A DNA stretch of 64,000 nucleotides from Antarcticibacterium flavum (GTDB taxonomy: Bacteria > Bacteroidota > Bacteroidia > Flavobacteriales > Flavobacteriaceae): assembly GCF_006159205.1 (NCBI RefSeq), contig NZ_CP040812.1, forward strand, positions 2,046,001-2,110,000, in the 5' to 3' direction. This document shows, piece by piece, positions 1 through 64,000 of this stretch. How positions within the stretch are numbered: the stretch's first letter is position 1; each line of letters begins with the position of its first letter. The translations under genes and the position numbers were made by a program. The notes beneath the pieces were generated by a model, which worked only from the letters and a program-made list of their open reading frames with translations, had not been told where the DNA came from and did not search any database.

Positions 1-227
1 CCCACATAAGAAAATTGCAGAACATCGCCTGTAGAAACATTGGCCAGTGCGAAATTACCATCAAAATCTGTGGTTGTACCCCGGCTTTGGTCCTTAACTA
101 AAACATTTACCCCCGGTAAAGGCAGATTATTATTGTCTACAACATTTCCTTCAACCGAAAACGATTGAGAAAACATGGACAATACCCCACCAAAAAGGGC
201 AATTATAAAACATGTGAATTTCTTCAT
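1..227 (-). CDS. SusC-like TonB-dependent receptor, N-terminal part
   Basis: The reading frame starts with ATG at 227 and runs off the left edge, so only about 75 residues are visible. They show a signal peptide (MKKFTCFIIALFGG...) ending near FSQ, followed by a carboxypeptidase-regulatory-like domain (VEGNVVDNNNLPLPGVNV, then TTTDFDGNFAL). This is the usual N-terminal domain of SusC/RagA outer-membrane importers, which take up oligosaccharides together with a SusD lipoprotein. It lies directly downstream, on the same strand, of a three-Y/LuxR regulator and a LacI regulator, which is the arrangement expected in a polysaccharide utilisation locus. The barrel and plug domains are outside the window, so the substrate cannot be inferred. 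Confidence 0.85.
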   Translation of the reverse strand, partial: MKKFTCFIIALFGGVLSMFSQSFSVEGNVVDNNNLPLPGVNVLVKDQSRGTTTDFDGNFALANVSTGDVLQFSYV

Positions 228-479
228 TAGACTATAAGTTTAAATTGCTACAGCAAGATATGCGAGATATGTTAAGGAATTCAAAAAGCCACCTTTACAA
301 AAAATATACAGGAGTGAATTATTTTGTAACCTGGGAAAGAAAGATTGAAATTACGAGCATAAAGTCTCTAAAAAGGCAGGTTTCCAAGTAGGGAAAGAAT
401 CTAAAGAACTAACAGCATATCCCCTGGAAAACAACACATGTAGAGTTATTGTAGAGGTAAATAAGAAGAATGTAAAGAT

Positions 480-3260
480 TTATATTGCCAGGATGTAATC
501 TACGAGATTCACATCATGCTCCAAATCCATCTTTTTTCGCAAACGATATCGCTTTATTTCCACACTTTTTACAGAGATATTTAAAAGCGGGGCTATCTCC
601 TTCGAGGTGAGATTCAACCTTAAATATGCACAAAGCTTAAGATCATTGGCCGTTAGGTTGGGATGCCGGGATTTTATTTTCTTAAAGAAATCCTTATCGG
701 CATTATTGAAGGCTTCTTTAAAAAATTTCCAGTTGTCTTCTTCACTTATATCCTTGTCAATGGTTTTTATCACAGAAGAAACTTCACCAGAAGCCCGGGA
801 ATCTTTGAGTTTTTCCTTTATACTGCTAAGGAATTCATTTTTTTTGATCAAACTCATAGTAGACACAGCCAGTTCCTTGTTCTTGCTCTCCATATCCCTC
901 TCCAGCTGTTCATTTTGAAGTTCTATGATCCTCTTTTCTGCCTCCAGGTTTTTCATGCGCAATTCTTTCTCATTCTCTCTTATGACCTTTTGGTGCTTCC
1001 TTTTGTATAATTTATTGATAAGATATACCAGCAGGATAAAGAATAGAAAATAGACAGTTAACGCAGTAAAACTTAAATACCAGGGGCGGGAAATTTGAAA
1101 AGAATACAGTACTGGGTCCAGATACTTATCCCCTATTCTCCCCCGTACTTCAAATTCATAATCCCCAAAAGGAAGATTTGTGAATGAAACAACAGAGTTT
1201 TGTGACCATGGGCTCCATTGGCTGCTTAGTCCCAAAAGTCGATAACTATATTCTGGCCTGTAGAATTTCTTAAATACGGGAATGCTGTATTTAAAGGTTA
1301 TATTATTTGTTTTGTAATGGAAAGGCTCCTCATTCTCAAGGTCAAGTAAGTGGGGCTCTGCATCAAGCGCAGAAGCGGTTATTTGGTTTATCCTTAACTC
1401 ATAATCCTCAATGCTCGTAAATTCCTCTTCAAACTTTAAATATCCATTAGAGATCCCAAGGAGATAGGAATCATCTGGAAGAAAGCTTATATTTTCATAA
1501 CCCAGGGTGATATTCCTTAATTCCCTGGGTAAATAAATGGAGTTTTCCCTATATGTATTGCTAAAGCCGGAAACCTCCACATTAAATATAGTATTTTCAG
1601 AAAACCCCCATATCCTTCCATCTCCGGTGGTTATCACTTTCCCTGAAATGAGCTCTTTTGTATTGAAAATTTCTGAAAGACCACTATCAGGTTTAAAATT
1701 TTCTTCTTCAGGATCATATTTTAACAAGCGTTCCCTGGAGGAAAAATAAAGACTGTCATTAAATTTAAAAATACTCGAATTGATCCCTGAAATTGTATCA
1801 AAGCTGAAATTCTTAAGGATATTAAGTTTCTGTTTTTCAAAATCCAGCTTAAGCCTGAAAATTCCTTTATGTTCATTTACTGTCCAGAATTCATCATTAC
1901 CGGTTTGAACAATGAATTTGGAGGAATGAGGAAAATCTTCCAGCATCCCCAGGTCTTTAAATTCCCCATCAATTTCCCGTAACAGGCTAAGCCCATTGTA
2001 ATGTCCCTGCACATAAAAACCGGGTGTCCCTTCGGTTTTCGAAATTGTCCAGGTTCCAGTACGGTCAAAGATCCTGGTAGCATTTTCAGCTTCAATTAGG
2101 AATGTACCATTATTGTGACCTGCAAATAAATAACCGTCAATGAATTGTAGATTCCATACCTGCCCGTTGGTTCCTTCCATAAATTCGAACCCGTTCTCCC
2201 CTATTCGTCTAAAAAAAAGCCCCTGGTTGGTACCAAGGTATAAATGTGTATTGGTTTGAAAAGATGCGTATACAGAGCCCAGTTTCCCATATATATCCTG
2301 GTGGGAGCGAAAGGATGATTCCAGATTGATGACTGCCAGGCCGTGATCAAGACCGGCCCATATATTCTGTTCCCTGTCAACATACAGATGAAGAACCGTA
2401 TTATTAAGGAGGCCATTTTCCTGGTTAAAACGATTTATTAAAGCACCTTCTTTATCAAGATGAAAAATCCCGTCTTCCACAGTACCTAAAAGAAAAGTAC
2501 CATCTTCAAGATCCAGCGCAGAAAATACACTCTTCCCCTGCAGCTCACCTGTCAAAGCAGGAAGGGCAGCTTCAAGAGAATCACCATCCCAGGAATAGAT
2601 CATTCCATTTCTGCTTATAAGAATGAGATCTGAACCCTTTCGGGTAATATGCATCACTTCTATTTGCTGCAAGAATTCTTCTGCGATTACCTGCTGCGCG
2701 ACATTTCCCCTTATAGTATAAAGGCCCCGGGCCATTACCTGGAAAAAAATATCATCACCGGCCTTAAAAAGATTGGTAATAGCTGCGGGAGGGCCTGGGA
2801 TCTTCGTTATACTTTCATTTGCCTCATTATATAGATACAGGCCTTCAAAGCTTTGAAAGATCAAAAAATCGTCAAGGTGCCTTATATGCCAAAATTGCTC
2901 CCCATCGCGCAAAGGATCTGGAAATTGCGATAGCAAACTTGAATATTCCAACCTGCCAGTGCCTGTTCTTTCCCAATAGCCAATTTCCATATAAGCCCCT
3001 GCATACACCCGCTCTCCAACTACCTCCACACTTCTCACGATAGTGTTATTTGGCATAGGATAAAGGTTCCATTCCTCCCCGGTATATTCCAGAAGGCCGG
3101 TACTATTGGCAATATACATATTACCATTTGGTGTCTGGGAAATCATCCAGTTTTGATTACCTCCCATATACTGGTTTGGATCAAAATTGATCACCGGTGG
3201 TAATTCCTGGGCCATTCCAAGAGAAACAGCAAATAGAAGAATAATGCTTAAGATCCTCAA
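480..3260 (-). CDS. Three-Y domain / LuxR-type HTH membrane regulator
   Basis: The protein has 926 residues. It starts with a signal peptide cleaved after about residue 17 (GMAQ). A long region of two-component-regulator propeller-like repeats follows, with recurring W-x-G and NxNNGL-like loops. A triple-Tyr domain lies near residues 650-705 (YRLLGLSSQWSPW, FTNLPFGDYEFEV). Then come one membrane segment near 715-740, a coiled coil rich in E, K and N, and a C-terminal LuxR-type HTH (LTSKEIAPLLNISVKSVEIK). There is no histidine-kinase core, so it resembles Bacteroidota one-component transmembrane regulators rather than a full hybrid sensor. It sits between a LacI gene and a SusC gene on the same strand and probably senses a glycan in the periplasm to control the downstream locus. 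The ligand is unknown. Confidence 0.85.
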   Translation of the reverse strand: MRILSIILLFAVSLGMAQELPPVINFDPNQYMGGNQNWMISQTPNGNMYIANSTGLLEYTGEEWNLYPMPNNTIVRSVEVVGERVYAGAYMEIGYWERTGTGRLEYSSLLSQFPDPLRDGEQFWHIRHLDDFLIFQSFEGLYLYNEANESITKIPGPPAAITNLFKAGDDIFFQVMARGLYTIRGNVAQQVIAEEFLQQIEVMHITRKGSDLILISRNGMIYSWDGDSLEAALPALTGELQGKSVFSALDLEDGTFLLGTVEDGIFHLDKEGALINRFNQENGLLNNTVLHLYVDREQNIWAGLDHGLAVINLESSFRSHQDIYGKLGSVYASFQTNTHLYLGTNQGLFFRRIGENGFEFMEGTNGQVWNLQFIDGYLFAGHNNGTFLIEAENATRIFDRTGTWTISKTEGTPGFYVQGHYNGLSLLREIDGEFKDLGMLEDFPHSSKFIVQTGNDEFWTVNEHKGIFRLKLDFEKQKLNILKNFSFDTISGINSSIFKFNDSLYFSSRERLLKYDPEEENFKPDSGLSEIFNTKELISGKVITTGDGRIWGFSENTIFNVEVSGFSNTYRENSIYLPRELRNITLGYENISFLPDDSYLLGISNGYLKFEEEFTSIEDYELRINQITASALDAEPHLLDLENEEPFHYKTNNITFKYSIPVFKKFYRPEYSYRLLGLSSQWSPWSQNSVVSFTNLPFGDYEFEVRGRIGDKYLDPVLYSFQISRPWYLSFTALTVYFLFFILLVYLINKLYKRKHQKVIRENEKELRMKNLEAEKRIIELQNEQLERDMESKNKELAVSTMSLIKKNEFLSSIKEKLKDSRASGEVSSVIKTIDKDISEEDNWKFFKEAFNNADKDFFKKIKSRHPNLTANDLKLCAYLRLNLTSKEIAPLLNISVKSVEIKRYRLRKKMDLEHDVNLVDYILAI

Positions 3261-3393
3261 GCTTAAAATTTTGTTGAATTTAATCCTAAAAATTGGGATT
3301 GTACAAAATTAACGAGAATTTGCTAAAAAACACTGGTGGCACTTCAATGCATTTTAAAGAATCCTGTCATTCTCGAACGACCTGCCTATTTTC

Positions 3394-4410
3394 CTAGAAC
3401 CTTGTGGAGTCCAGGTGTTTCAATTCGGTTTTTAGGGTGGTGTGAGAGGGTGTTGAAGGCTTATTCCCCTTTATTCTTTCTACAAGAAGGGTCGCGGCTG
3501 TTTCTCCCATTTGCCTGGGATGCTGGTCTACATAACTCAGCGAGGGATAAAGGATTGGCGCAATATCCTCGTTTACATAACCTATCATCTTAATATCCTC
3601 AGGGATCTTAAGCCCCTCTTCCTGTATGGCTCTCGAAGTTAACAGGGTGCTAAGAAAATCCAGGCCAATGAGGGCTTCCACTTCTTTCTCCTGTAGTAGC
3701 TGTTTAAGTTTATCCTTTACTTCAGGTATATCCCTGGAAACTACCGCAAATTTTTCATCTACAGGAAGTCCAAGGTCTTTACAGGCTTTTTTATACCCCT
3801 CAATACGCAGCTGTCCTAAACCTATGTCCCCCAATGCACAAACAAGGCCTATTTTTTTAATATTCCTGGAGTATAGGAATTGAACAGCATCATAGATACT
3901 GTCCTTGTCGTTTACTCCTACCATATCTATTTCGATATTTGGAATGATCCTGTCAAAGAGCACTACCGGTATCTCATATTCCAGCAGGTTATGCAGGTGC
4001 GCGTAGTCATTCATTTTTTGTGTCTCTTCCGAAACTGAAATCAGCAAACCATCAACAAGTCCATTAGAGATAAGCTCAGTAATTTGTTTCTCGAGCTTAA
4101 GGGATTCATTTGATATATAAGTAATGACCTGGAAACCGAGTTTCCTTGCTTCTGTTTCTACTCCTCCCAGGACCTTTGCAAAAAAAGTGTTGGAGATATT
4201 AGGAACGATCACGGCGATATTTCCTGTCCTGTTTCGCTTTAAGTTGACTGCGGTGGGATTTGGCCTGTAATTATGCAGCTGGGCCAGTTCCTTTACCCTT
4301 TGTACTGTCTTGGGACTTATCTCTGGACTGTCATTCAGAGATTTTGAAACGGTTGAGACCGATACATTCAGAAGTTTAGCGAGCTCTTTGAGGGTAATTT
4401 TTGATCTCAT
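3394..4410 (-). CDS. LacI-family transcriptional regulator
   Basis: The protein has 338 residues, the normal length for the family. The N-terminal HTH is clear (TLKELAKLLNVSVSTVSKSL, then hinge-helix region YRPNPTAVNLKR). It is followed by a periplasmic-binding-protein-like sensor domain (NIAVIVPNISNTFFAKVLGG, ...VLFDRI..., GFVN-type segment MIGYVNEDIAPILYPSLSYV). Such proteins are cytoplasmic repressors or activators that respond to a sugar. It is the first gene of a same-strand series regulator, regulator, SusC, so control of that carbohydrate locus is the likely role (inference). A 133-bp spacer separates it from the next gene. Confidence 0.93.
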   Translation of the reverse strand: MRSKITLKELAKLLNVSVSTVSKSLNDSPEISPKTVQRVKELAQLHNYRPNPTAVNLKRNRTGNIAVIVPNISNTFFAKVLGGVETEARKLGFQVITYISNESLKLEKQITELISNGLVDGLLISVSEETQKMNDYAHLHNLLEYEIPVVLFDRIIPNIEIDMVGVNDKDSIYDAVQFLYSRNIKKIGLVCALGDIGLGQLRIEGYKKACKDLGLPVDEKFAVVSRDIPEVKDKLKQLLQEKEVEALIGLDFLSTLLTSRAIQEEGLKIPEDIKMIGYVNEDIAPILYPSLSYVDQHPRQMGETAATLLVERIKGNKPSTPSHTTLKTELKHLDSTRF

Positions 4411-4523
4411 AAGGGTAGGGTATTTTTAAACAAGCTTTAAAAATAATCAAGATTAAGGGATAATTGTTGTTTTTCAGGAAATTTTTACCACAAAAAGGGA
4501 ATATTACACCTGAACAGATAGTA

Positions 4524-5066
4524 TTATGGATTTCTGAAATCCTGATATTCAAATTTTTGTCCGCCCACAGAAATTTCTACCATCGCACCCGCTTTAGGCA
4601 GGGTTACGATCGCAACCCCGTCTCTAAAGTTTATGCTTGATGCTGCTCCTTCCTCGAGGATCACTGCAGATGCATTTGCGGCAACCTCATATTTTCCCTG
4701 CTTGAAACGGTTCACTGCAGCTTCATTTTCAAATAATAGTACCTGGCTATAAGCCTGTCCTCCAATTTGCGCTCCCACATCCACCTGTCTTAATTTGGCC
4801 AGTCCTATAAGGTTTCCGCTTTGATATACAGCTCCATTCCCTGCTGCGCCACCAATAATATATGCCCCTTTGCCCACATTCGGAAATATGGCATAGGCTT
4901 CTACAGAAGCAAATAATTTGGACATTGCGGGATCCTTTTGCACAAAAGCAGTTTTGGCTTCTTTGACATCCTTTAAAAATTCCTCTCTTTCATCCTGTGC
5001 TCTTACAAATGTGAATGTCATCAAGAATATGAAAAAGAGGCACAAAGGCTTTAAGGAAGTTTTCAT
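4524..5066 (-). CDS. SYLF (YSC84) domain secreted protein, paralogue 1
   Basis: The protein has 180 residues with a signal peptide (…FTFVRAQD). The rest is a SYLF/YSC84 domain: AYAIFPNVGKGAYIIGGAAG, then LRQVDVGAQIGGQAYSQVLLF, and a C-terminal GAMVEISVGGQKF. The domain is known as a lipid-binding module in eukaryotic Ysc84/SH3YL1. Bacterial members are exported and their function is unknown. It is one of three paralogues within 2.6 kb (also 5207-5809 and 6547-7092), all on the minus strand and separated by terminators or spacers. This copy lacks the acidic N-terminal extension of the second copy and is not a lipoprotein like the third. Confidence 0.9.
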   Translation of the reverse strand: MKTSLKPLCLFFIFLMTFTFVRAQDEREEFLKDVKEAKTAFVQKDPAMSKLFASVEAYAIFPNVGKGAYIIGGAAGNGAVYQSGNLIGLAKLRQVDVGAQIGGQAYSQVLLFENEAAVNRFKQGKYEVAANASAVILEEGAASSINFRDGVAIVTLPKAGAMVEISVGGQKFEYQDFRNP

Positions 5067-5154
5067 AATTCAATAGTTTGGTTAAAATCTTTCAAAGTAA
5101 ACAATTCCTGCTGCTATTGATGTTAATCTAGTGTTATTTATGCTTTCATAAAAG

Positions 5155-5183
5155 AAAAATCCGGCCACAGGGTCCGGATTTTT
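5155..5183 (-). terminator. Rho-independent terminator after SYLF paralogue 2
   Basis: A hairpin with complementary arms AAAAATCCGG and CCGGATTTTT surrounds a short loop and carries A/T tracts on both sides. It lies about 25 bases past the stop of the 200-aa SYLF gene on the minus strand. Confidence 0.8.
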
Positions 5184-5206
5184 TAATTTCTATTTCAGTT
5201 TAAAGT

Positions 5207-5809
5207 TTAATCCAACTCTCCATAGCTGAACTGTTGTCCTCCAATAGATAATTCTACCATCGCACCAGCTTTAGGCATGGTCACAACTGCAACCCCATCC
5301 TGGAAACTTATATTTCGGGATTTACCCTCTTCTATTATTACTGCAGATGCGTTACCTTCAAATTCAAGATTTCCATTTTTAAAACGGTCCAGGGCAGCCT
5401 GGGTTTCGAAAAATATCACTTCCCTGAAGGCCTGCCCTCCAATTTGAAGTCCAATATCGAGTTGTCTTAATTCAGCAAAACCTACTCTCTCTCCATTTTC
5501 ATAAACCACTCCATTACCTGCAGCTCCTCCCAGGATGTATGCACCTTTACCCACATTGGGGAAAATTGCATAACCTACTGCAGAGTCAAATAGTCGTGCA
5601 GCATTTGGGTTCATTTGGGAAATAACATTTTTAGCCTCCTCAGCATCTCTAATAATTTTTTCCCGCTTTTCCATGTCCACTACCTCATCACGATCTCCCC
5701 TGTCTGTTTCCCAGTCCCTAATTGTATCATTTTGGGCTATAAGGGCTGTTGTGAATAAAAGCATGCAGAACATACTTATAATTCTCAAAAATTTACTCTT
5801 CGTTTTCAT
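5207..5809 (-). CDS. SYLF (YSC84) domain secreted protein, paralogue 2
   Basis: The protein has 200 residues with a signal peptide (…TTALIAQND). A charged linker rich in D, E and R follows (residues about 28-50). The SYLF domain then occupies the rest: AVGYAIFPNVGKGAYILGGA, LRQLDIGLQIGGQAFREVIFF, VAVVTMPKAGAMVELSIGGQ. It is closely similar to the neighbouring paralogues. The charged insert is the main difference. Bacterial SYLF proteins have no settled function; a periplasmic lipid-associated role is only inferred from the eukaryotic domain. Confidence 0.9.
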   Translation of the reverse strand: MKTKSKFLRIISMFCMLLFTTALIAQNDTIRDWETDRGDRDEVVDMEKREKIIRDAEEAKNVISQMNPNAARLFDSAVGYAIFPNVGKGAYILGGAAGNGVVYENGERVGFAELRQLDIGLQIGGQAFREVIFFETQAALDRFKNGNLEFEGNASAVIIEEGKSRNISFQDGVAVVTMPKAGAMVELSIGGQQFSYGELD

Positions 5810-5914
5810 AATCTCCTGTTTTTCGGGTTTAATCTACTTGAAGATAGAAAAAGGAGATCTCTGGATGCGTTAAATATGAGTTATAATGTTTAAATTCAGG
5901 ATATTAAAATATTC

Positions 5915-6424
5915 TTAATCCTCTTCCAGTTCCACTATAACTTCTATTTCCACCGCTATATTAAATGGTAAGGTCGCATGGCCTACAGCTGCCCGCGCGT
6001 GTTTTCCCTTATCTCCAAAAACCTCCACCATAAGGTCTGAAAATCCATTGATTACCTGTGGTTGCTCGTAGAAATCGGGTAAGGAATTCACCATCCCGTG
6101 CACCTTGACAAATTGTTTGATACGGCCAAGATCTCCCGTTGCTGCTTTTAAAGTTGACAGGATCTTGATACCGGTGCCCCTTGCAGCATTATAACCTTCC
6201 TTTACCGTAAGGTCTTTTCCAAGTGTTCCTTTTTCTTCACTTCCTTCCCCTGAAAGAAAAAGGAGATTACCTACCTGCCGCCATTTCACAAAATTGGCTA
6301 CCGGCTGTTTAACCTCAGGAAGATTGATATTTAGCTCCTGTAGGCGCTCTTCGGGTGAATGTTGTGAAAAGGCTTTCGGCAAGGAGACGAGGAGGAGAAT
6401 AGCAAAAAGGGTATAATTTTTCAT
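5915..6424 (-). CDS. Secreted RidA/YjgF-family protein
   Basis: The protein has 169 residues: a signal peptide (MKNYTLFAILLLVSLPKAFS) and a RidA (YjgF/YER057c/UK114) domain. Visible family features are the core FVKWRQVGNLLFLSGEG and the C-terminal ARAAVGHATLPFNIAVEIE, which keeps the Arg that binds the substrate carboxylate in RidA enamine/imine deaminases. Typical cytosolic RidA is about 130 residues. This one is exported and belongs to the longer RidA-like group, so the deaminase role against 2-aminoacrylate is not certain. It stands between two SYLF paralogues, which may be incidental. Confidence 0.88.
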   Translation of the reverse strand: MKNYTLFAILLLVSLPKAFSQHSPEERLQELNINLPEVKQPVANFVKWRQVGNLLFLSGEGSEEKGTLGKDLTVKEGYNAARGTGIKILSTLKAATGDLGRIKQFVKVHGMVNSLPDFYEQPQVINGFSDLMVEVFGDKGKHARAAVGHATLPFNIAVEIEVIVELEED

Positions 6425-6497
6425 TTCTTCAAATATTAAGAGTGGATAAGTTAATTAATTTTTCAGGAAAATAACTGCAGCTGCCAGGCAGGGGCAT

Positions 6498-6524
6498 AAA
6501 AAAACGGCCTTATTGGCCGTTTTT
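6498..6524 (-). terminator. Rho-independent terminator
   Basis: A perfect hairpin AAAACGGCC-TTATT-GGCCGTTTT has A/T tracts on both sides. It lies just past the stop of the third SYLF gene on the minus strand and would separate it from the RidA-like gene. Confidence 0.85.
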
Positions 6525-6546
6525 AAATTATATGTGGTTCCTAACT

Positions 6547-7092
6547 CTATTGTCTAGGCTGGAAAGTAAAACGTTGCCCTCCAACAGATACTCCTGCCAT
6601 TGCACCACCTTTTGGCATGGTGATCACAGCAACTCCATCCTGGAAATCAATATCCCGGGATACTCCCTTGTCAAGTATTACGGCTGATGCATTTGCACCG
6701 AGTTCGTAACCACCTTCCTTGAATCTCTCAAGATCTGTTTTCGTCTCAAAAATAAGAACTTCTACAAAGGATTTTCCTCCGGCCTGCAATCCTATATCAA
6801 CTTGCTTAAGATCTGCATAACCTACTATAGTATTATTCTCATAAACTACCCCGTTACCGGAAGCTCCGCCAATGATATAAGCTCCTTTTCCAACATTTGG
6901 AAAAATAGCATAGCCGGCAGAATTCTCAAGTAATTGAGCTGCATTGGAATGATTTTGTCTTATATCAGTCCGTGCATCTGAAGCATCTCTTCTAAGATCC
7001 TCCTCGGTATTTCTCATACTTCCGCAACTTGCCAGCAGCAATAGCGCCAGCACAAATAGTGGCATGTAAACTTTGTTAGTCAGTGATTTCAT
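6547..7092 (-). CDS. SYLF (YSC84) domain lipoprotein, paralogue 3
   Basis: The protein has 181 residues. It starts with a lipoprotein signal peptide whose lipobox LLASC places the acylated Cys near residue 23, unlike its two paralogues, which have ordinary signal peptides. The SYLF domain is complete: AGYAIFPNVGKGAYIIGGAS, VDIGLQAGGKSFVEVLIF and GGAMAGVSVGGQRF. Membrane anchoring of this copy suggests the three proteins occupy different places in the envelope (inference). Function is unknown. Confidence 0.9.
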   Translation of the reverse strand: MKSLTNKVYMPLFVLALLLLASCGSMRNTEEDLRRDASDARTDIRQNHSNAAQLLENSAGYAIFPNVGKGAYIIGGASGNGVVYENNTIVGYADLKQVDIGLQAGGKSFVEVLIFETKTDLERFKEGGYELGANASAVILDKGVSRDIDFQDGVAVITMPKGGAMAGVSVGGQRFTFQPRQ

Positions 7093-7502
7093 CTCTTTAT
7101 AATTTTTGGTTTGAGATTGAAATTAGCCTTTATCCTAAATAAACATTGTTAACCCGGTGTTATTTCACTTAATATTAGCTTTTTAAGCAAAAAAGTTAAA
7201 GGTATTTAAATTGGAGGGCATCCCGGAAATTCCAACAAGTAAAAACACATAACCGAAAGAATTGAATATAACGAAGCTTTAAATCAAGAAAGTACAAGCT
7301 GCCCTAAAAGTTGGTGTCGTAAGTGGCAAAAGAAAAAAGGAAAATTCTCTACCTGCCGGGAAAGACGGTTGAAAACAATATCCCTTCTTTCGGACAGAAA
7401 AAAGGAGTATTCGTCCCTTATGGCTTTTTCTTCCTGTTGAAATTCAGGAAATTATAAAATATTTCAAAAAAATTTTATTAACCATTTTAAATATATTCAA
7501 TT
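7093..7502. other. Divergent intergenic region, no gene seen
   Basis: These 410 bases lie between the divergent SYLF lipoprotein and NTF2-like genes. No frame looks coding and no RNA gene was recognised. It presumably holds both promoters; an AT-rich stretch before 7503 is the likely promoter region of the NTF2-like gene. Confidence 0.5.
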
Positions 7503-7955
7503 ATGAAAACCTTAAAAATAACTCTGGCCCTGGCCTTTGTGCTTCTGCTGGCACCGGCAATCACCAGTGCACAGGAAGGAACAGCAACCCTGGATTTCCC
7601 GAACGCCAATAAAGCCCTGCAGGTTGTTCAGGACTATACAAGGGCACTGCAGGCAGGTGATGTGGCTGCTATGAACAACCAATTAGCACCAAACGCAATG
7701 ATTTATGGCCTGGGAGGGGGATTGGATTCTCTCACAGTGACACAGCATAAAAATTATTATACCGAAAGCACAAATAAATACAGCCATAGCCTTACAGGTG
7801 AACTTTATTTGCCGGTGAAAGTTACAGATAATTGGAATGAGGGAGAGTGGGTTTTGGCATGGGGTACCAATACCATCACAGACAAGGCGACGGGAAAAAC
7901 CATTACAATTCCATACCATACAGCAAGCATGGTAGATAATGGTAAAATTACATAG
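7503..7955 (+). CDS. Exported NTF2-like (SnoaL-type) protein, possibly C-terminally truncated
   Basis: The protein has 150 residues with a signal peptide (…APAITSAQ). An NTF2-like cone-fold domain of the SnoaL type follows: VVQDYTRALQAGDVAAMNNQ, later WVLAWGTNTITDKATGKTI and a closing strand ending VDNGKIT. In most relatives the GKI segment is followed by 15-25 more residues with aromatic positions, while here a TAG comes at once. The gene may therefore have lost its end, or this may be a short family member. Adding a base in the nearby A4 run does not give a convincing continuation. Role unknown; NTF2-like domains bind small hydrophobic ligands. Confidence 0.75.
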   Translation: MKTLKITLALAFVLLLAPAITSAQEGTATLDFPNANKALQVVQDYTRALQAGDVAAMNNQLAPNAMIYGLGGGLDSLTVTQHKNYYTESTNKYSHSLTGELYLPVKVTDNWNEGEWVLAWGTNTITDKATGKTITIPYHTASMVDNGKIT

Positions 7956-8284
7956 TATGCAACCCGTAGAAAACAGGGGGGTAACTAAATGCAGTTTGAA
8001 GTCCGGAATCATTGTTTACCGGTTATAGAATCTAGACCGCTTCCTCTGCTAGAATATAGAACCTGGACTAAAATCTACATCAATGGAAAACAGCGCTTTC
8101 CCAGATTTAAAAAGCGTGGATATTTCTAAAGTATTTAGATATTAAACCACCGTCCTTTTAAGGTTGACAGGAACTCAGGCAATATATGGCAAAGCTAAAC
8201 CGAAATTCACATTATAATAATAGGGCACCAATGGACCAGAAAGTTGTTTGCACTTCCAGAACTTAAAATTCTCATCAAAAAAGG
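7956..8284. other. Intergenic region, no gene seen
   Basis: No convincing coding frame was found between the NTF2-like gene and the tRNA-flanking sequence at 8285. One short open stretch near 8040-8120 has a basic composition but no start or family resemblance. Confidence 0.4.
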
Positions 8285-8308
8285 TAGACGATTTGTGAAC
8301 TTTTTATG
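8285..8308 (+). repeat. Repeat B copy 1 (chromosomal side)
   Basis: GACGATTTGTGAACTTTTTATG lies 36 bases before the terminator hairpin. The same word occurs at 26219-26240 near the right island end, and its first part recurs at 8479-8493 inside the left island end. Confidence 0.7.
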
Positions 8309-8343
8309 TGCTTTCAACTCACTCTCACAACAATATAAAAAAA

Positions 8344-8379
8344 CAAAACCCTGATAATCTTAGAATTAACAGGGTTTTG
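8344..8379 (-). terminator. Terminator left of the island (original tRNA-Arg terminator)
   Basis: Ten-base arms CAAAACCCTG and CAGGGTTTTG pair across a 16-base loop. On the minus strand a run of seven T follows. Before integration this would have been the terminator of tRNA-Arg. A diverged copy sits at 26278-26313 next to the present tRNA. Confidence 0.75.
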
Positions 8380-8403
8380 TTTTCTTTTAAAATGTAAAAA
8401 GTA

Positions 8404-8424
8404 GCCTCGCCAAGAATCGAACTT
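8404..8424 (-). repeat. Left attachment repeat
   Basis: GCCTCGCCAAGAATCGAACT plus one T matches the 3' end of tRNA-Arg at 26338-26358 over 21 bases without mismatch. Beyond it the sequence no longer matches the tRNA. This marks the left junction of the island. Confidence 0.9.
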
Positions 8425-8473
8425 TCCCGCCGGAGGCCTTATTTTAAAGGGCTTTACCGAATTAACCTATATG

Positions 8474-8493
8474 ATGTTGACGATTTGTGAACT
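8474..8493 (+). repeat. Repeat B copy 2 (left island end)
   Basis: ATGTTGACGATTTGTGAACT is identical to 26214-26233 at the right end of the island and is in the same orientation. It lies 50 bases inside the left attachment repeat. Confidence 0.75.
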
Positions 8494-8504
8494 CTTTTTG
8501 GTGA

Positions 8505-8618
8505 TCTTTCACTTCGTTTACTAAAGATAATTATTTAGAATTAAAAGATGTCAAATATGTTTCTATAGCAGGAATATTTCCATTATTCGCTTTTATATTA
8601 ATGCTAATCAATTATTAG
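8505..8618 (+). pseudogene. Remnant: C-terminal end of a membrane protein
   Basis: After a TGA at 8502-8504 the frame stays open for 37 codons and ends in TAG at 8616-8618. It encodes TKDNYLELKDVKYVSIAG and then a hydrophobic segment IFPLFAFILMLINY. There is no start codon in a useful position. The composition and single terminal membrane helix suggest the tail of a lost gene at the left island end. Family not recognised. Confidence 0.35.
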
Positions 8619-8620
8619 AT

Positions 8621-8983
8621 TCATCTGTTGAATTTCCGGTAGTTGGGCCTGTCCCCGGAAGGTCGTTTCTTCTCCACCAGCAAGGGCTTCTTTTTTGGCT
8701 CCTCCTGTTCCAGTAGTGCCTGGAGAATCCCTATTGTTGGTTTGGTTTGAGTCTTTTCAATTTCCTTTATAATAGCTATTACGGCGTTGATCCTTTTATT
8801 AATTAGTTTTTCAATAGTTTTCGCTGTAGGACCGATCTTTTCTTTTGGAGAAATTTCATTATAAAGGAAAAAATCCAACATTCCTGTTATTGCATCCGTA
8901 TGAGTTTTGTAATGAGTTCTGGAAAATTGCTGAAAGCGTTCAGCCGTTTTCTTTTCTATAGTGATGTTTTTAACCTTTTTCAT
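8621..8983 (-). CDS. BfmA/BtgA-type mobilisation accessory protein
   Basis: The protein has 120 residues and no signal peptide. The N-terminal half (VKNITIEKKTAERFQQFSRT and TDAITGMLDFFL) looks like the ribbon-helix-helix DNA-binding part of Bacteroidota BfmA/BtgA mobilisation proteins. The C-terminal half is lysine-rich with a basic tail. Such proteins help a relaxase act at the transfer origin of mobilisable elements. Here the relaxase expected on the same strand is missing, and structured non-coding DNA and an insertion sequence lie upstream. The protein might still serve a relaxase supplied by another element (inference). Confidence 0.72.
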   Translation of the reverse strand: MKKVKNITIEKKTAERFQQFSRTHYKTHTDAITGMLDFFLYNEISPKEKIGPTAKTIEKLINKRINAVIAIIKEIEKTQTKPTIGILQALLEQEEPKKKPLLVEKKRPSGDRPNYRKFNR

Positions 8984-9117
8984 AATTCAGACTTTTCTGA
9001 GGTTTACTGGTATTTTTGACCATTTTATTGGGGTTTAGAGCCCAAAACCAGTAAATCCATAATTTTTAAATTCACCCATTATTTTTAAATTATTGACCAT
9101 TAGGTGTTTAAAAACAA

Positions 9118-9166
9118 AAAGGAATGTTTAACACCGCTCTGCGTGTTACCCTCTTGCTATTCCTTT
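9118..9166. other. Nested inverted repeat, candidate origin of transfer
   Basis: Outer arms AAAGGAAT (9118-9125) and ATTCCTTT (9159-9166) enclose an inner hairpin TAACAC-CGCTCTGC-GTGTTA (9129-9148) and a short CCCTC-rich arm. It lies 135 bases upstream of the mobilisation gene. Transfer origins commonly combine such a hairpin with an adjacent nick region. The assignment is by position and shape only. Confidence 0.4.
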
Positions 9167-9465
9167 ACCTCCTTAAACCGAAGATAAATTATTGTCGAAC
9201 TCTCTCCTGGAATAGGATAATTTTTGGGAAAAAACTTTAAGCGGAATTATTCTATTCCTAAAGAAGATGTGATTGTTATAGAAAAAATATAAAAGTACTT
9301 TAATGACAATTTTTTTGGATGGATATAGGTAATAGTAAAACCTTCAACTTTTATTTAAATTTACTTTTCATATCCGGAGCGTTTTCCATTTTTTTGAATA
9401 ACCAATTTTTGGATCTGATAACATCCTCCTCAGCTTAATTTACTTCCCATAGAGCCCTCGCTGTT

Positions 9466-9596
9466 ACCATTTTTTGATGCCTTATAATTTGTGATTTAGA
9501 ATTAGGATAGGCCGTAGGAAAATTGGGAAAATATCTCAATCGTCTTTAAGGCCGGCTAACTTCTAAATCACATTCCTTTGCTTCCCAAAAAATGGT
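9466..9596. repeat. 131-bp imperfect inverted repeat
   Basis: Outer arms ACCATTTTTT (9466-9475) and AAAAAATGGT (9587-9596) are exact complements. Inner arms TGTGATTTAGAA (9490-9501) and TTCTAAATCACA (9561-9572) are also exact complements. Inside them GGCC pairs are found near 9509 and 9550. It would fold as one long hairpin or could be a short MITE-like element. Confidence 0.7.
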
Positions 9597-9679
9597 TTTA
9601 CGGAGATGGTCTGGAGGGTGAATTTTGAATTGAAGTGACAGCTGGTTAATTAAGTTCTTAATGCGAGTTCAGGCCGGGC

Positions 9680-9774
9680 GGACTTATGTTTGAAATATTC
9701 TCACGGAAGTGAAGCGTCCCCGATTTTTCTGCGATGGGAGCGGAACGTAAGGAAGATATTTCAGACATGTGTCC
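9680..9774. repeat. 19-bp inverted repeat with 57-bp loop
   Basis: Arms GGACTTATGTTTGAAATAT (9680-9698) and ATATTTCAGACATGTGTCC (9756-9774) are complementary at 16 of 19 positions. The enclosed loop is richer in G and C than its surroundings. Function unknown. Confidence 0.65.
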
Positions 9775-9911
9775 AAGACTGCTCTACGAAGCTCTTTTCC
9801 CGCAATGGAGTATAACGGAATGGAGGGAAATGTGCTGAGGGGTTGGAAGTGCAAAATATGATTACGAGATTATGTATTACCAGTGATATCACTATATTGA
9901 ACTATTCTAGA

Positions 9912-9921
9912 TCCTTTATCC
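9912..9921. repeat. Target site duplication, left copy
   Basis: ATCCTTTATC directly abuts the left inverted repeat of the insertion sequence; the identical word follows the right inverted repeat at 11337-11346. Confidence 0.92.
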
Positions 9922-11336
9922 ACTGGCGTCCGGTAAACCAAATTAAATCCTACCTTAATACCATGGAAAAAGGGAGTCCTCGTTTTCGACCGCAGACTCC
10001 CTTTAAAGGTTCCACTTAAAGCGGACATTATGGACAAAATTACAAGAAATTCTGGAATGCCGGTTCTCGGACAGCTGTTATCTTTTATTCCCCGAAGCAA
10101 TTTTAACCGTTTAGTTGGCCAATTAGGTACAGATCGCTATACCAAACGATTTACATCCTGGGATCACCTGGTCTGTATGTTGTTTGCGGTTATTGAGAAT
10201 GTTGGCGGATTACGTGAGTTATGCTCTGGTTTAGCAGCACATAATCAAAGTTTAAAACATTTAGGAATGAGTTCTATGCCATGCAGAAGCACCGTGAGTG
10301 ATGCTAATATGCGCCGGTGTTCTGAGTTGTTTGAAAAAACCTTTATAAGCATATATAAGCAGCACTATCGTTTTTTCTCGGACAGCAGTATACCTAAAAA
10401 TGAAAAATGGCTCTCCAGGCTGTTTTTGGTTGACTCTACCACTGTTACGTTATTCAAGAATATAATGAAGGCCTGTGGTAATGCTATGGCTAACGGGAGG
10501 CGTAAGGGAGGAGTTAAAATACATACTGGAATGTGGCTAAAAGAACAAGTTCCTTCTTTAATAATGATTACTAAAGCAGCGGAAAATGATAAAAATTTTA
10601 TGCCCCGATTTAAAAAACTTCCTGCACAGACCATTGTAGTTTTTGATAAGGCATACTTAAATTTTGGTTTATTTATTCATTGGAGTAAAAACGATGTCAG
10701 TTTTGTAAGCCGACTGCACAAAAGATGCAAAGTAACTTGGGGGAATTATAACCTCTTAACTAAGGAGGATGAGCAATATGGCATATTGGAAGACTGTAGA
10801 GCAGAATTAGGGCATAGCCAGCAAAAACAAAAAGTAAAATGCCGCATTATAAAGTTTTATGATCACAAAGATCAACGGGAAATTGAATTTATTACCAATG
10901 ATATGCAGCTGCCTGCTTGCACAATTGCAGAAATATACAAGCAGCGATGGCAAATTGAGCTTTTATTTAAAAGGCTCAAGCAAAACCTTAAGATCACCAG
11001 CTTTATTGGCGATAATGAGAATGCAATACGAATTCAAATCTGGTGTGCACTTATAGCGGATTTACTGGTCCAAATAGCTCGAAAAGGGTCTCGACGTTGC
11101 AGATTATCTTATTCGGTGATTTGCGGGCTATTTAGACTTCATTTAATGAATTATGTGAGAGTTACAGACTTACTTTTAAAATCAGCAGATCCTAACATTT
11201 ATCCTAAAAATATACAGCTTGCACCTAACCTTTTTGACATAGGACCCCCATAGATTGAAAATAAAAATCGAAGTGAGGTAGAATCAAGGTTTATTAAGAT
11301 TAAAACAAGAAATACTATTTTTACCGGACGCCAGTG
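9922..11336 (+). mobile_element. Complete IS4-family insertion sequence, 1415 bp
   Basis: Perfect 17-bp terminal inverted repeats CACTGGCGTCCGGTAAA (9922-9938) and its complement (11320-11336) flank a single transposase gene. The 10-bp duplication ATCCTTTATC at both sides shows simple transposition into the island. The transposase is uninterrupted, so the element may be active. IS4-family members usually make 8-13 bp duplications, consistent with this one. Confidence 0.95.
10030..11253 (+). CDS. IS4-family DDE transposase
   Basis: The protein has 407 residues. The N-terminal domain (MPVLGQLLSFIPRSNFNRLV, FTSWDHLVCMLFAVIENVGG) is the DUF4372-type DNA-binding region common in this IS group. 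The DDE catalytic core is visible: first Asp in FLVDSTTVTLF, second Asp in VVFDKAYLNF, and Glu in the Y-R-E-K signature YKQRWQIELLFKRLK. It sits alone inside the IS with terminal repeats on both sides. The ATG at 10030 is 108 bases inside the left repeat. Confidence 0.95.
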   Translation: MDKITRNSGMPVLGQLLSFIPRSNFNRLVGQLGTDRYTKRFTSWDHLVCMLFAVIENVGGLRELCSGLAAHNQSLKHLGMSSMPCRSTVSDANMRRCSELFEKTFISIYKQHYRFFSDSSIPKNEKWLSRLFLVDSTTVTLFKNIMKACGNAMANGRRKGGVKIHTGMWLKEQVPSLIMITKAAENDKNFMPRFKKLPAQTIVVFDKAYLNFGLFIHWSKNDVSFVSRLHKRCKVTWGNYNLLTKEDEQYGILEDCRAELGHSQQKQKVKCRIIKFYDHKDQREIEFITNDMQLPACTIAEIYKQRWQIELLFKRLKQNLKITSFIGDNENAIRIQIWCALIADLLVQIARKGSRRCRLSYSVICGLFRLHLMNYVRVTDLLLKSADPNIYPKNIQLAPNLFDIGPP

Positions 11337-11346
11337 ATCCTTTATC
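11337..11346. repeat. Target site duplication, right copy
   Basis: ATCCTTTATC follows the right inverted repeat and is identical to 9912-9921. Confidence 0.92.
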
Positions 11347-11476
11347 TTATAATTTCCTGGATTTAATTATGGATAGGAAATTAAATAATCTGTTATTTTT
11401 GTGAATTGAAAACATCCAAAAATAAAAAACGATTTTCTTAACAAGATTTACAGACCAAGCTTTTCAAAAAATAAAG

Positions 11477-12004
11477 ATGGTAGATTTAAGCTTGCAAATG
11501 TTTTTTCCAACATTTGTATGTGTCGCAATAGTTTTTATCCTGTTTTGGAAATATGTAAAGAAGATCTTACCAGTCAGTAAACGGGTGCCAGTTATTGAGG
11601 GAGTTAAAAATTATAGACGCCTTCACAGAATTAATAGCCATTTCTGGGGCATATTTTCTTGTTTTGTTGTTCAGATATTAGTTTATTCCATTGCTCCCCA
11701 GTTTTTATTTATATTTTTTCCTGTTGATCATTTACAGCATCCCGTAATTCTTGGAATTGGTGTTTTATTACTCAAATTTTCGTTGGGAATTATATTAATA
11801 GCTCAAATTCAAATCGATCAAAAATTAACTCAGATTACGAAAGAAAATGATCAAACCATTTTATTCAAATCTTTGCGAAGGTTCGAAGGGTTGCTAATTT
11901 CCGGGATGATGTTAATTTTTATAGGCTTTTCGATCACTATACCTTCCCTATTCAGTTTAACACTTGTTATAATTGGATTCTATATATATAACAAAACAAT
12001 ATAG
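11477..12004 (+). CDS. Four-helix membrane protein of unknown family, paralogue A
   Basis: The protein has 175 residues and four predicted membrane segments (about 9-27, 56-76, 87-110, 133-170). It is clearly homologous to the next gene. Shared positions include IFWK near the first helix, RLxRI before helix 2, YSxAPxxxFIFFPxxxLxHPxI between helices 2 and 3, LIAQxQID after helix 3, and SGMxLxFIG at helix 4. I do not recognise the family. It lies just upstream of a K+/H+ antiporter on the same strand, so an accessory role in ion transport is possible (inference from position). Confidence 0.7.
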   Translation: MVDLSLQMFFPTFVCVAIVFILFWKYVKKILPVSKRVPVIEGVKNYRRLHRINSHFWGIFSCFVVQILVYSIAPQFLFIFFPVDHLQHPVILGIGVLLLKFSLGIILIAQIQIDQKLTQITKENDQTILFKSLRRFEGLLISGMMLIFIGFSITIPSLFSLTLVIIGFYIYNKTI

Positions 12005-12175
12005 GTTTCCTGAATTAAGATTATTACTTTATACTTTTCTATTTTTGCAATTAACCTGAATATGGATTAAAATATTAAGCCGGTGTTTTTATTTTTCTTA
12101 TTATAACTTGGGACTTTTGGTTTTCTGAGTAAAGAAAAGAAATGATCAGGAGATAAGTTTGTTAAAAAATTAATA

Positions 12176-12730
12176 ATGCCCGATTACAATTTACAGATAT
12201 TTTTACCAGCATTAATGCTAGTTGCTACAAGTTTGGTGATATTTTGGAAATTTGCCAGAAATGCGGTGAAAGTTACCTCTTCACATTCTATAGAGAAAAT
12301 GACGGCCTACGATAGATTGAAAAGAATAAGTGGTTATTACTGGGCAATTTTTATTTGTTTCATTTTTATGACATTCATTTACTCCTTAGCTCCTGAGTAT
12401 TATTTTATTTTTTTTCCAATAGAAAAATTACATCATCCATTAATAAATCAGACTGGGATGTTGATTTTAAAAATAGCTGTAGTTTGGATATTAATAGCCC
12501 AATTACAAATAGATAAAGAACTATATAAATACTCAAGGGATATAGAAAGTTTATCGGCAATGGAGTTGATAAGATATTCCGAAAAAAGACTATTATCAGG
12601 AATGCTAGTTTTATTTATCGGTCTTGTAACAACTATTACAAATCTTATTGGTTTTGTACTCGTATTTATTAGTTGTCTGGTGTACTACAAAATTTTTAAA
12701 ACTAATCGAAATTTAGAAAATTGGAATTAA
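12176..12730 (+). CDS. Four-helix membrane protein of unknown family, paralogue B
   Basis: The protein has 184 residues with the same four-helix plan and signature positions as the preceding gene (IFWK, YSLAPEYYFIFFPIEKLHHP, LIAQLQID, SGMLVLFIG). A soluble stretch of about 25 residues between helices 3 and 4 carries most charges. It ends 42 bases before the antiporter start, so the two are probably cotranscribed. The tandem duplication beside an antiporter suggests a heteromeric or co-evolving partner, but nothing in the sequence gives a reaction. Confidence 0.7.
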   Translation: MPDYNLQIFLPALMLVATSLVIFWKFARNAVKVTSSHSIEKMTAYDRLKRISGYYWAIFICFIFMTFIYSLAPEYYFIFFPIEKLHHPLINQTGMLILKIAVVWILIAQLQIDKELYKYSRDIESLSAMELIRYSEKRLLSGMLVLFIGLVTTITNLIGFVLVFISCLVYYKIFKTNRNLENWN

Positions 12731-12772
12731 TGCCTTTCTAATTCAGTTGTATCCCCCGGAAAAAAAACAAGT

Positions 12773-14254
12773 ATGGATTTAACAATTGAAAACGTATTAT
12801 TAATTGGTTCTCTCCTACTTCTAGTAAGCGTTGTCATAGGTAAAACTTCATATAAATTTGGCGTTCCAACTTTATTGCTCTTCCTGGTGATTGGGATGTT
12901 GGCTGGTTCTGACGGTATTGGCGGCATTCATTTTAACAATCCAGAAATTGCACAATTTATTGGTATCGTATCCCTTAGTTTTATTTTGTTCGCCGGGGGA
13001 TTAGAAACAGATTGGACCACCGTAAAACCTATTCTGCGGGAGGGACTTGTTTTATCAACCATAGGCGTGTTGCTCACAGCTCTCACTCTGGGAGTATTTG
13101 TATGGTTCGTTACAGATTTTACTATTTATGAAAGTATGCTTTTAGGTTCTATTGTATCTTCAACAGATGCAGCCGCAGTTTTTTCTATCCTACGCTCTAA
13201 AAGTCTTGCATTAAAGGTAAACCTTCGTCCGACCCTGGAATTGGAAAGTGGTAGTAATGACCCAATGGCCTATGTTTTAACTATTGCATTCTTAACCTTA
13301 GTAATTAATCAGGATCAAAGTATTGTTTCCATTATTCCGCTGTTTTTTCAACAAATGATTTTAGGAGGCATTGCAGGTTTTGTTTTTGGGAAGCTTAGCA
13401 AAGTTATGATTAATAATATTAAACTTGACTTTGAAGGTCTTTACTTTGTACTGGTAATAGCTCTTATGTTCATTACATTTTCCGCAACAGATTTTGTAGG
13501 TGGTAATGGATTTCTTGCTATCTATATTTGTGCGGTTTATTTAGGGAATCAGGAATTCATTCATAAGAAAACAATCTTCAAAATGTATGATGGATTAGCC
13601 TGGTTAATGCAAATTGTTTTGTTCCTTACTTTAGGTTTATTAGTTTACCCGTCACAAGTATTTCCCTACATGGGGATTGGTCTCTTAATTTCATTATTTC
13701 TTATTATTGTTGCCAGACCAATAAGCGTTTTTTTAAGCCTTATGTTTTTCAAAATGAGACTAAGAAGACGGTTTTACATCTCCTGGGTTGGATTGCGTGG
13801 TGCTGTGCCTATAGTGTTTGCAACTTACCCTCTTTTAGCAGGAATTGACAAGGCAAATACAATTTTCAATATTGTATTTTTTATTTCAGTAACCTCTGTA
13901 TTAATTCAGGGAACAACCTTATCTATAGTTGCCAAATGGCTTAATGTTGTCCTGCCTGAAAAAGCTAAAAGAATTACAGAAGTAGATAAATTAATATTAG
14001 ATCTTCCAAAATCTTCCTTGAAAGAATTTGTAATTTCACCGGATTCCTATGCAGTTAATAAGAGAATCGTTAATTTAAATTTCCCAAAATCTGCTTTTAT
14101 AATAATGATTAAAAGAAGAGAGGAATATCTCCGACCAGGAGGTTCAACAGAAATTGAACCTAAAGATATATTGATGGTGCTTGCAGACCATCCGGAAGAT
14201 TTTGTTAAGGTGAATGATTGCTTATACACGCAGCGTGACGCAACAAAATCTTAG
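12773..14254 (+). CDS. CPA1-type K+/H+ antiporter with RCK_C domain, copy 1
   Basis: The protein has 493 residues. The first 385 or so form a Na+/H+ exchanger-type transporter with about 12 membrane segments. It carries the family's conserved ELESGSNDPMAY motif with the Asn-Asp pair, and SWVGLRGAVPIVFATYPL. A soluble TrkA_C/RCK_C domain follows at about 405-480. This architecture matches NhaP2/CvrA K+/H+ antiporters of the inner membrane, which export K+ in exchange for protons. A second, very similar copy lies at 20994-22478 in the same orientation. It follows two unknown four-helix proteins and precedes a Usp gene. Confidence 0.9.
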   Translation: MDLTIENVLLIGSLLLLVSVVIGKTSYKFGVPTLLLFLVIGMLAGSDGIGGIHFNNPEIAQFIGIVSLSFILFAGGLETDWTTVKPILREGLVLSTIGVLLTALTLGVFVWFVTDFTIYESMLLGSIVSSTDAAAVFSILRSKSLALKVNLRPTLELESGSNDPMAYVLTIAFLTLVINQDQSIVSIIPLFFQQMILGGIAGFVFGKLSKVMINNIKLDFEGLYFVLVIALMFITFSATDFVGGNGFLAIYICAVYLGNQEFIHKKTIFKMYDGLAWLMQIVLFLTLGLLVYPSQVFPYMGIGLLISLFLIIVARPISVFLSLMFFKMRLRRRFYISWVGLRGAVPIVFATYPLLAGIDKANTIFNIVFFISVTSVLIQGTTLSIVAKWLNVVLPEKAKRITEVDKLILDLPKSSLKEFVISPDSYAVNKRIVNLNFPKSAFIIMIKRREEYLRPGGSTEIEPKDILMVLADHPEDFVKVNDCLYTQRDATKS

Positions 14255-14434
14255 AACCCATGGAAATAGATTTACGCTACTTATTGAATCCATTGCCTGT
14301 GGTCTCACAAACATTATAAATTCGGTACCTGGTTTTGAATCTTAACAAATAAAGGTATTTTGTTGTATTTTAGAAAAGCTTATAAAAGAAGGGAATCCCA
14401 CTTAAAATAAAAGCTTTTATTAAAAACAGGATTT

Positions 14435-15253
14435 ATGATTAAAAGAAACAGAATACTGGTCCTGATCGACTTTTCCAAAAACACAGAGAACCTTATAGAT
14501 TTTGGATTCAATATAGCCGAGCTCATTGATGCCAAAGTTGTTTTTGTACATCAGGTACCCGGTTTAGTACCGGCAATGGCCGATGAGGAAAGCAGAAGAG
14601 AGATTATACAAGTGGAGATTAATGAAGCTTATTCAAAACTTCGTGAACTTGCAAAAGGTCGTATCTATAGTAATGATTCCTTTCAGGTTAGTGAGAAACC
14701 TATTCTTGTTCTTCTCAGAGGTCTTTCTTCCCCGAAGTATTTTGATTGGGTGTTTACAGGCTTAAAAGAAAGCGGGATTCTAAAACGTTTGTTTATTGGC
14801 AGCATTACCCTTTCAATCATAGACGAATCGGATATGTTGACGGTTACCGTACCTACAAATTCGAAGATGAACCCTCCCAAAAAACTCCTGGTAGGGGTTC
14901 ACCCCACTTATACACTGAACGGGGAACACCTGCATACGGTATTAAAAGCCTTTGAAAATAATTTAGAGAAAATTGAATTCTTTACTATTTTGAAAGAGAC
15001 CGAAACAGAGCAAAAAGCCAGAGAGCATCTTTTACATTTACAAGCCGAATACAACAATTATGATCCTGCTATCCAGATATACAGGGGGAATGATGCTACT
15101 TCTGCATTAAGAGATAAAATTAAGCAAAGCCATAATTCATTCTTAGTTCTTCAACAAGGTTCACGCTCCCTAACCGATAATCTTTTCAGAAAATTTACCA
15201 TTAATGAACTGGTATACCGGGGGCAAACTCCACTCATTGTTTTATCTAAATGA
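14435..15253 (+). CDS. Tandem-domain universal stress protein
   Basis: The protein has 272 residues with no signal or membrane segment. Two Usp-like halves are seen. The first begins RILVLIDFSKNTENLIDFGF with the Asp typical of the start of Usp folds. The second begins KKLLVGVHPTYTLNG. The second ends with a segment LVLQQGSRSLTDNLFRKF and the terminal strand TPLIVLSK, which is the usual Usp end. The G-2x-G-9x-G(S/T) nucleotide motif is weak, so ATP binding is not assured. It lies between antiporter copy 1 and a permease that itself carries Usp domains, suggesting a common stress or ion-regulation theme. Confidence 0.85.
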   Translation: MIKRNRILVLIDFSKNTENLIDFGFNIAELIDAKVVFVHQVPGLVPAMADEESRREIIQVEINEAYSKLRELAKGRIYSNDSFQVSEKPILVLLRGLSSPKYFDWVFTGLKESGILKRLFIGSITLSIIDESDMLTVTVPTNSKMNPPKKLLVGVHPTYTLNGEHLHTVLKAFENNLEKIEFFTILKETETEQKAREHLLHLQAEYNNYDPAIQIYRGNDATSALRDKIKQSHNSFLVLQQGSRSLTDNLFRKFTINELVYRGQTPLIVLSK

Positions 15254-15380
15254 AGTGTCTTATGATATCTCCGATAATTCATTTCTTAAATGCAGAATAA
15301 TTCTGGGTCACCTCTTAAAAGGCAGTAGGTCATGGCTTGATTAATTCTTACCATAGTAGTAGGAATAATATTTACACAAA

Positions 15381-17586
15381 TTATTTTTTACTTATAAATA
15401 TTAAAGCCGTATTTGTATTTTTAGCCAGAGCATGAGCAAGGTGGCCAAATGCTTTCTCGTTTCTTTCTGCTTTACCTAATCCTATTATTACCAAATCATG
15501 TCCGGAAGCCTGGTTAATAAGTTCCGTTTCGACATCATCATTTGAAATGATTTGGACCTCGGTTTTTCCCGGAATGATACGGCGAGCAAAACGTGTAAGG
15601 TTCGAATTATTTTTTTGAAGTATTTCCGGTGGTGTATTAGATGGCAGGATTTGTATAAATTTGATCTCGGGCTGAGAGGCACGCCACAGGCTGGCAGCAA
15701 CCCTCACCCGGAGGGGGTCATGAGTTCCAAAACCAGCTACTGGAATAAGGATCTTTCGTGCTTCGGTAATTTTCCATCCACTGTAAGGTTGGCGGAACAC
15801 CACCACATCTGCCTTCACGTGTTTTACCAGTTTTTCAAGATTTTGACTGGTTTGAAGATCGTTCAGTTCACTCAACCCCAATAACAAGCTCCTGCAATTG
15901 TGAACTTTGACAACCCGTTCAATTTCTTCCCATGGATGGTCAGCAATAGTTGTAATTGTATCGGGACGTAAGCCCGCTTTAAAAGAAGCTTGAAGGGCGT
16001 ATTGTGTAACATCACCGCTTGATATAAGTCTTTTCTCAAGATCATCCTTTTCGGTGCTTGGGATTACGATAGAATGGAGCAGTACCCGCCCTACCACCGG
16101 TGGTGCCAGTGCCTTTGCCAGAAAAACCAGGGATTCCGCATTTGCAGGATTTGAAATAGGGAGCAGCACGAGGGGACTCAAGCCTCTTAATCGTAATAGG
16201 TCCGGATCCAGTGCTTGTTCAGATGCCTCAATGGCTCGGGCTCTTTTTACAAAAAAGGATATAAATAGGACGGCTCCTACAAGGAGCCAGATTAGTGCAA
16301 TAATTCCGGCAGCCGGTACCACAATCGCCTGAAAAATTGCTAATCCAACACAAGCGATTATTCCCACGAATGGAAGCGCAGGAAAGAAAGGCGCTCTATA
16401 GGTATTACTTTCTTTATATCCGCGATTTCGCATTAAGATCATGATAAGATGTGCCAGTGCAAAAGTTATTAGGAAGATCAAACTGGAAGCTGCACCGGCT
16501 GCGGCCAGATCGGGTAGGATTAAAACAAGAAGTGCTACAATCCCGCAGGTAACCCAAATCGACGTATCAGGTGTCCCGAATTTTTCATTAATATTTGACA
16601 GGTGATGATTTAATGTACGGTCTTTAGCCATTCTCAATGAGATGCGTGAAGCTGCAAAAAGGTTGGCCTGCAAAGCTGATAACATTGAAAATATACCTGC
16701 AACCAAAACCAGCCAGAATCCAAAAGCTCCCAGGTAATTTTGTGCAGCGACTGCCAGAACGGTTTCAGGATTTTCCCGACTCAATTCTGTTATTGACTCC
16801 CCCGGCAGCACGCCAACGGTAGACATAATAAACAGCAAGGCCAACTGCAAGTGTACCCACCATTGCCTTTGGGATTGTTTTTTCCGGATTTTTGATTTCA
16901 CCTGCGGCAGAACCAATTAAATCAAATCCCTGCAAAGCGATAAACGTATACCCCATTGCAGCGATTACTCCGCTAAAACCTCCGGAAAAAAATGGGTCGA
17001 GGCTTTGTGTTATTTGGTTGAATGGTGTTTGCACAAAAGCAGCAAGTCCACCGGCTATGAGTATGGCAAAAACAGCAAGTTTACCAATATTAATAACCGC
17101 GCCTCCATCGCCGGAACTTCTGATAAGACTGAACGCGAAATATCCTATGGCTGCGAAGGCAAGCAAAACCGGAACCATTCCAAATTCCAGGATTCCGCTT
17201 AGCACGTCTGACGGAATTTGCTGAAGAGCGAACAAAGCAAAGGCACCAAATCCAAGAGCATAAAGAACAGCGGCTACAAGCGAGGCAAACCAAACGATCC
17301 ACCCTATCCCAAAGGCTACCTGAAGCGATAGCGCCTTCTTGGCATAGGTATAGGTGCCGCCAGACTGCGGATTCGCTGAAGCCATTTCGGCAAAACTCAG
17401 CGCTGTAATAAAGGCTATCAGTCCGTTTAGCGCAAAGGCCAGAATTGCCGAAGGCCCGCTCACTGCAAAGGCCACCCCGGCAAGAGCCAATATTCCGCCC
17501 CCAACCATCGCTCCCACCCCAATGCCCAATGCCCGGAAAAATCCTATTTTGCGTGTGGTTACTGAAGTAAATGGAGCTGGATTCAT
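15381..17586 (-). pseudogene. APC permease fused to C-terminal Usp domains, frameshifted
   Basis: Two overlapping frames together encode about 734 residues. The N-terminal frame (from ATG at 17586) has the APC-superfamily start FFRALGIGVGAMVGGGILAL and continues to GTLAVGLAV. The second frame resumes with MSTVGVLPGESITELS, completes the 12-helix permease, and then carries two soluble Usp-type domains (final SGHDLVIIGLGKAERNEKA). The frames switch near 16830. Removing one base there, for example one T in TTATTATG on the coding strand, restores a plausible join. This differs from the other frameshifts in the window, which need an added base. The substrate is probably an amino acid or amine, with the Usp part regulatory. 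It may be a true pseudogene or an assembly error. Confidence 0.82.
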
Positions 17587-17774
17587 TTTGAATTTAAAAT
17601 TTGTATAATAATAGATCAGTAGACTGTCTTATATTAAATTTAGGCAATACTTTCAAAATAGTGGGTTATTAATCGGTAGAGATCTATAAATTTTCCTTAA
17701 AGTAAAGACCCCATTAATTTTATATACATATTTTAGTTAAAACACCATTTTCCTTAAACAATTATCTATTCCTA

Positions 17775-19398
17775 ATGGAAGCCATCCACTCTCACCCCTT
17801 TTACGAATTTGCTATCCTTCTTTTGATTTCTGCTATTTTAGCTTCGTTAGGTAAAATTTTAAAACAACCTATTATTATTTCTTTTATTGCGGTTGGAATA
17901 TTAATAGGTCCTGAAGTTTTAGATTTACTGCAATCTCGTGAGCAAATTGAATTACTCGCGGAGATAGGAATTGCAATCCTTCTTTTTATAGTTGGTTTAA
18001 AATTGGATCTAAACCTTATTAAATCTACTGGTCCAGTTGCCTTTATAACGGGCATAGGTCAGATTATATTTACCGCGGGATTTGGGTATTTAATTGCCAT
18101 TTCACTTAATTTTTCTGTTGTCCATTCCATATATATTGCAGTTGCCCTGACATTTTCAAGTACAATTATTATTGTGAAAATGCTTTCCGATAAAAACGAG
18201 ATTGATAAGTTACATGGTCAAATAGCTATGGGATTTCTTATCGTTCAAGATATTGCCGTTGTAATAACTATGATTGTACTCTCAGCTTTTGGGGAAACTG
18301 GAGGAGAAACCAATATCGGGAGCCAGCTATTAATGGTATTATTAAAAGGCATCGCTTTTATAGCAATAATAATTTTATTAATAAAATATGTAATTGACTC
18401 TGCACTAAGAAAACTCGCGAGGAATAAGGAATTGCTTGTGCTTTCATCCATTGCCTGGGCAGTAACTTTAGCAGCTGCCGGAGATTATCTAGGTTTTGGT
18501 TTGGAAGTGGGCGCTTTTGTTGCAGGAATGTCCCTTGCATCAACCCATTATCGAGAGATCATCTCAGGACGACTAGAAAGTATCCGTGATTTTATGCTTT
18601 TATTCTTTTTATTAATCTGGGAGCAGATATAGAACTTTCCATACTTGGTGATCAATTAATTCCAGCCATTTTATTTTCATTATTTGTTTTAATAGGAAAT
18701 CCAATAATTGTTATGGTAATTATGGGAATTATGGGTTATAAAAAGCGGGTGAGCTTTCTCGCGGGTTTGACGGTTGCTCAAATCAGTGAATTTTCTTTGA
18801 TTTTGGCAGCTCTCGGATTAAGTAATGGCCATATTGATGAAGAAACCTTAGGTCTTATAACCTTAGTTGGATTAATTACAATAGGATTGTCAACCTATAT
18901 TATTCTTTATTCCGGTCCAATATTTCAAAAATTATCTCCATTACTTAGCATCTTTGAAAAAAGGAACCTACAAAGGGAAAAGAAGATGAAACTCCTGAAA
19001 CTATAGATTATATAATTATAGGTGTTGGAAGTTTTGGCCAACATTTGGCAGAGAACCTTCTTGAAAACAACCACAATATTATGATAGTGGATTTTGATCC
19101 AGAGGTTGTAAACCATTGGTTGGACAAAGGAATCAAAGCTGAATATGCTGATGCTCAAGACCCCGAATTACCGTCTTTATTACCAATTAAAAACACCAAT
19201 CATATTATTAGCACCTCTACAAATGTTGAAACTAATATAAGATTGTTAAAATTTATGGAGGAAAATAATTTTGAGGGTAAAATTACAACTTTAGCCCAAT
19301 CAGATAATGATGAAGAGAAATTAAAAGAGTGCGGTTCATATACAGTACTTAGGCCTTTTAAAGAGGCCGCGACTAAAATACTTGAGAACTCAAATTAG
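17775..19398 (+). pseudogene. KefB-like CPA2 cation/proton antiporter with TrkA_N, two frameshifts
   Basis: Three consecutive frames together encode one CPA2 transporter of 541 residues. The first 280 residues show the exchanger domain (GKILKQPIIISFIAVGILIG, ALTFSSTIIIVKMLSDKNE). The second frame completes it (FLAGLTVAQISEFSLILAAL). The third is a TrkA_N NAD-binding domain with the Rossmann GVGSFGQHLAENL. The breaks are at T5 18606-18610 and A6 18957-18962. One extra base in each run restores the frame (giving LLFFFINLGADIELS and FEKKEPTKGKED), so the gene is probably intact. The family exchanges K+ for H+ and is gated by nucleotide or thiol adducts. Confidence 0.85.
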
Positions 19399-19428
19399 GT
19401 TTGTTTTCATAGTTCCAATTTCATAATC

Positions 19429-19806
19429 ATGACCAGTTATAAATTTAAAATAGGATGTTTTCTGTCCGGTTTGATTCTCAGCTATATCTCAACATATCAC
19501 AATAGGTATGGCGAAATTGAACTGTGGGAATTTCATCACCAGATTTCCATGGCTGTATCTGGCATGATAGTAGCTTTGCTAATCAGGATTTCATCAAGTG
19601 CTAATTTCAAAATTATTGGCTTATATCTGAGTATTGGTATTATTAGCGTTCAACTTATTCCAATATCTAGATCAATTTTCACTAACGACCCTATCGAATT
19701 TTCTTTTTCCCTGCTAGTTTATACTGTTGTAGCTTTTCTGTCTTCATTCATTGGCGGCTATCTAGGAGAATTTTTATTAAAGGATAAGTATAAAGGGAGA
19801 TCTTAG
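19429..19806 (+). CDS. Small four-helix membrane protein, unknown
   Basis: The protein has 125 residues and four hydrophobic segments (about 8-22, 40-55, 63-80, 90-115), the last followed by a Lys/Arg-rich tail ending KYKGRS. The start is ATG 30 bases after the antiporter stop. I do not recognise the family. Its position right behind the KefB-like antiporter on the same strand suggests cotranscription. Confidence 0.6.
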   Translation: MTSYKFKIGCFLSGLILSYISTYHNRYGEIELWEFHHQISMAVSGMIVALLIRISSSANFKIIGLYLSIGIISVQLIPISRSIFTNDPIEFSFSLLVYTVVAFLSSFIGGYLGEFLLKDKYKGRS

Positions 19807-19941
19807 GGTAAAATTAATCCAGAAATTTGTCAAAACCTCCTCCCTCTTATTATTAATTGCTTTTCCCTTGAATGACTTTTATTATCTCTAATTATTTTTG
19901 AAATAATTGGATAACCTACTATTTTTAACTTTATTTGCTCA

Positions 19942-20295
19942 GTGAGAAAATTTTTAGGAAATTTATTACAGATATTATTACTGGCTGCCATCGTATTGCT
20001 AGTTAATAATGAGATGAATGCCAGTACAGCAGTTGGAAATAAAAATCAAAAGTTTTCCGAAGAAAATATACAAACTGTCAATTTTCCGTTCCAGCTTTTC
20101 TTTAAGAAATTGCAATATAAATCTGCCAATGGAAATTGTAAAAACAAAATATCTGGACCTGAGTTAGAAACTAATTTCCTTCACGATTGTAATTCTATTT
20201 CTAATAATTTATATTTTCAATCCATTCCACCTTCATGTCAGGATTTACAGTACGTTATTAGAATTCAACTGTATCCATCACATTATTTTTGGTAA
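19942..20295 (+). CDS. Hypothetical exported protein with GTG start
   Basis: The protein has 117 residues, starting with GTG at 19942. An N-terminal hydrophobic segment (LLQILLLAAIVLLV) serves as a signal peptide or anchor. The remainder is polar with four Cys (two around ANGNCKNK and FLHDCNSI, one in PPSCQDL). No family was recognised. The base composition matches the neighbouring AT-rich cargo. It could be spurious, though the signal peptide argues for a real gene. Confidence 0.45.
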   Translation: MRKFLGNLLQILLLAAIVLLVNNEMNASTAVGNKNQKFSEENIQTVNFPFQLFFKKLQYKSANGNCKNKISGPELETNFLHDCNSISNNLYFQSIPPSCQDLQYVIRIQLYPSHYFW

Positions 20296-20380
20296 TTAAG
20301 ATTTCCCTTTAATGAATTCTTGTATATATTCTTTCCAAGAATATAACTCTCTAATTAATTAATTTCAACATATTTTATTT

Positions 20381-20823
20381 ATGGATAATTCGTCTACCTT
20401 GATAGGCTTGGTCCTATTACTATTATTTATAGGACCTGTTATATATATAGTTTACCACTCCACCAAAATGGAAAAACTATTAAAAAGAAAAGCAAAAGAA
20501 AAAATATTAATCCTAATATAACAGAAGTAACTCCGTCCCTTCTGCTGGGACTCGATTCGAAACTCCAGAAGCTATTAATTATAAATAAAATAACTATGGA
20601 GGTAGATTTAGTTAATCTTACAGAAATCGCTAATTGTGAATTAAAAATTGTGAATTTCCCAGATCGCCCTGGAAAAACGAATTTTGTAAGCCTGGTTTTA
20701 CTTTATAAAAAGACAGAAGTCAAACCGTTTGAAATGGTTTTTCACAATGACGAGGATGATATAAACTCGGAAGCCGAGGTGCAATTACAAAAAGCGAAGA
20801 AATGGCAAAAATTGATTAATTGA
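20381..20823 (+). pseudogene. Single-pass membrane protein, unknown, one frameshift
   Basis: An ATG at 20381 opens a 46-codon frame with one membrane helix (TLIGLVLLLLFIGPVIYIVY) and a basic stretch KRKAKEK. Adding one A to the A6 run 20499-20504 joins it to the frame containing NINPNITEVTPSLLLGLDSK and MEVDLVNLTEIANCELKIVN, ending at 20823. The joined product has 147 residues: a short N-terminus, one helix and a cytoplasmic acidic/basic domain. Family not recognised. It lies between the antiporters of the island. Confidence 0.55.
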
Positions 20824-20993
20824 CATTTAGCGGTTTGATAATTCTTCAAAGGTGTTTTTATTTTAGTTTTCCTACTAGTTCCTTCTTTATTGAAGGGATC
20901 CAGTTGTTTAAATAATAGATTTTCTATCTGTATATAATGTATATAAATTGAAAAAGTGATTGAAAGTATTGAAACGCTAAATTTCTAACTTTA

Positions 20994-22478
20994 ATGGATT
21001 TAACAATAGAGAATATTTTACTCATTGGTTCCTTGCTCCTTTTTATCAGTGTCCTGGCGGGAAAAACCTCATACAAATTTGGTGTTCCTACGTTGATTTT
21101 GTTTTTAGCCATTGGAATTTTGGCTGGAACTGAAGGGATTGGAGGGATTAATTTTGAAAGTTCAAATCTTGCCCAATTCATAGGAATTATTGCCCTAAAT
21201 TTTATTTTGTTTTCCGGAGGGTTGGACACCAGTTGGAAGAGTATTAAACCGGTGGTTTGGCAAGGTGTTTCTTTGTCTACTCTGGGAGTTTTACTTACAG
21301 CTCTTGGTGTTGGGCTTTTTGTATGGGCTATAACTGATTTTACGATTTTTGAAGGGCTTCTGTTAGGAGCCATTGTTTCCTCTACAGATGCGGCAGCAGT
21401 TTTTTCAATTTTAAGATCTAAAAACCTGGCTTTGAAAAGCAATTTGAGGCCTACCCTTGAATTGGAAAGTGGTAGTAATGATCCTATGGCTTATTTTCTT
21501 ACCATTGCTTTTCTTGGTCTGGTAGTGAATCAGGATCGGAGCCTATGGAACATTATTCCTTTATTCCTTCAGCAAATAATAATTGGAGCAGCTCTCGGTT
21601 TATTATTTGGGAAACTTAGTAAATTCATTATCAATAAAATTAAGCTCGATTTTGAAGGTCTATACCCTGTATTAGCTATCACCCTTATGTTTATAATATT
21701 TTCTGCAACAGATTTTGTTGGAGGAAATGGATTTCTCGCTGTGTATTTAAGCGGGGTTTTGTTGGGGAATGCTAATTTAATCCATAAGAAAACCATTATG
21801 CGGATGTTTGATGGCTTAGCTTGGCTCATGCAAATTGTACTATTCTTAACCTTAGGACTTCTCGTGAATCCTTCAGAAATAATTCCCGTTTTAGGTATTG
21901 GAATGTTAATTTCAGCATTCCTTATTTTGATTGCAAGACCCCTGGGTGTTTTTATTAGTCTCTCCTTTTTTAAAATGAAAATGAGAAGAAGATGGTATAT
22001 TTCCTGGGTAGGCTTAAGAGGCGCTGTTCCCATTGTTTTTGCAACTTACCCTCTTATTGCGGGAATTGATAAAGCAGATATTATCTTCAACATCGTTTTT
22101 TTTGTTTCTTTATCCTCTGTTCTTGTTCAGGGAACTACTCTATCAATAGTGGCTAAATGGTTACACGTGGGATTACCTTCAAAAGTCAAACCCGAATCTC
22201 CGGTCGACAAATTTTTAGCTGATGGAGCTAAATCATTAATGAGGGAAATAACTATTCCCCCGGATAATGAAAGTATAGGTAAAAAAATTGTAAATCTCGA
22301 TTTCCCCCGGGGAGCCATTATAGCCATGATCATGAGGAATGGGAAATTTATAACTCCAAATGGAACAACTATTATTGCAGCTAATGATGTCCTCGTGGTT
22401 TTATTTGAAAATATCTCCACGATAGAGGAGGCATATCAACAGCTACAACTTCCTATCATAGAGGAGGAATTGAACTAA
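20994..22478 (+). CDS. CPA1-type K+/H+ antiporter with RCK_C domain, copy 2
   Basis: The protein has 494 residues and is collinear with copy 1 from the first residue (MDLTIENILLIGSLLLFISV) to the end. It shows the same ELESGSNDPMAY and SWVGLRGAVPIVFATYPL motifs, about 12 membrane segments and a C-terminal RCK_C domain (GKKIVNLDFPRGAIIAMIMR). The two copies diverge mainly in the C-terminal domain and loops, so their regulation may differ. Likely role: K+ (or Na+) efflux coupled to proton entry at the inner membrane. The two genes point the same way, 8.2 kb apart. Confidence 0.9.
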   Translation: MDLTIENILLIGSLLLFISVLAGKTSYKFGVPTLILFLAIGILAGTEGIGGINFESSNLAQFIGIIALNFILFSGGLDTSWKSIKPVVWQGVSLSTLGVLLTALGVGLFVWAITDFTIFEGLLLGAIVSSTDAAAVFSILRSKNLALKSNLRPTLELESGSNDPMAYFLTIAFLGLVVNQDRSLWNIIPLFLQQIIIGAALGLLFGKLSKFIINKIKLDFEGLYPVLAITLMFIIFSATDFVGGNGFLAVYLSGVLLGNANLIHKKTIMRMFDGLAWLMQIVLFLTLGLLVNPSEIIPVLGIGMLISAFLILIARPLGVFISLSFFKMKMRRRWYISWVGLRGAVPIVFATYPLIAGIDKADIIFNIVFFVSLSSVLVQGTTLSIVAKWLHVGLPSKVKPESPVDKFLADGAKSLMREITIPPDNESIGKKIVNLDFPRGAIIAMIMRNGKFITPNGTTIIAANDVLVVLFENISTIEEAYQQLQLPIIEEELN

Positions 22479-22750
22479 AAAAATTTACAAGAATTTTTTT
22501 TAAGCTATTTCTTTTTTACAACCCGTTATTTTTAAGACTATTATTACTCCTTGCCGATGGTTTAAAACTCTTCTGGGAAAGGCGAAAATCATTTGATTTT
22601 CTGTCAGATTAAGACAATGGTCGTTCGTTTATGTGAATTTATAACCGGATGCTCGTAATTTTAAAATCTAGTTGAATCCAACTTCTTACACAATTTTAGC
22701 TTATTTTTTCTGCTAATTTTTAAGCTTTTAGGTGGTAAGTTAAGAAGTAA
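22479..22750. other. Intergenic region, no gene seen
   Basis: AT-rich spacer between the convergent antiporter copy 2 and a small minus-strand gene. No coding frame or clear terminator was recognised. Confidence 0.4.
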
Positions 22751-23119
22751 TTATCCACATCCAATGTAAAAAGAAATTACACCGGCAATTGCGCCGCCAA
22801 TTGCTGCTCCTAATGTTCCAGAAATTAATAAATTTGAATTAAGAATTTTCCAGGAACTAGGAATGATTGCAGGACTTAATTTTTCGGCAAAATTTATACA
22901 TTTCTCAGGACCAAGTTCTACCATTTCTCTAAAATTCTCTCCTGGTAAAATTGAGTTTGGACTTATTCCGGTGGTACAAAAAACTGCACGAAATTGTAAA
23001 AGTAAAGAAACCGCTTTTTCCTCCTTTGATGAAAGATTTTGAAGTACGTATTCTCCATTTGATTCCAATTTTTCCAAGATTAATTCCATATTATGGTAGA
23101 CGTTTTCTCTTTTTTCCAT
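22751..23119 (-). CDS. Hypothetical protein with C-terminal membrane helix
   Basis: The protein has 122 residues. The first 90 are soluble and amphipathic (NVYHNMELILEKLESNGEYV). The C-terminus is one glycine/alanine-rich helix (LGAAIGGAIAGVISFYIGCG). The glycine-zipper-like repeat GxxxGxxxG suggests helix packing or membrane insertion. No family recognised. It is the first minus-strand cargo gene left of the integration module. Confidence 0.5.
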   Translation of the reverse strand: MEKRENVYHNMELILEKLESNGEYVLQNLSSKEEKAVSLLLQFRAVFCTTGISPNSILPGENFREMVELGPEKCINFAEKLSPAIIPSSWKILNSNLLISGTLGAAIGGAIAGVISFYIGCG

Positions 23120-23543
23120 GTGTTATTATATTATATTTTGTTGTAGCATCAAAAGGTAGAAAAAAACTGAGATACCCTTAGTATATGCGGCAAAAACTTC
23201 TTCTCTATATTGTTTGATAAGGGTCCCCATTTAGAAGACATACTTTAAAATTTTTTGTAATAATCTCAGCATGGATTAGGTGGGTTACTATGAAGCAATC
23301 CATACCAATAAGATTTTAGGATGCTTGGCGTACTTGTACAGGAAATTAATTATTGGACATCTCGATACAGCTATATCTATTATTGGACCTCACTGTCCCA
23401 TAATTGATGGTCAAGTGAAACACTACTATACCAATTCTCAGCCAACCAAAAAATAAACAGGAAAACATCATAACGGTGGCGCTATCGCGCTGCAGGAAGG
23501 TTTTATTTTTTGGTTTTTTTATTTTTCCTTTATAACCTTTATT
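23120..23543. other. Intergenic region with a strong inverted repeat
   Basis: No coding frame was found in these 424 bases. They contain the 14-bp inverted repeat at 23444-23515, annotated separately. The word ATTATTGGAC occurs twice, near 23347 and 23382. Confidence 0.4.
23444..23515. repeat. 14-bp perfect inverted repeat with inner GC hairpin
   Basis: Arms AACCAAAAAATAAA (23444-23457) and TTTATTTTTTGGTT (23502-23515) are exact complements. Inside, GCGC-TATC-GCGC (23479-23490) forms a second hairpin. It lies 28 bases past the stop of the 249-aa gene and is followed by T-rich sequence, so it may act as its terminator. It is longer than a normal terminator. Confidence 0.65.
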
Positions 23544-24293
23544 TTATGCTTTCAGTTTTTTCCGTTTTGTGAAAAGAAAAAGAGGTAAAATGGTATCGAT
23601 TAACTGCAACCGATATTCTCCCTGGTGAAAGACCAGATTATTCTCTAACTCGTTATACTTTAAGCATAATTCCATTGCTCTCTTATGAGGTATTATAGAA
23701 CTATAATTCTTGGTTATTTTAATTAGCTCTTGACTCCCTGCTCTGGCCTTTAACCTGGAAGCAGTTGATACAGATAAACCGAATATTTTATTTATTCCTG
23801 ATAATGATATAGGTGCCGCCGCCTCCTGGCAATTAAAATTAGAAGAAAGAAAATGATAGGTACTGCCTTTTATTTGTACGCTTTTCCTTTTCCTAACTTT
23901 TCTCCAGAAGTCTTTGCGCAAATACCCATACAGGACTGCTCCTGTTATGGCCTTTATGTTTTGATAATTTTCAAAAGTAACCGGGTACGCAAGCCTAACT
24001 TTCCAATCATTTTCCGTCCTAATCCTGTCAAAGGATTTTAAAATATAATAACCTGTCCTGGCATTGTAATGAATCCAGCCTTTCTTTATAAAAAATTGAA
24101 TGTATTGCAGGGTAGTTTTTCTGGTCCTTATTTGTTCCACCAGTTCAAGAAATAGTAGATCCTTCTCCCTGAGTTTTGTCTTACCACTTTTGTACAGGAG
24201 TTTAAGGCATAGAAACACCCTCAGTTTCCTTCCACAGGACTGTTTCTGCCCCTCCAGGAACATTTCTATGGGAACTGATAAACCTGCACTCAT
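23544..24293 (-). CDS. Hypothetical protein of the integration module, HTH-like
   Basis: The protein has 249 residues, basic, with no signal peptide. An HTH-like segment is seen around residues 165-195 (LSGINKIFGLSVSTASRLKA). The N-terminal half has K/R-rich helices. It starts 5 bases after the stop of the 93-aa HTH gene on the same strand, so the two are almost surely cotranscribed. The position after an excisionase-like gene and an integrase suggests a role in element excision, replication or regulation. Family not recognised. Confidence 0.6.
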   Translation of the reverse strand: MSAGLSVPIEMFLEGQKQSCGRKLRVFLCLKLLYKSGKTKLREKDLLFLELVEQIRTRKTTLQYIQFFIKKGWIHYNARTGYYILKSFDRIRTENDWKVRLAYPVTFENYQNIKAITGAVLYGYLRKDFWRKVRKRKSVQIKGSTYHFLSSNFNCQEAAAPISLSGINKIFGLSVSTASRLKARAGSQELIKITKNYSSIIPHKRAMELCLKYNELENNLVFHQGEYRLQLIDTILPLFLFTKRKKLKA

Positions 24294-24298
24294 AAAAC

Positions 24299-24580
24299 TT
24301 AGAGATTAACGTGTTTGTAGTGCTGATCCAGAAAAACATGAATATCCTTTAGTTTGTAATAAATTTTTCCTTTTACCTGGGCATAATTACTTAAGCCTTC
24401 ATCTCTCCAGGTCTGCGCGGTTTTGGAACTGATCTTGAACATATGTAGAAAATCTGCATTGTTAAGGATTATGTATTCCGGATCCTGTATTTGATCTTTT
24501 TTGAACTCCCTTAGCAGCTGTTCCATTTTCAGCTCAAGGGAATTCAAGCTTACCAAAAATGGATGTTCTAACTTTTCCAT
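24299..24580 (-). CDS. Excisionase-like helix-turn-helix protein
   Basis: The protein has 93 residues. The C-terminal half matches the HTH_17/MerR-like fold common in Bacteroidota element-encoded DNA-binding proteins: NADFLHMFKISSKTAQTWRD, then YYKLKDIHVFLDQHYK. The N-terminal third is a short coiled coil. Genes of this type next to a tyrosine integrase usually act as recombination directionality factors or regulators. It is followed by the 249-aa gene and lies 278 bases downstream of the integrase stop on the same strand. Confidence 0.75.
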   Translation of the reverse strand: MEKLEHPFLVSLNSLELKMEQLLREFKKDQIQDPEYIILNNADFLHMFKISSKTAQTWRDEGLSNYAQVKGKIYYKLKDIHVFLDQHYKHVNL

Positions 24581-24705
24581 TATACAAATTTTTAAATTAA
24601 TAAATAGAATTTACCTCTCCTATTCAATCCCAGAGAAGTGAAATTCAGCTTCATTGAATCATTGATCTCACCGTCCTGTATAAAATAGGGCCGGTGAAAT
24701 CCTGT

Positions 24706-24721
24706 GATTAGACTTTCGTAC
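24706..24721 (+). repeat. Inverted repeat flanking integrase, copy 1
   Basis: GATTAGACTTTCGTAC is the complement, with one mismatch, of GTACGAAAGTCCAATC at 26147-26162. The two copies bracket the integrase gene in opposite orientation. Confidence 0.6.
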
Positions 24722-24857
24722 ATTCAAAGATTAAAGCAATAGACCAGGTCTAAATTGAAAGATTGAATTTTAACATTCGAGGAGTCAAAGAATTATGGAT
24801 TTGATAGAAAATTCGTCGAATTCCTATAAAATTTAAAATTGAGGTTGAGGCTGCGTT

Positions 24858-26120
24858 TCACCAAATTTTCTCTTTTCTGGTCTCATTAAATGCAAAATTT
24901 CCATTCAACTTTTTCTGTAAGATATCCATATCTTCATTAACTTTTCTTTCAATGACCTTTGCGTATATCTGGGTGGTGGAAAGTTTCCTGTGGCCTAAGA
25001 TCTTGGAAACTGTTTCAATGGGAACCCCGTTTGTTAATGCAACTGTAGTTGCAAACGTATGCCGGGCAAGGTGAAAGGTTACATTTTTTTTAATCTTGCA
25101 GGTTATAGCAATTTCTTTCAAATAACTATTAAGCTTTTGATTTGAAATTAGCGGTAAAAGGCTATTATTAACCTGACAGTCTTCATCATTCTTGTATTTT
25201 TCAAGAATGATAATAGCATTTGACAACAAGGGCAGTTTAACCTGATTTCCATTCTTTTCACGCCGGGTTACTATCCATAATTTCTTGTCTATTCCAATGG
25301 AAACATTCTGAGGTGTGAGCAGCATTAGGTCACCATAACTTATACCGGTATAGCAGCTAAAAATAAAGAGATCTCTAACTCTTTGGAGTCTTGGAATTTC
25401 CGGTTCCAGATCTTCAATTTTCTGAAGTTCCTCCACAGTCAAAAATTCTCTTTCTTTCTGCTCCAGATGGGGCTTAAACTTTACAAAGGGATCCCGGTCA
25501 ATCCACTCCAGGTGAAAAGCCAGCGTCACCATTTTTCTCAAACGTTGGATATGCTTCATAACTGCATTATGCTGAAGACAGGTTTGATAATGCCTGGGAC
25601 GGATTGACCTGAGATAATTTTCAAACTTTATTATAAAACTGTAATCTAACTCCTTTAAGTAAAAATCCGATCTTCTATATTCCTTTTTAATGAATCTCCT
25701 TATATAATTTTGACTTGTAATATAAAGACGGGAGGTGTTATGTTTCAGTTTAGAAAAAAAATTTTCATTGTGATATGTGTATAGATCTTCTAAAGAAACC
25801 AGGTGATCGAAACCCCCAAAATATTTTGATTTGATATTCTCTGGCGATAAGATCTTCCCTTCTATTCTTAATTCCTGGTAACACTGAAATAATTTTGAGT
25901 ATTCCTGATCCAAATACTGATTAAGATCTTTGGATTTAGGACATGTACCTTTTACCCTCCTCTTCTTCTGATCCCAGAGGTGTATATCAGCCTTTCGTTT
26001 GAGACTGATATTTAATTTTTTACCATTTATGGTGATCCTTGCATAAATAACCGCTAAGTTATTTATTGCCCTTTTGGAATAAATCCAAAATAAAACTGAA
26101 AATGTTGACTGTGTACGCAT
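24858..26120 (-). CDS. Tyrosine recombinase (island integrase)
   Basis: The protein has 420 residues. It has an N-terminal arm-binding domain, an SAM-like core-binding domain (residues about 110-215) and a C-terminal catalytic domain. The catalytic residues HLARHTFATTVALTNG (HxxR), LGHRKLSTTQIYAKV (GH and the Tyr nucleophile) are present, as is a candidate Lys in RREKNGNQVKL. Where the first Arg is expected the sequence is CYTGISYGDL, with Ser instead of Arg. The same change is known in IntDOT-type integrases of Bacteroidota. The gene starts 217 bases from the tRNA and reads away from it, the usual layout for a tRNA-integrating island. Confidence 0.95.
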   Translation of the reverse strand: MRTQSTFSVLFWIYSKRAINNLAVIYARITINGKKLNISLKRKADIHLWDQKKRRVKGTCPKSKDLNQYLDQEYSKLFQCYQELRIEGKILSPENIKSKYFGGFDHLVSLEDLYTYHNENFFSKLKHNTSRLYITSQNYIRRFIKKEYRRSDFYLKELDYSFIIKFENYLRSIRPRHYQTCLQHNAVMKHIQRLRKMVTLAFHLEWIDRDPFVKFKPHLEQKEREFLTVEELQKIEDLEPEIPRLQRVRDLFIFSCYTGISYGDLMLLTPQNVSIGIDKKLWIVTRREKNGNQVKLPLLSNAIIILEKYKNDEDCQVNNSLLPLISNQKLNSYLKEIAITCKIKKNVTFHLARHTFATTVALTNGVPIETVSKILGHRKLSTTQIYAKVIERKVNEDMDILQKKLNGNFAFNETRKEKIW

Positions 26121-26146
26121 GGTTGATGATTTTAAGTTGAACTTTA

Positions 26147-26162
26147 GTACGAAAGTCCAATC
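26147..26162 (-). repeat. Inverted repeat flanking integrase, copy 2
   Basis: GTACGAAAGTCCAATC lies 27 bases upstream of the integrase start and complements 24706-24721 with one mismatch. It may be an integrase or excisionase binding site. Confidence 0.6.
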
Positions 26163-26213
26163 ACCAAATAGTGCGTTTTATTAGGGTTCAATTTAAGGAA
26201 TCAGGCTGTAAAA

Positions 26214-26237
26214 ATGTTGACGATTTGTGAACTTTTT
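26214..26237 (+). repeat. Repeat B copy 3 (right island end)
   Basis: ATGTTGACGATTTGTGAACT matches 8474-8493 exactly. With the following TTTTATG it also matches the chromosomal copy at 8285-8308. Confidence 0.75.
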
Positions 26238-26277
26238 ATGCCTTATCATTTAACATTCTTTAAAATCATAAAAAATG

Positions 26278-26313
26278 CAAAACCCTGATAATCATACGAT
26301 TAAGAGGGTTTTG
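26278..26313 (-). terminator. Terminator of tRNA-Arg carried by the island
   Basis: Arms CAAAACCCT and AGGGTTTTG pair around an 18-base loop just downstream of the tRNA 3' end. It is a diverged copy of the hairpin at 8344-8379, showing that the island brought its own tRNA-downstream segment. Confidence 0.7.
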
Positions 26314-26335
26314 AGCTTTTAGAAAATGTTAAAAG

Positions 26336-26407
26336 AGGCCTCGCCAAGAATCGAACTTGGATCTACAGTTTAGGAAACTACTATTCTATCCATTGAACTA
26401 CGAGGCC
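26336..26407 (-). tRNA. tRNA-Arg (CCT)
   Basis: On the minus strand the 72 bases fold as a cloverleaf. The acceptor stem is GGCCTCG/CGAGGCC, followed by T8-A9 and a D-arm. The anticodon loop TTCCTAA has anticodon CCT. The T-arm is CCAAG-TTCGATT-CTTGG, and the discriminator is T. CCA is not encoded. The island integrase uses its 3' part: the last 21 bases or so are repeated at 8404-8424. Confidence 0.93.
26338..26358 (-). repeat. Right attachment repeat within tRNA-Arg
   Basis: These 21 bases of the tRNA T-arm and acceptor stem are identical to 8404-8424. They form the right junction, with the tRNA restored. Confidence 0.9.
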
Positions 26408-26563
26408 AAAATCCCCACAAAAATAAAAATGTTTTAATAAAAAATGCCCTAAACAAAATAAAACTTCCGCCGGGGTTCAAAACTAATTGGGAATCGCAGC
26501 CGGTAAAACTCAACGGGAAATTTTAATCTCTTTACCCGGGTACTTATATTTGTAAAAAAAGTT

Positions 26564-27256
26564 ATGCCAAAGCAATTCTATCTGCTCATTTCCACCTTAT
26601 TTTTTACAACCTTATCCTTTTCGCAAATCAACGAGGACAAAACCGGTGCCTGGTATATGTACTTCTGGAATACTACTTTTAAGGAAAGCAATTTTGGTTT
26701 ACAGGGTGATGTGCAATACCGTAATTGGAACCTGGGCGGCGACCTGGAACAACTACTACTAAGAGGTGGGCTCACCTACAGCCCGGAAAACGCCAATATT
26801 AAATTTACCCTGGGATACGCCCACATCACCACCGGGGATTACGGCGACAGTAATGAGACGGTTGGAGAAAGCCGTATCTACCAGGAAGCTTTACTGCCAC
26901 AACTGGTTGGCAGCAGATTTTACCTCACTCATCGCTTTCGATATGAACAACGGTGGGTCGAGGAGCAGGATATGCGCACAAGGTTTCGATATAATCTCTT
27001 CCTAAATGTTCCCCTCAACCAGCCTACCCTAAGTAAGAACGCCGTATATGTTGCTCTTTATAATGAATTATTTATTAATGGTGAAAGAAATATAGGGTCA
27101 GGAAACAGCGTGGAGTTGTTTGACAGGAATCGTTTTTACGCTGCACTTGGATATTCCCTTAAGGACAACCTGAGATTACAGCTTGGCTATATGGAACAAA
27201 CCACCAACTCCTGGAGCAAAGGCCAGATCCAGCTAAGTTTGCATCACACCCTCTAA
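26564..27256 (+). CDS. DUF2490 outer-membrane-type protein
   Basis: The protein has 230 residues with a signal peptide (…TTLSFSQ). A beta-rich domain of alternating aromatic and polar strands follows, typical of DUF2490: WYMYFWNTTFKESNFGLQGD, QEALLPQLVGSRFYLTHRFR, FDRNRFYAALGYSL, and C-terminal IQLSLHHTL. The pattern and terminal strand suggest a small outer-membrane barrel. Function unknown. It is the first chromosomal gene right of the island. Confidence 0.85.
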   Translation: MPKQFYLLISTLFFTTLSFSQINEDKTGAWYMYFWNTTFKESNFGLQGDVQYRNWNLGGDLEQLLLRGGLTYSPENANIKFTLGYAHITTGDYGDSNETVGESRIYQEALLPQLVGSRFYLTHRFRYEQRWVEEQDMRTRFRYNLFLNVPLNQPTLSKNAVYVALYNELFINGERNIGSGNSVELFDRNRFYAALGYSLKDNLRLQLGYMEQTTNSWSKGQIQLSLHHTL

Positions 27257-27307
27257 CTGTTCCTAAAGGTTTTTTGATATATTTGATGGAATATTATCCA
27301 TTCAAAT

Positions 27308-28300
27308 ATGAAAAATTTCTTCCTATTCTTATTCTTCACCGGTATGAGTGCACCTTTTTTTTCTCAAAACCCGGCAATAAGCGGTGATGCTTTTGCCCAT
27401 ACTTACTCTATTGTTGCCCGGGATTCTATTACAGGAGAAATGGCCGTGGGGGTGCAAAGCCACTGGTTCTCTGTAGGCTCCCTGGTATCCTGGGGAAAAT
27501 CTGGAGTGGGTGTTGTGGCCACACAGTCTTTTGTAAATCCTGCTTATGGCCCCCGTGGACTTGAATTAATGGAAAATGGAAAATCTGCCTCTGCAGCATT
27601 AAATGAACTTGTTTCAAAGGATGAGGGAAAGGAATACCGGCAGGTGGCTTTTTTGGATAACAAGGGTAATTCTGCTGCCTTTACCGGGGAGAACTGCGTG
27701 GAATCTGCAATGCACCATGCTGCTGAAAATTTCTCGGTACAGGCCAATATGATGTTGAACGATAATGTGATCCCGGCGATGAAAAAAGCTTTTAATGATC
27801 ATAAGACTTTACCTCTTGCTGAAAGGGTTGTGGAAGTGCTCAAGGCTGCTGAAGCTGCAGGAGGGGATATTCGTGGCAAACAAAGTGCTGCCCTCATTGT
27901 AGTTGGGCCTGAAAAGGTGGAGAATTCCTGGGAAGATAAGAAAATAGATCTAAGGGTAGATGACCATGCTCAACCACTCGAGGAACTGGAACGATTACTC
28001 AAAGTCGCCAGGGCATATGAATTTATGAATAAAGGAGATGTGGCTATGGAAGAGGAAAATGTGGAAGATGCATTGCTATATTATGGCAAGGCAGAGGAAC
28101 TTTTCCCGGCAAACCTGGAGATGAGATACTGGAAGGCCATCGCCCTTGCCAACAGCGGAAGGATCGAAGAAGCATTACCTGTATTCAGGGAAATATTTGC
28201 TGAAGATGATAACTGGCGGGAAATGACCACCCGCTTACCTGCTTCGGGTTTGTTAAATGTTTCTAAAGAAGACTTAAATCGAATTGTAAAAAAGCCCTAG
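27308..28300 (+). CDS. Secreted DUF1028 (Ntn-hydrolase-like) protein with TPR-like tail
   Basis: The protein has 330 residues with a signal peptide (…SAPFFSQ). Residues about 25-225 form a DUF1028 domain: FAHTYSIVARDSITGEMAVG, GVGVVATQSFVNPAYGPRGL, AFTGENC. DUF1028 proteins resemble Ntn hydrolases and their substrate is unknown. Residues 235-320 show helical TPR-like repeats (ALLYYGKAEELFPANLEMRY, ALANSGRIEEALPVFREIF). It follows the DUF2490 gene by 51 bases on the same strand. Confidence 0.88.
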   Translation: MKNFFLFLFFTGMSAPFFSQNPAISGDAFAHTYSIVARDSITGEMAVGVQSHWFSVGSLVSWGKSGVGVVATQSFVNPAYGPRGLELMENGKSASAALNELVSKDEGKEYRQVAFLDNKGNSAAFTGENCVESAMHHAAENFSVQANMMLNDNVIPAMKKAFNDHKTLPLAERVVEVLKAAEAAGGDIRGKQSAALIVVGPEKVENSWEDKKIDLRVDDHAQPLEELERLLKVARAYEFMNKGDVAMEEENVEDALLYYGKAEELFPANLEMRYWKAIALANSGRIEEALPVFREIFAEDDNWREMTTRLPASGLLNVSKEDLNRIVKKP

Positions 28301-28354
28301 AAGATTTCTAATTCTTACTTTTATGATTCAGAAGAAATTATAAAAAATATTATT

Positions 28355-28735
28355 ATGCAAATAAGGAAGATAGGTTTGGGAATATTGGCGATATGCGTAA
28401 TGGGTTTCACATCATGTAAAGATGAAGAGAAGGCCACCGCCACACCACCCCAAAGTGAAGTACAAACAAATCAAAATCCAAAAACAACTGCTGCAGTGAA
28501 TCCTGCACACGGACAGCCAGGGCATAGATGTGATATCCCTGTGGGAGCACCATTGGACCAGGCTTCAGGAACCCAGGCTATGCAACAACAGCAGCAATCA
28601 CAAACCATCAATTCGCCCACCAGCTCCCCTGTGAGAGTTAATAATTCTACAGCAACACCAACAAAGAATCCTCCCCATGGGCAGCCGGGACATGACTGTA
28701 CTATTCCTGTAGGGGCAGATCTTACCAGTAATTAA
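28355..28735 (+). CDS. Lipoprotein with two HGQPGHxCxIPVGA motifs
   Basis: The protein has 126 residues. The lipobox GFTSC places the acylated Cys near residue 22. The mature protein is low-complexity (Gln, Thr, Pro, Asn) except for two nearly identical motifs: AHGQPGHRCDIPVGAPL (about 50-66) and PHGQPGHDCTIPVGADL (about 107-123), the second at the C-terminus. Two His and one Cys per motif suggest metal or heme binding (inference). I know similar HGQPGH motifs from uncharacterised Bacteroidota proteins, but no function. Confidence 0.7.
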   Translation: MQIRKIGLGILAICVMGFTSCKDEEKATATPPQSEVQTNQNPKTTAAVNPAHGQPGHRCDIPVGAPLDQASGTQAMQQQQQSQTINSPTSSPVRVNNSTATPTKNPPHGQPGHDCTIPVGADLTSN

Positions 28736-28778
28736 GATGCAGGTTTTTTCCTTATAGGGAAGAAATTAAAAATATAAA

Positions 28779-28810
28779 AAAATCCGTGGAAGCTATCTCC
28801 CACGGATTTT
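28779..28810. terminator. Bidirectional terminator between convergent genes
   Basis: Arms AAAATCCGTGG and CCACGGATTTT form an 11-base stem with A/T tracts on both sides, between the convergent lipoprotein and M28 peptidase genes. Confidence 0.85.
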
Positions 28811-28832
28811 CTCTTTTATAGATCAAATTAAA

Positions 28833-30382
28833 TTAATCCAATCCTCCTCTGCGGGTTGCGTCCCTTGGCTCCGGCCAGGTCATTTGCTCTCCTGTTCTTG
28901 GATTATTAGGAAGATTGATACGTTCTCTTGAACTTCTCTCAGGGTCCTCACTTGCCATATAGGTAAGGATGGCGGTAAGGATCACATTGTCCCTTACATC
29001 ATCCCACACGATCTTGTCATAAGTATCAAGATTGGTATGCCAGGTATAGTTCCAATAATCCCAGCTTAAAGAACTTAAACTGAATGCGGGAGCTCCTGCA
29101 GCTACAAAAGATGCATAATCTGATCCCCCACGGCCCGGTGACCCGGGGAAGTTGGTTTCAATTTCTCCTTTGATATCATTTGGTACGGGCTCAAGCCATC
29201 TGGTTAAATAATCATAGGCGTGAAGGAAACCACCGCCAGAAAGGTTTACCACTCTACCGGTACCGTTGTCCTGATTGAATAAGGCCTGGAGGTTGTCCAC
29301 AACCTCGGGGTTATCCTTCACATAAGCCCGGGAACCGTTAAGCCCCTGCTCTTCACTGCCCCAATGACCTGCAATGATGGTTCTTTTTGGGTTAGGGTAC
29401 AACTTTTTAAGAATTCGCATAGCTTCCATCATCACCAATGTTCCCGTACCATTATCTGTAGCACCGGTAGCTCCATCCCAGGAATCAAAGTGGGCAGAGA
29501 GGATAATGTATTCGTTTGGAAGCTCGCTCCCGGGAATAGTTGCTATGGTATTAAATGCCGGTACAGCACCCAGTTCTTTGGATTCTGCAGTTATTCTTAG
29601 CTTTGGTTTCTTTCCAGATTCAGCCAGGCGATATACCATTCCATAGTCTTCCAGGGATAGATCTACTGTAGGGATCTTCTTTGTAGAAGCAGAAAAGATC
29701 TTGTTAGCTCCAAAACCTCTTGACCAGTTAAGCGTAATAATACCTACAGCGCCGGCTCTTTCAAGGGCCTGTGGCAAATCCCTTCCAAATCCTGTATTGC
29801 CTAATCTTTCTCTCCAGGCCTTCATTTGCTCTTCGCGTTCTTCTTTCATTTTCTCAAATGATTCCTCCTTTGCCCATTCTTCCCAATTATAATCTGGTCG
29901 TCCCGTTGGTTGTGGCATAGAGATCATTACCAGTTTACCTTTTACCTGCGGCAACATTCTTTGAAAGGCAGCAGAGTCTGCCGCCTGTGGCAACACAATT
30001 ACCTCTGCCTCCACCGGCTTTCTTCCCGTTGATGGGCTCCAGGCCAGTTGCATCCCTGAAAGGCTACGTACCCTTGGCTCAATCATATCTATATGGGTGA
30101 TCCCGCGCTGCCAGCCACGCCATTCTCCCCACTGCTCATTCTCTGCCTCTATCCCCCACTCTTTATAAGTGTTTACCGCCCAGTCATGAGCATTTTTCAT
30201 TTCTGGGGTACCTACTAAACGCGGCCCAATGAGATCAAGTAATTCGTGTCCCAGGTGTTCTAATTGTGAATTTTCACTGGCTTCTTTGATAATGTTATCT
30301 ACTACCTCATTCTGTTGCTGGGCAAAAAGAACTGTTGTAGATAAAAAAGAAAGGTACATAGTACCTGCAATTTGTTTTTCAT
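28833..30382 (-). CDS. Secreted M28-family metallopeptidase (probable start at 30382, one frameshift in signal peptide)
   Basis: The continuous frame (28833-30359) encodes 508 residues beginning MYLSFLSTTVLFAQQ. Adding one A to the A6 run 30343-30348 (T on the coding strand) gives an earlier ATG at 30382 and a perfect signal peptide, MKNKLQVLCTFLFLSTTVLF, for 516 residues in total. The chain has a PA-type insert and an M28 zinc aminopeptidase domain. Metal-site residues are visible in ILSAHFDSWDGATGATDNGT (His, Asp) and GHWGSEEQGLNGSRAY (Glu-Glu). Such enzymes are exported or periplasmic aminopeptidases or carboxypeptidases. Confidence 0.9.
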
Positions 30383-30487
30383 ACTAATTAAATTCTAAAA
30401 TGTTTATAAGATCCTCAAATATAACATTCCTTTATAAATTTCAGCACTCCTAAATTCCGGTTATAGAGAGTTTCTTCAGAAGAGTAT

Positions 30488-30517
30488 AAAAAAAGGCTGC
30501 CCGGTTAAGAGCAGCCC
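30488..30517 (-). terminator. Rho-independent terminator after 544-aa lipoprotein gene
   Basis: Stem GGCTGC/GCAGCC with a 10-base loop and seven T on the minus strand (30488-30494), about 25 bases after the stop. Confidence 0.85.
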
Positions 30518-30541
30518 AATAGAAATTTGGTGAGATTTAAA

Positions 30542-32176
30542 TTATCGCCAAACCATTCCGCTTAAAACAACAGTATACTCCATGGCTTCAGCATCATAAT
30601 TAATACTGTACCTGGTAGGGTAATAATATCTTGTTCTTTCAAAACTCTGTGGTTGATGAATATTGTATTCTATACTTGTTTTTTCACTCAAATAATCCAG
30701 GGTGACCATAGGTTCATAGAATATAAAGCTTCCATCATAAGAACCCATAATGAAGGTTTGATCGAAGACTTCCCCATTCAATTCTCCTGCTTCAAGGCTG
30801 GACCAGTGTTTACCCATCATAGGAATAAAACCGGGTCCCGGCACATAAGTAGCAGGAATGAACTCTGGTGCAGGAAGGATGTCGGCGAGAATAGCATCTG
30901 TAATTTGTGCCTTTTCCTCTTCAGAGATCATATAGAAATGCAGGTCCAAATGAGGTAAATCGTAGACACCCGGTGGTTCGTGACCCATGGGCATGAAACC
31001 TATATCAATGTGGTCAAAAACGATCCCCTCTGCCTCGGCAGGTAAGGGCAGGGTAATTTCATACATCATCTGCGGCAGTCCTGAAAGAGCAGATTCAGTA
31101 AACTTTAAAGCAATCGCGTGAAGGTCACCATCACTGTCAAGCTGCACCATAGACCAGGCGGTCCCATCACCAAAGGGCTGGACAGGCCCGTAATAAGTAA
31201 CCGGCGCATCACTACGCGTAAAGAAATCATTGGAATCAACACCGGAACAACCTTCACGGAAGTGGAAATAATCCACGGCGCCTTCACCGGAAAACAGGCT
31301 TCTTACATCTTCATCTGTAATAACCCCCTGGCGAATAACACTCTCTGTAATTGTTCCATAGGCATCAGAATTTAGCAGGGTGATCTCGACATAATATTCG
31401 TCCAAACCTTCAGAATCTGGCAGGGCGACACATACTGGAGTACCCGCATAATCCCCGGCATCATTTAGCGCTACGGTATTGGTGAGATTTGAATATAATT
31501 GAGCTCCCATCTGGCCATTTTCATAGCTCCAAATATCCAGGCTAAAAGCTGCTGGGTAGTGCCTGCCGGTCTCATCACAATAATTTCCGAATACACACCA
31601 TTCTATGGCAATCCCGGGCACCAGGTCAAAGAATAAATATCCATATTCATTCACCATACGATCATCAAAACAAAGTACCGGTACATCCACATACTTTTTC
31701 ACTCCTGCCCGTAAATCTATAGCTATGGGCAAGGGAGTATTCACAAAATTCGCAAGAGGGCTTCCTGCCATGGGTGTTACCCAGGTAGCATTGCCGCTAC
31801 CATCATAAACCACGAAATAGTCCAGAGAGTAAATTCCCGGCTCCAGTTCCAGCTCTGCCGCTTCCTCAGTAAAAAGCTGCCCTGCCACAAGGTCTATCCT
31901 AAAAGGATCTCCGGGAGAACCAACGACATTCCCTTCTGCATTGGAAAGGATGATCTCAACATACACCACAGCTTCATTGGAACAAGCCGGTATCTCTGTA
32001 ACCGCTTGTTTGGAAGCAGACCTGTTACCGGACAGGTCTTCCAGTAAGGCGTTAAAGGAAATTGTAGCTTTTTCAGGATTAATATTCCTATTGGACTGTA
32101 CATCATCACTGCTACAAGAAGTGAAGATCAATGACAACATCGCCATCCAGGCGACACCTAAATACAATTTTTTCAT
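30542..32176 (-). CDS. Large hypothetical lipoprotein
   Basis: The protein has 544 residues. The lipobox SLIFTSCSS puts the lipidated Cys near residue 21. It is acidic (many D and E), with beta-rich segments. Residues about 30-330 may hold Ig-like or C-type modules with several Cys (VPVLCFDD, EWCVFGNYCD, FREGCSG). The C-terminal 200 residues (MYEITLPLPAEAEGIVFDHI, IPMMGKHWSSLEAGELNG) resemble the TTHB210-like/DUF5602 family, but this is a weak call. Surface anchoring is likely. Confidence 0.6.
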   Translation of the reverse strand: MKKLYLGVAWMAMLSLIFTSCSSDDVQSNRNINPEKATISFNALLEDLSGNRSASKQAVTEIPACSNEAVVYVEIILSNAEGNVVGSPGDPFRIDLVAGQLFTEEAAELELEPGIYSLDYFVVYDGSGNATWVTPMAGSPLANFVNTPLPIAIDLRAGVKKYVDVPVLCFDDRMVNEYGYLFFDLVPGIAIEWCVFGNYCDETGRHYPAAFSLDIWSYENGQMGAQLYSNLTNTVALNDAGDYAGTPVCVALPDSEGLDEYYVEITLLNSDAYGTITESVIRQGVITDEDVRSLFSGEGAVDYFHFREGCSGVDSNDFFTRSDAPVTYYGPVQPFGDGTAWSMVQLDSDGDLHAIALKFTESALSGLPQMMYEITLPLPAEAEGIVFDHIDIGFMPMGHEPPGVYDLPHLDLHFYMISEEEKAQITDAILADILPAPEFIPATYVPGPGFIPMMGKHWSSLEAGELNGEVFDQTFIMGSYDGSFIFYEPMVTLDYLSEKTSIEYNIHQPQSFERTRYYYPTRYSINYDAEAMEYTVVLSGMVWR

Positions 32177-32452
32177 AATAAATAGTGGTTGAATAATTAG
32201 TAAATTAATCTCTTTGGAACTCGAAGCCCAATAATGGGGGACTCAAAGGAGCAGGAATGTCGGGAATGACCACTTCCTGCAGGTGATCTAATTTATAACC
32301 TTTTGAAATCTAATTCATTAGGGGATTCCCTGTAAAATATTTAACCTCTTGTATTTAGGTAATAGTCCTTATCAAAAAACTATTTTACTATCTTGCCTAC
32401 AGCAACTCCTTAGGGAGTAGCAACACTTTAAAAGAAATAAAGAAAATTTTAT

Positions 32453-33691
32453 ATGGATGTAAGCTTTGTAAGAAAAAAGTTTCCTGCACTGGAAAGGGAT
32501 TTTATATTTATGGACAACGCGGGAGGATCCCAAATTCTTGGCAGCAGTATAGATTACATAAATGAATATTATAAAAATTATAATGTACAGCTGGGGGCTT
32601 CTTATAAGGTCTCTGCAACTGCAGGGGAAAAACTTGAGCAGGCTACAAAACAGGTGGCAGGCTTTATAAATTCCCCCGGCCATAAGGAAGTGGTAATGGG
32701 ACCTTCCACTTCTATGTTACTGCGTATACTTAGCTTGTCACTAAGTGCTGAATGGCAGGAGGGAGATGAAGTTATTGTAACCAATACAGACCATGAAGCA
32801 AATGTTTCCTGCTGGACAGACCTGGAACAGCAGGGAATCAAAATAAAGATATGGAAAGCAAATCAAGATGATTTTGAACTTAAAATAGAGGAGCTTGAGA
32901 ATTTATTATCCTCCAGGACCCGCCTGGTTGCTGTAACTCATTGTTCCAATATTCTTGGCAGTATTAATCCTATTAAAAAAATAACAGGAGTGGTCCATAA
33001 TGCCGGGGCCCTTATTTGCGTTGACGGGGTGGCGTATGCCCCACATAGAAAAGTGGATGTACAGGAGCTGGGGGTGGATTTTTACATCTTTAGCTGGTAC
33101 AAATTATATGGTCCCCACCTTGCGGTGATGTACGGAAAAATTGACCTGTTTACCAAAATGAAGGGCATTAATCATTATTTTTTTAAACCTGATGATGTCC
33201 CCTATAAATTCCAGCCGGGGAATTATAATTTTGAGCTTACCTACTCCCTTAAAGGAGTAACTGAATATTTTACAAAATTCCATGATTACCATTACCCCGA
33301 TGATGAGAGTGATGTTGACGAAAGAAAAAAGCAGGCCGGGAGCTTTGAACTTATTGCCTCTTATGAAGAGCAACTTGCTGCCCCGTTACTGGAGTACCTC
33401 GCCTCTGTACCGGATGTGAAAATAATTGGCGAGCCCACTGCCGATTCTAAAAAAAGGGTTCCCACCATCTCATTCATCCATAAAGATTTTTCCAGCAGGG
33501 AGATCGTGGAAAGAACAGACCCTTATAACATAGGAATTCGATTTGGGGATTTTTATGCTAAAAAACTGGTTGCCGACTTTGATCTTTTGCAGTATGAAGG
33601 GGTTGTGAGAGTGAGCCTGGTACATTATAATACCATAGAGGAAGTGAAGAAATTAATTGAAGTATTCAAAAGAATATTCTCCAATGCATAA
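32453..33691 (+). CDS. Cysteine-desulfurase-like PLP enzyme (aminotransferase class V)
   Basis: The protein has 412 residues, cytosolic. Class V features are DFIFMDNAGGSQILGS at the start, the cofactor-binding VAVTHCSNILGSINPI, DGVAYAPHRKVD with the PLP Asp, and the PLP Lys in FSWYKLYGPHLAVMYG. The catalytic Cys loop of true SufS/IscS is not evident, so the protein fits the cysteine-desulfurase-like subgroup of uncertain reaction. The next gene overlaps its stop by 8 bases, so the two are translationally coupled. Confidence 0.85.
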   Translation: MDVSFVRKKFPALERDFIFMDNAGGSQILGSSIDYINEYYKNYNVQLGASYKVSATAGEKLEQATKQVAGFINSPGHKEVVMGPSTSMLLRILSLSLSAEWQEGDEVIVTNTDHEANVSCWTDLEQQGIKIKIWKANQDDFELKIEELENLLSSRTRLVAVTHCSNILGSINPIKKITGVVHNAGALICVDGVAYAPHRKVDVQELGVDFYIFSWYKLYGPHLAVMYGKIDLFTKMKGINHYFFKPDDVPYKFQPGNYNFELTYSLKGVTEYFTKFHDYHYPDDESDVDERKKQAGSFELIASYEEQLAAPLLEYLASVPDVKIIGEPTADSKKRVPTISFIHKDFSSREIVERTDPYNIGIRFGDFYAKKLVADFDLLQYEGVVRVSLVHYNTIEEVKKLIEVFKRIFSNA

Positions 33692-34400
33692 GTCCTTTTT
33701 GCTGGTAGCAGCCCTTAGCCTTATTTCCTGTGAGGAGGAATCCACGCCTCATAAATATGAGGTACAGTATTATGGTGCTATGAAAAATATGATGATGGAA
33801 GGTGACCTTACAGCAACTGCGACTCTAACAGAGTTTGAAGCCGTAGAAAACCTTTATGCCCTTGGAGCTATGGAAGATCTAAAAGGAGAAATACAAATAT
33901 TCAACAGCAAGGCAATGAATTCCATCGTCCAAAATGACAGTGTGAAAATTGATACTTCTTATGATTATAAATCGGCTTTATTTGTCTTTGCACAGGTACC
34001 TTCATGGAAAAGAGTAAATATTCCAGATACAGTTACTACGGCCCAGTCCCTGGAAAATTTTATAGCCCGGGCTGCAGGAGAAAATGAGCAGGATATGGAG
34101 GAACCATTTCCCTTCCTCCTGGAGGGGGAGGTTAGCTCCCTCGAATGGCATGTTATAGACTGGAAAGAAGGGGACAGCATTCATACACCCCAAAAACATA
34201 GAGAATCGGGATTACAGGGAACCTTGAGTGAAGAACAAGTAGCGGTAGTTGGTTTCTATTCCCGCTCCCATCACAGGATCTTCACGCATCACTCTTCCAA
34301 TGTACATATGCATTTTAAAAATGAAGATGAAAGCCTTGCAGGACATATCGACGAGCTGTCACCTAAAAAAATGACCCTCCTGCTTCCCGGGGCTCCCTAA
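33684..34400 (+). CDS. Acetolactate-decarboxylase-like lipoprotein
   Basis: From ATG 33684 the protein has 238 residues. I chose this start because it gives the lipobox signal MHKSFLLVAALSLISC; an upstream start in frame at 33657 has no such signal. The fold resembles alpha-acetolactate decarboxylase. The C-terminal zinc-site pattern VGFYSRSHHRIF, NVHMHF and AGHIDEL matches the HxH...GH arrangement of the family. True enzymes are cytosolic, while this one is an exported lipoprotein, so the substrate may differ. It overlaps the PLP enzyme gene by 8 bases. Confidence 0.6.
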   Translation: MHKSFLLVAALSLISCEEESTPHKYEVQYYGAMKNMMMEGDLTATATLTEFEAVENLYALGAMEDLKGEIQIFNSKAMNSIVQNDSVKIDTSYDYKSALFVFAQVPSWKRVNIPDTVTTAQSLENFIARAAGENEQDMEEPFPFLLEGEVSSLEWHVIDWKEGDSIHTPQKHRESGLQGTLSEEQVAVVGFYSRSHHRIFTHHSSNVHMHFKNEDESLAGHIDELSPKKMTLLLPGAP

Positions 34401-35002
34401 AGATCTTTAGACATTACAATCTTCCCACCCTTTGCAAGAATATTCTTTTTGGCATTTTCGAAATCCTCCTCATCCAGTGCACGGGTGGCATCTTCAATGA
34501 GAATAGTCTCAAAACCCTCCTGCAAAGCATCCAGGATTGAGAAATAAACACAATACTCTGCCGCGAGTCCGCAAAAATAGATTTCAGTACTTCCTTTTTC
34601 CTTAAGATAACCGCCCAGTCCTGTTGATTTGAGGTGGGCATTATCATAAAAGCCGCTGTAGCTATCAATATCGGGGTTTGTTCCCTTTCTAAAAATGGCT
34701 TCGACACGGGACATTTCCAGGTTGGGATGGAAATTTGCTCCTATGGTTTCCTGCACACAATGTACCGGCCATAACACCTGCTCCTGCCCTTTCCATTGAA
34801 TTTTTTCAAATTCTTTCTTGCCGGGATGACTTTCAGCAAAACTGGAATGGCCCTGTGGGTGCCAGTCCTGGGTGGCGATAATGAGCTCAAATTTTTCCTG
34901 AAGCCTGTTAATTACCTCCACTATCTCATCTCCTCCCGGTACTGCGAGAGCTCCCCCGGGAATGAAATCATTTTGAACATCAATTATGATCAACGTCTTC
35001 AT
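34397..35002 (-). CDS. pncA: Nicotinamidase
   Basis: The protein has 201 residues. Family features are the catalytic Asp in LIIIDVQNDFIPGGAL, metal ligands in ATQDWHPQGHSSFAESHPGK, and the nucleophile Cys in YFCGLAAEYCVYFS. It hydrolyses nicotinamide to nicotinate in NAD+ salvage. The start overlaps the end of pncB by 23 bases, so the operon order is macro domain, pncB, pncA. It converges with the lipoprotein gene and overlaps it by 4 bases. Confidence 0.95.
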   Translation of the reverse strand: MKTLIIIDVQNDFIPGGALAVPGGDEIVEVINRLQEKFELIIATQDWHPQGHSSFAESHPGKKEFEKIQWKGQEQVLWPVHCVQETIGANFHPNLEMSRVEAIFRKGTNPDIDSYSGFYDNAHLKSTGLGGYLKEKGSTEIYFCGLAAEYCVYFSILDALQEGFETILIEDATRALDEEDFENAKKNILAKGGKIVMSKDL

Positions 35003-36410
35003 GGTCCATTTTTTTATATTTCTTTATCAGGTTTTCTCTTTCCTCTTTCAGCCTTCGGCTAATCCCTATTTTATAGATGTGCGGATTGTCAAAACGTTTA
35101 TATTCCGGTGGGAGGGATTCCAGTCTTTCCGCAGCATATTCAGCTATATCCCAAACGCTTCTTGATTCAATTTGAATGTGGCCATTCTCCATTACCTTAT
35201 GCAGAAGGGGTTCCATATAAAATTCCTTAACCGGAAGCGATTTTAAAGGGCCTACGGGGTCATAGATCTTTTCAAGTTCGGTTTCCTCCCGCAGCGTGAT
35301 CGCATCGGCCCCTATAAGTTCGCCATTTTTATCCCTAATGCGATAAACCTGCTTTATATGGGGAATGGTGATCTTAGCAAGGGTCTCAGATATTTTCAAC
35401 CTGGGTTTCCCATTGGACATGCTTAACTTGTAAACCCCGTCCAGTGCCGCATCTGGCTGGCCTGTCACCAGGCTGGTACCTATCCCAAAAATATCAATGG
35501 GTGCTTTTTGTTCCAGTAAACTTTTAACTACATATTCATCCAATTGATTGGATGCAATGATCTTTACATAATCAAGCCCGGCATTATCCAGCATTTTACG
35601 GCTTTCCCTGGCCAGATAGGCGAGATCGCCACTATCCAACCTTATGCCTGCGAGCTTTTGTCCTCTTTGCTCCATCTCCTTTGCAACCGTAATGCTATTT
35701 GGAAGACCACTGGAGAGGGTGTTATAAGTATCTACAAGCAACACACAATTATTTGGCCTTCCCTTTGCAAAACTACGGAAGGCTTCCAGCTCATCATCAA
35801 AACTTTGGATAAAAGAATGAGCCATGGTACCAGACACAGGAATATTAAAATCCTCTGACGCAATAACATTACTGGTCCCGTTAAAACCTCCAATTATTGC
35901 AGCCCGGCTGGCGTGATAACTACCTGCACCCTGCGCCCTTCTCATCCCAAACTCCATTAAATGCCTATTCCCGGCTACCAGTCTTATCCTGCTGGCCTTT
36001 GTGGCAACAAGGGTTTGAAAGTTGAGAAGGTTAAGCAACATGGTCTCAATGATTTGTGCCTCTATGATATTTGCTTCCACCTGTAATATGGGCCTGTTTG
36101 GAAATACAATATCACCTTCATGGCTCGCATAGATAGTACCTGTGAACCTGAAGTTCTTTAGATATGATAGAAATTTATCTGAAAATCCGCCTTTTCTTAG
36201 ATATTCCAGGTCTTTTTTGGTGAATTTGAGATCCTGAAGAATGCGTAGCAGGTCTTCGAGGCCGGCAAAAACAGCATAACCACCCTGGAAAGGGTTTTTC
36301 CTGTAATAGTAATCAAAGACCGCAATGTGGTCTTTGTGGCCATTATTAAAATAGACCTCTGCCATCGCCAGCTGGTACTGGTCTGTATAAGTCGCTGAAA
36401 AATTGATCAT
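34980..36410 (-). CDS. pncB: Nicotinate phosphoribosyltransferase
   Basis: The protein has 476 residues. Typical features are an N-terminal SATYTDQYQLAMAEVYFNNG, AFGMRR-like LMEFGMRRAQGAGSYHASRA, the loop GTMAHSFIQSFDDELEAF, and the substrate region GIRLDSGDLAYLARESRKML. It makes nicotinate mononucleotide from nicotinate and PRPP, using the product of PncA. It lies in one operon with pncA (23-base overlap) and a macro-domain gene 12 bases upstream. Confidence 0.95.
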   Translation of the reverse strand: MINFSATYTDQYQLAMAEVYFNNGHKDHIAVFDYYYRKNPFQGGYAVFAGLEDLLRILQDLKFTKKDLEYLRKGGFSDKFLSYLKNFRFTGTIYASHEGDIVFPNRPILQVEANIIEAQIIETMLLNLLNFQTLVATKASRIRLVAGNRHLMEFGMRRAQGAGSYHASRAAIIGGFNGTSNVIASEDFNIPVSGTMAHSFIQSFDDELEAFRSFAKGRPNNCVLLVDTYNTLSSGLPNSITVAKEMEQRGQKLAGIRLDSGDLAYLARESRKMLDNAGLDYVKIIASNQLDEYVVKSLLEQKAPIDIFGIGTSLVTGQPDAALDGVYKLSMSNGKPRLKISETLAKITIPHIKQVYRIRDKNGELIGADAITLREETELEKIYDPVGPLKSLPVKEFYMEPLLHKVMENGHIQIESRSVWDIAEYAAERLESLPPEYKRFDNPHIYKIGISRRLKEERENLIKKYKKMDHEDVDHN

Positions 36411-36422
36411 TCGGTTGGTGGT

Positions 36423-36962
36423 TTAGTTCTCCTCCTCTAGCTGCTTTAGTTTTTGAAGATAATGGTTATAGTCGCCTTCACTGTACATAACAAATTTAAT
36501 CCTTTGCAAATGTTTAAGTGCAGGAAGTTCCTTTAAAATAGTTTTAAAGGCAACATTTGTAGCTTCTTTAAAGGGATAACCAAAGGCACCTGTTGAGATT
36601 GCAGGAAATGCAATACTGCTGAGTTCATTTTCATTTGCAAGCCTAAGTGCATTGGCATAGCAATTTGACAGAAGGCTATCTTCAGGTTTGTCCTTTCCAT
36701 ATACAGGGCCTAAGCAATGAATGATCTTTTTATTGGGAAGGTTGTGGGCAGAGGTTATAACAGCTTCCCCGGGTAAAATTGGGGCCAGTGGATTACACTC
36801 TTCATATAATCCCGGCCCGGCTGCTGCGTGTAAGGCACCTGCCACTCCCCCTCCGGGAGCAAGTTGTGCATTCGCGGCATTTACCACGGCATCTACATCT
36901 GGTTGGGAGGCAATATTCCCGCGAATAACTTCAATTTCTACCTTTCCATACGCTATTTTCAT
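36423..36962 (-). CDS. Macro-domain protein, probable O-acetyl-ADP-ribose deacetylase
   Basis: The protein has 179 residues, entirely a macro domain. ADP-ribose-binding motifs are VDAVVNAANAQLAPGGGVAG, the catalytic-loop GGGVAGALHAAAG, and SIAFPAISTGAFGYPF. It resembles YmdB/MacroD-type hydrolases, which remove acetyl or ADP-ribosyl groups. Being first in an operon with pncB and pncA, it would recycle ADP-ribose products into NAD metabolism (inference from context). Confidence 0.93.
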   Translation of the reverse strand: MKIAYGKVEIEVIRGNIASQPDVDAVVNAANAQLAPGGGVAGALHAAAGPGLYEECNPLAPILPGEAVITSAHNLPNKKIIHCLGPVYGKDKPEDSLLSNCYANALRLANENELSSIAFPAISTGAFGYPFKEATNVAFKTILKELPALKHLQRIKFVMYSEGDYNHYLQKLKQLEEEN

Positions 36963-37021
36963 CTGGATTTTTAAAGAAAAGATACAAAAATAGCCGCTTA
37001 ATTTGATGTTTACACTGAACC

Positions 37022-37539
37022 TTACCTCATAGGTCGTACCCTGAGGTTAAAATTTCCCTGGGAGACAGATCTCCAGGAAAATTGTGAATTCTCATAGCCA
37101 GAAAATTCAAAATTACCCTTTATAATTGTGCCATCATCATCTGTAATTTCCAAACGATTGGTGATATCCCCAGCCCCGGAACACGGTAAGGAGCAGTCCA
37201 ATTACCCGGTGGAGAAGCTTCAGAATAAGAGATCCAGCTTTTGTTCATAGGATTGTCCCCAAAGGAGTAAAGACCCTTTCCCTTGTAATTCAGGATGCGA
37301 AACTCAATATTCTTTCCGCTGTGGGATTCTACCTTAACAAGCAGATCAATCGCCCCATAGTTTGCCAGGATCTTTTCGCAGTGTACTTTTCCCGAAGTAG
37401 AATTAACAGTATATTTTTCAGCATTGATATTGGCTGTGAGAAATTGTTCGTCGTAAAGTGCTTCGTGATCGTCACTGCAGGCGAAAAGGAGGGTTGCACA
37501 AATCAAGAGAAGACAGGGAGTTGCAGAAAGAGTTTTCAT
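37022..37539 (-). CDS. Hypothetical lipoprotein, one frameshift near the end
   Basis: The uninterrupted frame (37120-37539) gives 139 residues. Adding one G to the G4 run at 37174-37177 (C on the plus strand) continues in frame as PGAGDITNRLEITDDDGTII to the stop at 37022, giving 172 residues with a plausible beta-rich C-terminus. The lipobox LLFACSDD places the Cys near residue 21. The domain resembles small Bacteroidota lipoproteins that cover a beta-sandwich (LLVKVESHSGKNIEFRILNY), but the family is unclear. A candidate leader mini-gene with a terminator lies upstream on the same strand. Confidence 0.7.
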
Positions 37540-37716
37540 GGCCGTAATATTTAAAGAACTATATCTCTAAATTTACTACATACTTTCCCTTCTCCATAGG
37601 GGAAAATCCCCTATTTTTATTTCCAACTATTTGATTATAAAAGTTTTACGCATAAAAAAGGCAAGAAATTAAATACAAAAAAAATGGACGGCCCCAACCG
37701 TCCATTTATAATATTA
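37540..37716. other. Spacer upstream of the lipoprotein gene, holds a terminator
   Basis: About 180 bases between the lipoprotein start (37539) and the candidate 27-codon gene. The terminator at 37682-37707 lies here; no coding frame was seen otherwise. Confidence 0.4.
37682..37707 (-). terminator. Strong terminator upstream of the lipoprotein gene
   Basis: Perfect 10-base arms AAATGGACGG and CCGTCCATTT with a 6-base loop. On the minus strand it is followed by eight or more T (with the stem end) and could stop a short transcript that begins beyond 37800. It starts 10 bases past the stop of the 27-codon frame. Confidence 0.85.
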
Positions 37717-37800
37717 CTAAATTCCCCCAAAGAATCTATGTAACGCATGTCTAACCATATGGAAGTACTGTACAAGTGCATTGTACAAACATATAGTCAT
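37717..37800 (-). CDS. Candidate 27-residue peptide gene
   Basis: On the minus strand ATG at 37800 opens a frame ending in TAG at 37717-37719. The peptide has 27 residues, starts MTICLYNALVQYF and ends RHALHRFFGGI. It is amphipathic with basic and aromatic residues in the second half. A strong terminator begins 10 bases after the stop, and an upstream G9/C9 tract lies 21 bases before the start. No Shine-Dalgarno is evident, which is not unusual in this phylum. It may be a leader peptide or a small standalone gene. Coding status is not proven. Confidence 0.4.
   Translation of the reverse strand: MTICLYNALVQYFHMVRHALHRFFGGI
37769..37787. promoter_or_regulatory. Palindrome TGTACAA-GTGCA-TTGTACA
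   Basis: Perfect 7-base arms around a 5-base spacer. It overlaps the candidate 27-codon frame (codons 5-11). It could be an operator or part of an RNA hairpin. Confidence 0.45.
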
Positions 37801-37956
37801 AGAAGATGCTTAAACCTTACAGGGGGGGGGTGAAAAAAAATTTATTTTTTTTCCGGAATTCAGCTAACCAAATTCGACTGTTAGAGGAGCTTATAAATAC
37901 CTAATAATTCTTTTCTATTTTTTATTAGAATATTTAGCGAAGAATAAAAATTACAT

Positions 37957-37964
37957 TATATTTG
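37957..37964 (+). promoter_or_regulatory. Probable -7 box of tRNA-Asn pair
   Basis: TATATTTG fits the Bacteroidota TAnnTTTG consensus and lies 25 bases upstream of the first tRNA-Asn. No clear -33 TTTG was identified. Confidence 0.5.
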
Positions 37965-37988
37965 CAACCGCAAAAATGATTGCAACAC

Positions 37989-38062
37989 TCCTCCTTAGCT
38001 CAGTTGGTTAGAGCATCTGACTGTTAATCAGAGGGTCCTTGGTTCGAGCCCAAGAGGGGGAG
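37989..38062 (+). tRNA. tRNA-Asn (GTT), copy 1
   Basis: Seventy-four bases fold as a tRNA: acceptor TCCTCCT/AGGGGGA, D-arm GCTCAGTTGGTTAGAGC, anticodon loop CTGTTAA with anticodon GTT, and T-arm CTTGG-TTCGAGC-CCAAG. CCA is not encoded. A second copy follows 53 bases downstream, differing by one base in the D-loop. Confidence 0.95.
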
Positions 38063-38115
38063 CAAACAAAAAGCTTTAAAAAAGCTGGATTACGTACATA
38101 CGGAAAAGATTATTT

Positions 38116-38189
38116 TCCTCCTTAGCTCAGCTGGTTAGAGCATCTGACTGTTAATCAGAGGGTCCTTGGTTCGAGCCCAAGAGGGGGAG
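38116..38189 (+). tRNA. tRNA-Asn (GTT), copy 2
   Basis: Identical to copy 1 except CAGCTGG instead of CAGTTGG in the D-arm. A terminator follows immediately, so the pair is probably one transcript. Confidence 0.95.
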
Positions 38190-38193
38190 CAAA

Positions 38194-38228
38194 AAGCCTG
38201 GCAGAGATGTCAGGCTTTCTTGTTTTTT
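38194..38228 (+). terminator. Terminator of the tRNA-Asn pair
   Basis: Arms AAAGCCTG and CAGGCTTT with a 10-base loop, followed by CTTGTTTTTT. Confidence 0.85.
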
Positions 38229-38316
38229 AAAAATTGCGGAATTTTAAAATGGAAAAGCTAAATAAAAAATTAGACTCATCAAATAATATTCTATCTCACG
38301 CAAATCACCTGGAACT

Positions 38317-38444
38317 AATTAATCCACTTTTCCCTGCTAAGAACCCTTCCGTCTTAATCGGTAAGAAAAGTTTCTTAGCGATATAAATTCTTCGCCGATT
38401 AATCCACCTTCCCTAAAAAAAAAGGGAAGGAGGCTTTTCTTAGC
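38317..38444. repeat. Spacer element with nested inverted and direct repeats
   Basis: Within 128 bases: GCTAAGAA (38336-38343) complements TTCTTAGC at 38372-38379 and 38437-38444. TTAATCGG (38354-38361) complements CCGATTAA (38395-38402). CCTTCCC (38407-38413) complements GGGAAGG (38424-38430). The word TTAATCCAC occurs near 38319 and 38399. No coding frame covers this 387-base spacer (38190-38576). It may be a structured RNA or palindromic repeat element. Confidence 0.55.
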
Positions 38445-38576
38445 TTATCTATGAATTACAAATGTTACCAGTCTTTAATCAAAATTGACACATAAATTTT
38501 TTCTTTAACCAATTAAAAACAAGATTCATATAATCTTTTTTCAGAACTTTAGGATTCTGATCAAAATCTTCATCAA

Positions 38577-39752
38577 ATGAAAAATTTTCTATTTCTAACT
38601 CTTTTAATACTCTTCACCACCTCCGGATTTTCCCAACAGGCACTTCAAGGAGCCGGGGACATTGTCTCTCCAGAGGTACACGAGGACAATTCTGTAAGTT
38701 TCAGGCTTCACGCTCCTAGTGCCGGGGAGGTGAAAATAAGTGGAGAATGGCTTCCCCAGGAAAACGGGAACACCATCCCTGTGGAAATGAGCAAAAATGA
38801 AGATAATATATGGACCTATACCACAGAACCACTTCCCTCAAACCTTTACAGCTATTCATTTATTGTAGACGGGTTGAGAATTACAGATCCTAATAATGTT
38901 CATCAAATAAGGGATGTGGCCACAGTTAGTAATATCTTAATGGTAGGTAACGGAAAGGCCGATAATTATATGGTGACCAACGTACCGCACGGTACGGTCT
39001 CGAGGAGATGGTACAAATCTCCATCAAACAAGGATAATCCCGGTAGAAGAATAACAATTTACACTCCCCCCGGATATGAAGATAGTTCTGAGAACTATCC
39101 CGTCCTATACCTGCTTCACGGGATGGGAGGGGATGAGGAAGCCTGGATGGCCCTTGGACGCACATCCCAGATCCTTGATAATTTGATCGCACAGGGGAAA
39201 GCCAAACCTATGATTGTGGTGATGCCCAATGGAAATTATTCTCAGGAGGCTGCACCCGGCGAATCCTCAAAAGGATTTTATAAGCCCAATTTTCAACTGC
39301 CAAATACCATGGAAGGAAGTATGGAAAGCTCATTTCCAGATGTCATAAATTTCATAGAAAGCAATTACAGGGTAAAAGCCGATAAAGAGAACAGGGCCAT
39401 CGCAGGCCTATCCATGGGAGGATTCCACTCCCTGCACATTTCCAGGTTCTATCCAAATATGTTTGACTATGTAGGCCTCTTCTCCCCTGGCATTAATCCA
39501 TTCGAAAAAACCAATTCTCCCGTTTATGAAAATATAGAGGAAACTCTTAAAAAGCAAAAAGAGAACGGGATCGAACTCTACTGGATCGCCATAGGGAAAA
39601 CCGATTTTCTCTACAAAAGCGTGGAGGATTTTCGAAAAACCCTGGATAAGATTGAAATGGACTATGAATATGTTGAAACCGAAGGTGGCCACACCTGGTC
39701 TAACTGGCGGGATTACCTGGTGGAATTTACGCCACAGCTATTTCAAGAGTAG
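38577..39752 (+). CDS. Secreted esterase with N-terminal E-set domain
   Basis: The protein has 391 residues with a signal peptide (…FTTSGFSQ). Residues about 30-115 form an Ig-like E-set/CBM48-type module (SFRLHAPSAGEVKISGEW, YSYSFIVDG). The rest is an alpha/beta-hydrolase esterase of the Fes/FaeI type: ITIYTPPGYEDSSENYPVLY, the nucleophile in AGLSMGGFHSL and the His in EGGHTWSNW. Relatives remove ferulate or acetate from plant xylan or cleave esters of siderophores. It faces the outside or periplasm, and the substrate is not clear. No other carbohydrate enzyme is adjacent. Confidence 0.9.
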   Translation: MKNFLFLTLLILFTTSGFSQQALQGAGDIVSPEVHEDNSVSFRLHAPSAGEVKISGEWLPQENGNTIPVEMSKNEDNIWTYTTEPLPSNLYSYSFIVDGLRITDPNNVHQIRDVATVSNILMVGNGKADNYMVTNVPHGTVSRRWYKSPSNKDNPGRRITIYTPPGYEDSSENYPVLYLLHGMGGDEEAWMALGRTSQILDNLIAQGKAKPMIVVMPNGNYSQEAAPGESSKGFYKPNFQLPNTMEGSMESSFPDVINFIESNYRVKADKENRAIAGLSMGGFHSLHISRFYPNMFDYVGLFSPGINPFEKTNSPVYENIEETLKKQKENGIELYWIAIGKTDFLYKSVEDFRKTLDKIEMDYEYVETEGGHTWSNWRDYLVEFTPQLFQE

Positions 39753-39771
39753 GCTTTGAGAGTAAAGGGCA

Positions 39772-39806
39772 GAGGAAAGAGGAAAGTGGAAAGAGGAAAG
39801 TGGAAA
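39772..39806 (+). repeat. Heptamer tandem repeat (GRGGAAA)5
   Basis: Five consecutive 7-base units GAGGAAA, GAGGAAA, GTGGAAA, GAGGAAA, GTGGAAA, lying 20 bases past the esterase stop codon. Confidence 0.85.
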
Positions 39807-40002
39807 GTCAGTACTTATAAAAAAGAGTTACTGTCAAATGAGTTGAAGAGGTTGTTTGATAACACTTTTTCTAAAATGCCAGGTGACGAATTAATTTCGT
39901 GAAACTCATTTTGCAACTCTATTTACCTCCGTGGTTAAATAATTATCTACTGCGAGGAACCTAGACTATTTATTTAAAGAATCACTATACTTTACACAAA
40001 AA
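39807..40002. other. Intergenic region, no gene seen
   Basis: Spacer between convergent esterase and rseP genes with no coding frame recognised. Confidence 0.4.
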
Positions 40003-40025
40003 ACGCCAGATATAAAATCTGACGT
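40003..40025 (-). terminator. Terminator after rseP
   Basis: Stem ACGCCAGAT/ATCTGACGT with one mismatch and a run of T on the minus strand. Confidence 0.75.
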
Positions 40026-40052
40026 CCTTTTATATAACTGTTTTAGAATTAT

Positions 40053-41372
40053 TTACTCAAACAACCAGCGGTAAATATCATTCCCATTGGCAAATAGTAC
40101 CAGGGCGATTAGTATGAAGAAACCTACCAGCTGTGCATACTCCATGAATTTCTCATTAGGTTTTCTTCCGGTTACGATCTCATACATAAGGAACACCACA
40201 TGCCCCCCGTCCAGTGCAGGAATAGGAAGTATGTTCATAAACGCAAGAATGATGGAAATAAGCGCGGTTGCCAGCCAGAAGCCCTGCCAGTTCCACGCAT
40301 CGGGAAACAGGCCACCTATGGCTCCAAATCCGCCAACCTGGGTAGCTCCTTTTGCGGTGAAGACATATTTGAACTGGGCTACATAATCGTGTAGGGTCCA
40401 GTAGCCATAATCAAAACCTTCAGAGATACTCTCACCGATACTATATTCCCTTTTCTGTACCTGGAATCCCCGGCCAGATGGATATACCCCAAGTTTCCCA
40501 TCATCGTCGGGAGTTACTTTGGTGCTCATTATCTCTCCCTCGCGGCTAAACACCACTTCAATTTCCTTGTTCTTTGCTTCAGTAGTAATGGGCGCAAGCT
40601 CGTGCCAGTAACCTATTTCCACATTATTAAGCGAGATTAGGCTATCACCTTTTTGCAGTCCGGCCCTTTCAGCAGCGGTTTCTGCCACAACAGAGTCCAG
40701 CACCGGCGATTGGATTGGAATAAACGGTTGCATGATCCCTTCCTGGAACATATAGGAGCCAATATCATCTGGTAAGGAGATCACCTCCTGTTCCCCGCTC
40801 TGGCGAAGCACAGTAATATTCTTCACATCCCTTAGGAACAAATACCTGTTCACATCAATGGAATTCTCAAGTTCCTCCCCATTAATGGCCAGTACCCTGT
40901 CCCCATCCTCGAATCCAAACTCCTTGAAATTTTCAGCCACTGCAAATCCGCGGGGCATATCATCGGCACTTACATAGCCGCTACCCCATACAAACAGCAC
41001 CATCATATAGATGAGGAAACCAAGAACAAGGTTCACGGTCACCCCTCCAAGCATAATGATAAGCCTTTGCCATGCCGGTTTACTCCTAAACTCCCAGGGC
41101 TTTGGCGGCTGGGCCATTTGCTCCTTATCCATGCTCTCGTCTATCATCCCTGATATCTTCACGTAACCCCCCAGGGGTAGCCAGCCAATACCATATTCTG
41201 TCCCCCCAATTTTCTTCTTGAAAAGGGCAAATTTTACATCAAAGAACAAATAGAATTTCTCAACCCGGGTCTTGAATAATTTTGCAGGGATAAAGTGCCC
41301 CAGCTCGTGTAAAACAATAAGTAATGATAAACTAAGAAGTAATTGTATTGCTTTTATTATAAATGGATCCAT
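40053..41372 (-). CDS. rseP: RIP metalloprotease RseP (site-2 protease)
   Basis: The protein has 439 residues, inner membrane. The zinc motif is in LLIVLHELGHFIPAKLF (HELGH) in the first helix. A PDZ domain lies around residues 200-270 (LQKGDSLISLNNVEI). A C-terminal helix carries NILPIPALDGGHVVF with the third zinc ligand. Such proteases cut membrane-embedded regulators such as anti-sigma factors. The gene is monocistronic here. Confidence 0.95.
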   Translation of the reverse strand: MDPFIIKAIQLLLSLSLLIVLHELGHFIPAKLFKTRVEKFYLFFDVKFALFKKKIGGTEYGIGWLPLGGYVKISGMIDESMDKEQMAQPPKPWEFRSKPAWQRLIIMLGGVTVNLVLGFLIYMMVLFVWGSGYVSADDMPRGFAVAENFKEFGFEDGDRVLAINGEELENSIDVNRYLFLRDVKNITVLRQSGEQEVISLPDDIGSYMFQEGIMQPFIPIQSPVLDSVVAETAAERAGLQKGDSLISLNNVEIGYWHELAPITTEAKNKEIEVVFSREGEIMSTKVTPDDDGKLGVYPSGRGFQVQKREYSIGESISEGFDYGYWTLHDYVAQFKYVFTAKGATQVGGFGAIGGLFPDAWNWQGFWLATALISIILAFMNILPIPALDGGHVVFLMYEIVTGRKPNEKFMEYAQLVGFFILIALVLFANGNDIYRWLFE

Positions 41373-41503
41373 ATAGTGCAGTCACAAATTTTAATCGCAC
41401 AAAAGTAACCTTTTATAAACTCCTAAAAAAGCATAAATAGAAGCTAGTGATTTAGCATTCTGAAATTTAATACCTGTTATGCCATTAATTGATCTCCAGG
41501 TGG

Positions 41504-41511
41504 TAATTTTG
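41504..41511 (+). promoter_or_regulatory. Probable -7 box of SCO gene
   Basis: TAATTTTG fits TAnnTTTG and lies 18 bases before the ATG at 41529. Confidence 0.4.
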
Positions 41512-41528
41512 CAGAAATTTATTCTCTC

Positions 41529-42203
41529 ATGCTGCAGTTCTTTGCCAAATATAAATTCTTCGCGATCGTACTATTCATAATGTCCGTTATTATTATCGTG
41601 AGCATATACAGCATCCTGAAACCCCAGGAAAAATTACCGGTCTACCAGCCCGATATGGTGAATACAGAACTGGTGGATACCACCGTACAATGGGTACGGA
41701 AATACCATAAAATAGCCGACTTCCAGCTTTTAAATCAAAATGGGGATACGATCACACAGGATTTCTATCAGAATAAGATCTATATAGCCGATTTTTTCTT
41801 TACAACCTGCCTTGACATTTGTCCAATTATGACAGACCATATGCTGGAGATCCAGGAAAAGATAAAGCAAGATCCTGAAGTGCTCCTGCTTTCTCATACT
41901 GTGATCCCTCAACACGATAGTGTGCCGGTCCTTAAAGCCTATGCTCTGGAAAAGGGGATAGATAATTCCAAATGGAACCTGGTAACCGGAGACAAAAAAC
42001 AAATCTATGATCTTGCCAGGAAGTCATACCTCGCTTCAAAGACAGACGGGGATGGCGGGCCCTACGATATGATACATACAGAGAATTTTGTCCTGATAGA
42101 TAAATCCCGGCGAATAAGAGGATTCTATGATGGCACAGATCCTAAAGCCATAGACAAACTCCTGGATGATCTAAGGATCTTAAAAGCTGAATATCAAAAC
42201 TAA
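41529..42203 (+). CDS. SCO family protein
   Basis: The protein has 224 residues with one N-terminal membrane helix (FFAIVLFIMSVIIIVSIYSI) and a thioredoxin-like SCO1/SenC domain. The copper-binding CxxxC is in FFTTCLDICPIMTDHM, and the partner His is in MIHTENFVLIDKSRRIRGF. It is anchored facing the periplasm and delivers copper to cytochrome oxidase or handles thiol redox. The gene precedes feoAB by 77 bases, which is probably a separate transcript. Confidence 0.92.
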   Translation: MLQFFAKYKFFAIVLFIMSVIIIVSIYSILKPQEKLPVYQPDMVNTELVDTTVQWVRKYHKIADFQLLNQNGDTITQDFYQNKIYIADFFFTTCLDICPIMTDHMLEIQEKIKQDPEVLLLSHTVIPQHDSVPVLKAYALEKGIDNSKWNLVTGDKKQIYDLARKSYLASKTDGDGGPYDMIHTENFVLIDKSRRIRGFYDGTDPKAIDKLLDDLRILKAEYQN

Positions 42204-42244
42204 TACTTTTAGCTTCCTGGTTTTTCTGTCACAGTTTTTTAAGC

Positions 42245-42252
42245 TACTTTTG
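42245..42252 (+). promoter_or_regulatory. Probable -7 box of feoA, with weak operator downstream
   Basis: TACTTTTG fits TAnnTTTG, 28 bases before the feoA ATG. TTTAAAATCAATCTAAA at 42258-42274 follows. Its right half TCTAAA matches the palindrome between the DtxR-like regulator and ZnuD-like receptor, but the arms are imperfect. Confidence 0.4.
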
Positions 42253-42279
42253 CCTTGTTTAAAATCAATCTAAATAAAA

Positions 42280-42510
42280 ATGAAGCTGACTGTTGCTAAT
42301 CTTAAGCGCGGGCAAAAAGGGATCATTAAAGAATTCTCTGTAGACACAGTGCCTCTTAAGCTGCTGGAAATGGGTTGTCTTCCCGGGAATGAGGTGGAGC
42401 TGGTGCAAATGGCACCTTTTCGTGACCCATTATACCTAAATATCAACGGGAGCCACCTTGCGATTAGAAAAGAAACAGCACTTCAAATCGAAATAGATTT
42501 AATTCCTTAA
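42280..42510 (+). CDS. feoA: Ferrous iron transport protein A
   Basis: The protein has 76 residues, a single FeoA SH3-like domain (VDTVPLKLLEMGCLPGNEVE, DPLYLNINGSHLAIRKETAL). It works with FeoB in Fe2+ uptake. The stop and the feoB ATG are separated by a single base, so they are one operon. Confidence 0.96.
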   Translation: MKLTVANLKRGQKGIIKEFSVDTVPLKLLEMGCLPGNEVELVQMAPFRDPLYLNINGSHLAIRKETALQIEIDLIP

Positions 42511-42511
42511 A

Positions 42512-44611
42512 ATGGGAAAACAAATTAATGTTGCATTAATTGGAAATCCTAATACAGGTAAGACCTCTGTATTTAACCAGCTCACCGGTCTTAACCAACA
42601 GGTGGGTAACTACCCGGGTATTACCGTCGAGAAGAAGGAAGGGGTTTGCAAATTACCGCGTGGGTTAAAGGCGCATATCCTGGACCTACCGGGAACCTAC
42701 AGCCTGAATGCTTCCTCACTTGATGAGAACGTTGTAATAGAGTTACTGCTGAATAAGAACGACAAGGATTTTCCCGATGTGGCAGTTGTTATAAGCGATA
42801 TTGAGAACCTTAAGCGCAATCTTCTTCTTTTCACCCAAATAAAAGACCTTGAGATCCCCACGATCCTGGTGATCAATATGGCCGACAGGATGAAGCGTAA
42901 AGGTATAAGCCTTGATATCCCTCTCCTGGAGGAACAATTGAATACAAAAATTGCCCTGGTAAGTGCAAGAAAAAATACCGGTATCGAGGAGCTAAAGCAG
43001 CTTATACTTAATTATAAAAAACTTCCTACAGAGCCCTGCCTCAATGCTTCGGTAATGGATCCTGAATATTTTGACAGGCTGCGGAAGGCTTTTCCCAATC
43101 AGTCACTATACAAATTATGGCTGGTGATCACCCAGGATGTCAATTTTGGAAATATCAACCGAAACAGCATTACTGAAGGAGCTGAATTTTCCACAAAAAG
43201 CACAGCCGATCTAAAGCGCCTTCAGCAAAAGGAAACTATATTAAGGTACCAGTTCATAAATGGGGTATTGAAGTCGGCAATGAGTATTGACCTTGCCAGT
43301 GCTAGCGATCTAAGAACAAGATTGGACCGTGTCCTTACTCATAAAGTTTGGGGGTATGTGATCTTCTTCCTTATCATGCTGCTCATATTCCAGGCGATCT
43401 ATGACTGGTCAAGCTATCCTATGGATTTTATTGATGAAACCTTTGCAGCCCTAAGTGAATGGACAAAATCTGTAATGCCGGCAGGTCCTTTCACGAGCCT
43501 GATAGCCGAGGGGATCATCCCCGGCCTTGGAGGAATTGTTATTTTCATTCCACAAATCGCCTTTTTATTCCTTTTCATTTCCATACTGGAGGAAAGTGGA
43601 TATATGAGCAGGGTGGTGTTTTTAATGGATAGGGTAATGCGCCGGTTTGGCCTAAGCGGGAAAAGTGTGGTGCCACTGGTATCTGGAACTGCCTGTGCAA
43701 TTCCCGCAGTGATGGCAACGCGGAATATCGAGAACTGGAAAGAACGTCTTATCACAATTCTTGTGGTACCCTTTACCACCTGTGCAGCACGGCTACCCGT
43801 GTACCTCATTATCATTGCGCTGGTGATACCAGATCGCAGTTATTTTGGACTTAACCTGCAGGGGCTCACTCTTATGTTGTTATATCTTATAGGTTTTGGT
43901 ACCGCCATTGGAAGTGCATGGATCCTTAATAAGATCCTCAAGATTCGTTCCCGCACCTATTTTGTGATCGAAATGCCCAATTATAAACTACCTATGTTTC
44001 GCAATGTCGGAATCAATGTGGTAGAGAAGACAAAATCCTTTGTGGTGGGTGCAGGAAAGATCATCCTGGCAATCTCTATTATCCTGTGGGTTCTTGCAAG
44101 CTATGGCCCGGGAGAGAATTTTGACCGCGCAGAGGAGATCGTAACCACAGAATATCAGGACCAGAATATTGAAGCAGGGGACCTTGAGGAAGAGATCGCC
44201 TCCTATAAATTGAAACATTCCTATATCGGGATCATTGGCAGGGCTATAGAACCCGCTGTTACCCCGCTGGGATACGACTGGAAAATTGGTATAGCTATTG
44301 TAAGTTCCTTTGCAGCACGGGAGGTTTTTGTGGGAACTCTTGCCACCATTTACAGCGTGGGAAGTGATGAGGAAGAAACGATCAAGAACAGAATGGCAGC
44401 CGAGACAAACCCGGTTCTGGGCGGGCCGTTATTCACCTTTGCCAGCGGGATAAGTCTGCTGCTCTTTTACGCCTTTGCCATGCAATGTATGAGCACCCTG
44501 GCAATTGTACAAAGGGAAACAAATACCTGGAAGTGGCCGGTGCTGCAGCTGGTAATTATGAGTGGGTTCGCCTACGTGGTTGCACTAATTGCCTTCCAAT
44601 TATTAAAATAA
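42512..44611 (+). CDS. feoB: Ferrous iron transporter FeoB
   Basis: The protein has 699 residues. The N-terminal G domain has G1 ALIGNPNTGKTSVFNQL, G3 HILDLPGTYSL, G4 VINMADRM and G5 VSARKNTGI. About eight membrane segments follow, with the gate motifs VPLVSGTACAIPAVMATRNI and VSSFAAREVFVGTLATIYSV. It imports Fe2+ across the inner membrane. It lies between feoA and a small Cys-rich FeoB-associated protein. Confidence 0.97.
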   Translation: MGKQINVALIGNPNTGKTSVFNQLTGLNQQVGNYPGITVEKKEGVCKLPRGLKAHILDLPGTYSLNASSLDENVVIELLLNKNDKDFPDVAVVISDIENLKRNLLLFTQIKDLEIPTILVINMADRMKRKGISLDIPLLEEQLNTKIALVSARKNTGIEELKQLILNYKKLPTEPCLNASVMDPEYFDRLRKAFPNQSLYKLWLVITQDVNFGNINRNSITEGAEFSTKSTADLKRLQQKETILRYQFINGVLKSAMSIDLASASDLRTRLDRVLTHKVWGYVIFFLIMLLIFQAIYDWSSYPMDFIDETFAALSEWTKSVMPAGPFTSLIAEGIIPGLGGIVIFIPQIAFLFLFISILEESGYMSRVVFLMDRVMRRFGLSGKSVVPLVSGTACAIPAVMATRNIENWKERLITILVVPFTTCAARLPVYLIIIALVIPDRSYFGLNLQGLTLMLLYLIGFGTAIGSAWILNKILKIRSRTYFVIEMPNYKLPMFRNVGINVVEKTKSFVVGAGKIILAISIILWVLASYGPGENFDRAEEIVTTEYQDQNIEAGDLEEEIASYKLKHSYIGIIGRAIEPAVTPLGYDWKIGIAIVSSFAAREVFVGTLATIYSVGSDEEETIKNRMAAETNPVLGGPLFTFASGISLLLFYAFAMQCMSTLAIVQRETNTWKWPVLQLVIMSGFAYVVALIAFQLLK

Positions 44612-44618
44612 AATAAGA

Positions 44619-44768
44619 ATGGAAAATATACAGGAAATACTGGTTTTTATCACCTTCGCAATTGCAGTTGGTTATATGGTAAGCAGGTTTATTTGGAAAC
44701 CGGCTTTTTTAAAGACCAGAAAAGAAAAGACTAAAGCCTGCGGGGTATCTGGCTGCGGCTGTGATTGA
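44619..44768 (+). CDS. FeoB-associated Cys-rich membrane protein
   Basis: A 49-residue protein starting MENIQEILVFITFAIAVGYM. It has one membrane helix, a basic linker and a Cys-rich tail ACGVSGCGCD. Such proteins accompany feoAB in Bacteroidota and may pass or bind iron at the membrane. It starts 7 bases after the feoB stop, so it is in the same operon. Confidence 0.85.
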   Translation: MENIQEILVFITFAIAVGYMVSRFIWKPAFLKTRKEKTKACGVSGCGCD

Positions 44769-44851
44769 TGTTTTTGCTGAAGGTGCTTCAGCTTTTATAC
44801 CACCAACAATTATAAATTCCTGCTGAAACATAGGCCGTTATCAAGGATAAA

Positions 44852-45262
44852 TTATAAAATTCTTTCCGTAATACTGATCTCCAGCTCGTAATTTGGTTCC
44901 TCCACTTTAGTACTGGGGTAAGGCGACAAAAGGATCCTGTTTAAATTATAACTCACGCCCCCTGCAGAAAAGTCAAGCGGAATATTTCCGGTATTCACGG
45001 TCAATATCCTTTCCCCGATAAGAATATTATTTTCGAAAAGTTCCACCAGCACTTTTGCTTCTCCTGCCCATACGCACATCACCTCTTTTGGACAACGGGA
45101 ATCCATCACAACTTCCCTGAATTTAATAGATCTATTGCCTATGCTGAGCAACTCGCCCGGTTGCAACAGGGAACTATAGACAACAGCATCTGGCAGCTGA
45201 CTCTCCTGGGCCCACATTACCGGGGTTATTATAATTAATAATAAAAAAAGGATAGTTTTCAT
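44852..45262 (-). CDS. Hypothetical secreted protein with DSRCP...CVWAGEA motif
   Basis: The protein has 136 residues with a signal peptide (…TPVMWAQ). The signature VVMDSRCPKEVMCVWAGEAK is shared by uncharacterised small periplasmic Bacteroidota proteins. Two Cys there could form a disulfide. The rest is beta-rich. Function unknown. It lies between feoB and the ZIP transporter, on the opposite strand to feo. Confidence 0.7.
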   Translation of the reverse strand: MKTILFLLLIIITPVMWAQESQLPDAVVYSSLLQPGELLSIGNRSIKFREVVMDSRCPKEVMCVWAGEAKVLVELFENNILIGERILTVNTGNIPLDFSAGGVSYNLNRILLSPYPSTKVEEPNYELEISITERIL

Positions 45263-45312
45263 AAACAGGAACTTTCTTTAAAGACGATCTAAATTTGTTC
45301 CTGTTGCAAATA

Positions 45313-46134
45313 TTAGCCCAAACCAACGTCCAGGGTCATCATTATGATGAAACCGCCAATGAATCCCATCGTTGCAATATCTGTAAATCGATCTTGTTGT
45401 GATTCTGGGATCACCTCCTCCACTACCACGAAGATCATAGCCCCTGCTGCAAAAGATAATGCATACGGAAGTATGGGTTCAAAAGTCAATACGGCCCAGG
45501 CCCCAAGAACTGCAGCAACAGGCTCTACTGCGGCAGAGAGTTGCCCAAAGTTAAAGCTCCTCCAGGTGGAAAGACCCTGCCTTCTTAAAGGCATGGAAAC
45601 TGCCAGGCCCTCCGGGAAATTTTGTAGACCAATACCTAATGCCAGGGCAACTGCACCACCAATGGTAGCCCCGTCAAAACCTGCAGCAGCTGCACCAAAC
45701 AAAACTCCCACCGCAAGTCCTTCAGGAATATTATGCAGGGTTATTGCCAGAGTGAGCAGGGTAGATTTATGCCAGGGTGTTTTAATTCCTTCCTTTTCGC
45801 TCATTTTAAAATTGACATGAAGGTGAGGCAGGATCTTATCCAGGCCAAACAGGAACAAAGCCCCGGTTGCAAAACCTACCACGGCAGGAATGACCTTAAC
45901 AAAGCCTTCGCCGGGACTCATTTCTATCCCGGGTGCCAGCAGGCTCCAAAAACTCGCAGCAACCATCACCCCGCCGGTAAAACCCAGCATCCCATCAAAG
46001 AAAGCCCGGTTCATATTATTAAAAAAGAACACCAGGGAAGCACCCAGGGCCGTAAGCCCCCAGGTAAATAAAGTGGCAAGAAAGGCAGCCAGGATTGGGT
46101 CAATACTTTCAAAGTAATTAATTATATTATCCAT
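45313..46134 (-). CDS. ZIP family metal transporter
   Basis: The protein has 273 residues and about eight membrane segments. The metal-site helices are visible: LALAITLHNIPEGLAVGVLF (His-Asn...Glu) and LALGIGLQNFPEGLAVSMPL. It resembles ZupT-like importers of Zn2+, Fe2+ or Mn2+. It starts 3 bases after the stop of a DtxR/MntR-type regulator on the same strand, so they are one operon, and a divergent ZnuD-like receptor suggests zinc or manganese. Confidence 0.92.
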   Translation of the reverse strand: MDNIINYFESIDPILAAFLATLFTWGLTALGASLVFFFNNMNRAFFDGMLGFTGGVMVAASFWSLLAPGIEMSPGEGFVKVIPAVVGFATGALFLFGLDKILPHLHVNFKMSEKEGIKTPWHKSTLLTLAITLHNIPEGLAVGVLFGAAAAGFDGATIGGAVALALGIGLQNFPEGLAVSMPLRRQGLSTWRSFNFGQLSAAVEPVAAVLGAWAVLTFEPILPYALSFAAGAMIFVVVEEVIPESQQDRFTDIATMGFIGGFIIMMTLDVGLG

Positions 46135-46137
46135 ACA

Positions 46138-46794
46138 CTAAGCAGTTTTTATAAATAAATTCCCTGAAATTTGATGGGATATCCTCAATTCCTCTTTTTC
46201 AAGTTTAATTTTCATGGACTGGTCAAAATCTTCCTTTTCCAGCACCTTTATTTCCTTTCCCAGGGCAATCCTGTGTTTATCGAGGAACTGCAAAAATGCA
46301 GGAGAAGAATCTTTAACTCCCACACATATTCCCGCTTCGCCCTTATCAAGATCTGCCAGCAGGACTTTATTGAAGACAGTGAAATTGCCTTCGGCATCTG
46401 GTATAGGATCCCCGTGAGGATCACGTTTTGGAAATTCCAGGAACCTATCCAGTTCTTTAATTAATTTTTCGCTTTGAATATGCTCCAGCTGCTCTGCCAC
46501 ATCATGAACTTCATCCCAGTTGAAGCCAAGCTTTTCTACCAGAAAAACCTCCCACAGCCTGTGTTTTCTTATTACAGTAACCGCCGTGTGCTTCCCGGCC
46601 TTGCTTAATTTCACCCCCTGGTATTTCCGGTAATTAACAAGATCCTTATCAGATAGTTTTTTGATCATATCTGTTACCGAGGAAGCCTTGGTATCCATTT
46701 GTTCAGCCAGGGCATTGGTGCTTACCCCGGCAGGATACATACGTTCAAGATGAAAAATGGCTTTCAGATAGTTTTCTTCAGAAAAAGTATACAT
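46138..46794 (-). CDS. DtxR/MntR-family metal-dependent repressor with FeoA domain
   Basis: The protein has 218 residues. The winged HTH is at the start (TFSEENYLKAIFHLERMYPA, DTKASSVTDMIKKLSDKDLV). Dimerisation and metal-binding residues follow (HRLWEVFLVEKLGFNWDEVH, AEQLEHIQSEKLIKELDRFL). A C-terminal FeoA-like domain covers about 150-215. It likely represses its own operon (ZIP transporter) and the divergent TonB receptor via the palindrome at 46844-46865. Metal specificity (Mn, Zn or Fe) cannot be read from the sequence. Confidence 0.93.
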   Translation of the reverse strand: MYTFSEENYLKAIFHLERMYPAGVSTNALAEQMDTKASSVTDMIKKLSDKDLVNYRKYQGVKLSKAGKHTAVTVIRKHRLWEVFLVEKLGFNWDEVHDVAEQLEHIQSEKLIKELDRFLEFPKRDPHGDPIPDAEGNFTVFNKVLLADLDKGEAGICVGVKDSSPAFLQFLDKHRIALGKEIKVLEKEDFDQSMKIKLEKEELRISHQISGNLFIKTA

Positions 46795-46843
46795 ACAACA
46801 TTTTTGGAATTCAAAAATACAAAATTTAAAAACATCAAATACA

Positions 46844-46865
46844 ATTTTTAGATAAGTCTAAAAAT
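46844..46865. promoter_or_regulatory. Probable DtxR/MntR-type operator
   Basis: ATTTTTAGA-TAAG-TCTAAAAAT is a perfect palindrome with 9-base arms between the divergent regulator and receptor starts. It resembles DtxR/MntR boxes with TTAG...CTAA cores. A -7 box TACTTTTG lies immediately downstream at 46872-46879. Confidence 0.75.
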
Positions 46866-46871
46866 ATATTA

Positions 46872-46879
46872 TACTTTTG
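46872..46879 (+). promoter_or_regulatory. -7 box of the TonB receptor gene
   Basis: TACTTTTG fits TAnnTTTG, 15 bases before the ATG at 46894 and directly beside the palindromic operator. Confidence 0.5.
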
Positions 46880-46893
46880 TGAAAATATATGTA

Positions 46894-49154
46894 ATGAAAA
46901 CTCTCACGGTCATCTTTTTTTCTTTTTTCCTCTCTGCCACAGCACAAAACAGTGGGATAAAAGGCATAGTGACCACGGCCGGGGAACCCCTGGACCTGGT
47001 GCATATCCTCCTTGACGGCAAAAATGGTGTCATGACCCGGGAGGATGGCAGCTATTCTATAGAAAATATCAGGCCCGGAAAGTACATTCTTACTGCCAGC
47101 TCTGTGGGATACTTAAAAGAGGTTCGGGAAGTACTGGTACAGCCTGATAGCCTGCTTATAATTAATTTTGAATTGATTCCCAGCCGGGATGAGTTGGGAG
47201 AAATCCTTATCATTGATAGGCGTGCGGGATTAAATAATAAAACCCCTTATAATATTTCAAGTATCGAATTAAAGGGTTTAAAGAATACCGGCTCCCCGGG
47301 AGGGCTTATGGGAGTGCTTAGAGAAGCACCTGGAGTATACGGGGCAGAACTGGGCCAGGGGATTGTAAAACCATTTATACGCGGCCTGGGATTTACCCGT
47401 ATAGTGACCATTTATCAGGGAAACAAGCTCAAGAACCATCAATGGGGGGCAGATCACGGCTTAGGGGTCAATGACCTGGGAATAGAAAATGTGGATATTA
47501 TTAAGGGGCCGGCATCTGTCCTGTATGGTTCAGGGGCGCTGGGCGGGGTACTTCTTGTTAATGACACGGAATCTTACCTTCAAAGCAATTCAATTACCGG
47601 TAGTGCCGGCGCTACATTAAATACGGTCTCCAATGGGTACAGGTTCAATGCATCTGCAGGAAAAAAGTTCAGGAACGATCTATTTTTTGCTACAGATATT
47701 GCCTATGAAAATCATGCCGATTATAGGGATGGGAACAACAGCATCATTGGAAACAGCAGATTCAATGTTAAGACCCTTAGACTCCACGCGGGAATGAACC
47801 GGCAAAGATTCAAAAATAAGCTGTCATTCAGTTACAACGATCAACAACTGGGCATTATCACAGATGAGGAAATGTTGCCCGGGGAATCTCTCGCAACTCA
47901 TGAGTGGGCCAGGGAAATGCAACTGCCATTTCAAAAAGTGGAAGACCTTCTGTTATCATATAATCAAAAAACATTTCACAGCAATGTTGAAACAATCCTG
48001 CATTTATCACATCATCGCAATACAAGGGAGGAGATCGAGACTTCTTTTGATGCAACAGATCTCGGGCTAAAACAGAGTCACACTTTCTACAACGCCCGCA
48101 TCAAATTTCCGCAAGGCACAATCTCCCATAGCTTTGGAGTACAGGGTAGTTATCTCACCAACCATAACCTTTCAAATGCACAGGATATTCTCATTCCCGA
48201 TGCCAATCTAATTGAAACCGGGCTTTACTACTTAGCGGGAATGGATCTCAATTCCTGGTTCCTGCAAGGAGCTTTAAGGTATGATTACAGAGAAGTTACT
48301 GCTATTGCGAGTTCCCCAAACCTGGTGGAAAATGAATTCATCCTTCCGGGGAATCCGGGAGACAAAGAGTTAACCAGGATCTTTAGTGGAACCACCGCTT
48401 CCCTGGGGGCCACAAAAATGCTTAATAAAAATCACATTTTTAAATTAAATATTTCAGGCGGATTCCGGGCGCCAGACCTTGCCGAACTTTTCTCAAACGG
48501 CCCACATCCCGGCACCAGTAGATTTGAAAAAGGAAATGATCAATTTGAAAGGGAGCAGAGCCTGCAGGCAGATCTTTCCTATACCCTTCAGAAAAAAAAT
48601 TGAGAATGAACATTTCAGCCTATAGTAGTATCATTGATAATTACATATTTTTTGAGGCAGCAGGGCAGCAGCATGAGAGCGGGATGGAGTTATGGGAATA
48701 CCGGCAAACCACAGCCCGTTTCAGCGGACTGGAATTTGAAATTAAACATTCATGGTTGAGGGACAATAATTTGGAAACGAGCCTTAATGGAACAATGGTG
48801 AGAGGAATAGATAACAATGCCGGCAGACCACTGGCTTTTATTCCTCCAGATAATTTAAACCTGTCTCTGGATTATTATACCCTTGAAGACAGGTCGCTCC
48901 ACTTACATTCAAGATTAAGGATGATAAACCGGCAAAACAGGACAGGCATCAACGAAGAGGAAACCCCGGGTTACTCACTGCTTAATATAGGAATAAACAA
49001 AACCTGGTTCACAGGTCGTACCACTATAGAAGGTGGGCTTACCTTACAAAATGCATTGAACAAAAACTATGTTGATCATATGTCCATCCTTCGAGCTTTT
49101 AATGTTCCCAGCCCCGGCAGGAATCTAATGCTGAACCTTAGATATACTTTTTAG
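46894..49154 (+). pseudogene. ZnuD-like TonB-dependent receptor, one frameshift
   Basis: From ATG 46894 (signal MKTLTVIFFSFFLSATAQ) two frames together give 753 residues when one A is added to the A8 run 48592-48599. There is a carboxypeptidase-regulatory-like domain first, then a plug (GGLMGVLREAPGVYGAELGQ, GADHGLGVNDLGIENVDIIK) and barrel strands ending NLRYTF. The barrel segment ELFSNGPHPGTSRFEKGN matches the FxNGPHxAT..FE pattern of zinc receptors such as ZnuD. The His-rich stretch HLSHHRNTREE supports metal. It is divergent from the regulator and ZIP transporter, which suggests outer-membrane and inner-membrane steps of one import route. Confidence 0.85.
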
Positions 49155-49156
49155 GA

Positions 49157-49888
49157 TTATATACCCCGTTCCTTCTGGATGTGTTCATATGCCTCCTGGA
49201 CCTTTCTGAACTTTTCCTCGGCTCCTTTGCGGTAAGCCTCATCCATATGCTGTAGTTTATCTGGATGATATTTCTTGGCCATGGTCCTGAATGCCTTCTT
49301 CACCTCGGCATCTGTGGCCGATTTCTCTATTTCCAGGATCTTATATGCATTATCTGCACTCTTAAAGAACATCGCCTTAATACTTTCGAAATCCCTTTTC
49401 ATTAAGTTCAGGAAGCCCGATATTTCGCGTAGTTGATTCAGCTCTGCCTGGGATACCTGCCCATCTGCCTTCGCGATACTAAAGAGGAAATGGATAATTT
49501 GAAGGCGCACTTCATAACGGGTACGCTGTTGCAGATAAAGGCCAATACGTTGAGCCGATATTTCCCTGTTCTTTATAACATCATTAAAGGTGCGAAAAGT
49601 AGCATTGGCTCTTTCCTTACCATAAGCCTGTACAAAATAGGCCCTCACGTAATCCAGCTCCGTTTGAGAAACCTTACCATCGGCTTTAATCACGATGGAT
49701 GCCAGCGAAAGAAGATTGAGTTCAAAATCCCCCGGGGAAACCTTTTGCCCTTCCCTGCCATAGCCTGCCTGGAAACTTGTAGAGGAACGGCTCCAGTTAT
49801 CTATTACAGTCCCCAGGATAAATCCAAGGACAGCACCTGCGTACCTAAAAAACATAAAGCCAATAATGGCCAGTATCCATTTAAACAT
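49157..49888 (-). CDS. TerB and DnaJ domain membrane protein (DjlA-like)
   Basis: The protein has 243 residues. A short N-terminal membrane anchor (FKWILAIIGFMFFRYAGAVL) is followed by a TerB domain (LLSLASIVIKADGKVSQTEL) and a C-terminal J domain with the HPD motif in AKKYHPDKLQHMDE. It resembles DjlA-type cochaperones, which bind DnaK at the membrane. It ends 2 bases from the receptor gene stop (convergent). No specific partner is indicated. Confidence 0.9.
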   Translation of the reverse strand: MFKWILAIIGFMFFRYAGAVLGFILGTVIDNWSRSSTSFQAGYGREGQKVSPGDFELNLLSLASIVIKADGKVSQTELDYVRAYFVQAYGKERANATFRTFNDVIKNREISAQRIGLYLQQRTRYEVRLQIIHFLFSIAKADGQVSQAELNQLREISGFLNLMKRDFESIKAMFFKSADNAYKILEIEKSATDAEVKKAFRTMAKKYHPDKLQHMDEAYRKGAEEKFRKVQEAYEHIQKERGI

Positions 49889-50055
49889 GTAATTTTTTCT
49901 TAATAAGCTGCAAAGATAACATTTTGGGAAAGTTTAAGGACAGGAAGAAGATACAATACTTCAAGGCTTGCCCGGGTTTATTTTAACCCTGCTTTAACCC
50001 TATTTTTGATATTATGGTTTTATCTTCTAATCTACGAACGAAAAATCAAATTAAA

Positions 50056-50451
50056 ATGGACAGGACAAAAGTTATAAGATCTGGAATCTTAATGCTATTG
50101 GCATTTTTTGCAAGTTTTACTGTTTCCTCCCAGGACCTTACCCCTGGTGAACCTGGACAGGAGCTACGGGAAATAGCAAAGGAGGCAACTGCCAGATGGA
50201 ACATGGAATTATCCCTTACCACAAAACAAGCACGGTTAATCGAAAAAAAGATCCTGGAGTTTGAGATGAAAAAAGAAGAAATTATGAATTCAAAAATGAA
50301 TGAAGAAGCAAAAAAAGCCAGATTAACAGCACTTCAAACCCGGGAATCCAGCGAGTTTAGAAATATACTCACCAAACCCCAGTTTGAAAAATATCTCGAA
50401 GTTCAATCAAGGAAATTAAGACCTTCTGAAAAAGAAAATAAAAAGGGGTGA
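50056..50451 (+). CDS. Small secreted helical protein
   Basis: I start at ATG 50056 because it begins a signal peptide (MDRTKVIRSGILMLLAFFAS). An earlier in-frame ATG at 50014 would place a hydrophilic stretch in front of it. The 131-residue protein is helical, with heptad-like charges (LTTKQARLIEKKILEFEMKK and ARLTALQTRESSEFRNIL), reminiscent of Spy/CpxP-like periplasmic proteins. Family uncertain. Confidence 0.65.
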   Translation: MDRTKVIRSGILMLLAFFASFTVSSQDLTPGEPGQELREIAKEATARWNMELSLTTKQARLIEKKILEFEMKKEEIMNSKMNEEAKKARLTALQTRESSEFRNILTKPQFEKYLEVQSRKLRPSEKENKKG

Positions 50452-50575
50452 CAAAACACATTTACCGTGATCTACCATAAGTTAATACTATGACCGGATA
50501 GAAACAGGAGATATTTAAGGTTAACTAAAATGCCTATCTTTGTAACTTATAATCATTTAATAAAAAATCCAATAT

Positions 50576-50986
50576 ATGTATCCAGCAGAATTAGTAAAAC
50601 CAATGCGGGAAGATCTTACAAAAGTAGGATTTGAAGAGCTACACACGGTAGCAGATGTAGAGGAAGCCATGCAACGTAAAGGAACTACCCTGGTAGTAGT
50701 AAATTCGGTATGTGGCTGTGCTGCAGCAAATGCCCGTCCCGGCGCAAGAATATCATTACAAAATTCAAAAACCCCAGACAATTTAGTAACTGTATTTGCA
50801 GGGGTAGATAAAGAAGCCACAGATAAGGCCCGTGGTTTTATGGTGCCTTTCCCTCCTTCTTCTCCTTCAATGGCATTGTTCAAAGATGGAGAACTGGTTC
50901 ATATGCTCGAGCGTCATCATATTGAAGGACGCCCTGCAGAGTTGATAGCAGAAAACCTTGTGGGTGCTTATAACGAATTTTGCTAA
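50576..50986 (+). CDS. BrxA/BrxB family bacilliredoxin
   Basis: The protein has 136 residues, cytosolic. The active-site CGC sequence is in VVVNSVCGCAAANARPG, and the family end HMLERHHIEGRPAELIAENL is present. Bacilliredoxins remove bacillithiol from mixed disulfides on proteins; in this phylum the low-molecular-weight thiol partner may differ. The gene is alone with a terminator downstream. Confidence 0.95.
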   Translation: MYPAELVKPMREDLTKVGFEELHTVADVEEAMQRKGTTLVVVNSVCGCAAANARPGARISLQNSKTPDNLVTVFAGVDKEATDKARGFMVPFPPSSPSMALFKDGELVHMLERHHIEGRPAELIAENLVGAYNEFC

Positions 50987-51014
50987 GCAGCAAATTTTCA
51001 CAAGATGACATTTT

Positions 51015-51040
51015 AAAGCCGGCTCACTAAAGCCGGCTTT
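51015..51040 (+). terminator. Terminator after bacilliredoxin gene
   Basis: Arms AAAGCCGGCT and AGCCGGCTTT around CACTAA, followed by TGTTT. Confidence 0.85.
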
Positions 51041-51097
51041 TGTTTACCCCAAAATGAGAGAAATTTAGTACCTTTCCTACAACCTAAACCTCTCCAC

Positions 51098-51478
51098 ATG
51101 AAAATTTTTCTTTCCTTTTCCCTTTTTGTCGGGGTCTTTGCCAGCTGCGAACAAATGGCGCAGATTAAACAGGAAGTAACCCGCGAGCAACTTGACCAGC
51201 AACTTGTAGCAATTGAAGCCCTTATCGAGGAAGGCAGTTGTACAGAGAACTCACAATGCCGGTTTATCCCATATGGCAGCAAAGCCTGCGGTGGCCCACA
51301 GGGTTATCTTATTTTCTCTTCCAATGTAGATGTGGATGAGCTTCAAACCAAAGTTGATGCCTATACAAAGGCTGAAGCAACCTATAACAAACAAGAAGGT
51401 ATTATGAGCGACTGCAGCATCCCGCCGGAACCGGCAAAACTTGGTTGCGTAGATGGAAACTGCGTACAGCTGGAATAA
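51098..51478 (+). CDS. Hypothetical Cys-rich lipoprotein
   Basis: The protein has 126 residues. The lipobox VFASCEQM puts the acylated Cys near residue 17. Five or six more Cys occur in two clusters (SCTENSQCRFIPYGSKACGG and MSDCSIPPEPAKLGCVDGNC), indicating disulfides in the periplasm. Similar pattern to uncharacterised Bacteroidota lipoproteins. Function unknown. Confidence 0.7.
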   Translation: MKIFLSFSLFVGVFASCEQMAQIKQEVTREQLDQQLVAIEALIEEGSCTENSQCRFIPYGSKACGGPQGYLIFSSNVDVDELQTKVDAYTKAEATYNKQEGIMSDCSIPPEPAKLGCVDGNCVQLE

Positions 51479-51530
51479 CCACTTCTTAAATTGGCATAAA
51501 AATGTATTTTTGCAGTAGTTAACCTGTGCC

Positions 51531-52262
51531 ATGAAGAAAATCATTTCCTACCCCCTGTCGGTTATATGTTATTTCATTTTCTTTTCCAATCTTTTGATAT
51601 TCCATGTGATCCAGTGGCTTGCTCTAAAACTAGGCGGTTACCAGGCACATAAAAAATCTGTAGATATATTTAACCTGTTCCTTATGAGGAGCCTTAATAT
51701 AATGGGCACCAGGTTTAGTATAGATAATCCCCATGATATTCCGGTTAACAGGACCTGTATTTTTGTGGCAAACCACCAGGGGATGTATGATATCCCTCCA
51801 ATCATATGGTTCCTAAGGAAGCACCATCCCAAATTTGTTAGCAAGAAAGAGCTGGGAAGAGGCATCCCGGGAATTTCCTTTAATTTAAGGCATGGAGGCA
51901 GCGCATTAATAGACAGGAAGAATCCAAGGGAAGCGATCACAGAGATCTCCAGGTTTGCAGATTATCTTAAAAAAACAAAACGCTCTGCGGTGATCTTTCC
52001 AGAAGGAACCCGCAGCAGGACAGGCCAACCCAAGAAGTTTGCGGTTACCGGCCTGCAGGTGCTCTTTAAAAAGCTTCCTGAGGCCCTTGTGGTGCCTATT
52101 ACCGTGAATAATTCCTGGAAGCTGTTTAGGTACGGGAATTTTCCTCTTGGAGTTGGGGTTCATGTTAAACTTAAGGTTCACGAGCCCATATCGGTTAGTT
52201 CAGATGATCCTACCAGTTTAATCGCCCTTGTGGAGAGGACCATCATTGCCGATATTCGTTAA
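51531..52262 (+). CDS. plsC: 1-acyl-sn-glycerol-3-phosphate acyltransferase
   Basis: The protein has 243 residues. The acyltransferase motifs are FVANHQGMYDIPPI (HX4D) and VIFPEGTRSRTGQPKKF. An N-terminal hydrophobic segment anchors it in the inner membrane. It makes phosphatidate from lysophosphatidate. It precedes an HD hydrolase by 33 bases on the same strand. Confidence 0.93.
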   Translation: MKKIISYPLSVICYFIFFSNLLIFHVIQWLALKLGGYQAHKKSVDIFNLFLMRSLNIMGTRFSIDNPHDIPVNRTCIFVANHQGMYDIPPIIWFLRKHHPKFVSKKELGRGIPGISFNLRHGGSALIDRKNPREAITEISRFADYLKKTKRSAVIFPEGTRSRTGQPKKFAVTGLQVLFKKLPEALVVPITVNNSWKLFRYGNFPLGVGVHVKLKVHEPISVSSDDPTSLIALVERTIIADIR

Positions 52263-52295
52263 GATTTAATTTCTACTGAAAAATTTTCAGAAACT

Positions 52296-52958
52296 ATGCA
52301 TAAAACCAATCCCGCTTCTATTATTGAGACTACCATTGATTTCGTCAAACAAACCCTTGCAAATGCTGAAGGTGGTCACGACTGGTTCCATATAGAAAGG
52401 GTATATAAGAATGCACTGCACATCAATAAGGAAGAGAAGGCAAATCATCTTATCGTAGCCCTTGGAGCCCTGTTACATGATATTGCCGATTATAAATTCC
52501 ACAACGGGGATGAAAGTGTGGGGCCGGCTGTTGCCAGGAAGTTTCTTTCTCAATTGCAGGTTGATGAAAAGGTTATCTCACATGTTGAGAAGATAATTAT
52601 GAATATCTCCTTCAAGGGAGGAAATATTGAAAAGGATTTCCATTCCCTCGAACTGGATGTAGTCCAGGATGCTGACAGGCTGGATGCGCTGGGGGCAATT
52701 GGAATAGCCAGAACTTTCAATTACGGGGGCTTTAAAGGCAGGGCTTTATATGATCCTGCCATCACGCCAAAATTGCAAATGAGTAAAGAAGAATATAAGA
52801 ATTCAACTGCACCTACAATCAACCATTTTTATGAAAAGTTGCTCCTCTTAAAAGACAGGATGAATACCCCTACGGGCCGCAAAATGGCTGATGAAAGACA
52901 TGTATTTATGGAAAACTTCCTGTCGCAGTTCTATGCAGAGTGGAATGGTGAAAAATAA
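52296..52958 (+). CDS. HD-domain phosphohydrolase
   Basis: The protein has 220 residues. HD motifs are GGHDWFHIERVYKNALHI (first His), ALLHDIADYKFHNGDE (HD), and VQDADRLDALGAIGIARTFN (late Asp). It resembles the YedJ-like subgroup of metal-dependent phosphohydrolases. Substrate unknown. Confidence 0.92.
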   Translation: MHKTNPASIIETTIDFVKQTLANAEGGHDWFHIERVYKNALHINKEEKANHLIVALGALLHDIADYKFHNGDESVGPAVARKFLSQLQVDEKVISHVEKIIMNISFKGGNIEKDFHSLELDVVQDADRLDALGAIGIARTFNYGGFKGRALYDPAITPKLQMSKEEYKNSTAPTINHFYEKLLLLKDRMNTPTGRKMADERHVFMENFLSQFYAEWNGEK

Positions 52959-52983
52959 AAGATCCCGTTTCCGGGACCTTTTA
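52957..52983. terminator. Bidirectional terminator between convergent genes
   Basis: AAAAGATCCCG-TTT-CCGGGACCTTTT forms a stem with few mismatches and A/T tracts at both sides. Confidence 0.8.
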
Positions 52984-52988
52984 AAATA

Positions 52989-53426
52989 TTAAAACCAGGC
53001 ATTCCAGGGAATTCTGGAAAGCATTACTATTAGCGCCAGCGTATAGAAAATTGCCAGCATTTTGAATTTTGGCTTTGAAGTGAGTTTTGCTTTATGTTTT
53101 GAGTACCCCATTGTTACAAGAACCACAGCAATGATCATCATTAAAGGGTGTTCCACAAGATAAAGACGCAGTACAGAGTCTCCCATAACACCGCCCATTC
53201 CTGCCTCTCCAAACATCCTGAAGTAAGGAGAAACAAAATAAAGCACAAGGCCTATAAGTAACTGGATGTGGGTAACGATAAGTGTAAAAAGGGCAATCCT
53301 GAAATTTGTTGCACCATATTCCTTACCTGAAGAAAATCCAACAAGGGCATTAACGGAAGCTACGATTAACAAAAGAAGTACCAGGTAAGCCCAGTAAGAG
53401 TGAATAAAGAGAACGGTTTCGTACAT
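52989..53426 (-). CDS. Four-helix membrane protein, cytochrome-b-like
   Basis: The protein has 145 residues and four membrane segments (about 10-28, 42-62, 88-106, 118-140). His residues lie in helices 1, 2 and 3 (FIHSYWAYL, VTHIQLLIG, EHPLMMI), which resembles the cytochrome-b-type small proteins often named so in this phylum. Heme binding is not proven. Role unknown. Confidence 0.7.
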   Translation of the reverse strand: MYETVLFIHSYWAYLVLLLLIVASVNALVGFSSGKEYGATNFRIALFTLIVTHIQLLIGLVLYFVSPYFRMFGEAGMGGVMGDSVLRLYLVEHPLMMIIAVVLVTMGYSKHKAKLTSKPKFKMLAIFYTLALIVMLSRIPWNAWF

Positions 53427-53462
53427 AATATTAAAGTTTTACCAAAGATAGTTTTTTCTCAT

Positions 53463-53492
53463 AAAAAAATAGCCCCGGGAGACCGGGGCTAT
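53463..53492 (-). terminator. Terminator after Oar-like receptor gene
   Basis: Perfect stem ATAGCCCCGG/CCGGGGCTAT with GAGA tetraloop and seven T on the minus strand. Confidence 0.9.
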
Positions 53493-53515
53493 TCATTAAT
53501 AACTTTCAATTTTAT

Positions 53516-56500
53516 CTAGAAAGAATATCTTAGACCAACCTGCATTTGCCATCTTGAAGATTGTAAACCTGAATCATCGATGATATTTCTGGTTTCCAAA
53601 GATCTTGGGTCAAAAGTAAACTGTGGTGTAGTTCCATCTGCAGCAAATCCTTCGAATCTGGCAAGTTGAACCTGTCCAAAATTGGCGAAAGTTCTTTGTC
53701 CCCATTCTTTATTAAGGAAATTGGTGAAGTTAAAGATATCTGCAGTAAACTCAAACCTGTGATTGGTTTCTTTGATTTGTAATCTAAATTCCTGAGCAAA
53801 CTTTAGATCAAGGATGTGAGTCCAGTTCGTACGATCTGCATTTCTCTCAGCAAATTGTCCTCTACGGCTGCTTAAATATTCATCACCTTCAATGTAAGCA
53901 TTTAAAGCCGTCCATTGTTGAGAAGCTGTCATTGAATTGGAATCAATAAGGTTAGCTTCTGCCTGAGTTGATGGAATAAACGCGAGTGCAGAGAATGAAC
54001 CTGTATCACTTAGCAATCCACTACCGTTATATACGTAGCTAAATGGCTGTCCCTGGGCTCCTTCATAAAATAAACCTATACGTGTACGTAAGTTATCATT
54101 CCATTTAAATTCAATAGTAGAATTTGAGATGATCCTGTGACCCGGTGCAAAATCTGATCTTGAAAGCATAGGCCTGTTAGAACCCATCACAGTTTCAAGG
54201 TTTCTCCATTGTGAGCTGTTTTGTGAGGACGTAGCATCAAAGAATACATTAGAGTCTCCATAAGAATAGGAAACCTGTCCAGTTACATCAATAAATGGGC
54301 TATAGAAGTTCTTTGTTATAGTACCGCTAACATTGTAAGAGTTCCCTTCCTTAACATTGTAACCCATGTAAACTGCATCATAAGTGTTATCAATATTTGC
54401 ATAACCATAGTTGGGTCTTGAACCTGCGCCTGTAGTCATGAATTGTGGACCTTCAAGATTGATGTTTTCGTATGCTACAGCATTTAGATCATCATTATAG
54501 ATAAAGTCTGCAGAAAGGATCCAGTCACCAGGTAATCTTTGATCTACAGCGATATTAGTTTTCCAAACTTGTGGAAGTTTAAAGTCTTTGGCAAAAAGGT
54601 TAATTTCACCACCAACCTGGCCAGACCCCTGTGGAGGATCTTGCAACTGGTTTCTTGGATCTGGACTAAACGCCGGAACTCCATCTCCTGTTCTTTGAAT
54701 GAAACCTGCCGTTAAACCGTTGTTGTTATAAACACCTCCAGGCCATACTAACGGCAATCTTGAAGTAAATACTCCTGTTCCACCACGTACCTGGGTAGAT
54801 CTATCACCGTTTACATCCCAGTTAAATCCTAAACGAGGTGAGAAATGAACATTGGCATCTATTCCCTCCCCTACACGGGCACCTCTAAGATCTTTCCCTG
54901 CAGCTTCAAGCATTGGGATAGTCCTGTTATTAAAATCATCATTTACAAGTCCATCATCCCAGAACGGAACATCAATTCTTGCACCTACAGTTACTTTAAA
55001 GTTATCTGTAAGGTTTATCTTATCCTGAATATATAACCCAAATTGGAAAACATCGAACTCTGCAGCTCCCTGTGAGTCATCCCCAAAACCTCCAATTAAG
55101 GAGTATCCGTGACGGTATCTGTTAGCTCTTTCTCCTGTTAGGAAATCATTCAAACTACTGTAACGGTATTCTCCGAAATTTTGTCTGAAGAAAACGTTTC
55201 TTGAAGATGAGAATTCATTATTTGTACCAATGGTGATGTTATGTCTACCGGAATAAATATTGAAATTATCTGTAATAGTTAAGGTACTTTGCTCTAATAA
55301 GTTTGCCGTAGAGAATGCTTCAGATCCAAAGTTAATTGAAGATCCTGCAGCATCAAAAATTTGTACAGCCGGGAACCATTCTCCCTGTGGATCTCTATTG
55401 TCATTTACTGTAGTCCAACCCACAACAAGGTTGTTGGACATATTGTCACCAATTTGAGAACTTAATTCAAGTGCGCTGGAATTTGTAACAGATTCAAAAT
55501 TTATCGCACTGTTGAAGAAGTTGATCGCACCCTGGTTCGACCTTGGAGCGTTTAATTGTACTGCTTTAACATAGGAATGCTTAAATGACAATTTATTCTT
55601 GTCGTTGATGTTCCAGTCAATTTTTCCAATAAGCTTATCACTTACCAAAGAAGATGTGTTATTGGCATAACCTCCGGGATTGTAACCATATTCATTGGTA
55701 AGGAAGTTTGTTAGAGTAGTCATATCTGCGGCAGTGGCATCCCCGCGATAATTAGATATATCAAATGGCTGCGGAGTTTCATTATCCTGTCTTTCATAGT
55801 TTACAAAGAAGAATAATTTGTCCTTAATAATTGGACCACCTACACGAACACCTGTGGTGACTGCAGTAAAGTCTTCGAGTCTCTCACGTTCCCCATCTGC
55901 ACCGGCAACTCCAACAGGGGTTTTCCCTGCCAGGCTCTGGTCACGATAAAAACCATAAACAGATCCTTCAAATTGGTTTGTACCAGATTTTGTAATTGCG
56001 TTTATACTACCTCCGGCAAAACCAGATTGTCTTACGTCAAATGGAGCTACGTTAATTTGGAAAGATTCAATCGCATCAAGGGAAATAGGGCTAACTCCTG
56101 TTTGTCCACCATTTGTTCCACTTGCTGCAAGTCCAAATACATCATTGTTTACGGCACCATCAATATAAAGTGCGTTGTATCTGTTATTTTGACCGGCAAT
56201 AGAAATAACATCATCTCCAGATACCTGAGCCTGTGGTGTTAACCTGGCAAAATCTGCAATGTTCCTTGAAATAGACGGTAAAGCATTTACCTGTCTCTGG
56301 CTTACGTTAGTCTCTGCTCCTGTTTTGCTGGAGTCAAAAATCCCGCCTCTTTCAGCAGTAATTACCACTTCTGAAAGAGCATCTGCCGCTTCAGAAAGGG
56401 TAGAGTTGATCGTTCTTGAATCCCCTAATTGCAAATTAATATTTGTTGCAGTAAAGGTTTCGAAACCTACATAGGATATTGTGATCAGGTATGGTCCACC

Positions 56501-56722
56501 TACACGCATATTTGATATACGGTAGAAACCATCAAAATCTGTCATTGCCCCATACTGGGTACCAGAAGGTTGATGCACGGCAACTACGTTGGCACCAGGG
56601 AGTCCTTCCCCGCTAGAATCTAAAACCCGTCCATTAATTGCTGAGGTGGTAACCCCCTGTGCAAATGTTGAGGCAGCCATCATTAAAAATAAGACGACAA
56701 ATAAACCTGTAAATCTTTTCAT
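53516..56722 (-). CDS. Oar-like TonB-dependent receptor
   Basis: I start at the ATG at 56722, which begins a signal peptide (MKRFTGLFVVLFLMMAASTF); an upstream in-frame start lacks it. About 1068 residues follow: a carboxypeptidase-regulatory-like domain (AINGRVLDSSGEGLPGANVV), a plug (INVAPFDVRQSGFAGGSINA), then many barrel strands with long loops, ending WQMQVGLRYSF. The large size and lack of a SusD neighbour fit the Oar-type group. Ligand not known. Confidence 0.88.
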   Translation of the reverse strand: MKRFTGLFVVLFLMMAASTFAQGVTTSAINGRVLDSSGEGLPGANVVAVHQPSGTQYGAMTDFDGFYRISNMRVGGPYLITISYVGFETFTATNINLQLGDSRTINSTLSEAADALSEVVITAERGGIFDSSKTGAETNVSQRQVNALPSISRNIADFARLTPQAQVSGDDVISIAGQNNRYNALYIDGAVNNDVFGLAASGTNGGQTGVSPISLDAIESFQINVAPFDVRQSGFAGGSINAITKSGTNQFEGSVYGFYRDQSLAGKTPVGVAGADGERERLEDFTAVTTGVRVGGPIIKDKLFFFVNYERQDNETPQPFDISNYRGDATAADMTTLTNFLTNEYGYNPGGYANNTSSLVSDKLIGKIDWNINDKNKLSFKHSYVKAVQLNAPRSNQGAINFFNSAINFESVTNSSALELSSQIGDNMSNNLVVGWTTVNDNRDPQGEWFPAVQIFDAAGSSINFGSEAFSTANLLEQSTLTITDNFNIYSGRHNITIGTNNEFSSSRNVFFRQNFGEYRYSSLNDFLTGERANRYRHGYSLIGGFGDDSQGAAEFDVFQFGLYIQDKINLTDNFKVTVGARIDVPFWDDGLVNDDFNNRTIPMLEAAGKDLRGARVGEGIDANVHFSPRLGFNWDVNGDRSTQVRGGTGVFTSRLPLVWPGGVYNNNGLTAGFIQRTGDGVPAFSPDPRNQLQDPPQGSGQVGGEINLFAKDFKLPQVWKTNIAVDQRLPGDWILSADFIYNDDLNAVAYENINLEGPQFMTTGAGSRPNYGYANIDNTYDAVYMGYNVKEGNSYNVSGTITKNFYSPFIDVTGQVSYSYGDSNVFFDATSSQNSSQWRNLETVMGSNRPMLSRSDFAPGHRIISNSTIEFKWNDNLRTRIGLFYEGAQGQPFSYVYNGSGLLSDTGSFSALAFIPSTQAEANLIDSNSMTASQQWTALNAYIEGDEYLSSRRGQFAERNADRTNWTHILDLKFAQEFRLQIKETNHRFEFTADIFNFTNFLNKEWGQRTFANFGQVQLARFEGFAADGTTPQFTFDPRSLETRNIIDDSGLQSSRWQMQVGLRYSF

Positions 56723-56908
56723 TGTACTTGTTAAGTTATGATTTATAATTCGCTGCAAAAGAAGCGATTTTCTAAAGACTATACTTTAACGTAATGTTAA
56801 GATTTTGTCTTTTAACACCTCCTGCTGCGCAAACTTAACCAAACAAGCTAATCAATTGATTGAAAGAACATTATATTAGCTAACAACTTATTAACAATAA
56901 GGTAACTA

Positions 56909-58540
56909 TTATTTTATATAGGATTTTAACAGATTTTTAGTGCTACTATCGTGATTTGAAACGTCAGATTTGTCGATTTCGGAAAGAATTTTTGATGCAA
57001 GTTGCTTACCCAATTCCACACCCCATTGGTCATAACTAAATATATTCCAGATAACTCCCTGTACAAAGATCTTATGTTCGTACATCGAGATCAATTTCCC
57101 AAGACTTTCTGGAGTGAGTTTATCGATAAGAATAGATGTAGTTGGTTTATTACCTTCAAAGACTTTAAATGGCTCAAGTTTTTCAACTTCTTCCCTGTCC
57201 ATACCTTTTGAATCCAGCTCCTGCCTAACCTCAGCCGCAGTTTTACCCATAAGCAGCGCTTCGGTTTGCGCAAAATAATTGGCCATAAGCTTATCATGAT
57301 GGTCTTTATTACCGTAAAGAGATTCCTTAAAGCCAATAAAATCGGCAGGGATCAATTTTGTACCCTGGTGGATCAATTGAAAAAAGGCGTGCTGGGAATT
57401 GGTGCCCGGTTCACCCCAAATAATATTTCCGGTTTCATAGGAGACAGGTTTACCATTGCGATTTACACTTTTCCCGTTGCTTTCCATGATTGCCTGTTGC
57501 AGGTAGGAAGGTAACTTTTGTAAATACTGAGTGTACGGGATCACCGCTTCACTTTCAGCCTTAAAAAAGTTATTATACCACACACTTAACAAAGCAAGTT
57601 GCACGGGAATATTGGAACGAAGCTCCTCTTTTTTAAAGTGTTCATCCATTTTGTGAGCTCCCTGTAGCAATTGATCAAACTGGTCAAATCCCACAGCCAG
57701 GCTTATGGAAAGCCCAACGGCGCTCCAAAGGGAGAATCTCCCGCCTACCCAGTCCCACATAGGAAATATATTTTCCTGGTCTATACCAAATTCTCCTACC
57801 TTTTCCAGGTTGCTGGAAACGGCTACGAAATGTTTGGAAACCGCATCCCCGGGCGCCGTTTTTTTAAACCAGTCTCTCGCTGTATTTGCATTGCTTATGG
57901 TCTCCTGGGTAGTAAAGGTCTTGGAAACGATAACGAAAAGGGTGGTTTCAGGATTTAAATTATTCAAGGTTTCCTGTACATGGTCTCCATCAACGTTCGA
58001 GATATAATGTACATTCAAATGGTTCTTATAGAATTTAAGAGCCTCTGTCACCATTACAGGCCCAAGGTCTGATCCTCCAATGCCTATATTCACCACATCT
58101 GTAAATGCCTGCCCGGTATGTCCTTTCTTGGCACCTGTGATTATTTGTTGAGAGAAGTCACTCAACTTTTTCTTCGCGGCGTAAACCTCCGGCATTACAT
58201 TCTCGTCGTCTACCTTAATTGTAGCATCTTCAGGCGATCTCAAAGCCGTATGTAAAACAGGGCGCCCTTCTGTTCTGTTGATGACATCCCCTCCAAAATA
58301 GGCATCCATCGCCACCTTAAGGCCACATTCTTCAGCTAATTCCAGAAGCGAAGTCTGCACTTCTTCTGTGATCCTGTTTTTGCTGAAGTCTACATAAAAA
58401 TCTTCCCAATTTATAGTGAACCTTTCAGCTCTCGAGGGATCTTCTTTAAAAAGATCCTTCATTTGCAGATTTTTATGTTCTTCAAATTGCTGCTGAAGTT
58501 TTTTCCAGGCTTCAGTCTTTGATGGATCTATATTTTTCAT
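56909..58540 (-). CDS. pgi: Glucose-6-phosphate isomerase
   Basis: From the ATG at 58540 the protein has 543 residues, the usual length. Motifs are [20 protein letters not shown] and [19 protein letters not shown] with the catalytic His; [20 protein letters not shown] is the PGI signature. It interconverts glucose-6-phosphate and fructose-6-phosphate. An upstream in-frame start at 58570 would overlap the M23 gene and looks less likely. Position next to an M23 peptidase may be operonic, the ORFs being nearly abutting. Confidence 0.96.
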
Positions 58541-58541
58541 G

Positions 58542-59773
58542 CTATATTTCTTTAAATGGGATTGCCTCAAGTTGCTCCTTCACCGGCGTGATAGAGGCAA
58601 AATAATCTTCTTTTAAATGTTCCTTTATAGGATCTGCCGCCGGTAGATTTTGCCTGAAAGGATCTACCTGCTCTCCTCTCACCCAAAACCTGTAACATAC
58701 ATGTGGGCCTGTAGCCAGTCCTGTACTGCCAACATATCCAATGACATCTCCCTGTCTTACCCTTTGTCCCACTTTCACGTTTCTCTTGGACATATGAAGG
58801 TATTGAGTTGTATAAGTGTCATTATGCTTTACTTTAACATAATTCCCATTACCGGCGGTATAGCCAGAGGCAATTACAGTCCCATGGGCAGTACTCCAAA
58901 TTGGGGTACCGTGAGGTGCAGCATAATCTGTACCCCTATGGGCTTTCCAGGTCTTCTGTACCGGATGAAATCTTCTGCCTGAATACCTGGAAGAGATACG
59001 GCTGAAGTTAAGGGGTGCCTTTAAAAAGAAACTCTCCAGAGGGCGCGCCTCTTCGTCATAAAAATCGGCCTTCCCAGATTCCGGATCTACGGCATAGTTA
59101 AATGCATAATATGGCTTGTCCTGGTGTACGAAAACCGCCCCTTCAATTCCTTCTATCCCCGCATAAATAGTATCATTTATATATCTTTCGTTGAACACCA
59201 TCTTGAACTTATCCCCCTTTTGAAGCTTCCAGAAATCTATACTCCACTGGTAGATATTACTAAGTTCATAAGACAGTAAAATGCTATAGCCCTCATTTGT
59301 AATAGCGTCTGAAAGATTGCTCACTATAACCCCGAAACTGTCTTTTTTCTAATAGAGACGGGTTTACTTGCCTTATAGGCTGCAACATTATCTCCAATAT
59401 TTACCACCGTATAATCTATCCTGTCATTTTCATAGATAAAAAATTCAGGAGTGGAAACAGAGTCTTTTGCTTTAAGGATTACATATGGTTTTCCTACAAC
59501 AAGTTTTGTTGGATTAAAGGTTTCGTTCACATGGTTTACTATTTCATAAACCTTTGCACTACTTACGCCGTGAGTATTGAGGATCCCTCCAAAATAATCG
59601 CCCGAGCGTATGGTGTCCCGCACCACCTCATAGTCATTCAACACCATCCCATACTCCTCGTAAATTGGGGGCTCCTCCACCACTTTTACTTCAGAAATTT
59701 CACGAGGCTCTTTTTCCTGTTTACACGCGGTTAAGGAAAGGCCCAGCAGTAGTAAGTAACTTAATTTTTTCAA
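58542..59773 (-). pseudogene. M23-family metallopeptidase lipoprotein, one frameshift
   Basis: Two frames meet at the G4 run (59330-59333). Adding one G joins KKTVSG to VIVSNLSDAITNEGYS, giving one protein of 410 residues. The N-terminal frame has the lipobox LSLTACKQ. The middle region is the OapA/LysM-like helper common in these enzymes. The C-terminal domain is the peptidase: HRGTDYAAPHGTPIWS supplies the metal His and Asp, and GPHVCYRFWVRGEQVDP the later His. It would trim peptidoglycan crosslinks in the periplasm. It is probably intact in the organism. Confidence 0.85.
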
Positions 59774-59775
59774 TG

Positions 59776-60744
59776 CTAATTTGTATTTTCTTTATTAAAC
59801 AAGTGGGTAACCCATTCTTTGCCCCAATTATTAAATTCCTCATCTGTCCATAAATTCGGAAAAAATGTATTCTTTTGAAAGCTGGGAGGTAAAAAATCCT
59901 TCCAGTTTGTTCCCCCTGTTGCTGCAATCGTCATTTTATCCTTGTTAAGGTACCGGTGTGCTGCCCCCATATGCATCAACAGCCAGTTAACGTTCACATT
60001 CACATCAAAAGTGCGCAAGGCCTCTATTAGGTTCTTATTTTCTTTTTCCTCTTCAGGAAGCTCCAGGTATTTATGAAACAAAGTTTTTCCCTTTACCTCG
60101 TTCGCGATCCTAAGGAAACGCGGGGTATAGCGAATTTCGAACTGCCGCAGGGTAAGTGTCTTTTCCCCTGTTGCAAGGTCAATCCCGCCTTTCTTCCAAT
60201 ATAAATTTTCAAATAACTCCTCGACACTATTTTCTTCTGAAAAATCTTTTCTTTCAGCAAACGGAATTAAATGTTGCAGGGGAGTGGAATAGATCTCGAT
60301 CATCCTGAACTGTGCACTCTGGAAACCACTTGCAGGTAGCAAAGCCATACGAAATTGAAGGAATTGCTGCCGGTCCATCCCCTTGATCATTACATCAAAG
60401 GAATTGATAAGGATCCTGAAATACCTGTTAAGCCTGTTAAGTTTTTCCACAAAAAAAGCAGCAGAAAGATCATCGGCTGCGATTATTTGCTGCTGCTCAT
60501 GAATGATGAGCTTGAAGTAAAGTTCAGTTATTTGATGATAGGTGATAAAGATCTCCTCATCTGGAAAATGCGTTTTTGTATTTTGAAGACTAAGAAGTGT
60601 ATCAAGGCTTATGTAATCCCAATAGGTAAGATATTTATCATATAAAAGCCCATCCAGGTACGAACCCAAATCCTGGCCGGAATTCCTGAATTTTTCTTCC
60701 AGTTTGAAGATCCTTTCGGCAATTTCGGGTTTTATTTCGTCCAT
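59776..60744 (-). CDS. Tryptophan 2,3-dioxygenase family protein
   Basis: The protein has 322 residues. Features of the family are LDTLLSLQNTKTHFPDEEIF, ITYHQITELYFKLIIHEQQQ, and the heme-proximal region HRYLNKDKMTIAATGGTNW. It oxidises L-tryptophan to N-formylkynurenine. It is 2 bases from the M23 gene. HppD and HmgA are further downstream in the window, which fits an aromatic amino-acid degradation area. Confidence 0.9.
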   Translation of the reverse strand: MDEIKPEIAERIFKLEEKFRNSGQDLGSYLDGLLYDKYLTYWDYISLDTLLSLQNTKTHFPDEEIFITYHQITELYFKLIIHEQQQIIAADDLSAAFFVEKLNRLNRYFRILINSFDVMIKGMDRQQFLQFRMALLPASGFQSAQFRMIEIYSTPLQHLIPFAERKDFSEENSVEELFENLYWKKGGIDLATGEKTLTLRQFEIRYTPRFLRIANEVKGKTLFHKYLELPEEEKENKNLIEALRTFDVNVNVNWLLMHMGAAHRYLNKDKMTIAATGGTNWKDFLPPSFQKNTFFPNLWTDEEFNNWGKEWVTHLFNKENTN

Positions 60745-60747
60745 TCT

Positions 60748-61527
60748 TTAATCCATTATTATTTGAAGGGGATGTTTTAACCCTTTAAATTCTTCCAGGC
60801 TGGCATTAAGTGATCCAACAACCAGCTTGGCACTAATTTTTACCGGCATTTTATTCTTATCGTCACTCACCCAAAAGGTAAGACTTTCCTTCTCCTCAAA
60901 CACCCTTCCTGCCAAAACATAGGGGCGAAATTTTAAAGTGGCAATTTTACCAAATTTTGTGTTAATAACCTCTCTTCCCAGAAACTTTAACTTGAACTCA
61001 TTGCTTTCATCTCCATAGAACATGTTGAGCTTATATTCCTTTCCCGGCACCAGGGGCTTACCATTAAGATCGTTACGCAGGTAATAGAAGGCAGAGAGCA
61101 TATCCTGCACCCCATCTGGTACCTGATAGGATTCATTTGTTTGCTTCTTCCTGTCAAAAACATAGGCCTTATTAAGGTCGTGATTAAAATCTACCTGCTG
61201 GTCCCGGGTATGGCCTCCTTCATCTATTTGTCTTATAAACCTGTATGGCAGGCCGGTATTCTTATCTATATAAGTCTCATAGTTATCATTTACCCGAAAA
61301 AAGGCATGAACAGCTCCGGCAGACCAGCCCTTTCCTACTACATGATAGGTGTCCTTGCTATTAAAGCTGGCATCTGCCACTTCCATGGTGGCATATCCGG
61401 CATTTAACGGGCCGTAATGAACACGAAATTTAAACCATTCCCCAACATCATATGCAGCCTGTGAGAAAAGGCTCAGGGGGAGAAATACTAATAAGAGTAT
61501 GATTACTGCAATTCTATTTTTCTTCAT
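60748..61527 (-). CDS. DUF3108 protein, exported
   Basis: The protein has 259 residues with a signal peptide (…FLPLSLFSQAA). DUF3108 features: YDVGEWFKFRVHYGPLNAGY, FRVNDNYETYIDKNTGLPYR, and SLTFWVSDDKNKMPVKISAK. The fold is beta-rich and probably periplasmic. Function unknown. It stands between the TDO gene (3-base gap) and a terminator region. Confidence 0.88.
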   Translation of the reverse strand: MKKNRIAVIILLLVFLPLSLFSQAAYDVGEWFKFRVHYGPLNAGYATMEVADASFNSKDTYHVVGKGWSAGAVHAFFRVNDNYETYIDKNTGLPYRFIRQIDEGGHTRDQQVDFNHDLNKAYVFDRKKQTNESYQVPDGVQDMLSAFYYLRNDLNGKPLVPGKEYKLNMFYGDESNEFKLKFLGREVINTKFGKIATLKFRPYVLAGRVFEEKESLTFWVSDDKNKMPVKISAKLVVGSLNASLEEFKGLKHPLQIIMD

Positions 61528-61834
61528 TTTTCAAAATTTATAGATACCGGAGGACAAAAAAATTTATCTATTTTCAAGAATTACAATTACTATTCCAAAT
61601 GTATCAAAACAAAAAACCCCATCAAATTAATGACGGGGTTTTTATCTTATTAACCAACTAAAACTTAAATTATGAAAAAAAAATTTAATACACTTTGGTA
61701 ACCACTCCGAAATGCGGTGCAAAAGTCCCCTATTTGAGTCTTTTATGCAACACAAAAATTTACTTTAACCATAAATTTATCCTTGTGGCAATTTTTTAAA
61801 TAATTCAGTTATCGAATTGGCAATATTTTATCAA
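61528..61834. other. Intergenic region with terminator
   Basis: No coding frame seen. A terminator hairpin lies at 61613-61642. The remainder is AT-rich and may hold the promoter of the DUF3108 gene. Confidence 0.4.
61613..61642 (-). terminator. Terminator after hppD
   Basis: AACCCC-ATCAAATTAATGAC-GGGGTT with T tract on the minus strand; lies about 190 bases after the hppD stop. Confidence 0.65.
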
Positions 61835-62977
61835 TTATTGTAAAGTTCCCCTTGATTCCTGCTCCCTCTCAATAGCTTCAAAAAGGGCTTTAAAGTTACC
61901 TTTTCCAAAAGATTGAGCTCCTTTGCGCTGTATGATCTCAAAAAACATCGTAGGACGGTCCAAAACAGGCTTTGTAAAGATCTGTAATAAATAACCTTCA
62001 TCATCACGGTCAATTAGAACTCCCAGTTCTTTCAAAGGCTCAAGGTCTTCGTCTATCTCCCCCACCCTGTCCAGGACAGTGTCATAATAAACTTCTGGCA
62101 CATATAGGAATTCTACGCCCCTGTCCCTAAGTTTGGTCACGGTATCAATTATATTATCTGTAGCCACGGCAATATGTTGCACCCCTGCGCCATTATAAAA
62201 ATCTATATATTCCTCTATCTGGGATTTCTTCTTTCCCTCAGCAGGTTCGTTAATAGGGAATTTGATCCTTCCATTACCATTACTCATCACCTTGCTCATT
62301 AAGGCAGTATATTCTGTTGAGATGTCCTTATCATCAAAGGAAACCAACTGTGCAAATCCCATCACTTTGGCATAGAATTCACACCATTTGTTCATTTCAT
62401 TCCATCCAACGTTCCCTACCATATGGTCAATAAATTTCAAACCTGTTGGCTCCACCTGGAATCTTGGCTCATATTTCTTGTACCCCGGCAAAAAGGGGCC
62501 GTTATATGCACTTCTTTCTACAAATAAATGCACTGTTTCTCCATAGGTATGAATTCCTGAGATCACAACTTTCCCGTGCTCATCCTCCATTACATAAGGC
62601 TCTACATAGGACTCTGCCCCACGATTGGTGGTCTCATCATAGCTTTTGCGGGCATCATCCACCCAAAGGGCTACTACTTTCACTCCATCGCCGTGTTTAT
62701 TTACATGCTCGTTGATCTCGCCCCCGGGTTGCAGCGGGGAGGTAAGCACCAGGCGAATTTTATCCTGCTGCAATACATACGACACACTGTCCTTCCTACC
62801 GGTCTCAAGACCGGCATAAGCAACAGGCTGGAAGCCCCAGGCCTGTTGATAATAGTAGGCGGCCTGCTTGGCATTACCTACATAAAGTTCAACAAAGTCT
62901 GTACCCAGCAAAGGCAAAAAATCCTCTGCCTGTTCTACAGTTTTTTTAAGGTTTAATGATGTGCTATCTGTACTCAT
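61835..62977 (-). CDS. hppD: 4-Hydroxyphenylpyruvate dioxygenase
   Basis: The protein has 380 residues with two VOC domains. Iron ligands are seen as His in GLKFIDHMVGNV, His in AGVQHIAVATDN, and Glu in PTMFFEIIQRKGAQSFGKGN. It converts 4-hydroxyphenylpyruvate to homogentisate in tyrosine degradation. It is 69 bases from hmgA on the same strand, so they are probably one operon. Confidence 0.96.
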   Translation of the reverse strand: MSTDSTSLNLKKTVEQAEDFLPLLGTDFVELYVGNAKQAAYYYQQAWGFQPVAYAGLETGRKDSVSYVLQQDKIRLVLTSPLQPGGEINEHVNKHGDGVKVVALWVDDARKSYDETTNRGAESYVEPYVMEDEHGKVVISGIHTYGETVHLFVERSAYNGPFLPGYKKYEPRFQVEPTGLKFIDHMVGNVGWNEMNKWCEFYAKVMGFAQLVSFDDKDISTEYTALMSKVMSNGNGRIKFPINEPAEGKKKSQIEEYIDFYNGAGVQHIAVATDNIIDTVTKLRDRGVEFLYVPEVYYDTVLDRVGEIDEDLEPLKELGVLIDRDDEGYLLQIFTKPVLDRPTMFFEIIQRKGAQSFGKGNFKALFEAIEREQESRGTLQ

Positions 62978-63046
62978 TGTTTGTTTTTTAATTGTTCCTA
63001 AGGCCCCACTTTATAGTTGTCGCCGGGCCTGATAATAATTTATATT

Positions 63047-64000
63047 TTAATCATGTTCCAGCCAGGACTGGTGGTAGGATTCATCAGCAATTGTCATCGC
63101 ATCCTTTGTCACCATTAAAGGTTTAAAGGTATCAACCATTACAGCCAGTTCTTCAGTCTCCACCTGCCCAATACTTCTTTCTACTGCTCCCGGGTGCGGC
63201 CCGTGCGGGATACCGGCGGGATGCAGGGAAATATGTCCTGCTTCAATGTCATTCCTGCTCATAAAATCCCCATCTACATAATACAATACCTCATCGCTGT
63301 CTATGTTACTATGGGCATAGGGTGCAGGGATACTTTCAGGATGGTAATCATATTTTCTTGGACAAAAACTGCAAACCACGAAGGCATCTGTTTCAAAGGT
63401 TTGATGAACCGGCGGCGGCTGGTGGATCCTCCCGGTAATAGGTTCAAAGTCGTGAATAGAGAATGCATAAGGATAATTATAGCCATCATAGCCTACAACG
63501 TCAAAAGGATGGGTAGCATAGACCATATCAAATATCTCTCCCTGTTTCTTTACTTTAATAAGGAAATCTCCCTTTTCATCATTTGTTTCAAGCTCGTAAG
63601 GCTGTCGTAAATCCCGTTCACAAAATGGGGAATGTTCCAGCAGCTGGCCAAACCAGTTACGGTAACGTTTTGGGGTGTAAATTGGCCTCCTGGATTCCAC
63701 AATAAAAAGCCGGTTTACATCGTCATCAAAATCGAGTTTATAGATAGTACCCCTGGGGATCAACAGGTAGTCGCCGTATTTAAAGTCCAGGTTACCCAAG
63801 TGTGTACGCAATTTCCCGCTGCCCTTATGTATGAAGAGCAACTCATCTGCATCTGTATTCTTATAAAAATAATCCCTGGTGGATTCCTGTGGTGCAGCAA
63901 GGATGATGTCCACATCACTATTGGTAAGCACCACCTTGCGGCTCTCAAGATAATCTGGCTGCGGGGGCATCTGGAAACCTCTAAAGCGATAGGATTTAAT
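63047..64000 (-). CDS. hmgA: Homogentisate 1,2-dioxygenase, 5'-truncated by window edge
   Basis: The frame stays open past the right edge (residues IKSYRFRGFQ are read before the internal MPPQPDYL), so 317 residues are visible of about 385. Motifs: LLIPRGTIYKLDFDDDVNRL and PPVHQTFETDAFVVCSFCPR, with iron-site residues HGPHPGAVERSIG. It cleaves homogentisate to maleylacetoacetate, the step after HppD. Confidence 0.95.
   Translation of the reverse strand: MKSYRFRGFQMPPQPDYLESRKVVLTNSDVDIILAAPQESTRDYFYKNTDADELLFIHKGSGKLRTHLGNLDFKYGDYLLIPRGTIYKLDFDDDVNRLFIVESRRPIYTPKRYRNWFGQLLEHSPFCERDLRQPYELETNDEKGDFLIKVKKQGEIFDMVYATHPFDVVGYDGYNYPYAFSIHDFEPITGRIHQPPPVHQTFETDAFVVCSFCPRKYDYHPESIPAPYAHSNIDSDEVLYYVDGDFMSRNDIEAGHISLHPAGIPHGPHPGAVERSIGQVETEELAVMVDTFKPLMVTKDAMTIADESYHQSWLEHD

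Follow-up and report, generated by a model that had tools for sequence, protein, structure and literature searches.

A probable relaxase-less mobilizable island integrated in tRNA-Arg(CCT) of Antarcticibacterium flavum

Many genomic islands encode an integrase but lack genes for conjugation, and according to passages of a 2017 review the route by which they travel is unknown (PMC5704250). The same passages name relaxase-less IMEs in Firmicutes and Proteobacteria and state that comprehensive searches for such elements were never performed (PMC5704250). A case from Bacteroidota was not found in titles and opening abstract words of open-access articles in PMC, among the matches listed. The island described here lies in a window of 64,000 nucleotides (the whole stretch of DNA that was analysed, to which the nucleotide coordinates refer) and raises the question how an element of this kind could be transferred. 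It reads best, with a probability of roughly three quarters, as an integrated, relaxase-less mobilizable island of the MGI or iOriT type, and its mobility we infer from the sequence. The features are the following:

8278..8403 (+): outside the island, probable remnant of an earlier related element's integrase end, with a degenerate arm site at 8285-8300
8404..8424 (+): left attachment core, exact 21-mer, copy of the tRNA-Arg(CCT) 3' end
8477..8492 (+): putative integrase arm site at the left end, starting 73 nt after the core does, a spacing that is the same in other elements
8621..8983 (-): bfmA (NF041200), relaxosome accessory protein without neighbouring relaxase
9118..9159 (-): putative oriT, GCAAGAGG box and hairpin, by sequence comparison
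about 9921..11336 (+): IS4-family insertion sequence, transposase 10030-11253 (NF033592, 214.7 bits)
11477..12004 (+): hydrophobic protein, no Pfam or NCBIfam family, 39% identical to the product of 12176..12730
12176..12730 (+): hydrophobic protein, no family at cut-off, 43 database hits with its own copy counted
12773..14254 (+): CPA1-type K+/H+ antiporter, intact (NF003716, 612 bits versus 355)
14435..15253 (+): universal stress protein (PF00582)
15381..17586 (-): APC permease-Usp gene with a frameshift, its single AA_permease_2 domain spread across two overlapping frames
17775..19398 (+): gene of a KefB-like antiporter, disrupted and distributed over three frames (Pfam)
19429..19806 (+): hydrophobic protein, no family
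20994..22478 (+): second CPA1-type K+/H+ antiporter, intact (NF003716, 609 bits versus 355)
22751..23119 (-): small protein, no family
23544..24293 (-): conserved 249-aa protein with a winged-helix-like N-terminal part, common to some related islands
24299..24580 (-): HTH protein, candidate excisionase (HTH_17, below cut-off)
24858..26120 (-): tyrosine integrase (PF17293, PF13102, PF00589)
26217..26232 (+): putative integrase arm site at the right end, 121 nt ahead of the core
26335..26407 (-): tRNA-Arg(CCT), integration target (ARAGORN and Rfam)
26338..26358 (+): right attachment core, exact 21-mer within the tRNA 3' end

The existence of the 18-kb island in tRNA-Arg(CCT) is confirmed. The 21-bp cores are exact, shuffled windows gave no match, and in the closed 4.35-Mb genome the 21-mer is present in two copies only when up to three mismatches are tolerated (control: 0). 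The integrase is intact with arm-binding, SAM-like and catalytic domains by Pfam, and the tRNA-Arg(CCT) locus is empty in 5 of 15 relatives examined, the tRNA directly adjoining homologues of the left-flank genes in all five. The exact repeats, the boundaries, the tRNA target and the neighbouring tyrosine integrase proposed in a preliminary description therefore stand, and the comparison with relatives that it had suggested revealed empty sites, not a gene order shared by all of them without the direct repeat. Integrase and attachment sites of its own, as in a relaxase-less IME, are thus present. Relatives of the integrase (66-79%) lie at tRNA-Arg(CCT) in seven of the eight named records scanned, the eighth beginning at a contig edge. 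The HTH gene had been described as excisionase-like; the match to HTH_17 exists, but it is weak, scoring 20.5 bits under a family cut-off of 27, and relatives of the protein are found in S. tibetensis and S. lacus.

The putative arm site, a 16-bp sequence, is present at both island ends with conserved spacing, the distance from the right site to the tRNA 3' end being 101-104 nt in 17 right ends, its own one counted. The exact 16-mer was found 37 times, in 21 of 397 genomes of the family, and its control never, and the assignment as left end was made by eye for 26 of 44 arm loci, an inspection outside which 7 of the 37 exact places fall. Since with up to two mismatches the control is also hit in 8 of 12 genomes (16 control versus 39 pattern hits), use was restricted to sites with at most one mismatch at the expected place. 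In the relatives from Leeuwenhoekiella and Christiangramia the arm site was not found with up to two mismatches allowed, which counts against the proposed reading.

The clue to a transfer route comes from the left end. The BfmA-type protein noticed earlier is a clear family member (NF041200, 91 bits, cut-off 24), and BtgA is reported to bind oriT (PMC10865816). Upstream of bfmA, on the minus strand at 9141-9157, lies a conserved hairpin motif, GCAAGAGGGTAACNNGC, which precedes all six bfmA genes of the genome. A related form stands before btgA of the Bacteroides plasmid pBUN24, typed mobilizable; there, as ahead of btgA/bfmA in a Flavobacterium plasmid, GCAAGAGG or GCGAGAGG is accompanied by a hairpin. 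The hairpin motif is most likely the oriT of a BtgA/BtgB (MOBB) system, judged by these sequence likenesses. The preliminary description had overlooked this stretch (9118-9159). Covariation points to a conserved hairpin, with 27 cells changed on both sides, a value for which shuffles gave 3.7 and which none of 500 reached; because most of the 5' arm is predetermined by the search pattern, this signal stems mainly from two free columns and four divergent sites with one or two mismatches. Further pair types are no more numerous than in shuffles, 79 of 500 of which attain the same count, and in 15 of 61 cases pair 12-33 does not form.

The island resembles BtgA/BtgB (MOBB) plasmids such as pBUN24 in its BfmA/BtgA protein with the GCAAGAGG box and hairpin upstream, whereas btgB, the relaxase gene, is lacking; the pBUN24 BtgB itself scores 154.8 bits against NF041495, below the cut-off of 200, and its MOBB typing is taken from PLSDB. 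No relaxase was detected by Pfam in 19 island ORFs (overlapping and antisense ORFs left out), and tblastn with MobB- and MbpB-type relaxases gave no match in the window, neither beside bfmA nor elsewhere, in agreement with the absence stated before. Within the families searched the element thus lacks the own relaxase of a canonical IME, as a relaxase-less IME does, and no T4SS domain, as in an integrative conjugative element, was found by Pfam in the island ORFs scanned. Elsewhere in the genome, tblastn detected four MobB-type relaxases at about 172, 2935, 3909 and 4106 kb (the two scanned with NCBIfam are both above cut-off), and TraG-type genes above cut-off lie at 204, 2954 and 4052 kb, TIGR03783 also matching in 5 of 14 control genomes, never above cut-off. 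A MobB-type relaxase adjoins four of the six bfmA genes, the island's bfmA not being among them. The C-terminal tail of the island BfmA is near-identical to that of the relaxase-linked BfmA at 4106 kb, whereas the N-terminal halves differ. At the sequence level the putative oriT is related to that of the possible helper. The label mobilisable, formerly a guess from BfmA alone, thereby gains support from an oriT-like site and from co-resident MobB-type relaxases and T4SS genes.

In the proposed mechanism, the integrase, aided by the HTH protein, would excise an 18-kb circle and restore the tRNA. BfmA would bind oriT and recruit a MobB-type relaxase from one of the resident elements, the nicked strand might exit via a resident T4SS, and the transferred strand would reintegrate into a tRNA-Arg(CCT) gene.

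The strongest alternative, which we regard as unlikely, is a decaying remnant from which relaxase and conjugation genes were deleted, now immobile with bfmA and oriT as leftovers. Next to the missing relaxase it draws on relic sequence beyond oriT (9356-9468), which is also found near ssb in the resident MOBB elements; the oriT-bfmA module is therefore probably the product of a deletion and may have been left over from it. It also draws on the inserted IS and on two frameshifted cargo genes. The preliminary description had missed the IS4-family element, which is bounded by perfect 17-nt terminal repeats (9921-9937/11320-11336). The cargo had been called a coherent set for ion homeostasis, a claim that is weakened: two K+/H+ antiporters and the universal stress protein are intact, but of the five genes for transport or stress named there KefB and APC-Usp are broken, and the first antiporter has two paralogues with 69% identity to it, the second antiporter and a third gene at a different chromosomal locus. 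Part of the cargo is decaying, and the two antiporters and the stress protein plausibly serve under salt or pH stress. Against a remnant, the integrase, the HTH gene and bfmA are undamaged, as are the two cores and the two arm sites. Moreover, bfmA is under purifying selection, as read from the sequence, with a dN/dS of 0.11-0.16 versus the other relaxase-less copy at 2667 kb, at near-saturated synonymous sites and with row L181 in none of the pairs reported. Furthermore, S. lacus carries at this tRNA an island that likewise has bfmA and oriT without relaxase, and relaxase-less oriT sites are frequent and often near integrases.

This frequency was seen in a survey in which the oriT motif was found at 58 places in 33 of 120 genomes, with no control hit among the matches listed. 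Classification of 57 places (G068:C53 left out) gave 22 without adjacent relaxase, two of them at contig edges, and 35 with one; neighbouring genes were identified by tblastn from three BfmA and two relaxase queries, which divergent genes may escape, and some of the bfmA assignments are weak or short. For the first 30 loci up to 1.5 kb downstream was included, and loci L182 and L244 were left out of the analysis. A clade integrase (E 1e-60 or better, among the matches listed, mainly in genomes with oriT places) lies within 3 kb of 10 of 22 relaxase-less motifs versus 0 of 35 relaxase-bearing ones, a limit chosen post hoc, with two relaxase-bearing sites at 3.4 and 4.1 kb. Within 20 kb the counts are 17 of 22 versus 3 of 35; since the integrases are those among the matches listed, all these distances are upper bounds.

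The motif is mostly located ahead of bfmA, a position that an operator would occupy as well, and the hairpin could accordingly be a regulatory site of BfmA, the island moving by other means, e.g., within large chromosome pieces, by transformation or by phage. This is very improbable, as nine motif sites (one at a contig edge) have neither bfmA nor relaxase in the stretch examined, and three of these nine have one of the listed integrases within 3 kb; moreover, the layout before btgA/btgB on pBUN24 is similar and no Rfam family matches at the motif. A phage satellite or prophage remnant, which would share the tRNA target and the tyrosine integrase, is next to negligible, since Pfam found no capsid, terminase, packaging or other phage structural domain in the 19 island ORFs.

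The putative relaxase-less mobilizable island has counterparts in MGIVchHai6 and MGIVmi1, for which transfer was demonstrated; as described in the passages on them (PMC5704250), they are likewise integrated, lack a relaxase and encode no relaxosome component other than an accessory protein, which is MobI in their case and BfmA in the present one. These are mobilized by a helper relaxase, as the present island would be. In Gammaproteobacteria the helpers are IncA/C plasmids that encode a MobH relaxase, whereas here they would be MOBB elements of Bacteroidota. The island also resembles iOriT elements, as portrayed in the sections concerned, in being integrated with an oriT and no relaxase, but it additionally has a gene of an oriT-binding accessory family; these sections name no iOriT of Bacteroidota (PMC11389934). 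Sister islands in G249, G094 and Salinimicrobium profundisediminis L086 share a related integrase, the tRNA-Arg(CCT) and the arm site, whereas they have relaxase-like and primase-like genes of their own (MbpA/MbpB-type; L086 MbpA above cut-off, the MbpB-type proteins of G249 and L086 below it, G094 by tblastn only). Tentatively, and at somewhat less than even odds, relaxase-less oriT islands might form a widespread class in Flavobacteriaceae that rides on resident MOBB conjugative elements, some using the BfmA tail as a relaxase-docking adaptor. With a searchable MOBB oriT consensus and the conserved attachment layout, such islands could be located in Bacteroidota and their helpers predicted.

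Finally, similarity to the integrase end of the island continues to the left of 8404, which the preliminary description had not covered. The stretch 8278-8403 resembles this end (52 of 67 positions identical without gaps at 8337-8403) and is probably, from its sequence, the relic end of an older element; the same stacked arrangement is present in S. lacus.

Judged from its sequence, the island at 8404-26358 is likely a relaxase-less mobilizable island, which would be mobilized in trans. It is integrated at a tRNA-Arg(CCT) gene and its ends comprise the following features:

8404-8424, left 21-bp core
8477-8492, left arm site (16-bp putative integrase-binding site)
8621-8983, minus strand, bfmA
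9118-9159, minus strand, putative oriT (box and hairpin)
24858-26120, integrase
26217-26232, right arm site
26338-26358, right 21-bp core
26335-26407, minus strand, tRNA-Arg(CCT)

The exact 21-bp repeats that the preliminary description had placed at the island ends were confirmed; shuffled windows yielded no copy and the closed genome contains these two copies only. On the left, the repeat is a partial copy of the tRNA-Arg(CCT) 3' end; on the right, it lies within the intact gene. Joining the flanks results in the tRNA 3' end GTAGCCTCG (plus strand), which is the same in the relatives G013, G003 and G008. The integrase comprises arm-binding, SAM-like and catalytic domains. The island and its boundaries are regarded as near certain.

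The gene right of the tRNA (27308-28300), which we take to encode a DUF1028 protein, was matched in 14 of 15 same-genus genomes searched, G015 giving no match. The search for empty sites in related strains, which had been proposed as a check, was performed at the tRNA locus of 15 genomes, 14 from the same genus and G022 from another genus. Five of these (G014, G009, G007, G002 and G004) are called empty because only 82-249 bp separate the tRNA from homologues of the window's left-flank genes and the arm site is absent at the locus. G022 contains a related 5.4-kb element with exact cores, arm sites at distances of 73 and 122 nt from them and a truncated integrase; in G011 an integrase of 68-71% identity is split into two pieces, in G001 the right arm site alone remains, and in G003 5.5 kb separate the tRNA from the left-flank genes. 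Left-flank genes were not found within 18 kb of the tRNA in G010 and G013, the locus reaches a contig edge in G008 and G012, and tRNA-Arg(CCT) was not found at the locus of the same-genus genomes G005 (L076) and G006 (L077). At the G006 locus a core resembling a left end is retained, together with a degenerate arm site.

Two directly oriented copies of the arm site TTGACGATTTGTGAAC lie in the island, one at a distance of 73 nt from the start of the left core and the other 121 nt ahead of the right core. Of 397 family genomes, 21 (this one among them) contain the exact word, at 37 places in total, with no control match in any row. A tRNA scan of 45 arm-site loci (30 from the exact-word set, 15 from the mismatch-tolerant set) placed a tRNA at the expected side in 17, namely 12 Arg(CCT), three Lys(TTT) and two Asp(GTC), with a gap of 101-104 nt between arm site and tRNA 3' end in all 17 and a one-mismatch arm site in two. 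Among the 44 loci shown, 26 further ones are left-end-like as judged by eye, the arm site being preceded by a truncated tRNA 3' end, and another is a relic. Based on this we infer that TTGACGATTTGTGAAC is an arm-type binding site for part of the clade of the island's integrase, and that the core target switches among tRNAs while the arm site stays constant.

Integrase relatives with 66-79% identity are located at tRNA-Arg(CCT) in Salinimicrobium profundisediminis, three Salegentibacter, Leeuwenhoekiella, a Flavobacteriia MAG and Christiangramia, the last one in pieces, and five of these seven have the exact arm site. It was not found in Leeuwenhoekiella L090 and Christiangramia L093 at up to two mismatches, a tolerance at which the control also matches in 8 of 12 genomes; L091, also Leeuwenhoekiella, begins at a contig edge. 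The cargo differs among the relatives' islands, that of S. lacus presumably consisting of sugar-use genes and that of S. tibetensis of what we assume to be TonB- and PepSY-like genes. Across 18 stretches, chosen by integrase or arm sites, the common ORFs are the integrase (18), bfmA (4), a 249-aa protein (4) and the HTH protein (3), the latter additionally found in S. lacus by tblastn. The 249-aa winged-helix-like protein (23544-24293) belongs to a family with 87 database matches, and its own genome probably encodes a second copy, 67% identical.

Adjoining the island, 8278-8403 is read as the integrase-side relic end of an earlier element, as it is marked by a one-mismatch arm copy at 8285-8300, which lies 119 nt ahead of the left core, and by a terminator-like hairpin; S. 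lacus has a like stacking of relic end and island (G434:C41 91884/92067). Like-oriented arm sites also lie 153 kb apart in one genome (G436:C1 3618084-3771005) and 136 kb apart in another (G087:C27 285621-421912), representing either very large elements or stacked arrays.

The absence of a relaxase noted earlier holds, as no MobB- or MbpB-type gene was found in the window. The island nevertheless carries a putative oriT: GCAAGAGGGTAAC and a hairpin recur in the noncoding stretch ahead of each of the six bfmA genes in the genome, and the pattern GCAAGAGGGTAACNNGC occurs at 58 places in 33 of 120 family genomes, with no control match in the rows listed. Classification of 57 distinct places gave 35 with bfmA and a MobB-type relaxase, which starts 554-794 nt downstream of the motif, 13 with bfmA only and nine with neither; two of the 22 relaxase-less places stop at contig edges. 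A listed integrase of the island's clade lies within 3 kb of 10/22 relaxase-less motifs vs. 0/35 relaxase-bearing ones (P = 1.5e-5 for this count), and within 20 kb of 17/22 vs. 3/35. Aligning 61 sites gave 96.1% paired hairpin cells vs. 90.0% in shuffles, and both-side changes in 27 cells vs. 3.7. The count of further pair types is not raised, being reached in 79 of 500 shuffles, and one pair is disrupted in the S. lacus site. Folding of the window site is more stable than that of shuffled sequences (z -3.3 over 51 nt, -2.1 over 81 nt). Similar arrangements, with hairpins recognized by eye, are present in pBUN24 (btgA and btgB annotated; typed MOBB), with GCAAGAGG about 170 nt before btgA, and in a Flavobacterium plasmid that carries bfmA and mobB, with GCGAGAGG about 155 nt before bfmA. 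According to PMC10865816, btgA binds oriT and transfer requires btgA and btgB. At up to two mismatches the motif was not found in six of the 18 stretches (G420a, G199, G436, L085, G094, L086), and the reversed motif had no match in any of the 18. The G420 and G209 islands have divergent oriT-like sites (two mismatches) with hairpins (L171:1893-1934, plus; L172:4576-4617, minus), and no MobB- or MbpB-type relaxase was seen by eye among their listed ORFs.

Another bfmA, at 2667 kb of the genome, shares 1.24 kb with the island module at 76% and is also without relaxase, the ORF in its place being presumably Fic-like; dN/dS between this gene and the island's bfmA is 0.11-0.16 at a dS of 0.8-1.2. 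Between the island's BfmA and the relaxase-linked one at 4106 kb, the tails are nearly identical in protein and the first halves differ. As the DNA of the tail is 83% identical over 214 nt, selection is likelier than recent exchange. The genome encodes four MobB-type relaxases (172, 2935, 3909 and 4106 kb) and three TraG-type genes (204, 2954 and 4052 kb). Relic words at 9356-9468 are also found ahead of ssb in resident MOBB elements, which points to an origin of the relaxase-less module by deletion. At the same tRNA, the islands of G249, G094 and S. profundisediminis differ in carrying MbpA/MbpB-type genes, whereas those of S. tibetensis, Leeuwenhoekiella and Christiangramia have the oriT without bfmA within the stretch examined. 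The accessory relaxosome gene bfmA parallels the MobI-carrying islands of Gammaproteobacteria. Section 3.2 of a 2017 review names no relaxase-less island from Bacteroidota (PMC5704250), and measured against that section the island would extend this kind to a further phylum.

The ion-homeostasis cargo described initially stands in part. Both CPA1 proteins score as potassium/proton antiporters (612 and 609 bits vs. a cut-off of 355), the first sharing 69% identity with the second as well as with a third copy at 3183 kb, and the Usp protein is intact. However, KefB falls into three pieces in three frames when aligned to an intact 568-residue frame from the same genome, and APC-Usp is a single domain over two overlapping frames; these breaks may be sequencing errors. 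The two paired membrane proteins reached the cut-off of no family and are rare, yet a large protein search returned 43 proteins (own copy included), among them names from Zunongwangia, Reichenbachiella, Psychroflexus and Echinicola. A role of the cargo in salt or pH adaptation is plausible.

Within the island, close to the oriT region, lies an IS4-family element (9921-11336) with 17-nt perfect terminal repeats. Left of the island, at 4524-7092, three paralogous secreted-type genes, which we take to be YSC84/SYLF-like, flank a RidA-like gene.
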